A DNA stretch of 33,126 nt from an uncultured Verrucomicrobiota bacterium. Lineage in GTDB: Bacteria; Verrucomicrobiota; Kiritimatiellia; Kiritimatiellales; Tichowtungiaceae. Below the pieces are notes generated by a model, which ran no database searches, was not told the origin of the DNA, and saw only the letters and a program-made list of their open reading frames with translations. The stretch covers positions 1-33,126 of the forward strand of contig CAIKWE010000016.1 in the NCBI GenBank assembly GCA_903831085.1, given 5' to 3'. Positions 1 to 33,126 of this stretch are shown here, piece after piece (positions within the stretch are counted from its first letter, which is position 1; each line of letters opens with the position of its first letter). Made by a program: the position numbers and the translations under genes.

Positions 1-93
1 GCCGATATTTCCGTGATCCCGGAACCTGCCACGATGGGCATGCTTCTGCTCGGCGCGGTAACGGTTCTGGCGGTGCGTCGCCGTCGCGCATAA
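1..93 (+). CDS. C-terminal end of a PEP-CTERM sorted protein (partial)
   Basis: Only the last 30 codons are in the window. They read as a PEP-CTERM sorting signal: a VIPEPAT motif, a hydrophobic stretch of about 16 residues (MGMLLLGAVTVLAV), and a terminal RRRRA before TAA. In this family the tail directs an exported protein to the exosortase/archaeosortase-type system, which cleaves or processes it at the envelope. The rest of the protein is outside the window, so its function is unknown. A strong terminator follows 19 bases later, so this is the end of its transcription unit. Seen: the motif and stop codon. Known: the family role. The organism should therefore encode an exosortase elsewhere. 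Confidence 0.9.
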   Translation, partial: ADISVIPEPATMGMLLLGAVTVLAVRRRRA

Positions 94-111
94 GGCACGC
101 AGTTTCTGCGA

Positions 112-141
112 AAAGGGGCGTCCAACCGGACGCCCTTTTTT
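112..141 (+). terminator. Rho-independent terminator after the PEP-CTERM gene
   Basis: A perfect 8-bp stem (GGGCGTCC / GGACGCCC, 116-123 and 128-135) with an AACC loop is followed by six T residues at 136-141. A run of four A precedes the stem. It separates the PEP-CTERM gene from the lyase gene starting at 176. Confidence 0.9.
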
Positions 142-175
142 CTATCTACACATGGACGAAGAAAGGAATCAGAGA

Positions 176-1444
176 ATGAAAAACGGTTATTGCACTAAAC
201 AAATTGTTCGTACGGGAGCGCTGGTGGCCGCCTGTTTCCTGGCTGTCGGCGGTTGTGCACACCGCAGCGGTTGCGCGGATAAAGCCGCAACGGCTCCAAA
301 AATTCCTGCCACGATTTTGATGGACGGCCGTATGCTGGCCGCGAGCAAGCAGCGTATTCTGGCTGGCGATGCGGTCATTCAGCCCGCCTTCACCAATCTG
401 CTCAAGGAGGCCGAGAAGGCGATGAAGGAAGGTCCCTTTTCTGTGATGAACAAGACCAAGCTCCCGCCGAGCGGGGATAAGCATGATTATGTGAGTTATG
501 CGCGGTACTGGTGGCCGGATCCGACCAAACCCAACGGGATGCCCTTTATCCAGCGCGACGGCGAGACCTATCCAGAAGGCCAGAGCCCCGCTACATCCGA
601 CCGCTCTCAGCTGGATAAGATGGTGGCCGGCGTGGAGACGCTGGGCATGGCCTATTACCTGACCGGCGAGGAACGCTATGCCAATCAGGCGGCCAAGCTG
701 CTTCGGGCCTGGTTCCTGACTCCGGAAACCCGGATGAATCCCAACCTGAAGTTTTCGCAGGGGATTCCCGGCAAGTCCGACAGCACCAAAGCAGGTATCA
801 TTGATGGCCGGGTTTTTTGCCGGGCTCTGGAAGGGGCGATTCTGATTTCCGATTCGCCGGCGCTGAGTCCCGCAGAGCATGCCGCGTTGCGCACCTGGAT
901 GTCCCAATACCTGAACTGGCTCAAGACCGATCCGCTACCTCAGTCGGAGGCGGAATCGAAGAACAATCACGGAACTTTCTTTGATGCGCAAATCATGTAC
1001 TTCGCGCTTTTCGCGGGCGATAACGCCTTTGCCAAACAGATCGCCGAAGAGTCGGTCAAAAAGCGGATTCTGGCGCAGATCGAGCCGGACGGCACGCAGC
1101 CGAAAGAACTGGGTCGGACCCGCACCTTCCATTACAGCGCGTTTAACCTGCAAGCCTTGTTTATGATGGCTCACATGGCCGAGCAGGTCGGCGTGGATCT
1201 CTGGCATGCCGGCGATTCGCGTATGAAGGTGGCGATGGATTTTCTGACGCCGTATGCCGACCCGGCGCGCCCCTGGCCGTATCCCGACATCGACGAACCG
1301 CATCGCGCCAAGCTTCTCCTCCCGCTCCTCCTGCAGGCCTCCGGCGCTTATAAAGACGATTCCTATAAACAGATGCTGGAGAAACTTCCCCTAGCCGAGA
1401 GAGAATCTCTGAGAGAGAATCTGGCCGTTCCGCTGATGCGATAA
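176..1444 (+). CDS. Alginate-lyase-family (PF05426, PL38/PL5-like) lipoprotein 1
   Basis: Predicted surface or periplasmic lyase that cleaves a uronate-containing polysaccharide by beta-elimination. The ATG at 176 is chosen over the upstream in-frame ATG at 152 because AAGGA lies 8 bases before it and a lipoprotein signal begins there (lipobox AVGGC, Cys27). The mature part is an all-alpha toroid of the alginate lyase type, with a conserved RYWWPDP segment near residue 110. Likely catalytic residues are the NNH triplet (263-265), and Arg316 with Tyr320 in RTFHYSAFNL, matching the Asn/His/Arg/Tyr set of PL5-type enzymes. At 422 residues it has normal family length. It is clearly paralogous to the gene at 2770. 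The family includes alginate and glucuronan lyases, so the substrate is uncertain. Confidence 0.88.
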   Translation: MKNGYCTKQIVRTGALVAACFLAVGGCAHRSGCADKAATAPKIPATILMDGRMLAASKQRILAGDAVIQPAFTNLLKEAEKAMKEGPFSVMNKTKLPPSGDKHDYVSYARYWWPDPTKPNGMPFIQRDGETYPEGQSPATSDRSQLDKMVAGVETLGMAYYLTGEERYANQAAKLLRAWFLTPETRMNPNLKFSQGIPGKSDSTKAGIIDGRVFCRALEGAILISDSPALSPAEHAALRTWMSQYLNWLKTDPLPQSEAESKNNHGTFFDAQIMYFALFAGDNAFAKQIAEESVKKRILAQIEPDGTQPKELGRTRTFHYSAFNLQALFMMAHMAEQVGVDLWHAGDSRMKVAMDFLTPYADPARPWPYPDIDEPHRAKLLLPLLLQASGAYKDDSYKQMLEKLPLAERESLRENLAVPLMR

Positions 1445-1456
1445 AATTTTAACAGA

Positions 1457-1587
1457 CCTGCCCGCAGTGCTACCCGCCCACAACGTTATACGCGGCATTT
1501 CGGGCAGGCAGCGTTGCAGGCGGGAGGTAACGAAGGGAAGCCAACCCCGGATGGGCCCCCAAGATGGATGGGGTTTGAGGAACCTCC
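1457..1587. repeat. Intergenic stretch with overlapping inverted repeats
   Basis: The 285-base gap between the first lyase and the next gene holds no credible gene. It does hold several inverted repeats: CCTGCCCG (1457-1464) with CGGGCAGG (1501-1508); CCCGCCCACAACG (1473-1485) with CGTTGCAGGCGGG (1512-1524, 11 of 13 pairing); and GGAGGT (1523-1528) with ACCTCC (1582-1587), enclosing AACCCC (1543-1548) with GGGGTT (1570-1575). The first two pairs interlock, so only one could form at a time. It could be a decayed repeat element or a structured leader. No T-run follows, so it is not a standard terminator. Confidence 0.45.
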
Positions 1588-1646
1588 GTTTCCTTCTGTA
1601 AAAACACGCGCGCTCCAGACTTTTCAGGCGTGCTCATGAACATGAC

Positions 1647-1676
1647 TTGACGGCAGATGTGCGCGGGTGGCATTAT
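1647..1676 (+). promoter_or_regulatory. Possible sigma70-type promoter for the secreted protein gene
   Basis: TTGACG at 1647-1652 matches a -35 box in five of six positions. An 18-base spacer leads to CATTAT at 1671-1676, which matches -10 in four of six. It lies 54 bases before the ATG at 1730. No experimental support; a weak -10. Confidence 0.35.
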
Positions 1677-1729
1677 GAGAAAAGCTGTTAGGAAGATGGT
1701 ATTGGTTTGCCGGATGAAAGGTAATTTTT

Positions 1730-2590
1730 ATGAAAAAAATTAGACTGATGATGGCTGTTCTGCTGGCCGCCTTTTCGGGGTATGCCGGCGAAACCGAAGA
1801 AGTGTTGCTGTCCATGACTTTTGATGAAGGAGGGCAGACAGTCGGCTATCCGCCTAGTTACCCCGGCTTGTTGCTTGCTCAAACCCCCCCCCTGACCGCC
1901 GTTACGGTGATGGACAGTTCTGCGAATAAAGTCGGAACGGGCAATTGGGTAGAGTTGATTGACGCGTCCGATTCGGACTTCGCCAAAATGGAGTATAATC
2001 TTCTAGATCCCGTCACCTTGCAGCTACAATCTCAGTCTGTAATCCGGTGGGATTTTACTTTTTCCCCGTTAATAGTCAGTGGGGCGGGGGCGGCAATCCA
2101 GGCTGGTGTTGCGAAAGCCAACGGGAACATAGGTTCCGGGGCTCAGCGTTTCTGCTCTATGCGTCTTTATGATAACGGCACAATTCGTTTTTACGCCGGC
2201 GCGGCCTCGGGCGGAGCCAATATTTATTCCATGGCTATCGGGTTGGGAAAAGCGTACAAGGTGAGTATGTTCTTGAACGATTTGTATGAGTCGTTCCCTT
2301 ACGTCGATCCTAACGGGGTTTCGGCAGTTCTGCCGGCGAAATCCGTTGCCCTTTGGATAGAAGATGTCTCTTTAGGTGCCAACAAAAGTGTGTACAGGGT
2401 AGGTGGCTTATTGGCATTCGCCGGTGCCGCGGGTTCTATCAGCGGCGGCACGAACGATCTCGGCAGGATCGGGTTCGTGTCACCCGACGTGGGTCCCTCG
2501 TTCGATTTCGCGTTCGACGATATCAAGGTTTCGAAACTTTCGCGGCCCGCGACGCCCGGCACTCTTTCACTGTACCTTCTGGGAGATTAG
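1730..2590 (+). CDS. Secreted beta-sandwich-like protein with a degenerate PEP-CTERM tail
   Basis: The start is supported by GAAAGG 8 bases upstream and a signal peptide (MKKIRLMMAVLLAAFSGYAG). I do not recognise a named family, but the body looks like a LamG/concanavalin-type beta-sandwich: it opens with a segment reading LLSMTFDEG and ends with GRIGFVSP and a DFAFDDIKV strand. It shares scattered landmarks with the protein at 26447 (TFDxx, DSSA, EYNL, LGRIGFVS, D-IKV/D-LHV), so the two appear paralogous. It lies between two paralogous lyases, which suggests a substrate-binding or envelope accessory role (inference). The last residues, PATPGTLSLYLLGD, resemble the start of a PEP-CTERM signal, but a TAG stops translation before the basic tail. 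In-frame codons after the stop read AVRRKWKGGA, as if the signal had been cut short by mutation. Confidence 0.75.
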   Translation: MKKIRLMMAVLLAAFSGYAGETEEVLLSMTFDEGGQTVGYPPSYPGLLLAQTPPLTAVTVMDSSANKVGTGNWVELIDASDSDFAKMEYNLLDPVTLQLQSQSVIRWDFTFSPLIVSGAGAAIQAGVAKANGNIGSGAQRFCSMRLYDNGTIRFYAGAASGGANIYSMAIGLGKAYKVSMFLNDLYESFPYVDPNGVSAVLPAKSVALWIEDVSLGANKSVYRVGGLLAFAGAAGSISGGTNDLGRIGFVSPDVGPSFDFAFDDIKVSKLSRPATPGTLSLYLLGD

Positions 2591-2611
2591 GCGGTTCGCC
2601 GGAAGTGGAAA

Positions 2612-2666
2612 GGTGGAGCGTGATCTCCGAGTACGCTCAAAACACGCCCGGAGGTCGCGTTCCACC
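2612..2666. repeat. REP-like palindromic element
   Basis: GGTGGAGCGTGATCTCCG (2612-2629) and CGGAGGTCGCGTTCCACC (2649-2666) form an 18-bp inverted repeat with 15 matches around a 19-base centre. The centre itself shows related sequence on both sides (GTACGCTC and AACACGCC), so the unit looks like two head-to-head copies of a repeat of about 27 bases. It lies between two genes and no T-run follows it. This is the layout of REP/BIME elements. No other copy was found in this window. Confidence 0.55.
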
Positions 2667-2769
2667 AAAATCAGCCGGGGCCTCAATCGCTAAATGTTTA
2701 GGTTCCGCGATTATGGATCGCGGCGACAGGAGGAAGGCGGATTAATCCGTAAAAAATGGAGATAAAGGA

Positions 2770-4041
2770 ATGAAAGTAAGTTATTGCAACAAACAAACCT
2801 TTCGCACGGTAGCGCTGATGGCGGTCGCCTGCTTCTGGGGAATTAGCGGCAGCGGTTGTGCTCACCGCGGCGGCTGCGCGGAAAAAATTTCTCCGGCTCC
2901 GAAAATTCCGCAAACCTTTTTGATGGACGGCCACAAACTGGCTGCGAGCAAGCAGCGTATTCTCGCCGGCGATGCGGCTCTGCAGCCCGCCTTTTCCAAT
3001 CTGCTTCACGATGCCGAGAAGGCCATGACGGGCGGGCCGTATTCCGTGATGAATAAGAACACGACACCGCCCAGCGGCGACAAACATGATTATACAAGTC
3101 TGGCGCGGTACTGGTGGCCGGATCCGAGCAAGCCCGACGGCCTGCCCTATATTCAGCGCGACGGCATAACCAATCCGGAGACTCAAGGCCCCAATTCCGA
3201 TTATACCCAGTTGAGCAAGCTGGCGAGCAGCATGGAAACGCTGGGCATGGCCTATTACCTGACCGGCGAGGAGCGCTATGCCCAACGGGCGGCCCTGTTG
3301 CTTCGGACCTGGTTTCTGAATCCTGAAACCCATATGAATCCCAGCCTGAAATTTCCACAGGTGGTTCTCGGAAGGGATTCCGGCCGCAAAACCGGAGTTC
3401 TTGACGGGCGGAAGTTTAATGTGATTATCGACGGGATCATTCTGGTTTCAGATTCACCGGCGCTGTGCGCGGAAGAGAAAGCCGCTTTGCACGCCTGGTT
3501 TTCCGAATACCTGACCTGGCTCAAAACCAATAAGCTGGCCCAGGATGAATCGGCGTCGAAAAATAATCACGGAACCTTTTTCGATGTGCAAATCGTGCAC
3601 GTCGCTCTTTTCGCGGGCGATACCGCATACGCCAAACAGATCGCCGAAGCAGCGATCCAGAAGCGGATTCTGGCGCAGATTGAGCCCGACGGCTCGCAGC
3701 CCGAAGAGCTGGCCCGGCCCATCAGCCTGCACTACAGCTTCTATAACCTCGAAGCCATGTTTTATCTCGCCACCCTGGCCGAGCATACCGGAGTGGATCT
3801 CTGGCGCGCTGGCGACTCGCGCATCCGCACGGCGCTGAATTTTGTGGCGCCGTATTCCGACCCGGCGTGCAAGTGGCCCTATAAGGACATCCACGAGGCG
3901 TCACGGATGCGGCTCTTCCCGCTCCTCCTGCAGGCCGCTGACGTTTATCAGGATGAGTCCTATAGACAGATGGTCGAAAAACTTCCGCTGGCCGAGAGAA
4001 AAATTCAGCGGGAGAATATAGTCATCCCGCTGATGAACTGA
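2770..4041 (+). CDS. Alginate-lyase-family (PF05426, PL38/PL5-like) lipoprotein 2
   Basis: Paralogue of the lyase at 176, colinear over its whole length, with the same RYWWPDP, NNHGTFFD and HYS segments. GGAG lies 8 bases before the ATG. The N-terminus is a lipoprotein-type signal ending at Cys30, but the lipobox (SGSGC) is less canonical than in the first copy, so membrane anchoring is less certain. Predicted catalytic residues are Asn265-Asn266-His267, Arg316 and Tyr322. Residues just before the active-site Arg differ (LARPISLHYS against LGRTRTFHYS), which could mean altered substrate or linkage preference after duplication. A strong terminator follows the stop. Alginate or glucuronan lyase are both possible. 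Confidence 0.88.
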   Translation: MKVSYCNKQTFRTVALMAVACFWGISGSGCAHRGGCAEKISPAPKIPQTFLMDGHKLAASKQRILAGDAALQPAFSNLLHDAEKAMTGGPYSVMNKNTTPPSGDKHDYTSLARYWWPDPSKPDGLPYIQRDGITNPETQGPNSDYTQLSKLASSMETLGMAYYLTGEERYAQRAALLLRTWFLNPETHMNPSLKFPQVVLGRDSGRKTGVLDGRKFNVIIDGIILVSDSPALCAEEKAALHAWFSEYLTWLKTNKLAQDESASKNNHGTFFDVQIVHVALFAGDTAYAKQIAEAAIQKRILAQIEPDGSQPEELARPISLHYSFYNLEAMFYLATLAEHTGVDLWRAGDSRIRTALNFVAPYSDPACKWPYKDIHEASRMRLFPLLLQAADVYQDESYRQMVEKLPLAERKIQRENIVIPLMN

Positions 4042-4068
4042 ATCAACGGCTGATCCGCCGGTAACGAT

Positions 4069-4110
4069 TTCCAACCCTTGGAAGAATTTCTTCCAAGGGT
4101 TGGATTTTTT
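4069..4110 (+). terminator. Terminator built from two inverted copies of the TTCCAA-N3-TTGGAA element
   Basis: A 17-bp perfect stem (4070-4086 with 4088-4104) is followed by TTTTTT at 4105-4110. Each arm is itself a copy of the 15-bp palindrome: TTCCAACCCTTGGAA at 4069-4083 and TTCCAAGGGTTGGAT at 4091-4105. It ends the lyase gene at 4041. The T-run overlaps the stop codon of the convergent gene (4109-4111), so the same hairpin may also affect that transcript, though the opposite strand has no T-run. Confidence 0.88.
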
Positions 4111-6130
4111 ATTCCGCGAGGCGGACGCCGATGCGGTAGAACCCTCTGGTTTCAACGGCGTGAACCGTATCGGTCCAGCTGTTCTGCGGCCAGACGATCG
4201 AAGTTTCCAATGTTTGGAAACGTTCTGTCAGCGACGGACTCCATTCGATGGTGTAAACGCGGCCTTCAACGGCATCCCAGCTCAGCACAGAACGGTCGGT
4301 CTGGCGGAGTTCAAACCGGGACTGCGAATCCAGCGGATCAGATCCGGCCAGCATTTCCGCCGCGTTATTTTGGCCGTCGCTGTCGGAGTCGCTGATTGGA
4401 TCGATGATGACGCAGGTGCCGATGGTTGCGTCGCGGCTGTCGCGCACCAGCATGCTGGTTTGCGTTCCATCACCCCAGAGCATGACGTTCGGGTTAGTTG
4501 CATGGGTGCTGATATTTTCAAAACTGATCTGCAGCCAGTCGCTGCCATCGGCGAGCCGGTAGGTGTTGCCGTAGTGCAGTCCGGTGAAGGCGTTGGTGAT
4601 GGTGCTTTCAACCTGAACGTTCAGTTCCTTCGCGGTGATCTGGAGACCTTCGTCCGGCATTTTGAGATAGTCCGTTCCGCTTTCGCTCCAGAGAAGTACT
4701 TCGGGATCGAGACGGGTGGAAGCGGAGCGTTCAAACGAAATCTGTTTCCACCATGACCCGTCGGCGAGGTGAAGAAGGGTTTCGTATCCGAAACCGTAGA
4801 AATATCCGGCGACCGTGCTGTGAGTTTTTGTATCAACGGGCTGCGCGGAGGTTTCCACGGTACACGTGCCGACAACCCGATCACTGCGGTCGAGAAAGCG
4901 CATCATCTGCTTGCCGTCTTTTATCCAGCGCCATGCTGTGACGGATGCGGCGTTGCTGGAAATGTTTTCAAACGAAATCTGTTTCCAAACGGTTCCGTCG
5001 GCGAGCTGATAAAGGTTCTGATAGCGCAGACCGGTGAACGTATTGGTCACGGCGCTTTCCGTGACGGCCAGCTGCGTCACCGCAACATAGCCGGTGACGT
5101 TGGTCACGGTCATCCGCCGCTGGTATCCCAGATAGTTTGTAATCGTCATGTATGGACGGTACAACGCCGGCGAGACGGTTTTTGAGCCCGCCGCGCTTTG
5201 TTGCCAGAACTGTCCGTTGACAAGTTTGAAAATGGTGTCGCCGCTCCAGCCGTAAAAATTTCCGGCGATCCGTGAACTTACGGCGACAACGGGGACGACC
5301 GTGATGGTGATCGTTTCGCTGTCGGCACCGTCTTTATTCGTGGCGCAGAATGTGACCGAATAAATTCCGGTCGGCGCGGCGTTGTTCCAGGTGAACACAC
5401 CGTTTGTAAAGACGGCTCCGGCCGGCAGGTTGGTCGCGGTGAGCGTGACGGGATCGTTGTCCTCCGGATCGCCGCCGGAAACCATAAAAGAAAGAAGCCC
5501 CAATTCGGTAACCTCCCGGGTTCCGATGGGATCAAGAACCGGCGGAAAATCGGCAATGACGTGGTCGCCGGAGACCAGGATGCTGTCCAATATGGATTTA
5601 TCGCCGATGTTCGGATTGTTCATTCGTGCGACGATCTGAACGGTTGAGCCGCACAGATTGCTCTGCGCCGCGGTCGCGGCGGTCCAGTTGCCGATACTGA
5701 CGGGATTAATCGCGAACGCAATTTCCGCCCCGCCGTCCAGACGGTAAAAAAGCTTCACATACTTATTGGTGCTGGTGGATGAGCCGGTTTCGGAAGTGAC
5801 GACGGACAGGGAAACGTTGGTGTATCCGCTGATGCTGATGACGGCAGAAGACCAGACAGCTTCTCCATCCACATTGACCGCTTCCATGCGCCCGCCGCTG
5901 GTGGGGACCGCCATAAAATAATCCGCGGCGCTTCCGCCGCTCGGGGTCAGTGTGGCGCAGGCATGAACATCAATAGTCCAGTTGGTCGTTCCGCCGGGAT
6001 AATTAGTCGGCCCCAGCCCGGTGACACCGACGTTGGTGTAACTGCTGAAATCCTCCTGCCAGATCGTCGCGGCTTCCGCAGCGCCCGAAAGAGCGCAGGC
6101 GAGCAGGCAGGCAGGGAGAAGACGTTTCAT
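4109..6130 (-). CDS. Secreted multi-repeat protein encoded with a secretin
   Basis: A 673-residue exported protein of unknown function. The ATG at 6130 is chosen because a signal peptide begins there (MKRLLPACLLACALSGAAEA); the in-frame TTG two codons upstream is less likely. No clear SD is seen, but the gene starts 12 bases after the secretin stop, suggesting co-transcription. In order: an N-terminal beta-rich domain (about 25-195), an Ig/cadherin-like domain (about 196-280, DPEDNDPVTLTATNLP), four repeats of about 74 residues starting near 288, 362, 440 and 512 (pattern FYG or FTG, then L-DG-W-QISFE), an acidic EF-hand-like stretch (DSDSDGQ, about 580-600), and a C-terminal domain ending FYRIGVRLAE. 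The repeats do not match a family I know. It may be the substrate or outer partner of the secretin (inference). Confidence 0.8.
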   Translation of the reverse strand: MKRLLPACLLACALSGAAEAATIWQEDFSSYTNVGVTGLGPTNYPGGTTNWTIDVHACATLTPSGGSAADYFMAVPTSGGRMEAVNVDGEAVWSSAVISISGYTNVSLSVVTSETGSSTSTNKYVKLFYRLDGGAEIAFAINPVSIGNWTAATAAQSNLCGSTVQIVARMNNPNIGDKSILDSILVSGDHVIADFPPVLDPIGTREVTELGLLSFMVSGGDPEDNDPVTLTATNLPAGAVFTNGVFTWNNAAPTGIYSVTFCATNKDGADSETITITVVPVVAVSSRIAGNFYGWSGDTIFKLVNGQFWQQSAAGSKTVSPALYRPYMTITNYLGYQRRMTVTNVTGYVAVTQLAVTESAVTNTFTGLRYQNLYQLADGTVWKQISFENISSNAASVTAWRWIKDGKQMMRFLDRSDRVVGTCTVETSAQPVDTKTHSTVAGYFYGFGYETLLHLADGSWWKQISFERSASTRLDPEVLLWSESGTDYLKMPDEGLQITAKELNVQVESTITNAFTGLHYGNTYRLADGSDWLQISFENISTHATNPNVMLWGDGTQTSMLVRDSRDATIGTCVIIDPISDSDSDGQNNAAEMLAGSDPLDSQSRFELRQTDRSVLSWDAVEGRVYTIEWSPSLTERFQTLETSIVWPQNSWTDTVHAVETRGFYRIGVRLAE
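4205..4219. repeat. TTCCAA-N3-TTGGAA palindrome, exact copy inside a CDS
   Basis: TTCCAATGTTTGGAA with flanking T and A, so 17 bases are palindromic around the 3-base centre. On the coding strand it encodes F-Q-T-L-E near the C-terminus of the repeat protein. Confidence 0.85.
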
Positions 6131-6142
6131 AAACAAAGCAGC

Positions 6143-7906
6143 TTACCGGACGGTTTTCTTGTAACCGGAAGCGTCCACCTGGTTGGCGGTGACGAAAATC
6201 AGCAGGTTGCGTTTAACGGTTTTTTCGCCCTCCGAGCGGAAGAGCCGTCCGAGCAGCGGAATTTTTCCAAGGATTGGAACGCTGTCCTTGAAGGTTTCGA
6301 GTTGCTCCTTGATCAGTCCGCCCATGGCGATTGTGCTGCCGTTCTCAATCGTCACCGTCGTATTCACCTTGCGGGTTTTGAATACCGGCCGGCGGGCGAT
6401 CAGCCGATCGGCATGGCTTGTCCGGTTTTCTTCGCGGCGGGTTAAAAAATCAATCAGGTTGTTATTGGCCGGAGTATCGCTGTTCATATCCAGTGTTTCG
6501 TCGCCGAAGGCCGGCCAAATAGTGCCGACATGCTGTTCATCAAAGCCGGCCAGCTCGCGGATTTCCGGCGAAAGCTTCAGGTTGATGGTGCCGTTTTCGG
6601 GGTCGAGTTCGGGAGTTACTTCGAGCATCACGCCGGTTTTTTCTTCCGCATAGTCGAGCGGAACGAGACTGGGCTGGGAGTAACGCTCCGTAGCAACTTC
6701 AAAGGCCGTCGGATACCAGTGCACTTCGCCGACATGAATCGTGGCAGGCTCTCCGCTCTTGGTGAGGATTTTCGGCGCGGACAACAGGTCGGAGCCCGCC
6801 GTGCGTTCCAGCGCGCTAATGACGAGATCCACCGGAGTTCCTTTTATCTTTTGAACCAAAAGCTCACCGGCGGCACCGACCAGTCCCGCGCCGGTTGGAT
6901 CAGCGATAGCGCCCGCGTAGGAATTAAACGAAGTTGCACGGCCCGCCGCGCTCACGCCGGTGTCGAAGGCGTCCTGGCCGTTGCGAAGAGTATCGGTGAA
7001 GAGTTTCTGTCCGCCGGGCATGCCATAGTGGCCGGCGGTCAGTTCCGTTCCGGCGGCTCCAAGTGTCCAGTCAAAACCCAGTTCATCAAGAGCCCCCTGC
7101 TCAACTTCAATGAATTTGGTTTCAATTTCAACCTGCCGCGAACGTTCTTCAAGCGCCTTGCGGCTGTAATGGTCGAGCAGTGCGGTCACTTTTTCAATAT
7201 GTTTCGGCACGTTGCGCACCAGCAGTACGTTGAATCCCGGATTGTACTGCGCGCTGGCGCCGGGCGGGAAGGGCACGGTGCTGAAAAAGTCGCGCACATC
7301 CAGCAGTCCGCCGGGCTGTCCATCCGTTCGTGCGACCATTTTGCCGCCGACCGACGGCATAATATCGAACTCGGCCATCACCATTTGTTGCGGTGCCTCG
7401 TAGTTAACCGGCGTCAGGCTGACCATATTGGGGCCGATCTCATATTTCATGCCCGACAGCTGTGTGACGATGTCGAGCGTTTCGAGCATGGAAAGGTCGG
7501 TGCCGGAAAACGTCACCGGCGGCGGGGTTTCGGATGTTCCGAAAACCACTAGATTCGCGCCCCTGCATGCGGGATCAAGCTTGCGGCAGAGAGAGGAAAG
7601 TTCCAGCACCACCTGCTGAATATCAGCATTTTGAAAAGAGATGGCCGGGATGCGGATGCCGTCCAGTTTGCCGCGCAGAGCGGCGGCCTGATTTTCAGCA
7701 TCTGTCATCTCGCGCGGCCCGGCGAGGCTATTCGCTTTTTCTCCCTCGGCCTGCGGGGCGTTCCAGGCCGCCTGCACATTTTTCAGCATGCGGGCGCGGG
7801 TTGTTTCATAGCTTTTTGTTTCGCGGGCGTCTTCGGCGGGCGCGAAGCGCGGAACGAGAAATGCCAAAACGAGAGCGATAACCAGCCGACCGGAGACCTT
7901 GCTCAT
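6143..7906 (-). CDS. Secretin-family outer-membrane protein (type II/III secretion, PF00263)
   Basis: A 587-residue secretin predicted to form a multimeric outer-membrane channel. The ATG at 7906 has a near-perfect SD (GGAGGT, 4 bases upstream) and a signal peptide (MSKVSGRLVIALVLAFLVPRF); the reading frame extends further upstream but without support. An N-domain with SFQNADIQQVVLELSSL lies near residues 85-110, a secretin N-type segment (FNVLLVRNVPKHIEKVTALLD) near 245, and the C-terminal core ends in the typical VPILGKIPLLGRLF and NLLIFVTANQV motifs. No ATPase, pseudopilin or inner-membrane gene is adjacent. It is the first gene of a two-gene operon with the repeat protein. Whether it belongs to a full type II system encoded elsewhere cannot be told. 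Confidence 0.9.
   Translation of the reverse strand: MSKVSGRLVIALVLAFLVPRFAPAEDARETKSYETTRARMLKNVQAAWNAPQAEGEKANSLAGPREMTDAENQAAALRGKLDGIRIPAISFQNADIQQVVLELSSLCRKLDPACRGANLVVFGTSETPPPVTFSGTDLSMLETLDIVTQLSGMKYEIGPNMVSLTPVNYEAPQQMVMAEFDIMPSVGGKMVARTDGQPGGLLDVRDFFSTVPFPPGASAQYNPGFNVLLVRNVPKHIEKVTALLDHYSRKALEERSRQVEIETKFIEVEQGALDELGFDWTLGAAGTELTAGHYGMPGGQKLFTDTLRNGQDAFDTGVSAAGRATSFNSYAGAIADPTGAGLVGAAGELLVQKIKGTPVDLVISALERTAGSDLLSAPKILTKSGEPATIHVGEVHWYPTAFEVATERYSQPSLVPLDYAEEKTGVMLEVTPELDPENGTINLKLSPEIRELAGFDEQHVGTIWPAFGDETLDMNSDTPANNNLIDFLTRREENRTSHADRLIARRPVFKTRKVNTTVTIENGSTIAMGGLIKEQLETFKDSVPILGKIPLLGRLFRSEGEKTVKRNLLIFVTANQVDASGYKKTVR
6265..6279. repeat. TTCCAA-N3-TTGGAA palindrome, exact copy inside the secretin gene
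   Basis: TTCCAAGGATTGGAA. On the coding strand it encodes P-I-L-G-K in the conserved VPILGKIP motif, a different reading phase from the copy at 4205. Confidence 0.8.
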
Positions 7907-8073
7907 ATTAACCTCCTTGCAAGATGTACTTAAAACTTTCGAAAAGTAATATTTTAAAACACAAACGAGCAAGACATTACCGTTTATTTCGCTGAAATTA
8001 ATAATTCGGGGCCGGTTGATTTCCACGGCGGGAAGTGATAGTTTCTCGCGCTCAATTTGAGGAGGGGTGTCAG

Positions 8074-8140
8074 CCACGTCGTCACTCGCGCTGCGCGCGG
8101 TGATAAGTGGTCCCTTGCCCCGCAAAGCGGGGCGACGGGA
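8074..8140. repeat. Two adjacent hairpins upstream of the GIY-YIG gene
   Basis: The first hairpin, 8074-8110, has outer arms CCAC/GTGG, then TCAC/GTGA around a GC-rich core. The second, 8111-8140, has TCCC/GGGA and a perfect GCCCCGC-AAA-GCGGGGC stem (8117-8123 with 8127-8133). They fill much of the 248-base gap between the divergent secretin and GIY-YIG genes. There is no T-run, so they are more like REP-type palindromes than terminators. Confidence 0.5.
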
Positions 8141-8154
8141 AGTGGTTAAAGAAA

Positions 8155-8400
8155 ATGGCGTGGACCGTTTACATCATTAAGAGTCCTGAAAAGGACATTT
8201 ATTACAAAGGGTGCACTGCGGATTTCGCGAAAAGGTTGCTGGAACATAATGCCGGCCGAGTCGCCAGCACCAGACATACGAGACCATGGGTTGAGCATTA
8301 TACAGAAAGATTTGAGACAAAAACAGATGCCCTCAAGAGAGAGCGTTATTTTAAAGCGAGATCAGGATATCGCTGGTTGAAACAGCACGGCATTATCTGA
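8155..8400 (+). CDS. Small GIY-YIG domain protein (UPF0213/YhbQ-like)
   Basis: An 81-residue single-domain protein. The ATG at 8155 starts directly at the domain (MAWTVYIIKS); the longer reading frame from 8107 would run through the hairpin and is unlikely. The GIY-YIG signature appears as VYIIKS (5-10) and YYKG (16-19), with Arg27 in FAKRLLEHN matching the usual catalytic helix, and a C-terminal KRERYFKARSG segment typical of this subgroup. Known relatives are stand-alone nuclease-like proteins of mostly unknown role; some act on structured or single-stranded DNA. The gene follows two hairpins and precedes tRNA-Ser. No strong SD is visible. Confidence 0.85.
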   Translation: MAWTVYIIKSPEKDIYYKGCTADFAKRLLEHNAGRVASTRHTRPWVEHYTERFETKTDALKRERYFKARSGYRWLKQHGII

Positions 8401-8426
8401 TATATCAGGCTCGAACATTTTAGTGC

Positions 8427-8514
8427 GGAGGAGTGGCTGAGTGGTTGAAGGCGCGCGACTCGAAATCGTGTGTACCGCAAGGTATCGGGGGTTCGAATCC
8501 CTCCTCCTCCGCCA
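8427..8514 (+). tRNA. tRNA-Ser (anticodon CGA)
   Basis: The acceptor arm GGAGGAG (8427-8433) pairs with CTCCTCC (8504-8510), followed by discriminator G and an encoded CCA. The anticodon loop CTCGAAA sits on a 5-bp stem (CGCGA/TCGTG) and gives anticodon CGA. A long variable arm (TACC-GCAA-GGTA) and a T-loop TTCGAAT complete a class II serine tRNA. It lies 26 bases after the GIY-YIG gene. Confidence 0.95.
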
Positions 8515-8673
8515 CCTATTTCTTTTTCGCCCGGAATAGGCTCCAAAGCCAAAAACGGAACCGCTGCCAAAACGTGGGTTTCGGAATGCGGGACTGCGCC
8601 TGCGGCGCTTTCATGTAATCTCTGTCGTAGATCCCCATCGAAGGTCGCCTGTATTTACTGAAGTTTCCCGGCA

Positions 8674-8713
8674 GCCATGCAGTGTGTTCGCTCCGCGAAC
8701 TCTACTGCATGGC
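8674..8713. repeat. Palindrome containing the 3' end of tRNA-Ser(GGA)
   Basis: GCCATGCAGT (8674-8683) and ACTGCATGGC (8704-8713) pair perfectly. Inside them GTTCGC (8686-8691) and GCGAAC (8695-8700) form a second stem around TCC. The right-hand arm includes the GCCA 3' end of the tRNA on the minus strand, so the tRNA tail is the base of the hairpin. No T-run follows on the minus strand. Confidence 0.65.
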
Positions 8714-8800
8714 GGAGGGGGGGGGATTCGAACCCCCGGTACCTTTTAAGGGTACACACGCTTTCCAAGCGTGCTCATTAAACCACTCTGACACCCCTCC
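8710..8800 (-). tRNA. tRNA-Ser (anticodon GGA)
   Basis: On the minus strand, acceptor GGAGGGG (8800-8794) pairs with CCCCTCC (8720-8714), followed by G and an encoded CCA (8712-8710). The anticodon stem CACGC/GCGTG holds loop TTGGAAA, anticodon GGA. A long variable arm (GTACCC-TTAAAA-GGTAC region) and a T-arm GGGGG-TTCGAAT-CCCCC are present. It starts 12 bases after the parA stop on the same strand and converges on tRNA-Ser(CGA). Confidence 0.94.
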
Positions 8801-8812
8801 GCGAAAAAGGTT

Positions 8813-9691
8813 CTACACGGTAGTGTCTTCGGGAGTGTCTGCCAAGCCATTTTCGAACGGTTCGGCGGACTCATCCGGCAGGGAATAAATGGATGAGGGA
8901 TCCGGCTTCGGGGCGCTGTCGGCGGTCTGCCGATTGATAAATTCCCTCGCCAGCAGACGATAGGCATTGGCGCCTTTGGATGCGGAATCGTACTCGGTGA
9001 TCGGCTTGCCGTGGCTGGGCGCTTCACTCAGGCGGATGTTGCGCGGAATGAAGGTTTTATACAGGCGATCACCGAAATGTTTTTGAACCTCGGCGGCCAC
9101 CTGCTGGGCCAGATTGGTGCGCACGTCATACATTGTCAGCACAATGCCTTCGATGGAAAGGCCGGGGTTGCCCGCCGCGCGCACCTGTTCAATCACACTG
9201 ACAATCACGCTCAAGCCTTCGAGCGCCAGATATTCCGCCTGAATCGGAATCACGATCGAGTCGGCGGTGTAGAGCGCGTTCATAAAAAGAATGCCGAGCG
9301 ACGGCGGGCAGTCGAGCAGGATCACGTCATACTCATCCTGCTCCACAATCGGGCGCAGGGCGTTTTTTAGACAGTGCAGATAATTATCCATGCGGGCGAT
9401 GGCTACTTCGCAACCGGCCAGATCCAGCTCCGACGGAATGATGTGCAGCCGCTTGGTCGCCGTCGGCTTAATCAGCGTGCGGACATCCGCCTCGCCGAGC
9501 AGCGCGGAATAAATGCTGGCACCTTCTTCTTTTTCCAGTCCGAGAGCGCTCGTTGCGTTAGCCTGGGGATCGAGATCGATCAGTAGAACATTTTTGCGGC
9601 GTTCGGCCAGTGCGGCGGCCAGATTGACGGCGGTTGTCGTTTTACCGACGCCGCCCTTTTGATTCGCGAGTGCAATAACTTTGGTGCTCAT
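8813..9691 (-). CDS. parA: ParA/Soj family chromosome-partitioning ATPase
   Basis: A 292-residue deviant-Walker ATPase of the ParA/MinD family. The Walker A motif is KGGVGKTT (12-19) at the N-terminus, with the signature lysine, followed by LLIDLDPQAN and LLDCPPSLG. These proteins move or segregate DNA or large cargo through ATP-dependent binding to the nucleoid. The ATG at 9691 is chosen because the family starts at this point; an ATG seven codons upstream (9712) overlaps rsmE. The C-terminus has about 35 extra Pro/Ser/Glu-rich residues beyond the usual fold. No parB gene lies next to it here, which is unusual for chromosomal parA. It follows rsmE by 7 bases and precedes tRNA-Ser. Confidence 0.9.
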   Translation of the reverse strand: MSTKVIALANQKGGVGKTTTAVNLAAALAERRKNVLLIDLDPQANATSALGLEKEEGASIYSALLGEADVRTLIKPTATKRLHIIPSELDLAGCEVAIARMDNYLHCLKNALRPIVEQDEYDVILLDCPPSLGILFMNALYTADSIVIPIQAEYLALEGLSVIVSVIEQVRAAGNPGLSIEGIVLTMYDVRTNLAQQVAAEVQKHFGDRLYKTFIPRNIRLSEAPSHGKPITEYDSASKGANAYRLLAREFINRQTADSAPKPDPSSIYSLPDESAEPFENGLADTPEDTTV

Positions 9692-9698
9692 GTGCGGG

Positions 9699-10442
9699 CT
9701 AGAATAGCTCATAAGCCAGTACGCTCAACCCGAAAATGGCGGCGGTTTCAGTTCGCAGGATCTGGTTTCCGAATGTAACGGGAATTGCGCCCGCCGCGAC
9801 AGCGGCGTTGACTTCCTCTGCGGCGAAATCGCCTTCCGGCCCGATCAGCAGGGCGGCAGTCTTGATCTTCAATTTATCCAAAGTTTGGAACGCTTTACGG
9901 AACGGTTTGGCGTTCGGGTGCAGTGAGCCGATAAAAGCCACATCGTATTTTCCAATGTTCGGAAGAATTTCTGTGCCCCAACGCAGTTGGTTTTCCAAAG
10001 GTTGGAATTCCGGCAGCCAGGCGGCACCGCATTGCTGGGCCGCATTGCGGATGATCGCTTCGCCACGTTCGGCCATCTTTTCGATTTTACCGGCGGGCAG
10101 GCTGGCGTTTTGCGTAATGACCGGCTGAATCCGGCGGACGCCCAGTTCGGTCGCCTTTTGCAGAATCAGTTCAAAGCGGTCGGGTTTGCAGACGGCTTGA
10201 ATGAGCGTAATTTCCACGGCGGGTGGCGGAACTGTTTCGCGCGTGATAATCCGAACGGTCACTTCTTTTTTGGTAACGGCTTCAACAATGCCTTCGGCGC
10301 GGGTTCCTACTCCGTCAAACAGCGTCAGCTCCTGACCGGCCTCGACACGCAGAACCCGCGCAAGGTGGTGCGACTCTTCGGGCGAAAGCGCGACGAGGTC
10401 AGCGCTCAGAGTTCCCGGCGGTGTGAAGGAGTTAATCCGCAT
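9699..10442 (-). CDS. rsmE: 16S rRNA (uracil(1498)-N3)-methyltransferase RsmE
   Basis: A SPOUT-family methyltransferase that methylates U1498 of 16S rRNA using SAM. The start at 10442 has GAGGT 7 bases upstream and gives the standard N-terminus (MRINSFTPP); the upstream in-frame start would read through an inverted repeat. An N-terminal PUA-like part contains ESHHLARVLR, and the C-terminal knot contains LLIGPEGDFAAEEV and ILRTETAA, both typical. Its 247 residues fit the family. It follows dnaJ, as in many bacteria with grpE-dnaJ-rsmE order. The gene carries three copies (one exact, two with one mismatch) of the 15-bp palindrome. Confidence 0.95.
   Translation of the reverse strand: MRINSFTPPGTLSADLVALSPEESHHLARVLRVEAGQELTLFDGVGTRAEGIVEAVTKKEVTVRIITRETVPPPAVEITLIQAVCKPDRFELILQKATELGVRRIQPVITQNASLPAGKIEKMAERGEAIIRNAAQQCGAAWLPEFQPLENQLRWGTEILPNIGKYDVAFIGSLHPNAKPFRKAFQTLDKLKIKTAALLIGPEGDFAAEEVNAAVAAGAIPVTFGNQILRTETAAIFGLSVLAYELF
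9876..9890. repeat. TTCCAA-N3-TTGGAA palindrome, one mismatch, in rsmE
   Basis: ATCCAAAGTTTGGAA. On the rsmE strand it reads F-Q-T-L-D. Another copy with one mismatch lies at 9950-9964. Confidence 0.6.
9950..9964. repeat. TTCCAA-N3-TTGGAA palindrome, one mismatch, in rsmE
   Basis: TTCCAATGTTCGGAA. On the rsmE strand it reads P-N-I-G-K, a different phase from the copies on either side. Confidence 0.6.
9993..10007. repeat. TTCCAA-N3-TTGGAA palindrome, exact copy in rsmE
   Basis: TTCCAAAGGTTGGAA. On the rsmE strand it reads F-Q-P-L-E. Confidence 0.8.
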
Positions 10443-10456
10443 CAGAGTGACCTCAT

Positions 10457-10520
10457 GGAAGATTGGAAGGGTGGAAGAGCAGTGTCCGGCATTTTCATTC
10501 TTCCACTCTTCCATCCTTCC
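10457..10520. repeat. Inverted repeat between dnaJ and rsmE
   Basis: Arms of 22 bases at 10457-10478 and 10499-10520 match at 19 positions around a 20-base centre. Each arm is made of GGAAG-type units (GGAAG, TGGAAG, GTGGAAGA), so it is partly a simple-repeat purine tract against its complement. It fills most of the 82-base gap between the dnaJ stop and rsmE start, and lies just before the rsmE SD. It could modulate expression between the two genes. Confidence 0.55.
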
Positions 10521-10524
10521 TGTC

Positions 10525-11718
10525 CTACTTCTCTTTTTCCAGAGCCCGTTTGTGTTCGTAGAATTTTTCAGCCGCCTTTTGCATCTTCTGCGCCAGCGGG
10601 AAATGTTTCTCGTTCAAAATCGCAACCGCCTCTTCCAGCTTTTTCTTTTCTTTGCTGCCAAGACCCTGCGGAATTTCAATCTGCACCACAACGTGCTGGT
10701 CGCCGGTGCCGTAGCGCGGACTGGTGATACCTTTGCCTTTCATCCGAAACACCTTACCGCTTTCCGTGCCAGCGGGAATTTTCAGAGCCGCGCTGCCGTG
10801 AATGGTCGGCACATGCACTTCGCCGCCAAGCATGGCGATATGGAAGGGTACCGGCACTTCACAAACGATATCGAGGTCGTTGCGCTTGAAAAACTCATGT
10901 TCACGGACGTGCAGCACAATGTAGAGATCGCCCGCCGGGCCACCGCGTAATCCGCCTTCGCCCTTGCCGGCGATGCGCAACCGCGAACCGGTTTCAACTC
11001 CGCCGGGAATTTTCACATCGATGGTGCGCTTGTTGCGAACCAGACCCTGACCGCGGCAGGTTGTACACGGCTTTTCAATCACTTGGCCGGCGCCGCGGCA
11101 GGTCGGACAGGTCTGGCGGAATTGAATAAAGCCGCCGCCGCTGACCACTTGCCCCTGGCCGCGACAGGTCGAGCAGGTCTTGCGTCCGGAGCCCGGTTCC
11201 GCGCCGCCGCCTTTGCAGCGTTCGCAGGTTTCGTTGACGTTGATACGAATTTCACGCGACGAGCCGAGCACCGCTTCTTCGAAATCAATCTCGAGGTCGA
11301 AGCGCAGATCAGCACCCTCCTGCGGGGCGTTTGGATTTTGTGCACGTCCGCCGCCGCCGAAAAAGTTTTCAAAAATGCTGCCGCCGCCGCCCGAGGCACC
11401 CATGAAAGTGCGCAAGGCTTCTTCGAGGTCGATGTCGCCGCCACCGAATCCTCCGTAGCTTCCACCGCCACCACCGCCGCGTCCCGCGCCGAAGGCGGCG
11501 TGACCGAACTGGTCGTATTGCTGGCGTTTCGAGGTGTCGCTGAGTACCTCGTAGGCTTCGGAAACCTCTTTAAATTTTTCCTCGGAGGCTTTATCGCCGG
11601 GGTTTTTGTCGGGGTGATACTGAATGGCCATCTTGCGGTAGGCCTTCTTGATCTCCTCGGCGGACGCGTCTTTGGCGATGCCCAGCACTTCGTAATAATC
11701 TCTCTTTTGACCGGGCAT
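10525..11718 (-). CDS. dnaJ: Chaperone protein DnaJ
   Basis: Hsp40 co-chaperone that delivers unfolded proteins to DnaK and stimulates its ATPase. All type I domains are present: J domain with HPD (35-37), Gly/Phe-rich linker (about 72-125), four CxxCxGxG zinc motifs (Cys165/168, 182/185, 204/207, 218/221), and the C-terminal substrate domains. Its 397 residues are slightly longer than E. coli DnaJ. The ATG overlaps the grpE stop by one base (TAATG), so translation is probably coupled. dnaK is not in this operon within the window, unlike the common grpE-dnaK-dnaJ order. Confidence 0.97.
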
Positions 11719-12254
11719 TATTCAGATTCCTTTTGTTCGGCCTGTTCCGCAGGACCGCTGGAGATGATGACCTGCGCGGCGCGCAGCAGTTTGTCGCCGA
11801 GCATGTAACCGCGACGGACCTGTTCAAGGACGGTTTCGGCCGGCTTGTCCGACGGCATGTGCAGGATGGCTTCGTGGCGATGCGGATCAAAGGGCTCGCC
11901 GACAGCATCAATGGCGGTGACATTGAATTTTTTCAATACGTCCAGCAACTGGTTGTAAACCATCCGGAAGCCTTCGGTGACAGAACAGTCGGTCTGGTGC
12001 GCTTCCGCGCTTTTGAAACCCATTTCGAAATGGTCGATGATCGGCAGCATTTCGAGGAACAGCGACTCGTTGGCGAAAAGAAACAGCTCGCTACGTTCGC
12101 GCTGTGTGCGCTTGCGGAAGTTATCGAAATCCGCCTGCAGGCGGAGCAACTGGTTTTTCAGCGGCTCCTCGGCCTCAACCTCCGGTGTCACGGCCTGTTC
12201 GATTGCGGCGTCCGGTTGTTTCGGGGCATCGTTTTTTTTATGTTTTTTGCTCAT
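11718..12254 (-). CDS. grpE: Nucleotide exchange factor GrpE
   Basis: Nucleotide exchange factor for DnaK. The ATG at 12254 has AAGGA upstream; the longer in-frame start is a TTG with no SD. The 178 residues contain an acidic/charged N-terminus, the long dimerisation helix ([22 protein letters not shown]), and the C-terminal beta domain with [15 protein letters not shown] and [17 protein letters not shown], all diagnostic. It starts an operon with dnaJ, rsmE and parA. Its leader contains degenerate copies of the 15-bp palindrome; no CIRCE element is visible there. Confidence 0.96.
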
Positions 12255-12269
12255 TTTTAAAATTCCTTT

Positions 12270-12336
12270 TTTCAAGGGTTGGAACTTTTTATCCGGTTTT
12301 CCAAAAGTTTAAAAAAACCAGTTCCAAGGGCTGGAA
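12270..12336. repeat. Cluster of palindrome-like elements in the grpE leader
   Basis: Three copies of the TTCCAA-N3-TTGGAA motif lie within 67 bases: TTTCAAGGGTTGGAA (12270-12284, one mismatch), TTCCAAAAGTTTAAA (12299-12313, two or more), and TTCCAAGGGCTGGAA (12322-12336, one). The nearest is 15 bases upstream of the grpE start. They could act in regulation or be parts of a repeat insertion. Confidence 0.55.
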
Positions 12337-12385
12337 AAACTACGAATTCGGCGGGGTTTAGTCAATGCCGGAGGGCGGGGCGAAC

Positions 12386-13849
12386 CTAATGGATTTCGAG
12401 GGCGAGCAGAGTGATATCATCATATTGCTGCTGCGCGCCGACATGCCGGGCGAGCCGGTTGCGAATGGCTTGAATCAGAGCGTCCACGCCGCCGGCTGAT
12501 TCTGTCTCAATGGTTTTGAGGAGGTTGCCGGCACCCCATTCCTGATTCTTCTCGTTGAGCGCTTCCGTGATGCCATCGGTGTAAACGATGACCACGTCGC
12601 CGGGGGCGAGCTGAACGGAGACGTCTTTGATGGCACTGTCGAAAATCTCCGCATCGGCCAGGCCGATGGCAATGCCGGCTGAATCGAGCGCTTCGGGTTC
12701 GCCGCCGCCGGCGCGTTTGAGGAGCGGGCGCTCGTGGCCGGCGCGGGCGAAGCGAAGTTCGCGGGTGCGGGTGTTGTACACCATGTAGAGCATGGTGATG
12801 AACATGTCTTCGGCAAGATTGATGCTCAGGACGCGGTTAAGCTCAGCGAGTATGCGGGCCGGGCTCTGTTCCTGCGGAGCGCGGGCGCGCAGAACGCCTT
12901 GGCAGACGGCCATCATCATGGCACCGCCGATGCCTTTGCCGGAGACGTCGGCGATGGCGATGCCCAGATGCTCGCTGTCGATCTGAATAACGTCGTAGTA
13001 GTCGCCGCCAATGTTTAAGGCGGGCAGGTTATACGCGGCGAGCCGGGCGCCTGCCAGTTGCGGCAGATGCTGCGGGAGCAGGGACATCTGGATCTGCTGG
13101 GCGGCCTGCATGTCGCGGTCGAGTTGCCGTTTCTGTTCGAGCGCCGCCTTGAGTCCGGTGTAGTGGACGGGAACGGAAGCCTGATCAGCCATGGCCTGAA
13201 GCAGGTTGAGGTCGCTAGGAGTGAAGGGCAGCCCGTCCGTCCGGTTGGCGAGCGCGATGACGCCAAGCACCTCGTTACCAAAACGCATGGGAACAATCAG
13301 CAGAGAGCGTATTTTGAGGAAGTCGTTGGTGTAAACCGGCACGCGCGCGTCCATTTCCGCGTCTTCAATAATGATACCGGTACCAACGACGGCGACGGAA
13401 CCGATGAGACCTTCGCCGACGGCGATAGGGCGGATTTTTACCAGAGTCTCAAGGTGTTGCGATTTGGCGAGAATCTGTTCGGTGTGTACCTGGTCGGAGT
13501 CATAGAGTGGAGGAAAGATGCCGGAGACAGCACGGGCGAAAAGCTGTGTGCGGTCGGCGCTGTAAAGATAAACGGCGCCTGACGCGGCTTTGCCGGTTTT
13601 AGTGGCGAAGAAAAGAATACGCTTGAAGAGCGAATCGGCCTTGATTTCCTCGGCGTCGGCGAACACCTCGCCGATGTTGTGAACAAAATCAAAAATGACT
13701 TCGCGTTCCTGCCGGAGCGATATGTTCTTAAGGCGCAGAACTCGGCTGTTTCTCAAGAGGCGGAAAATAAGAAATATAACGAGCACCTCGAGAGAGATGA
13801 TCAGATTTTCATCAATCCACCTTAGCAGAGTTAGTACAGATATAACCAT
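12386..13849 (-). CDS. GAF-domain PP2C (SpoIIE/RsbU-type) phosphatase
   Basis: A 487-residue membrane-anchored serine phosphatase. A single hydrophobic segment (about 14-32, LIISLEVLVIFLIFRLL) is followed by a GAF sensory domain (about 60-225) and a SpoIIE-type PP2C domain (about 265-487). Metal-binding acidic residues are seen in GGDYYD (Asp283/286), ADVSGKG (Asp301), YTDGITEA and the terminal YDDITLL. This family dephosphorylates STAS anti-sigma-antagonist proteins in partner-switching cascades. The gene for a STAS protein ends 7 bases upstream, on the same strand, making it the likely substrate (inference). The GAF ligand is unknown. Confidence 0.92.
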   Translation of the reverse strand: MVISVLTLLRWIDENLIISLEVLVIFLIFRLLRNSRVLRLKNISLRQEREVIFDFVHNIGEVFADAEEIKADSLFKRILFFATKTGKAASGAVYLYSADRTQLFARAVSGIFPPLYDSDQVHTEQILAKSQHLETLVKIRPIAVGEGLIGSVAVVGTGIIIEDAEMDARVPVYTNDFLKIRSLLIVPMRFGNEVLGVIALANRTDGLPFTPSDLNLLQAMADQASVPVHYTGLKAALEQKRQLDRDMQAAQQIQMSLLPQHLPQLAGARLAAYNLPALNIGGDYYDVIQIDSEHLGIAIADVSGKGIGGAMMMAVCQGVLRARAPQEQSPARILAELNRVLSINLAEDMFITMLYMVYNTRTRELRFARAGHERPLLKRAGGGEPEALDSAGIAIGLADAEIFDSAIKDVSVQLAPGDVVIVYTDGITEALNEKNQEWGAGNLLKTIETESAGGVDALIQAIRNRLARHVGAQQQYDDITLLALEIH

Positions 13850-13856
13850 AAAAAGC

Positions 13857-14375
13857 TCAGGTCAGCCGGTCGACATCCGCTTTGAGGTATTCAATAACAC
13901 GTTTGAAGCGGGGGCGGTTTTCTTCGCTGAGTTCCACGAGGGTTTCGTGGGCCTGCAGGGCGGTTTCGGCCAGATCTTTTTTGGTGACGGATGCTGCGGG
14001 GATCGACTGAGTGATCCGACCCGGCAACTCGTGGCCGTGACTGTGGCTGTAATGGGCAATGACTTGATCCACGCCGAGGGTCGCCAGCAGCTCAGTATTC
14101 TTGTCGGACAGATTGATCAGTTCCAGGACTTGCCCGTTTTGTTTTAATCGTCCGGAGAGTCCGGCCAGCACGCCCATGAAGGTACTGTCCATACCGATGC
14201 ATTCCGACAGATCGAGCACAACCGCCGAGACAGGCTGTTTCGAAGTGATTTCCGCAATAAACTGTTTCAGGGTGGCGCTGATCTTGAACGATCCGCGCCC
14301 GGTCACACGGATGAAAACTTTGTCACCGGCAATAGCGGCCTGTAAATCGTCGGGGTGTTGTTCCATTCCAAGCAT
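13857..14375 (-). CDS. STAS-domain anti-sigma factor antagonist
   Basis: A 172-residue protein with an N-terminal STAS domain (about 10-110). The loop VVLDLSECIGMDSTFMGVL places a Ser64 where RsbV/SpoIIAA-type proteins carry the phosphorylated serine. The last 60 residues form an extra, charged helical tail not found in minimal STAS proteins. An AAGGA-like SD lies about 11 bases before the ATG. It is first in an operon with the PP2C phosphatase. No RsbW-type kinase or sigma factor is within the window, so the rest of the switch must be elsewhere. Its target (transcription or other) cannot be told. Confidence 0.9.
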   Translation of the reverse strand: MLGMEQHPDDLQAAIAGDKVFIRVTGRGSFKISATLKQFIAEITSKQPVSAVVLDLSECIGMDSTFMGVLAGLSGRLKQNGQVLELINLSDKNTELLATLGVDQVIAHYSHSHGHELPGRITQSIPAASVTKKDLAETALQAHETLVELSEENRPRFKRVIEYLKADVDRLT

Positions 14376-14407
14376 AGATCAGAATTTCCTTATTTCGAGA
14401 CGGCCAA

Positions 14408-14436
14408 AGTCTAGTCGGCGCCATAAAGCAGTGCAA
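14408..14436 (-). promoter_or_regulatory. Weak candidate promoter for the STAS/PP2C operon
   Basis: On the minus strand, TTGCAC (14436-14431) and TAGACT (14413-14408) are 17 bases apart, 33 bases before the ATG. Matches are 3 of 6 and 4 of 6, so support is low. Confidence 0.25.
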
Positions 14437-14454
14437 ATGATAAGATACAAAACC

Positions 14455-15132
14455 TTATCCGGCCGAATCAACGATTACCACACATTCGCCTTTAACGGCG
14501 CGGGTGCCGAATTTCGCGCGGATTTCCGCCGCCGTGCCGCTCAGCAGCTCTTCAAACTTTTTCGTCAGCTCGCGGGCGGCGAAAATTTTCCGATCCGCGC
14601 CCATGACGGCCTCGATTTCCTCCAGCAGTTTGAGCAGCCGGTAGGGGGATTCATAAAAAATCACCGGAACGGGCAGGGCGGCGCATCGCTCGAGAATTTT
14701 ATGCCGCGCGCCGCTCTTGCGGGGCAGGAAGCCGGCGAACAGAAAACCGTGTCCGCCGAACCCGCTCAGCGCCAGCGCGGTCGTCACCGCCGTCGGGCCC
14801 GGCGCGGAGGTAATCAAAACGCCTGCCGTGCGGCAGGCTTCCACGACGCGTGCGCCGGGGTCGGAAATGCAGGGCATGCCGGAATCCGTCACCATGGCGA
14901 CAGCCTCGCCGTTGCGGATGCGGGCGATAATTTCATCGCACCGCTGAGCCTCATTGAATTTGTGACAGCTGATGCAGTGCGTTTTAATCTCAAAACGGTT
15001 CAGCAGATTGCGCGTTGTGCGCGTGTCCTCGGCGATGATCAGCGAGGCGGCCTTGAGCGTTTCAATTCCTCGTGCGGTCATGTCGCCGAGGTTGCCGATC
15101 GGCGTTCCGACAAGATAAAGGCCCGCTTCCAT
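14455..15132 (-). CDS. rsmI: 16S rRNA (cytidine(1402)-2'-O)-methyltransferase RsmI
   Basis: A 225-residue SAM-dependent enzyme of the tetrapyrrole-methylase fold. Motifs at the N-terminus (LYLVGTPIGNLGDMTARGIE) and AEDTRTTRNLL, then GMPCISDPG and APGPTAVTTALALSG, are diagnostic for RsmI. It modifies C1402 in the decoding centre of 16S rRNA. Length is short relative to many RsmI proteins (about 280) because the C-terminal domain is reduced; the catalytic part is complete. The ATG overlaps the maf stop (TGATG), so translation is coupled. Confidence 0.94.
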   Translation of the reverse strand: MEAGLYLVGTPIGNLGDMTARGIETLKAASLIIAEDTRTTRNLLNRFEIKTHCISCHKFNEAQRCDEIIARIRNGEAVAMVTDSGMPCISDPGARVVEACRTAGVLITSAPGPTAVTTALALSGFGGHGFLFAGFLPRKSGARHKILERCAALPVPVIFYESPYRLLKLLEEIEAVMGADRKIFAARELTKKFEELLSGTAAEIRAKFGTRAVKGECVVIVDSAG

Positions 15133-15692
15133 CAGAACGCCTCCAGGGCTTCGATCACTTCACACAGCGGCAGACCGACGACATTGGAATAGGAGCCGTC
15201 GATCCGCCGCACCATACTTGCCGCGCCGTTTTGAATGGCGTAGGCCCCCGCTTTATCGAGCGGGTCGCCGGTCGCGACGTAGGCCGCAATCTCTTCTTCC
15301 GAAAGGTCGCGGAACAGCACGGCGGTGGCGGCATGAAAACAGACGGATTTTTCCGAAGATCGGAGACAGACGCCAGTGATCACCTCGTGCATTTTTCCGG
15401 AGAGCAGGCGAAGCATCGCCCGGGCATCGTTGTCATCGGCGGGTTTGCCAAGAATGCGTCCTTCGATTGCCACCACCGTGTCCGCGCCAAGGAGAACCGT
15501 ATTTAGCGGGATAGAGACACTTTCCGCTTTTTCACGTGCGGTGCGGACAGCGTACTCCACCGGCGTTTCGCCGGCGTGCAATTTTTCGTCGGCGTCCGGG
15601 CGAACCGTCCTGAACGAAAGTCCCGCGCTTTTCAGCAGTTCGGAGCGCCGCGGCGAGGTGCTGGCCAGAATCAGTTTTTGTTTGGTTTCCAT
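15132..15692 (-). CDS. maf: Maf-like nucleotide pyrophosphatase
   Basis: Maf-family house-cleaning NTP pyrophosphatase (about 186 residues) linked to septum control. The signature SPRRSELL lies at 13-20, then GADTVV (69-74) and GKP (82-84). The start at METKQK is chosen by family alignment. An in-frame ATG six codons upstream (15710, MLSFQPMETK) is an alternative, and neither has a clear SD. The ATG at 15692 sits inside a near-copy of the 15-bp palindrome (15687-15701, one mismatch). It is upstream of rsmI on the same strand, and divergent from the UDP-xylose synthase gene. Confidence 0.9.
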   Translation of the reverse strand: METKQKLILASTSPRRSELLKSAGLSFRTVRPDADEKLHAGETPVEYAVRTAREKAESVSIPLNTVLLGADTVVAIEGRILGKPADDNDARAMLRLLSGKMHEVITGVCLRSSEKSVCFHAATAVLFRDLSEEEIAAYVATGDPLDKAGAYAIQNGAASMVRRIDGSYSNVVGLPLCEVIEALEAF

Positions 15693-15701
15693 AGGTTGGA
15701 A
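15687..15701. repeat. TTCCAA-N3-TTGGAA palindrome, one mismatch, at the maf start codon
   Basis: TTCCATAGGTTGGAA. The mismatch creates the CAT that is the ATG of maf on the minus strand. If the upstream start is used, this segment is translated as F-Q-P-M-E. Confidence 0.6.
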
Positions 15702-15745
15702 AGATAGCATTGTCCTGTTTTTGAAAAGCAAAGGATAAACAACGC

Positions 15746-16696
15746 ATGAAGAATTACCACTCCAATAAACGGGTTCTAGTCACGGGCGGCGCGGGATTTC
15801 TCGGCTCGCATCTGTGCGAAGCACTGCTCCAGCGCAACTGCGATGTGGTTTGCGCAGATAACTTTTTCACCGGACGGCGCGGCAATGTGGCGCATCTGCT
15901 GGACAATCCCCGCTTCGAAATTCTACGGCACGACGTCACTTTCCCGCTGTTTGTCGAAGTGGATGAAATCTATAATCTGGCCTGTCCTGCCTCGCCGCCG
16001 CACTACCAGCACGATCCGGTGCAGACCACCAAAACCAGCGTGATCGGTGCCATCAACATGCTCGGCCTCGCCAAGCGCGTCGGCGCAAAGATTTTCCAGG
16101 CTTCAACCAGCGAAGTCTACGGCGATCCGGAAATTCACCCGCAAACCGAAAGCTACTGGGGCCGCGTCAATCCTATCGGAACGCGCTCCTGCTACGATGA
16201 AGGTAAACGCTGCGCGGAAACGCTTTTCTTCGACTATTACCGCCAGAATCGCGTCAAAATCAAAGTGGCCCGTATCTTCAACACCTACGGCCCGCACATG
16301 CACCCTAACGACGGACGCGTCGTCAGCAACTTCATCATGCAGGCACTGCGCGGCGAGCCGATTACCATCTACGGAACCGGCCAGCAGACCCGCTCGTTCT
16401 GCTACGTCAGCGATCTCATTGCCGGATTTCTGAAGCTGATGGCTTCGGCTGATGAAGTCACCGGCCCCGTCAACCTCGGCAATCCCGGCGAGTTCACCAT
16501 GCTGGAACTGGCCGAAACCGTCATTAAACTGACCGGCTCCAAGTCCGAACTGGTCTTCAAGCCGCTTCCGTCTGACGACCCGAAACAACGTCGCCCGGAC
16601 ATCACGATGGCCAAAGCGAAGCTGGATTGGGAGCCGAAGGTGCCGTTGCAGGAAGGTCTCAAGCACACCATTCAATACTTCAAACAGTACGCCTGA
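15746..16696 (+). CDS. uxs: UDP-glucuronate decarboxylase (UDP-xylose synthase)
   Basis: An extended short-chain dehydrogenase that converts UDP-glucuronate to UDP-xylose with bound NAD. Seen: the Rossmann motif GGAGFLGSH (14-22), the catalytic Ser/Thr patch in ASTSEVYG (119-126) and YxxxK as Tyr150/Lys154 in CYDEGKR, with NTYGPHM and the typical RPDIT near the C-terminus. At 316 residues it is a soluble bacterial-type UXS without the membrane anchor of eukaryotic forms. AAGGAT lies upstream of the ATG. hisD starts 8 bases after its stop, so it may be co-transcribed with histidine genes. A related epimerase activity is less likely given the motifs. Confidence 0.92.
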
Positions 16697-16703
16697 CTGC
16701 ACT

Positions 16704-18011
16704 ATGAAAAAGACGGACGCACCGATTCTGAAATACAGCGCCAAAGGGCGCTCGGTTAAGATTGAAGATTTTCTGCTTCGTCCGCCGGTTGAAAAGGGCG
16801 CGGACAAAATCGCCGCCGGAGTTTTGGCCGACATCAAGGCGCACGGCGACAGCGCCGTCGTCAAATATGCCCGGCAGTTCGACCGCTCAACGGTTACTCT
16901 CGCCACGCTGCGCGTCACAAAGGCCGAAATCGCTGTCGCCAAAAAAATGGTGGATGCCGATTTCAAGAAGGCGGCCAAAGAGGCGCACAAACGCATTACC
17001 CAATTTGCAATCGCCGGACTTCGTGAAGACTGGCGGATGCCCGCGCCGCAGGGCGGTTGGCTCGGCGAAAAATTTGTCGCGCTTGATCGTGTCGGCGCCT
17101 ACATTCCCGGCGGCGCCGCGCCGCTGGCCTCGACCGCGCTGATGACGCTGACGCTGGCGCAGGTCGCCGGCGTTCCGGAGCGGGTCGCCTGCACACCTGC
17201 TGGAGCGGACGGCAAAGTGAATCCCTACATTCTTTTTGCGCTCGATCTGGCGGGCGCGACCGAAATTTATAAAGTTGGCGGCATTCAGGCCATCGGCGCG
17301 ATGGCCTACGGCACGAAGACGATCAAGAAGGTTCAGAAAATCGTTGGCCCCGGCGGACCGTACGTTACCGCCGCCAAGCGGCTGGTTTACGGCGAAGTCG
17401 CGCTCGACATGGTCGCCGGCCCGAGCGAAATCGCCGTGCTGGCCGACGAAACCGCCAATCCAGCGCACGTCGCTGCCGACCTGCTTTCGCAGGCCGAACA
17501 CGGCACCGGCTCCGAAAAAGCGCTGTTGGTAACTACCTCCGAAAAAATGGCGAAAGCCGTCCGCGCCGAACTCGAAATTCAGTCGGCAAAACTAATTCGC
17601 CAAAAACCGGTCGCCGAGGTGCTGGCACGCGGCTGTATTCTGGTCGTGGTTCCGAACATTGGAAAAGGGATTGAGCTTTGCAACCGCTTTGCACCGGAGC
17701 ACATGGAAGTCATCGTCAAAAACGCTGAGAAGGTGGCTGAAAAAATCAAAACGGCCGGTGCGATTTTCATGGGTCCGTGGACGCCGGAAGCAGTCGGCGA
17801 TTTCGCGGCGGGGCCGAGCCACGTTCTGCCGACCGGCGGAACGGCGGCCTTTTTCTCCGGCCTGACGGTCGAAGACTTCCGCCGCCGCGTCAGCCTGATT
17901 CACTTCACCAAAGAAGACCTGAAAGAAACCGTTTCTGTTGTTGAAGTGTTCGGCCGCGTCGAAACGCTCGACGCCCACGCTCTCTCTGCCACCATCCGGC
18001 TTGAGAAATAA
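16704..18011 (+). CDS. hisD: Histidinol dehydrogenase
   Basis: Catalyses the last two steps of histidine biosynthesis, oxidising histidinol to histidine with two NAD and a zinc ion. Characteristic segments are RVGAYIPGG, VAGPSEIAVLAD, AEHGTGSEKALL, FAPEHMEV and the AGPSHVLPTGGTA block with the metal and substrate ligands. The length of 435 residues is normal. hisC begins 2 bases after the stop. The palindrome variant TTCCGAACATTGGAA lies inside it at 17650-17664, reading P-N-I-G-K. Confidence 0.97.
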   Translation: MKKTDAPILKYSAKGRSVKIEDFLLRPPVEKGADKIAAGVLADIKAHGDSAVVKYARQFDRSTVTLATLRVTKAEIAVAKKMVDADFKKAAKEAHKRITQFAIAGLREDWRMPAPQGGWLGEKFVALDRVGAYIPGGAAPLASTALMTLTLAQVAGVPERVACTPAGADGKVNPYILFALDLAGATEIYKVGGIQAIGAMAYGTKTIKKVQKIVGPGGPYVTAAKRLVYGEVALDMVAGPSEIAVLADETANPAHVAADLLSQAEHGTGSEKALLVTTSEKMAKAVRAELEIQSAKLIRQKPVAEVLARGCILVVVPNIGKGIELCNRFAPEHMEVIVKNAEKVAEKIKTAGAIFMGPWTPEAVGDFAAGPSHVLPTGGTAAFFSGLTVEDFRRRVSLIHFTKEDLKETVSVVEVFGRVETLDAHALSATIRLEK

Positions 18012-18013
18012 CC

Positions 18014-19060
18014 ATGAAAAATCTGATTCGAAAATCTGTGGAAGCGATGGACGGCTATGTTCCGGGTGAGCAGCCGAAGGGCGAGGGTGTCATCAAGCTG
18101 AACACGAATGAAAATCCGTGGCTCTGCTCGCCGGAGGTGCGCGACATCCTGAACGAGATTGATATCGCCGAGCTGGCGAAATATCCCGATCCGCTCTGCA
18201 CGGAAGTGCGCAAGGTAATCGCCGAAAAGCATGAGGTCGGCCTTGCGAATACCTTTGCCGGCAACGGCTCGGACGAAATTCTGGCGCTGTGCATCCGCGC
18301 GTTTTGCGAGCGCGACGGCTCGGTCGGCTATTTTGACCCGTCCTATTCACTCTATCCGGTGCTGGCGCAGATCGAGGAAATCGAAACGAAGCCGGTGGCG
18401 CTGGACGAAAATTTTGAATGGCAGATGCCGAAAGGTTACAAGGCCTCGGTTTTCTTCCTGACCAATCCCAACGCGCCGACCGGGATGCTGTTCCCGAAGG
18501 TGAAGGTTGAGGCGTTCATCAAAACTTTTTCCGGCGTGGTGGTGATCGACGAAGCCTATGTGGACTTCGCCCGCGAGAGTTGCATGGAGTTCGCAACGAA
18601 GTACGACAATGTGCTGGTGGCGCGCACGCTTTCCAAATCCTACGCACTGGCCGGCATCCGCTTTGGCTACTGCGTGGGCGCCAAGCCGCTGATCGACGCG
18701 CTACACAAGATCAAGGACTCCTACAATGTCAGCCGTCTGACCCAGGAACTGGCACGCGTTGCGCTGATCGACGAAGAAACGATGGAGGCGATCACCGCCG
18801 CCGTGAAAGGAACGCGTGGACTGCTTACCGACGAGCTGAAGGATCTCGGCTTCAAAGTTTATCCGTCGGAAACCAATTTTGTTTGGGCCAAACCGCCGAA
18901 GCCGGGTGCGAAGAAAATTTTTGAGGAACTCCGGGGGCGCAATATTTTCGTCCGCTGGTTTGACGGCGAGCGCACGAAAGATTGTTTACGCATCACCGTC
19001 GGAACCAATGAGCAGATTATGGCACTGGTCGAGGCGCTCGAAGAGATTCTTGGGAAATAA
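18014..19060 (+). CDS. hisC: Histidinol-phosphate aminotransferase
   Basis: PLP-dependent class I/II aminotransferase that makes histidinol phosphate from imidazole-acetol phosphate. Visible motifs: NENPW at 32-36, NPNAPTG (151-157), DEAYVDF with Asp179, and the PLP lysine Lys208 in TLSKSYALAG, followed by Arg216 in GIRFGY. At 348 residues it is complete. It follows hisD by 2 bases. The small Cys-rich gene starts 4 bases after its stop, suggesting one operon. Confidence 0.95.
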   Translation: MKNLIRKSVEAMDGYVPGEQPKGEGVIKLNTNENPWLCSPEVRDILNEIDIAELAKYPDPLCTEVRKVIAEKHEVGLANTFAGNGSDEILALCIRAFCERDGSVGYFDPSYSLYPVLAQIEEIETKPVALDENFEWQMPKGYKASVFFLTNPNAPTGMLFPKVKVEAFIKTFSGVVVIDEAYVDFARESCMEFATKYDNVLVARTLSKSYALAGIRFGYCVGAKPLIDALHKIKDSYNVSRLTQELARVALIDEETMEAITAAVKGTRGLLTDELKDLGFKVYPSETNFVWAKPPKPGAKKIFEELRGRNIFVRWFDGERTKDCLRITVGTNEQIMALVEALEEILGK

Positions 19061-19064
19061 GACG

Positions 19065-19265
19065 ATGGCCGCCTGTCCGAACAAAGCGAAGAATCTGGAA
19101 CACTGCACCTGCACCTATTCGTGCGACAAGCGGGGTTTGTGTTGCGAATGCGTGGCTTATCACCGCGCCAGCGGGCAGGTTCCCGGATGCTTTTTCTCGA
19201 AGAAGGGCGAGGCAACTTACGACCGTTCCGTTGTAGCGCTTGCCCGCGACCGCGGCGCGCATTAA
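19065..19265 (+). CDS. Small Cys-rich protein, DUF6485-like
   Basis: A 66-residue protein with seven cysteines in the pattern C-x9-C-x-C-x3-C-x6-CC-x2-C, then a single C. It resembles the DUF6485 family, whose function is unknown; a metal-binding (zinc or iron-sulfur) role is plausible but not shown. The ATG lies 4 bases after hisC in the same direction, so it is likely co-transcribed. Nothing in the histidine pathway requires such a protein. It ends 2 bases before a palindrome variant (19267-19281) and converges on the next gene. Confidence 0.85.
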   Translation: MAACPNKAKNLEHCTCTYSCDKRGLCCECVAYHRASGQVPGCFFSKKGEATYDRSVVALARDRGAH

Positions 19266-19266
19266 C

Positions 19267-19281
19267 TTCCGAACATCGGAA
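19267..19281. repeat. Variant palindrome TTCCGA-N3-TCGGAA between convergent genes
   Basis: TTCCGAACATCGGAA keeps perfect arms, with both the fifth-position A and its partner changed together (A to G, T to C). Paired changes keep the palindrome intact. A second copy of the same variant lies at 21482-21496, inside the DUF2264 gene. Confidence 0.6.
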
Positions 19282-19285
19282 ACGA

Positions 19286-20131
19286 TTACTTCTTCGGAGA
19301 GAGCGGCCGTTTCCAACCATTGGAAACCAACGCATCCATGGCCTGCTCCAGTGGCGGGAGGGAAGGGTACCATTGGCGCTCCCACTCAAGGCTGATGAAC
19401 CCCTGATAATGGCTTTCTTTCAGAAGGGCGAACACCTCTTGAGCCGGAAACTCGCCAGCCCCGGGGAGCACATAGGTGTAGGGGTGATTGCCTGAAGGAA
19501 CAGAGATGCTGTCCTTGATTTGGACGAGGCGGATCATGCGGGAAAATTGATCCCAGGACTGCCGGGGAGATTCGCCACCCAGCTTCCAGGTGTGGTGAGT
19601 GTCCCAGACGATATCCAAAGGTTGCTGAACCGCTTCCTGCAGGAGGAGGCAACGGCTGGCGCTGCTGAAGCCGCTGTGGGTTTCGATGGCAATCTGGGTC
19701 GTCCAGCCCTTTTCCCGTCGGGTTTTGTACCACCAGTTAAGATTCTCAACGATCCCTTTTAAATCATCCGCAGAAAGAGGTTCCGTGATCTTTCCTCCGC
19801 CGAATATGCGGATATAAGGCACGTTGAGCGCCTCGGCCCAGCGGGCAAACTCAAGGAGTTCATTGCGATCCTTCTCCGCGGCGCTGATAAGAGTGAACGA
19901 GCTGTTCAGGGTGATGATTTCCTGCTTATGGGCGCGGAGGATTTTCTGAACTGCCTCAGGAGTCCGGTGAACTTCGTCGAGGTATGCCGGCAGATCCATA
20001 CGTCCGGCCAGGCTGCGGATTTCGAGGGCGTGCATATCGCGGGATGCCGCCAATTGACAGACCGCCTCGAGAGTCAGGTCGGGGCATCCGAGGGTTGAAA
20101 TTCCCCATTTGAGATCAGGTTGCGCGGTCAT
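19286..20131 (-). CDS. Sugar phosphate isomerase/epimerase-type TIM-barrel protein
   Basis: A 281-residue xylose-isomerase-like TIM barrel (AP endonuclease 2 family). The N-terminus KWGISTLGCPDLTLEAV and the strands with ALEIRS, IRIFGGGK, IAIETHSGF, DIVWDTHHTW, VQIKDS and FISLEWER are typical; Glu, Asp and His in these segments are likely metal ligands. It probably isomerises or epimerises a keto-sugar or sugar acid. It overlaps the upstream dehydrogenase gene by 17 bases, so the two are translated together. It is the last gene of the operon. Confidence 0.85.
   Translation of the reverse strand: MTAQPDLKWGISTLGCPDLTLEAVCQLAASRDMHALEIRSLAGRMDLPAYLDEVHRTPEAVQKILRAHKQEIITLNSSFTLISAAEKDRNELLEFARWAEALNVPYIRIFGGGKITEPLSADDLKGIVENLNWWYKTRREKGWTTQIAIETHSGFSSASRCLLLQEAVQQPLDIVWDTHHTWKLGGESPRQSWDQFSRMIRLVQIKDSISVPSGNHPYTYVLPGAGEFPAQEVFALLKESHYQGFISLEWERQWYPSLPPLEQAMDALVSNGWKRPLSPKK
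19311..19325. repeat. TTCCAA-N3-TTGGAA palindrome, exact copy in the isomerase gene
   Basis: TTCCAACCATTGGAA with flanking T and A. On the coding strand it reads S-N-G-W-K, a third reading phase compared with the FQxLE and PxxGK copies. Confidence 0.8.
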
Positions 20132-21131
20132 AGGCTTCCACGGTTACAAGGTTTGTGAGCGGATCGTTGTTAAGATAATTTTTTATGTTGTCTAGCGCCA
20201 CTTTTCCGGAGTCCTGGCGCCGGTCGGGCGTAGGTCCGCCTAGGTGGGGCAGCAGGGTGGTGTTCGGCAATCCGCGCAGCGGAGAGTCCTTGGGCAGGGG
20301 TTCGGTTTCGTAAACATCGAGCGCGAGGTGCAGGCCTTTGTTTTTATTGACGCGCACCAGCGCCTCTTCGTCCACGACCATACCGCGGCCCACGTTAACG
20401 AAGACGGCGTTCTCGGGAAGGAGGTTGAGAAGGTCTTCGCCGACCAAGTGATAGTTAGACGGTTTGCCGGGGGCGAGATCGATCAGGACATCGGATTGAG
20501 AGAAGAGCTCCTCGAGCGATGTAGCACGCCGGACATTGAGCTCCTTGAAGGTCTCGTCAGGAACGCTGGGGGAGTAGGCGGATATCGGCGTGCGGAAAGG
20601 AACGAGCAGTTTGACCAGTTCGCAACCGATAGCACCAAGTCCGTGAAGACCCACCCGCCGGCCGAAAAGACTGAGGGTGTCGGGGTGGCGGCCTTTTTTC
20701 CACGCGCCCTGCGTGTGCATCGCCAGCGCCCAATTGGAACTGCGGCGCAGGGCGGACAGCGTGAGGAGAAGAGCGCACTCGGCGATGGTGTCGCTGATGA
20801 CGGAGCCCCAGTTGGTGACGAGCAGACCGTTTTTGATAAGATCTCGGGGGATCAAACTGCGCACGGAGCCGCAGAGGAAACAGACATATTTCAGGTAGGC
20901 GGCGACCTCCATGGGAAGCGTTATGGTTTCCCATGCGCAAATCAGAACCTCAGGCCGGTGCGTATCCAGAAGCCGGGGCCATTCGGTTTTTTCAACAGGC
21001 GCCTCAATCCAGACGGCATCGGGAAGAAGAGCTTTGAGCTGGCTGCACAACGGCTCAGGGAGAAATTCTTTTCGCTCCTGAGGGGTCATGACGATCAGCG
21101 CGGACGGACACTTTTTCTGAGTAGTTTTCAT
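20115..21131 (-). CDS. D-isomer-specific 2-hydroxyacid dehydrogenase
   Basis: A 338-residue NAD(P)-dependent dehydrogenase. The nucleotide-binding motif is GLGAIG (164-169). The catalytic set is Arg249 in NVGRGMVVDEEAL, a Glu in YETEPLP (near 277) and His296 in LLPHLGG. Members reduce 2-oxoacids or oxidise D-2-hydroxyacids; here the neighbours suggest a sugar acid, but this is inferred. It begins 54 bases after the DUF2264 gene and overlaps the isomerase. Phosphoglycerate dehydrogenase is less likely because the context is catabolic. Confidence 0.88.
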   Translation of the reverse strand: MKTTQKKCPSALIVMTPQERKEFLPEPLCSQLKALLPDAVWIEAPVEKTEWPRLLDTHRPEVLICAWETITLPMEVAAYLKYVCFLCGSVRSLIPRDLIKNGLLVTNWGSVISDTIAECALLLTLSALRRSSNWALAMHTQGAWKKGRHPDTLSLFGRRVGLHGLGAIGCELVKLLVPFRTPISAYSPSVPDETFKELNVRRATSLEELFSQSDVLIDLAPGKPSNYHLVGEDLLNLLPENAVFVNVGRGMVVDEEALVRVNKNKGLHLALDVYETEPLPKDSPLRGLPNTTLLPHLGGPTPDRRQDSGKVALDNIKNYLNNDPLTNLVTVEAYDRAT

Positions 21132-21185
21132 ATGAAATACCGTTGTTGTGAAACGAAGAGCTCCGCTGCGCTGTGAATCAGCGCT

Positions 21186-23246
21186 TTAGGAGCAAGCTTC
21201 GCTTCCATCGGCCCTAAGCACCCAGCAGATTTTTCCATCTGCGCCTGCGCGCGCCATGACAACCGGGCCCTTAAACGTCTTGCCGTTCAGCTTAACGGTC
21301 ACGTCCTTAATTTCGCCGAACTGCAGGAAGGCGCGTTCGCCGTCGTAGAACTGAATCTCGACGGTGTTTCCGCTCTGCGCGAATCCAGTCACCCGGTCCG
21401 ACAGTTCTTTAAGGCTGTCCGTTCCCACTTTGCCATACACCATGGAGGCCAGGTAGAACGTATCGGTCGAGTTGCTTTCCATTCCGAGCTTCGGAACCAC
21501 GCTTTGATGATTGCGCACGTTACTGCCGCTGACATCCTCTTGGAAGCCCTGCGCCTTGAACTGTTCCGTGTAGCCGTGGAGGTTCCGGATGAATGTGATC
21601 TTGCCGTCCTTGGAGGCCATCTCGGCGCCCTTGCCGCTGGAAAGCACCGCTTCACCTTCGTCGAAGCCAAGCGGATAACCGCCTTCACGGAACACGAGTC
21701 CGGGGCGCGAGGGTTTGACTTCATGAACATTGATCATGAAATCGTCCTTGACCAGCACGTACGAAGTCGCCGTTCCGAGATCGTTGGCCACCGCGAAGGT
21801 CTTTTCGTCGGTCGCCTTGTCGTACATCCGGTACTTCGAGGCCGCGAAATTGTCAGCCACGTACAGGTTGTCATGATTCCAGCGCTGCCGGAAGTTGATC
21901 CCGTCGGGCGAAAAGGCCAGCGCGTTGTCGCAGTTGAACGATCCGTAGATCGGCCGCCCGTCCTGAGTGAAGATCGAGGAGTAGGCGAAATTCGTGTACT
22001 TCGCATTGTAGTCCGGCTTTTCGTGGTACGGTTTTTGATTCACGATCTGCACATGCCCGGACTTCTGAGTTCCGACAAGTATCAGCCCGGCTTCCTTGAG
22101 CGGCTTGGAAAAATCGCCCTTGTGGATCGGGAGTTTTTCCTCGGTCGTGCTCCAGAACGGATCTGATTCAGAGATGAACAGCATCGAAAACGCCTTGGCC
22201 GCCCACAGCGGCGAGCCGCCGCAATTATAATTTTCCAGCACCCACTCGCTCGGCCGCAGCCAGCCCATGCTCAGGTTGTTGCGATCCGTCAGGATCGGGT
22301 TGTTGAAGTAGAACTTCATCGTGCTGTTGCAGAGCGTTTTCACTTCGCCGGCGCTGATATCCAGACACTTGAGGTGCTGACCCAGCGCGATGGAGGAGAG
22401 GTATCCGAACCGGTAGATCATGGAACGGCCCCAGCACGGAGCGGATCCGTCACCGGAAATGAAATACCGGAAGTCACGGGCGAAATGGCGGACACGCTCT
22501 TTGTGCATTTCGGCCACATCTGGACGGGAATCGCCGTCCAGAATGACCCAAAGCAGATAGTAGAAGTGGAATCCCCACGAATTGTAGTAGTCGATCCGGT
22601 TGATCTTGCCGTCCCGGTACCAGCCGCCGCCGATGTACATGTGGTCGCAGGCCTTCAGACGCGCATCGAGGTTTTCCTGTGAATACGGCATGCCCAGTTT
22701 TTTAAGCACGGCGTTCGTAACCACGCTGAAGAGCAGCCAGTTGTTCTGGTGATATGCCACCTTGTTGCACGAGTTCAGATAGTTCGCGACCTGCGTCTTT
22801 TCCGCCGGCGAGAACTTGTTCCAAATCTTCTCGCGTGACAGGTACAAACCCCAGCTCAGCGCCGCCATCTCGACAAGGTGCTGAGCATAGTCGTAGATGT
22901 CGCCCCAATATTCGGGGTGCTTGGGATCGGTTCCGGCCAGAATGCCGCGACGGTAGAATTCAGCGACGTCCACAGTCTCTTTGCCAAAGGTCAGCGTATC
23001 ACCCTTGGACGCGCTCAGCCATGGGCCGGCCATAAACATGGAGCGCGAAAAGCCCTCCAGTTCGTCCGCAACCTGCCCGTGATGACTGCGCGGCCCGGGG
23101 ATGCGCTGCCGCGCATTGCCCGGGGAGGCGCTGTTCAGAACGCCCTGCATGAGGACAAACATGGCTTCTTCCCAATGCCGCCGCGTCCATCCGGTGATGG
23201 GCGCGGTTTTGGGATCGAGAGGTGTCGTGAACTTCATCGTCTTCAT
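21186..23246 (-). CDS. DUF2264-domain protein, possible glycoside hydrolase (GH154-like)
   Basis: A 686-residue protein that matches my memory of DUF2264 (PF10022), a family linked to glycoside hydrolases of the GH154 type, some of which are beta-glucuronidases. An N-terminal alpha/alpha-toroid region (about 20-360, with HQNNWLLFSVVTNAVL and GGGWYRDGKINRIDYYNSWGF) is followed by a beta-rich C-terminal part. There is no signal peptide, so it acts in the cytoplasm on imported oligosaccharides. The ATG at 23246 has AAGGCGG nearby. It follows the GH3 gene by 34 bases. The family link and substrate need a domain search to confirm. Confidence 0.75.
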   Translation of the reverse strand: MKTMKFTTPLDPKTAPITGWTRRHWEEAMFVLMQGVLNSASPGNARQRIPGPRSHHGQVADELEGFSRSMFMAGPWLSASKGDTLTFGKETVDVAEFYRRGILAGTDPKHPEYWGDIYDYAQHLVEMAALSWGLYLSREKIWNKFSPAEKTQVANYLNSCNKVAYHQNNWLLFSVVTNAVLKKLGMPYSQENLDARLKACDHMYIGGGWYRDGKINRIDYYNSWGFHFYYLLWVILDGDSRPDVAEMHKERVRHFARDFRYFISGDGSAPCWGRSMIYRFGYLSSIALGQHLKCLDISAGEVKTLCNSTMKFYFNNPILTDRNNLSMGWLRPSEWVLENYNCGGSPLWAAKAFSMLFISESDPFWSTTEEKLPIHKGDFSKPLKEAGLILVGTQKSGHVQIVNQKPYHEKPDYNAKYTNFAYSSIFTQDGRPIYGSFNCDNALAFSPDGINFRQRWNHDNLYVADNFAASKYRMYDKATDEKTFAVANDLGTATSYVLVKDDFMINVHEVKPSRPGLVFREGGYPLGFDEGEAVLSSGKGAEMASKDGKITFIRNLHGYTEQFKAQGFQEDVSGSNVRNHQSVVPKLGMESNSTDTFYLASMVYGKVGTDSLKELSDRVTGFAQSGNTVEIQFYDGERAFLQFGEIKDVTVKLNGKTFKGPVVMARAGADGKICWVLRADGSEACS
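21482..21496. repeat. Variant palindrome TTCCGA-N3-TCGGAA in the DUF2264 gene
   Basis: TTCCGAGCTTCGGAA, with perfect arms. On the coding strand it reads P-K-L-G-M. Confidence 0.55.
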
Positions 23247-23280
23247 TTGTACCGCCTTATCTCAAGTCAGGAATAATGGT

Positions 23281-25029
23281 TTATTTTTTGAGTCCCATCG
23301 GATCATAGTTCGTCAGCGGCCATTGCCCTTGGGGTTTTGTCTCGCCGAACAGAACGCGGCGGGTCATGTCGAGACCGGTCGGGGTCAGGTTCATGTTGAG
23401 AACAACAGTCTTGGCCGACGGGAGCAGTCCGCCGGTTCCGATGCAGTAGGGCTCGTTCGTGATGAGCACCACCGGCAGACCCTTGTCGATCAGTGTCTTG
23501 ACATAGGTGTGCGGCTTTTCTGACCGGTCGTACCAGTTCGTGCAGAGAATCAGGTCGTAACCGCCTGCTTCCGCAAAGGCCGTGACCCGGGCATCCTCGT
23601 TCTGGTCTAAGCCAAAGCCGACTTCGAACGTCTGCAGAGTGGGCCATTCCTTCTCCATGATTTCCTGGAAAAGAGCCGGATGGTCGTAACCATCGTTCGG
23701 GGTCTTGATCGAATTCTGCTGGTTGATCAACAGAACCTTTTTGGACTTGTCCAGCGGCAGCGCCTTGAGTTCATCCTTACAGACCATGATGGATTTCTGA
23801 GCCGCGCGTTCCGCGGTTTCCAGCACCACGCGATCGAAGTACGGCTCGGAGGCCTTGGATGCATCCACGATGCCCATATTGTCAAACATGCCGTAGTCGT
23901 ACTTGATGCTCAGGATGCGGCGGATCTTGTCGTCGAGTTCGCCGGCATCAATCCGTCCGTCCTCAACCCATTTCTGGATGGTGTAGAACATTTCGCCGCG
24001 CCAGAGGTTTTCCGCCTTCATGAGAATGATATCCGAGCCGGCTTCCAGAGCCCGGGCGCAGGCCTCGGCCGTGCCGAATGTGCTGATCAGCGCACCCATG
24101 GTCATGCTGTCGGTCGTGATGATGCCTTCAAAACCCATCTCGTTGCGCAGCAGGTCGGTCACAACTTTGCGGGACACCGACGAGATCTGATCGTCAATGG
24201 CCGGATAAATGCAGTGAGCGATCATGATGGAGTCGAGACCCGCTTCGATCAGCCGTTTATAGGGATACAGCTCCACGTCATGAAGCCGCTTCAGGTCGAC
24301 AGGCAGGCTCGGGCAGGCGTGGTGCGCGTCTGTGGCCGAATCCCCGCGGCCCGGGAAATGTTTGGCCGCGGCAATGATCTTGTTGTCTTTGAACGCCTTA
24401 ACCATGGCGATGGCGTGCTCCGCGACCACTTCCTTGTCGTCACTGAAAGCGCGGCGGGCGATTTCCGGGTTGTTCGGATTAATATTCACATCCACGACCG
24501 GCGAATGGATCATATCCATTCCCGAGGCCTTCAGCTGTTTGGCCACGCAGACGGTCGCATCGTAGGTCAACTGCAGATCATTGGTGCAGGCCAGTCCCAT
24601 GCTGGAGGGAAACTGCACGACGCCGCCGCGGGACATGTCCTTGCTTGTGTCACCTTCCTGGTCGAGCACCATATGCAGGGGAATGCCCGGTTTGCGCTCG
24701 GCGGCCAGCTGGCGCAACTCGTTGAGTGTTGCGGCATACTGTTCTGGCGAGACCCAGTGAGATATGCCCTGCTTCACGACCTTCTGCATGGAAGGTACGA
24801 AGTCGGCGGGCATCTTCATCTTGACAGCTTTGTCGTCACTGAAGTAACCGAAACAGCGCGCGAAGCACGAAAGCCGAACGCCGCCGCAATGGTAGCGCGT
24901 GATGGCTTCCTTCACGTCGTTGGTGATCATTGATCCGGACGTTCCGATAACGACGCACTGTCCGACTTTTTGCTCCAGCGACATTTTGGACAGGATGTCT
25001 TCAATAAATTTCTTCTTATTCGTTTTCAT
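23281..25029 (-). CDS. Glycoside hydrolase family 3 (NagZ-type active site)
   Basis: A 582-residue GH3 enzyme, probably a beta-N-acetylhexosaminidase or beta-glucosidase. The ATG at 25029 has AAGGGGAG about 8 bases upstream; the longer frame lacks support. The TIM barrel holds KHFPGRGDSATDAHH (223-237), close to the NagZ acid/base loop, and the nucleophile Asp307 in IITTDSMTMGA. A GH3 C-terminal alpha/beta domain (about 390-582) is also present, which small NagZ proteins lack. No signal peptide is visible, so it is cytoplasmic. It is the first gene of the operon and divergent from the LacI-type regulator. Confidence 0.92.
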   Translation of the reverse strand: MKTNKKKFIEDILSKMSLEQKVGQCVVIGTSGSMITNDVKEAITRYHCGGVRLSCFARCFGYFSDDKAVKMKMPADFVPSMQKVVKQGISHWVSPEQYAATLNELRQLAAERKPGIPLHMVLDQEGDTSKDMSRGGVVQFPSSMGLACTNDLQLTYDATVCVAKQLKASGMDMIHSPVVDVNINPNNPEIARRAFSDDKEVVAEHAIAMVKAFKDNKIIAAAKHFPGRGDSATDAHHACPSLPVDLKRLHDVELYPYKRLIEAGLDSIMIAHCIYPAIDDQISSVSRKVVTDLLRNEMGFEGIITTDSMTMGALISTFGTAEACARALEAGSDIILMKAENLWRGEMFYTIQKWVEDGRIDAGELDDKIRRILSIKYDYGMFDNMGIVDASKASEPYFDRVVLETAERAAQKSIMVCKDELKALPLDKSKKVLLINQQNSIKTPNDGYDHPALFQEIMEKEWPTLQTFEVGFGLDQNEDARVTAFAEAGGYDLILCTNWYDRSEKPHTYVKTLIDKGLPVVLITNEPYCIGTGGLLPSAKTVVLNMNLTPTGLDMTRRVLFGETKPQGQWPLTNYDPMGLKK

Positions 25030-25144
25030 TAAACGGTCTCCCCTTAGGTTTTGGTTGCCACGGTTTCTCCTGTTAAAAACAATTACCATAAAGAACCCGC
25101 AGCGCTCTTCTATGACCATGAACACCACGGGCAACACTTACTGA

Positions 25145-25156
25145 TAATAATTATTA
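25145..25156. promoter_or_regulatory. Candidate operator or AT-rich palindrome, divergent gap
   Basis: TAATAATTATTA is a perfect 12-base palindrome, and the flanks CTGA (25141-25144) and TCAG (25159-25162) are also complementary with a 2-base offset. It lies in the 232-base gap between the GH3 gene and the LacI-type gene. It could be a regulator site or a promoter-associated AT tract. Confidence 0.4.
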
Positions 25157-25176
25157 CTTCAGGAATGTAGCGGGAA

Positions 25177-25201
25177 AGTTTTCGGAATTCAATTGAAAAC
25201 T
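25177..25201. promoter_or_regulatory. Candidate operator AGTTTTC-N11-GAAAACT
   Basis: Perfect 7-bp inverted arms, 11 bases apart, 61 bases before the ATG of the LacI-type regulator. The position and symmetry fit a binding site for a dimeric regulator, either autoregulation or control of the divergent operon. LacI sites usually have a shorter gap, so this is uncertain. Confidence 0.4.
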
Positions 25202-25261
25202 AGGGAAAATAATAATAAACCCGAAATGGTTTTTCTATATGGTGCAAAAGGAATTGGTGTT

Positions 25262-26314
25262 ATGGCAAAGAGAATTTCTCAGGATCAGATCGCAAAGGAA
25301 CTCGGAGTTTCTCAATCGTTGGTTTCTCTGGTTTTGAACGGCCGCCGCGAAGGCGTTGCGGAGGAGTCGTATAAAATGATTTGGGCGGCGGCCTTAAAGC
25401 AAGGCTATGTGCCGCGCGGCGGAATGCATCCGATGCATGCGCCGGATGTTCAGCATAGTTATGTCGGCGTGGTGATGCGCGCCGGACTGGCGCTGGCGGC
25501 GCAGAGCAACACCTTCAGCCACGTGAGCCACGGGCTGTTTACGGCCTTGCAACATTTGAACATCAGCCTGGCGTTTTTGGGCGGAGAGGGCGATCTGGAT
25601 GAGACAAAGTTGTTTGAGGTGGTGAGCCGGCGCGACCCGTTACTGGGAATCGTCATTTTGGGTGAGGTTAAGGAGCCCTTTATGCAGGCTCTCGGGGAGC
25701 TTGAACTGAAATTGGTCAGCGTATATGCGAGCTCTCCGGGGCTTTGCCACTCCATTGTGCCGAATGACAAACAATCCGTGGAACAGCTGGTCGACCATCT
25801 CGTCGCGCTGGGCCATACGCGGTTCGCCTGGCTTGGAGGGAATGCTAAATTAGGGCGCAATCGTCTGCGCCTCGCGGCGCTTAAAGAACGTCTGGCAGCC
25901 CGGGATCTGCTGCTGGACGATCGTTATGTGGTTAACGCCGAGGGAGCGGAGCGTCAGGACGGATTTGATTGCGCCGCGGAGCTGATGCGCCGGGCCGAGG
26001 GACAGAATATGCCGACGGCATGGGTTTGTCACAATGGATTAATAGCCCGCGGCGGCCTTCAGTTTGCCTATTTGCGGGGAATTAAAGTTCCCGGCGAGAT
26101 CAGCATCGCAGCGGTTGACCGGACGCGGGCCTGCACCGAAATACATCCCTATCTGACCAGCGCGGCCAGCGATCCCGAATTGATCGGCGCGGAGGCGGCG
26201 AAACTGTTGCGTTCGCAGCCTGAGGAGATCGGACAATGGAACAAAATGTTTATTGACCTCGTGGCGCCTTCTCTCTTTGAGGCGGGCGAAACATCCGCAA
26301 CGCGCCCAGAATGA
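25262..26314 (+). CDS. LacI-type transcriptional regulator
   Basis: A 350-residue regulator with an N-terminal helix-turn-helix (about 5-30, QDQIAKELGVSQSLVSLVLNGR) and a periplasmic-binding-protein-like effector domain. The ATG at 25262 has AAAGGA 9 bases upstream and gives the standard short N-terminus before the HTH. The HTH departs from the usual LacI form (SQSLVSLVLNGR instead of SxSTVSRVLNG), so its operator may differ. It is divergent from the GH3-DUF2264-dehydrogenase-isomerase operon, its most likely target. Effector is probably a sugar or uronate derived from the substrate (inference). Confidence 0.88.
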   Translation: MAKRISQDQIAKELGVSQSLVSLVLNGRREGVAEESYKMIWAAALKQGYVPRGGMHPMHAPDVQHSYVGVVMRAGLALAAQSNTFSHVSHGLFTALQHLNISLAFLGGEGDLDETKLFEVVSRRDPLLGIVILGEVKEPFMQALGELELKLVSVYASSPGLCHSIVPNDKQSVEQLVDHLVALGHTRFAWLGGNAKLGRNRLRLAALKERLAARDLLLDDRYVVNAEGAERQDGFDCAAELMRRAEGQNMPTAWVCHNGLIARGGLQFAYLRGIKVPGEISIAAVDRTRACTEIHPYLTSAASDPELIGAEAAKLLRSQPEEIGQWNKMFIDLVAPSLFEAGETSATRPE

Positions 26315-26446
26315 ACGCGCTTTTTGTCCTGAGATATATGGCGCACATTTTAGACACATTTTAATAAATATAAGTTGACGAGCTGGCTGAAAAATTTGAC
26401 CCTAACGACGGGGTCGTACACATTTAATTAACAGAAAGGGATGGAT

Positions 26447-27193
26447 ATGAAAAAGAGTTTTGCCGTGATGTTTCTCTGCTTTTTGGTTGCCGGACTTTTA
26501 CATGCCGAGGTGCTTCTCGATCAAACGTTCGACGATGCATCGGGCAAAATGTCGCCCGGCAAACTGTTGAAGCGGGTGAATCTGGTTACCGTGGAGCCGG
26601 GGCCGGCCGCAATGGGCGGGACTCCGGCCGCGCATTTTCTGGATAGTTCGGCCGAAGAGACCGGCATCTTGGAATACAATTTGGAGAAGGCCGGGGCATT
26701 CCTCATATCGTTCGATGTGCTGAATAACACTCCTGCCGCAGAGGATGGCTTCCGGCTGATCTTTGGCATGGGGAAGGATGACCAAAGCAAGAGTGTCAAG
26801 CTGGGCAGCGCCGCAAATAGGGCCTTTTCTTTAGAAATTGATCAGTTGGCTTCAAAGGGACTAAGTGTTCGTATCGGGAAAGAGTCGGCCTTCAAGGGCT
26901 CGTACGATGGAGCGTCGGTGCAACAGGTGAAAATCTGGGTAAACGACAACGACACGGCGAAACTGTCTTACATCCGTCCTGACACCAAGGCGGCCGCACA
27001 GCTGAACCCGGACTCGGTCGTAGTCTGGATCAACGACAAGCTCGTTGCGGATGAATCGGACAGCGGAGTCGCCATGCAAACAGTCGTTAGCGTTGGCGAT
27101 GCGGTTTTGGCCCGTCTCGGGTTTGTTTCGCAATCAAAGGGAACCGCAGACTTCTGGATTGATAATCTGCATGTTGAAAGCGTTTCCCCGTAA
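26447..27193 (+). CDS. Secreted beta-sandwich-like protein (paralogue of the gene at 1730)
   Basis: A 248-residue exported protein. The ATG at 26447 is chosen because AAAGGG lies 6 bases upstream and the signal peptide begins there (MKKSFAVMFLCFLVAGLLHA); an ATG two codons earlier has no room for an SD. The body shares landmarks with the protein at 1730: LLDQTFDD, DSSAEE, LEYNLE, VVVWINDK, ARLGFVS and DFWIDNLHV. The fold is probably a LamG-like beta-sandwich. There is no PEP-CTERM tail here. It may bind carbohydrate or support the neighbouring deacetylase-like and beta-helix proteins; the function is inferred only from context. Confidence 0.75.
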   Translation: MKKSFAVMFLCFLVAGLLHAEVLLDQTFDDASGKMSPGKLLKRVNLVTVEPGPAAMGGTPAAHFLDSSAEETGILEYNLEKAGAFLISFDVLNNTPAAEDGFRLIFGMGKDDQSKSVKLGSAANRAFSLEIDQLASKGLSVRIGKESAFKGSYDGASVQQVKIWVNDNDTAKLSYIRPDTKAAAQLNPDSVVVWINDKLVADESDSGVAMQTVVSVGDAVLARLGFVSQSKGTADFWIDNLHVESVSP

Positions 27194-27273
27194 AGTGGAA
27201 ATCTCAACAACGGCTGGGCTGGCTTCAACTCAGTACATCGCCAGTTCCAGCCGCCGGAAAGCCTGAGGCAACC

Positions 27274-28071
27274 ATGGAAAATCAGACCGCACGTTTTGTC
27301 TCGGCTCTGCTTGTGTTCATCGGTTTCTGCGCCACGTCCGTTGCGGCAGGAACTGTTGATCCCGCCAAGGTCGTTATCATCAAGGCGGATGATTTTAGAG
27401 TTCCTTCCCCGGCCTGGATCGCTTTTCTGAAAGCCTCCCGGGAGGAGGGCGTCAAAGTCGGACTTGGGGCTATCGTCACCAGCATCGCCGGAAAAGATTC
27501 TACCGCCCGATGGATGCAGGAACAGCAGGCGTTGGGCGATGTCGAGTTCTGGAATCATGGCTGGGATCACACCCGCTGGACAACCAATGGAACAGAAGTC
27601 AGTGAGTTCAAAGGATCCGGTCTGGCGTACATGCGGCAGCACCTGACCGATTCTCAGGCTGGACTGAACAGCGCTTCAGGTAAAGACGTTACAGCCTTCG
27701 GAACCGGCTACAATGGGTTCGATACAAACACCGCTGCCGTCATCAACGCCACGCCCGCCCTGCGTTTATTTTTCGCCCGCAACGTTTCCACAGTTCGGAA
27801 TCTTTTGGATTCCCGCGTGGCCGTGGTGAAAATTATCGGAGAATCCGACGGCACTGGCAAACCCAGCGCGGCGAAATTCGAAACCGAGTTCCCGCCCGGA
27901 ACGCCGGGGCCGATTGCAATTCAACTTCACCCTGCTAATTCCAGTTTCGATGCGGCGCGGCTGGACGAATACCGGAAGATTTTGCAATACCTGCGAACCA
28001 ACGGATATTCCATTCTGCTACCTGCGGAATATGTCGAAACTCTTTCGGCAACCTCAGCGGCGACCCGCTGA
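27274..28071 (+). CDS. Secreted polysaccharide-deacetylase-like protein
   Basis: A 265-residue exported protein (signal peptide about 1-25). It shows the NodB-type deacetylase layout: Asp39-Asp40 in IIKADDFR, and His95 with His99 in EFWNHGWDHT as likely metal ligands, with another His in IQLHPANSSF. Carbohydrate esterase 4 enzymes remove acetyl groups from polysaccharides. Weak points: the motif spacing is not standard CE4, so this may be a divergent branch. GAGG lies a few bases before the ATG. It lies 80 bases after the beta-sandwich gene, and 182 bases before the giant gene. Deacetylation could expose a polymer such as acetylated alginate to lyases (inference). Confidence 0.7.
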   Translation: MENQTARFVSALLVFIGFCATSVAAGTVDPAKVVIIKADDFRVPSPAWIAFLKASREEGVKVGLGAIVTSIAGKDSTARWMQEQQALGDVEFWNHGWDHTRWTTNGTEVSEFKGSGLAYMRQHLTDSQAGLNSASGKDVTAFGTGYNGFDTNTAAVINATPALRLFFARNVSTVRNLLDSRVAVVKIIGESDGTGKPSAAKFETEFPPGTPGPIAIQLHPANSSFDAARLDEYRKILQYLRTNGYSILLPAEYVETLSATSAATR

Positions 28072-28175
28072 CCGTCAGCTCCATCTTCGCCGCCAAACGG
28101 CTTTTGTTGCGGCCGCTTCCTAAAATCGGAACAGGAGAGAGTCCGCCTTTTTGCCTGATGAAAATCGGTATAAAC

Positions 28176-28204
28176 TTGTAGTTTGATAAGGTCGGGCGGA
28201 TAAT
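28176..28204 (+). promoter_or_regulatory. Possible promoter for the giant beta-helix gene
   Basis: TTGTAG at 28176-28181 and GATAAT at 28199-28204 are 17 bases apart; the -10 matches five of six. It is about 50 bases before the ATG at 28253. The -35 is poor. Confidence 0.35.
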
Positions 28205-28252
28205 AGTTATGAAATGTTAAGGCATAATATTGGGGGTTTTTTGGGCCAAATT

Positions 28253-31200
28253 ATGAAAAAATTTCTTGGAATGATGTTCTTGGCGGCGGGACTGAGCGGG
28301 GCGGTCAGCGCCGCGACTAATTATTTTACCACGGCAGGCAGCACGAACTGGATTTGTCCTGCCGGCGTTACTTCTGTTCAGGTGGAATGCTGGGGCGGCG
28401 GCGGCGCGGGTGGTGGCGCATCAAGAAACGGCGCGACCAACACGACTGCGATTGGCGGCGGCGGGGCCGGCGGCGCGTATGCCAGAGACAATTCTTATTC
28501 TGTCACTCCGGGAAACACCTACTACATCAACGTGGGTGCCGGCGGAGTGAGTGTCTTGGTCGATTCGAATACGGTTCCCGGCGGAGACTCCTGGTTTAAC
28601 ACGAACAATTTCCCTTCGTCGGTCATCATCGCCAAAGGGGGTGCCGGAGGTGGAACCGTGTTGCTTCAAGTTTCCGGCACCAGGTACGGCGCGGGCGGGG
28701 CGGGCACAACGAACGGCAGCGTCGGCGACATGGTCTATGCAGGAGGAAGCGGCGGGACACCTTCTGGCACCACATATGGCGGCAGCGGCGGCAGTAGCGG
28801 CGGGACCGGCAGCGCCGGTAATCCAGGCTCCCCGACGAACGGCCTGGGCGCGGCGGCAGTTACGGGCGGCGGCAATGGTGGAGATGCGAATCCAGGCACC
28901 GGTTCAGGAGTCGGTAAGACGCCGACCATTCCTCCGGGCGGCGGCGGCGGCGGCGCCAGATGCGCTAATACTTCGACGGTTTTAATAGGCGGAACAGGCA
29001 GCGTAGGCCGGGTTGTTATAACTTATTCCGTTATTGATGCTGCGCCCAGCGTGAGCCTGACGGCACCGGACAACGGCGCCAGCTTTGTAGCGCCGGCGTC
29101 GATCGCGATGACAGCCGACGCCTCGTCTGCGACCGGCACGATTACGACGGTGGATTTTTATAATGGCGCGACGTTGCTCGGATCCGACACCACTTCGCCT
29201 TATGCCTATACTTGGACAAATGTGGCGGCGGGTTCGTACAGTCTGACAGCCCGGGCCACGGATAACAGCGGGGCGGTCAGCACGTCAGCGATTGCTGTGA
29301 TCACGGTCACAGCGACTAATAATAATACCGCTGGTACCGCGCTCAATAATAGCGTCTGGGCGTTCCAAGGCACGAGCGGACGGATTATCCGCCAGCCGGA
29401 CGCGCTGGGCAACCGTGTGCTCGATTATTCCGGCGTCGGCTACAAGGGAGGAACCGTGCCGATTCCGGTTGTGGCTGTGAAAACCAATATCTCGCCGGTT
29501 GCCGGCGATAACACCGCGAACATTCAGAATGCCATCAACTATGTGTCTGGACTGTCGCTGGTGAACGGCTTCCGCGGCGCGGTATACCTGAACGTCGGCG
29601 AATATCCCATTTCCAATTCCATCACCATTAGCGCCAGCGGCGTTGTCCTGCGCGGTGCGGGTGCCAGCACGAACGGTACGGGAACCATCCTCCGTGCCGC
29701 CGGGGCTCGACCCACGGCCAGCACCTCAAACGAAGTCGCACTCATCTATATCTCCGGTTCCGGCTCGGGCTCCGTTAGCGGGACGGCCCGCAGTATCACG
29801 AACACCTATGTTCCTGTCGGTGCGCTCAGCTTCAACGTAAGCAGTACCAGCGGCCTGACTGTGGGCGGCCGGGTCTTGATCACCCGCGCCAGCCCGGCGA
29901 ATTGGATTACAGACATTGGAATGGATCAGGTGTCACCCGCATGGACCGCAGGAAAATTTGATGTCAAGAGCGAACGCTTTATCACTCGCATTGAAGGAAC
30001 CCGAGTCACGATCGATGCGCCGCTGACCTGCGCCATCGAATCGAAATACGGCGGCGGTACGATCCAGCCCTATTCCTGGTCCGGCCGCATCAGTAACGTC
30101 GGTATCGAGGACATCTTTGGTGTGTCTGATTATAACCCCGCAATTACTTCCACAGTGGGTAGTACTCCGGCCTACCCTGCCGACGAACAGCACGTCTGGA
30201 TTTTCATTAATTCAACCGCAGTGGAAAATGCCTGGGTGCAGCGCGTGACAGTGAAATCCTTCGCCTACTCCTGCGTTACCATGGATGAGGGCACGCGCAA
30301 CATGACTGTGCGCGACAGCATCTCGCTGGATCCGGTCTCCATCATTGACGGCGGACGGCGCTATGCGTTCGGTTTGAGGGACGCCCAGAACTGCCTCGTG
30401 CAAAATTGTTACACCCGCAACGACCGGCATCAGTTTGTCACCGATTCACTCGACACTGGGCCCAATGTATTTGTGGACGGACTCAGTGAAACCGCCCACA
30501 GCGAAGCCGGCCCGCATTTCCGCTGGGGCACGGGCTCCATGTGGGACAATATCACCGTGAACGGCGACTATCTGGCCGTCAAAAACCGCGGTAATATGGG
30601 AACATCACACGGCTGGGCCGGCGCCAACGAAGTGGTATGGAACGCCAAGGCGGACGGGCTTATTGTTGAAAATCCGCCGACAGCCCGCAACTGGCTCATC
30701 GGTAGCATCGGCCCGCTGATCAACAATACTGCCGCTATTCCCTATCCAGCACCTGCGGGCACTTATGATTCTCGCAACACGAATGTGTTCCCAAACAGTC
30801 TTTACTACGCGCAACTGCAGGATCGGCTCGCTGCGCCGAACCGGGAAACGCGTGAATACTGGCTGGGTGTGATTGACGGTTTCGCAAACACCATTACCCG
30901 CGACGTCGTGGCTCTGGATACAACATGGAGCAACGCCGTGAAATCCATAGCTTCCGGCCAGCCGCTCAATCCGTTCAACGTCGTGACCAACAACCACTGG
31001 ATTCCGTTCACCTTCAATTACTCTCTCGGAGCCACCGATCAGGTGGTTGCGGCCACGCTTTCGCTCTCGCTGCGTGCAACCAACTCGTCCGCAAGCAATG
31101 TACTTTATCTGGGCAGCACCAACAACAGCTTCACCTTTTCCGATCTTGGATGGCAGCCCATTGGAACGGGCACCAATACCACCGTCCGTGTGCTGGATCT

Positions 31201-33126
31201 GGGCAGCCAATTGAATTTACTGGCCAGCGGCCAGCTCAATGTCGCCGTGCAGGGTGATGCGGGGATTGACTGGGCGATGCTCGAACTTCAGGTCGCGCCG
31301 GCTCAGGCGAGTCGCACCAATACCATCCTGCCCGAAGCCGACGCGTACGTCCGCGGCGGCGCATCCCGGACGAACAACTACGGCACCGACACCACGCTCG
31401 CAGTCAAAACATCCACTTCCACCAACGAACAACAGCAGGCCTACCTGCGCTGGGATCTTACGGGCCTCGCCACCAATATCCTGCAGGCGCGCATTCGGCT
31501 CACGCCAACCAGCGTAGACACCAACGGATACGAGCATGGCATCGCGCTTGTCACCAACAGCACCTGGAGTGAAAGCACGATCAACTGGACCAACCAGCCC
31601 GGCGGAGGCAAACGGTTCGCCACCTGGATTCCCGCCGCGAATGTGCCGGTCGAATTCGTTGTCACTCCGCAGGTGCAGGCCGCGCTGGATGCCGACGGCA
31701 AATTGTCGCTTGAGTTGTTTTCGGTGAATAATACTGGCGGTTCGGGGTTGGTCAGCTACGCCTCGCGCGAGTATGCCGACTCCGCATACCGTCCGCAACT
31801 GTTGCTTATTTACGCCGGGAGTTATCTGAGCGTGGACCTGACGGCTCCGGCCAACGGAGCGAACTACGCAGCGCCAGCGTCGATTACGATGATAGCCGAC
31901 GCCTCGTCGGCGACCAGCACGATTACAGCAGTGGACTTCTACAACGGAGCGACCCTGCTCGGAACCGACACCGGCGCGCCTTACGTCTATATGTGGACGG
32001 GTGTGGCGGCGGGATCGTACAACCTGACAGCCCGGGTCACGGACAACAACGGGTTAGTTCGCACCTCGGCGGTCGTGGTGGTTACCGTGAACCCCACGTA
32101 TGCTCTGACGGTTACCAGCGGCAGCGGTAGCGGCACGTACCTCAACGGACAGCAGGTGACGATCTCGGCGAGCACTCCGGCAACCGGGAAGACCTTTTAC
32201 CGGTGGACCGGCGACGCCGCGTACGTGAACAACACGACGTACACCAACGCCACCGTCACCATGTCGACCAATCCGGTCAGCCTGACGGCGACGTATGTGG
32301 ACGCCTATTACGCCCTGACGGTCAACAGCGGGACCGGCGGCGGCGGGACCTATACCAACGGAACGCAGGTGGCGATCTCAGCGAACGCTCCAACCATTGG
32401 AAAGACCTTTTATCGGTGGACCGGCGACACCCAGTATTTGGCCAATTCTAATTCCGCCAGCACCACGGTGACCATGCCAGCAAGTGCTGTCACTCTGACG
32501 GCGACGTATGTGGATATCTATTACGCACTGACGGTCACCGGCGGCACCGGCGGCGGCTCGTACACCAATGCACAGCAGGTGACGATCTCGGCGAATGCTC
32601 CAACCCTTGGAAAGGCCTTCGTCCAGTGGACCGGCGACACCCAGTATTTGGCTAATTCTAATTCCGCGAGCACCACGGTGACCATGTCGACCAATGCGGT
32701 CAGCCTGAGCGCGACGTATGCAGATGTCTATTATTCCCTGACGGTCACCGGCGGCAGCGGCAGCGGCGCGTACACCAACGCAACGAAGGTGGCGATCTCG
32801 GCGGATGTTCCAACCATTGGAAAGGCCTTCAGTCAGTGGATCGGCGACACGCAGTACGTGAACAACGTCACCTACACGAACGCTCTGGTCACTATGTCAA
32901 CCAACGCAGTCAGCCTGACCGCAACCTATGTAGACGTTCTTTACACGCTGACGGTTACCGGCGGCAGCGGCAGCGGTTCTTCGTACACCAACGCGCAGGT
33001 GGTGGAGATATCCGCGGACGCTCCGGCACCCGGAATGACCTTCGACAAGTGGACCGGCGCCACGCAGTACGTGAACAACATCACTTACACCAACGCGCTG
33101 GTCACCATGCCGGCACAAGCCGTCGC
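28253..33126 (+). CDS. Giant secreted multidomain beta-helix protein (3' end outside window)
   Basis: At least 1,624 codons stay open to the window edge. A signal peptide (MKKFLGMMFLAAGLSGAVSA) begins at 28253. In order: a glycine-rich region (about 50-255); an Ig-like domain of Big_7 type (about 267-352); a right-handed beta-helix of pectate-lyase-like type (about 365-885, with DNTANIQNAINYV and SGVVLRGAG near its start); a beta-sandwich stretch (about 890-1015); a CBM96/DNRLRE-like module (about 1020-1190, with EADAYVRGG and RWDL); a second Big_7 domain (about 1194-1279); and five InlB-type repeats from residue 1283. It is probably a surface polysaccharide-binding or -cleaving protein. The catalytic residues of the helix are not identified, so lyase activity is inferred. 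No clear SD is seen. Confidence 0.85.
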   Translation, partial: MKKFLGMMFLAAGLSGAVSAATNYFTTAGSTNWICPAGVTSVQVECWGGGGAGGGASRNGATNTTAIGGGGAGGAYARDNSYSVTPGNTYYINVGAGGVSVLVDSNTVPGGDSWFNTNNFPSSVIIAKGGAGGGTVLLQVSGTRYGAGGAGTTNGSVGDMVYAGGSGGTPSGTTYGGSGGSSGGTGSAGNPGSPTNGLGAAAVTGGGNGGDANPGTGSGVGKTPTIPPGGGGGGARCANTSTVLIGGTGSVGRVVITYSVIDAAPSVSLTAPDNGASFVAPASIAMTADASSATGTITTVDFYNGATLLGSDTTSPYAYTWTNVAAGSYSLTARATDNSGAVSTSAIAVITVTATNNNTAGTALNNSVWAFQGTSGRIIRQPDALGNRVLDYSGVGYKGGTVPIPVVAVKTNISPVAGDNTANIQNAINYVSGLSLVNGFRGAVYLNVGEYPISNSITISASGVVLRGAGASTNGTGTILRAAGARPTASTSNEVALIYISGSGSGSVSGTARSITNTYVPVGALSFNVSSTSGLTVGGRVLITRASPANWITDIGMDQVSPAWTAGKFDVKSERFITRIEGTRVTIDAPLTCAIESKYGGGTIQPYSWSGRISNVGIEDIFGVSDYNPAITSTVGSTPAYPADEQHVWIFINSTAVENAWVQRVTVKSFAYSCVTMDEGTRNMTVRDSISLDPVSIIDGGRRYAFGLRDAQNCLVQNCYTRNDRHQFVTDSLDTGPNVFVDGLSETAHSEAGPHFRWGTGSMWDNITVNGDYLAVKNRGNMGTSHGWAGANEVVWNAKADGLIVENPPTARNWLIGSIGPLINNTAAIPYPAPAGTYDSRNTNVFPNSLYYAQLQDRLAAPNRETREYWLGVIDGFANTITRDVVALDTTWSNAVKSIASGQPLNPFNVVTNNHWIPFTFNYSLGATDQVVAATLSLSLRATNSSASNVLYLGSTNNSFTFSDLGWQPIGTGTNTTVRVLDLGSQLNLLASGQLNVAVQGDAGIDWAMLELQVAPAQASRTNTILPEADAYVRGGASRTNNYGTDTTLAVKTSTSTNEQQQAYLRWDLTGLATNILQARIRLTPTSVDTNGYEHGIALVTNSTWSESTINWTNQPGGGKRFATWIPAANVPVEFVVTPQVQAALDADGKLSLELFSVNNTGGSGLVSYASREYADSAYRPQLLLIYAGSYLSVDLTAPANGANYAAPASITMIADASSATSTITAVDFYNGATLLGTDTGAPYVYMWTGVAAGSYNLTARVTDNNGLVRTSAVVVVTVNPTYALTVTSGSGSGTYLNGQQVTISASTPATGKTFYRWTGDAAYVNNTTYTNATVTMSTNPVSLTATYVDAYYALTVNSGTGGGGTYTNGTQVAISANAPTIGKTFYRWTGDTQYLANSNSASTTVTMPASAVTLTATYVDIYYALTVTGGTGGGSYTNAQQVTISANAPTLGKAFVQWTGDTQYLANSNSASTTVTMSTNAVSLSATYADVYYSLTVTGGSGSGAYTNATKVAISADVPTIGKAFSQWIGDTQYVNNVTYTNALVTMSTNAVSLTATYVDVLYTLTVTGGSGSGSSYTNAQVVEISADAPAPGMTFDKWTGATQYVNNITYTNALVTMPAQAV
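29051..29308 (+). repeat. First of two near-identical Ig-like (Big_7) segments
   Basis: 86 codons that match the segment at 31832-32089 without any gap over their whole length, with the shared core VDFYNGATLLG and VAAGSY. The two lie about 2.5 kb apart inside the same gene. Confidence 0.8.
31832..32089 (+). repeat. Second Ig-like (Big_7) segment
   Basis: 86 codons colinear with 29051-29308. It directly precedes the InlB-type repeats and differs at about a fifth to a quarter of positions, consistent with an internal duplication. Confidence 0.8.
32388..32402. repeat. TTCCAA-N3-TTGGAA palindrome, one mismatch, in InlB repeat 2
   Basis: CTCCAACCATTGGAA reading P-T-I-G-K. Sister copies are at 32598-32612 (repeat 3, one mismatch) and 32808-32822 (repeat 4, exact). 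Confidence 0.6.
32598..32612. repeat. TTCCAA-N3-TTGGAA palindrome, one mismatch, in InlB repeat 3
   Basis: CTCCAACCCTTGGAA reading P-T-L-G-K at the same place in the repeat as the copies in units 2 and 4. The three-base centre differs from the neighbours. Confidence 0.6.
32808..32822. repeat. TTCCAA-N3-TTGGAA palindrome, exact copy in InlB repeat 4
   Basis: TTCCAACCATTGGAA reading P-T-I-G-K. Repeat 1 (P-A-T-G-K) and repeat 5 (P-A-P-G-M) lack the palindrome at this place. Confidence 0.8.

Follow-up and report, generated by a model that had tools for sequence, protein, structure and literature searches.

Fis sites of enterobacteria are 15-bp dyads built on a YAA-NNN-TTR core; upstream of an rRNA promoter they lie in phase. 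The matS sites of MatP and the sites of Noc are dispersed palindromes with a chromosome-organising reader, some tens in number and tied to a chromosome domain; the bipartite sites of AbrB are TGGNA words in inverted orientation, separated by a few bases, a pattern that TTCCA-N5-TGGAA would satisfy. The sites of Lrp/AsnC (feast/famine) proteins are palindromic and clustered on one helical face, with centres two or three turns apart, and FL11 was crystallised on a 13-bp palindrome, as excerpts of the source describe (PMC2995911). According to excerpts of a paper on cyanobacteria (PMC4390886), HIP1 (GCGATCGC) is a heavily over-represented palindrome that differs strongly from one relative to another, with occurrence within genes in all frames, in-place substitution and patchiness also described; its author presents a methylation-repair model in which the palindromes are possibly a by-product, yet argues that HIP1 is functional.

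Copies in the window and in the genome

The 15-bp palindrome TTCCAA-N3-TTGGAA has six exact copies in the window (the whole stretch of 33,126 nt that was analyzed), while the mean over shuffles is 0.01 and none of 100 shuffles had six or more; matches with at most two mismatches number 21, compared with 1.62 expected. The positions given in the original prediction for the exact, one-mismatch and paired-change copies were all correct, and the four two-mismatch matches below come in addition. No strand is assigned to the copies; genes were predicted with a purpose-written gene-finding script, and their names are from Pfam.

4069 to 4083: exact palindrome TTCCAACCCTTGGAA, in the gap that separates predicted gene 2770-4041(+) from predicted gene 4109-6136(-)
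4091 to 4105: one-mismatch copy, 22 bp (2 turns) from the copy at 4069
4205 to 4219: exact palindrome within predicted gene 4109-6136(-), 114 bp from the copy at 4091 and in phase; unchanged in congener G011
6265 to 6279: exact palindrome within the secretin gene 6143-8125(-); unchanged in congener G011
9876 to 9890: one-mismatch copy within the rsmE-like gene 9699-10514(-)
9950 to 9964: one-mismatch copy in the rsmE-like gene, 74 bp (7 turns) from the copy at 9876
9993 to 10007: exact palindrome, also within the rsmE-like gene, 43 bp (4 turns) from the copy at 9950; not retained in G011 (6 changes) or in G010 (5 changes)
12270 to 12284: one-mismatch copy that overlaps the grpE-like gene 11718-12275(-) at its start
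12299 to 12313: two-mismatch copy, intergenic, 29 bp from the copy at 12270 and thus out of phase; 23 bp to the next copy at 12322
12322 to 12336: one-mismatch copy, intergenic
15687 to 15701: one-mismatch copy within the maf-like gene 15132-15731(-)
17650 to 17664: one-mismatch copy within hisD 16704-18011(+)
19267 to 19281: paired-change copy TTCCGAACATCGGAA, between predicted genes
19311 to 19325: exact palindrome close to the 3' end of predicted gene 19286-20131(-), 44 bp (4 turns) from the copy at 19267
21482 to 21496: paired-change copy TTCCGAGCTTCGGAA within the DUF2264 gene 21186-23246(-)
27786 to 27800: two-mismatch copy, may be chance
28117 to 28131: two-mismatch copy, may be chance
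29907 to 29921: two-mismatch copy, may be chance
32388 to 32402: one-mismatch copy in unit 1 of three 210-bp tandem units
32598 to 32612: one-mismatch copy in unit 2 of these units
32808 to 32822: exact palindrome in unit 3 of these units

The claimed dispersal over unrelated hosts is borne out by Pfam, which identifies a secretin, an RsmE-type RNA methyltransferase, histidinol dehydrogenase and a xylose-isomerase-like TIM barrel. The last three copies are not three independent events, since they sit in tandem units (61-78% identical without gaps) of a protein with five InlB-type repeat matches.

The enrichment extends to the whole genome of 2,138,574 bases, which contains 379 exact copies and one copy of the reversed pattern. 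In a sample of 438 kb of this genome (the window included), 75 exact copies were found versus 0.05-0.14 expected under Markov models of orders 1-5. The gap is fixed at three bases, every other gap from 0 to 25 yielding zero or one copy in this sample, and the motif is best written as TTTTCCAA-NSN-TTGGAAAA. Being a palindromic oligomer far above chance across the genome, it is aptly described as a highly iterated palindrome (HIP), one of the terms originally proposed. As expected of a HIP, 43 of 72 exact sites in the sample lie inside predicted genes without a fixed reading frame (18, 16 and 9 in the three frames); in G048, a relative with 1339 copies, all 32 sites in predicted genes lie in the first fifth, and the frame independence of a HIP is not seen there.

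Helical spacing and variation of the half-sites

Neighbouring copies are whole helical turns apart, at about 21, 31, 42, 52 and 63 bp. Among adjacent sites with at most one mismatch and 19-130 bp apart, 34 of 35 pairs in the genome of the window, 20 of 20 in G010, 27 of 27 in G011 and 55 of 56 in G048 are in phase (44.6% by chance); when the 30-33 bp class is excluded, the counts are 22 of 23, 16 of 16, 13 of 13 and 5 of 6, respectively. Distances below 16 or 19 bp were left out, G010 having one of 1 bp and one of 9 bp. The preferred spacing is three turns (31-32 bp), with two, four, five or more turns also found. The periodogram peaks at 10.4 bp both in the genome of the window and in G011. 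For G048, whose spacings are almost all 31-32 bp, the strongest period is therefore 15.8 bp, half of 31.5. G018 (60 exact sites in 199 kb) is unphased, with five of nine adjacent pairs in phase, so that phasing is present in four of the five motif-rich genomes with stretches not picked for arrays. The original prediction did not mention phasing, though it is visible in the window itself, where six of seven adjacent distances up to 130 bp are in phase (copies with at most two mismatches).

This spacing bears on two explanations. The palindrome could be a HIP1-like product of methylation-linked repair or another mutational drive with no structural role: it is highly iterated, found within genes in all frames and patchy among relatives, and species differ at it by substitution in place. 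We consider this very unlikely, because 12 fixed bases are long for a methylase site and a drive acting site by site, or methylation alone, leaves the whole-turn spacing unexplained. Genome-wide dispersion is the one feature in common with a DNA uptake sequence; known uptake sequences are asymmetric single words, and helical phasing of pairs would be unexpected, which makes this reading barely credible.

The arrays also allow us to assess spread by copying. A further set of stretches was selected for arrays, 31-32 bp spacing being the selection criterion; 80 of the at least 115 stretches are listed, and the set is uninformative on frequency. The stretches of G057, G134, G148 and G201 were likewise picked for arrays. 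Consecutive spacers are less than 70% identical in 93 of 99 pairs, and most arrays are not tandem duplications. Some spacers are alike (0.38 versus 0.29 for random ones in the array-selected named contigs; 0.54 versus 0.25 in G134, G148 and G201), and the arrays of G057 have spacers and flanks in common, which indicates that whole arrays were copied in this genome. These copied arrays would suit a REP-type mobile palindromic element or a repeat spread by duplication, as would the blastn matches of at least 45 bp between array regions (761 in G048 and 7243 in the named contigs), a few of which are long, for example 83% over 178 bp; moreover, six of seven genomes with no match to a Y1 transposase, the REP/RAYT type, have at most four copies. 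However, palindromes and a spacing in common suffice for such blastn matches, and the spacers, compared directly, are mostly unalike. Y1 transposases are plentiful in motif-poor genomes (14 in G054, 11 each in G044 and G045), absent from G057 and represented by two weak matches in G048, and four of the six motif-poor genomes without them are only 1.1-1.3 Mb in size. Hence an element of this kind is most improbable.

Variation between the two halves separates a DNA site from an RNA structure. Paired double changes number 8 versus 6.5 expected under independence of the halves in the genome of the window, 1 versus 1.3 in G011 and 0 versus 2.3 in G048, so that compensatory changes above independence are absent from these three genomes. 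All double changes in opposite halves, taken together, exceed independence in the named contigs (27 versus 3.6) and in G011 (12 versus 5.4). The approximately independent variation of the halves in the three genomes favours a dimer's DNA site over an RNA hairpin, for instance a terminator or a processing signal. Folded, the palindrome would make a stem of 6 bp closed by a loop of 3 bases; in the named contigs, arrays lie close to gene ends and paired changes do exceed independence (6 versus 0.5); and several copies in G057 are flanked by AAAAC before and GTTTT after, which would extend the stem and leave a T run. Nevertheless, across the four profiled groups a preceding T and a following A make up the commonest flank, with no T run following the stem, the spacing tracks the DNA helix, and single changes, read on the sense strand within predicted genes, show no bias between G.U and A.C types (13:12 in the genome of the window, 2:5 in G011, 6:6 in G048). 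We therefore regard a hairpin as extremely unlikely.

Conservation, spread among relatives and gene context

Of 25 sites compared between motif-rich congeners, 14 are exactly preserved, with flanks 71% identical, compared with 881 of 17,860 control masks (4.9%). Only reference sites that are exact and have 45-60 flanking bases aligned were counted, in blastn hits as found; a site exact in both genomes is scored in both directions, and control masks overlap. On the motif-poor side, among which G005 with 233 copies was grouped, identity is 80.0% at sites versus 79.1% in flanks, a figure that hangs almost wholly on one locus. Sites differ between species by substitution in place.

At least 20 copies were found in 27 of 97 genomes of the class, probably Kiritimatiellia; each of 191 genomes from other classes of the phylum has at most five. 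Copy numbers diverge sharply inside genera (170 versus 2 in g24, 151 versus 5 in g15 and 110 versus 1 in g51, with rich and poor members in g1 as well) and range among relatives from 0 to the 1339 of G048, which would be odd for an essential organiser; the single-contig genome G010 has 567. The variant TTCCGA-N3-TCGGAA occurs 0-27 times per genome in 58 genomes and does not replace the motif, and a de novo search for gapped palindromes in small samples of motif-poor stretches gave nothing convincing.

No conserved gene is apparent beside the arrays: the 257 flanking proteins form small cross-locus clusters, the largest of six, in agreement with the unrelated gene context originally described. 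A link to the origin or terminus, also considered at that time, did not emerge, as 20 stretches of G010 show uneven density and no linked domain. In motif-poor genomes, the neighbours of the sites are unrelated (10 proteins at five of six listed loci), with no sign of an ancestral regulon.

A very large ordinary regulon or a transcription roadblock, in which a regulator bound downstream of genes halts read-through and sites within genes are tolerated noise, is an unlikely alternative to be weighed here. In the named contigs, 149 of 171 arrays lie outside predicted genes, with array edges at a median of 32 bp from stop codons and 106 bp from starts, and there are 26 arrays in 12.6 kb of convergent gaps, 81 in 96 kb of tandem gaps and 26 in 34 kb of divergent gaps. 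In the genome of the window too, convergent gaps have the highest density of exact sites (8 in 6.2 kb versus 14 in 32.7 kb and 5 in 10.4 kb), and the median distance of sites to 3' ends is 88, versus 132 in one random placement in the same gaps. On the other hand, the majority of these exact sites are in predicted genes, as given above; in G011, 8.2 kb of convergent gaps contain 2 exact sites and 13.1 kb of tandem gaps contain 13; divergent gaps are as dense as convergent ones in G048; and the distance to 3' ends is not clearly shorter than in one random placement in G011 (84 versus 88) and G048 (64 versus 53).

A putative reader protein and known systems

The reader protein was not found among the families searched (Lrp/AsnC, AbrB, Y1 transposase and HTH_8). 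Lrp/AsnC is disfavoured in two ways: PF01037 matches 52 of 58 genomes, including that of the window, motif-rich and motif-free alike (a single match in 48 of the 52), and the recognition helix of the Lrp-type protein is invariant at 0 of 10 positions over 14 congeners, while its ligand domain is invariant at 68 of 101 in the genus. This alignment is without G045, G046b and G047x, and no Lrp was recovered from L229. PF01037 has no match in G027 (65 copies) and G032 (88 copies), both incomplete genomes, and a wider search for AsnC-type HTH domains (PF13404) gave no family tracking the motif. AbrB (PF04014) is disfavoured by zero matches in the single-contig G010 and also in G002, G011, G020 and G057, and Y1 transposases do not track the motif overall. 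HTH_8 matches in at least 57 of 58 genomes, motif-rich and motif-poor alike, and does not discriminate; the helix TTRRIL[RS]YR is present in 19 of 20 HTH_8 proteins taken from the matches listed, from both kinds of genomes.

Judged from sequence, the copies are likely operators of a putative global, cooperatively binding dimer with Lrp- or Fis-like geometry; the phasing along the helix and the conservation of individual sites both speak for protein binding. The palindrome would be the site of a homodimeric sequence-specific protein of nucleoid-associated or global-regulator type, present chromosome-wide, with one subunit reading each half TTCCAA. As neighbouring sites lie on one helix face in four of five motif-rich genomes, cooperative binding of dimers, with wrapping or bridging of the DNA, is probable. 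Sites would arise in place by point mutation, within and between genes, and would then be held by selection, rather than by mutational drive, as long as the protein is present; in motif-rare relatives it was probably lost or changed.

The function may be in chromosome packing or in transcription blocking. Of the ideas in the original prediction, the chromosome organiser is best supported, by phasing, independent half-sites, site conservation and unrelated flanking genes. A stronger version, which we put forward tentatively and hold to be possible rather than probable, is a packing code written in the sequence, in which a lineage-specific nucleoid protein would wrap or bridge the DNA at inherited helix-phased operators, hundreds to more than 1000 per genome, repeatedly gained and lost within one class. 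If true, it would be the bacterial equivalent of a nucleosome-positioning signal, though made up of discrete operators, and would show a bacterium writing chromosome architecture via point mutations across its genes. Congeners with hundreds versus few or no copies provide a natural on/off comparison, and cultured strains may carry hundreds of copies, which would allow direct retrieval of the putative protein.

Compared with known systems, the motif resembles HIP1, as far as the excerpts describe the latter, in being an over-represented palindrome with strong variation among relatives, but has 12 fixed bases and a 3-base gap instead of eight contiguous bases, and its copies are phased by the DNA helix. 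As in Lrp/AsnC operators, palindromes share one helix face at a spacing of two or three turns (also four, five and more; not in G018), whereas the recognition helix of the Lrp-type protein usual in the class has no invariant position and the protein also occurs in motif-free genomes. The 15-bp dyad and phased sites are as in Fis; unlike Fis sites, the motif has fixed outer bases, and the genes next to its copies are unrelated. In contrast to AbrB, there is no match to its domain in the five genomes named above, and in contrast to matS/MatP and Noc, there are up to more than 1000 sites, and the G010 sample gives no sign of a chromosome domain.

Abundance and taxonomic range of the palindrome

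A re-scan of the window recovered the 15-bp palindrome TTCCAA-N3-TTGGAA at every coordinate listed in the original prediction, and the over-representation claimed there was confirmed: the window contains six exact copies, compared with a mean of 0.01 in dinucleotide-shuffled sequences, and 21 copies with up to two mismatches, compared with a mean of 1.62. The genome-wide count and the Markov null that had been proposed as checks agree with this. The whole genome (2,138,574 bases in 60 contigs) has 379 exact copies and one match to the reversed pattern; in a 438-kb sample of it, which includes the window, 75 exact copies were observed, compared with 0.05 to 0.14 expected under Markov models of order 1 to 5. 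The gap is fixed, as TTCCAA-Nk-TTGGAA occurs in the same 438 kb 75 times at k = 3 and at most once at each of the remaining values of k between 0 and 25. Three copies (32388, 32598 and 32808) lie within 210-bp tandem units (61–78% identical) of a gene with InlB-type repeats, and were therefore counted as one origin.

At least one exact copy was found in 51 of 58 genomes (the window's own and 57 relatives), the counts ranging from 0 to 1339. When 288 genomes of the phylum were drawn, 27 of the 97 belonging to the window's class had at least 20 copies, and each of the 191 from other classes had five or fewer. Copy numbers also differ within genera (170 and 2; 151 and 5; 110 and 1). The 80 listed of at least 115 stretches with arrays of adjacent sites come from bins labelled Kiritimatiellae or similar, Lentisphaerae, Verrucomicrobia or "uncultured bacterium", plus single bins labelled Spartobacteria and Firmicutes; arrays were also present on three viral contigs. 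The viral contig with the array at L143:10589-10653 resembles a transposable phage in its reading frames. In motif-poor genomes, some copies (stretches L273, L275 and L276) are located in or next to genes that resemble defence genes, namely a ResIII helicase, HARE-HTH, a sub-threshold SMODS-like match and a Schlafen-group helicase; these copies were perhaps imported from motif-rich relatives.

Helical phasing, arrays and the form of the site

In four of the five genomes sampled without choosing arrays, the sites are phased by the DNA helix. Adjacent sites with up to one mismatch, 19–130 bp apart, were considered in phase if their spacing differed by no more than 2 bp from a multiple of 10.5, which has a chance probability of 44.6%. 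This held for 34 of 35 pairs in the window's genome, 20 of 20 and 27 of 27 in its motif-rich congeners G010 and G011, respectively, and 55 of 56 in G048, the genome with 1339 copies. Without the dominant 30–33 class the counts were 22/23, 16/16, 13/13 and 5/6, respectively. All 60 pairs in G010 at 16–130 bp were in phase when two mismatches were allowed. In periodograms, the strongest period is 10.4 bp for the window's genome and for G011; for G048 it is 15.8, which is half of 31.5, since almost all spacings there are 31–32. No phasing was seen in the fifth genome, G018 (5/9 pairs; 60 exact sites in 199 kb); a small pooled set from relatives in its family gave 4/4, or 6/8 with two mismatches.

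Arrays comprise two to seven sites, and the commonest spacings of four-site arrays are 31-31-31 or 31-32-31. Two arrays, L313:7082-7263 and L314:3689-3808, have symmetric spacing (22-30-31-31-31-22 and 22-31-30-22). Tandem duplication is not the origin of most arrays, since 93 of 99 neighbouring spacer pairs are less than 70% identical. Neighbouring spacers were about as dissimilar as random pairs in G048 (identity 0.30 vs 0.30; 18 pairs), the genus g1 (0.35 vs 0.30; two pairs only) and G057 (0.27 vs 0.39; 11 pairs), where whole arrays are alike and were copied. Duplication may nevertheless lie behind some arrays: spacers are slightly more alike than random in the named contigs, which were selected for having arrays (0.38 vs 0.29; 62 pairs), and clearly so in the likewise selected stretches of G134, G148 and G201 (0.54 vs 0.25; six pairs). 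Many BLASTN matches were obtained among array regions within G048 and within the named contigs; shared palindromes and spacing can explain them in part, and the length of a few suggests that DNA was copied.

The fuller consensus in the window's genome is TTTTCCAA-NSN-TTGGAAAA. In the four groups profiled, the middle base is C or G in 94–100% of exact copies, the outer pair of the central triplet varies, and the copies are mostly preceded by T and followed by A. G048 prefers GCC/GGC as the central triplet, and G057 differs in its flanks, AAAAC and GTTTT surrounding several copies.

Half-site variation fits the DNA site of a dimer more than an RNA stem, as judged from substitution patterns. Positions 6 and 5 of the half-site account for the commonest single changes in the window's sample, both A to G. 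The copies with paired changes (TTCCGA/TCGGAA) highlighted in the original prediction are present, at about the frequency that independence of the two halves predicts for this genome: palindrome-keeping double changes numbered 8 vs 6.5 expected, with 1 vs 1.3 in G011 and 0 vs 2.3 in G048. They were raised in the array-selected named contigs (6 vs 0.5), as were all opposite-half doubles there (27 vs 3.6) and in G011 (12 vs 5.4). Single changes of the G.U and A.C transcript types in predicted genes were balanced, 13:12 in the window's genome, 2:5 in G011 and 6:6 in G048, the last ratio resting on doubtful gene starts.

Site conservation and genomic placement

The palindrome is real, strongly enriched and kept site by site. 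Among the window's genome, G010 and G011, with the lrp locus excluded, all 12 fixed bases were kept in 14 of 25 site–genome pairs (20 distinct sites) at a flank identity of 70.9%; the same mask placed elsewhere in the alignments was kept in 881 of 17,860 placements (4.9%). When all 14 genomes in the genus were used, 722 of 804 bases were kept in motif-rich targets, compared with 76.2% of flanking bases, and 35 of 67 pairs were exact; in motif-poor targets the corresponding figures were 365 of 456 bases (80.0%), 79.1% and 4 of 38, the motif-poor data deriving almost entirely from a single site beside the lrp gene sampled in several species. Compared with its copy in G004, this site, which lies in a coding frame, has 0 or 1 changes in other motif-rich species and 2 to 4 in six of seven motif-poor ones, the seventh (G013) being exact; the differences between species are in-place substitutions. 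The copy at 9993, in rsmE, has not been kept in G010 or G011. Such conservation fits selection, and a strong mutational drive could also produce it.

Genes were called with a simple purpose-written gene finder. In the sample of the window's genome, 43 of 72 exact sites are in predicted genes (18, 16 and 9 by frame) and 29 are intergenic, with 86.5% of bases being genic. All 32 genic sites of G048 lie within the first 20% of their gene; we read this as over-long start calls, so that the motif there is essentially intergenic. In the named contigs 149 of 171 arrays are not in a predicted gene (both neighbours are known for 133), and their median distance is 32 bp to stop codons and 106 bp to starts. 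Compared with one random placement in the same gaps, a pull towards 3' ends was seen only in the window's genome (median 88 vs 132), and not in G011 (84 vs 88) or G048 (64 vs 53); an excess in convergent gaps was present in the window's genome and the named contigs and absent in G011. Clusters across loci among the 257 proteins flanking arrays are all small; the largest, of six, consists in our reading of repetitive proteins. Density in 20 stretches of 20 kb from G010 was uneven, with no evident tie to the two GC-skew switches. Two 20-kb stretches of this motif-rich chromosome (L254 and L263) have zero copies at up to one mismatch; they may be imported DNA or may carry housekeeping genes. By eye, the similar neighbouring proteins at window:152-1444 and window:2770-4041 (430 and 423 aa) look like a duplicated pair.

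A putative operator and its candidate readers

The best reading of the motif is as the operator of a putative global, cooperatively binding dimer. Its effect on the chromosome is inferred, and we predict that motif-poor genomes have lost or altered the reader. Titles and abstract starts of open-licence literature on palindromes, Kiritimatiellota, Tichowtungia and nucleoid-protein phasing contained no report of the motif; an earlier one may exist elsewhere.

Searches covering Lrp/AsnC, AbrB-domain, Y1 transposase and HTH_8 proteins identified no reader. AbrB-domain matches are absent from several motif-rich genomes, one of them single-contig. Presence of the Y1 transposase does not follow the motif overall; six of the seven genomes lacking it are motif-poor. 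The HTH_8 helix TTRRIL[RS]YR occurred in 19 of 20 proteins fetched, from motif-rich and motif-poor genomes alike. In L293-L312, HTH_8 with this helix comes after a receiver domain in the genus of the window and appears in the sister family as a short reading frame of its own.

Lrp/AsnC proteins number one in 48 of the 58 genomes, two in four and none in six. Across the genus, 0 of 10 positions of the recognition helix are invariant, compared with 68 of 101 in the ligand domain. With this variable helix, and with the protein present also where the motif is absent, Lrp/AsnC is disfavoured as reader. The protein at L196:8566-9081 and its orthologues, an Lrp/AsnC type that is mostly single-copy in the class, combine a conserved ligand domain with a freely varying recognition helix; proteins of this type may have lost sequence-specific DNA binding. 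The family had been considered because of the geometry of the sites: PMC2995911 describes Lrp/AsnC sites as clusters on a single helical face, with spacings of two or three turns.
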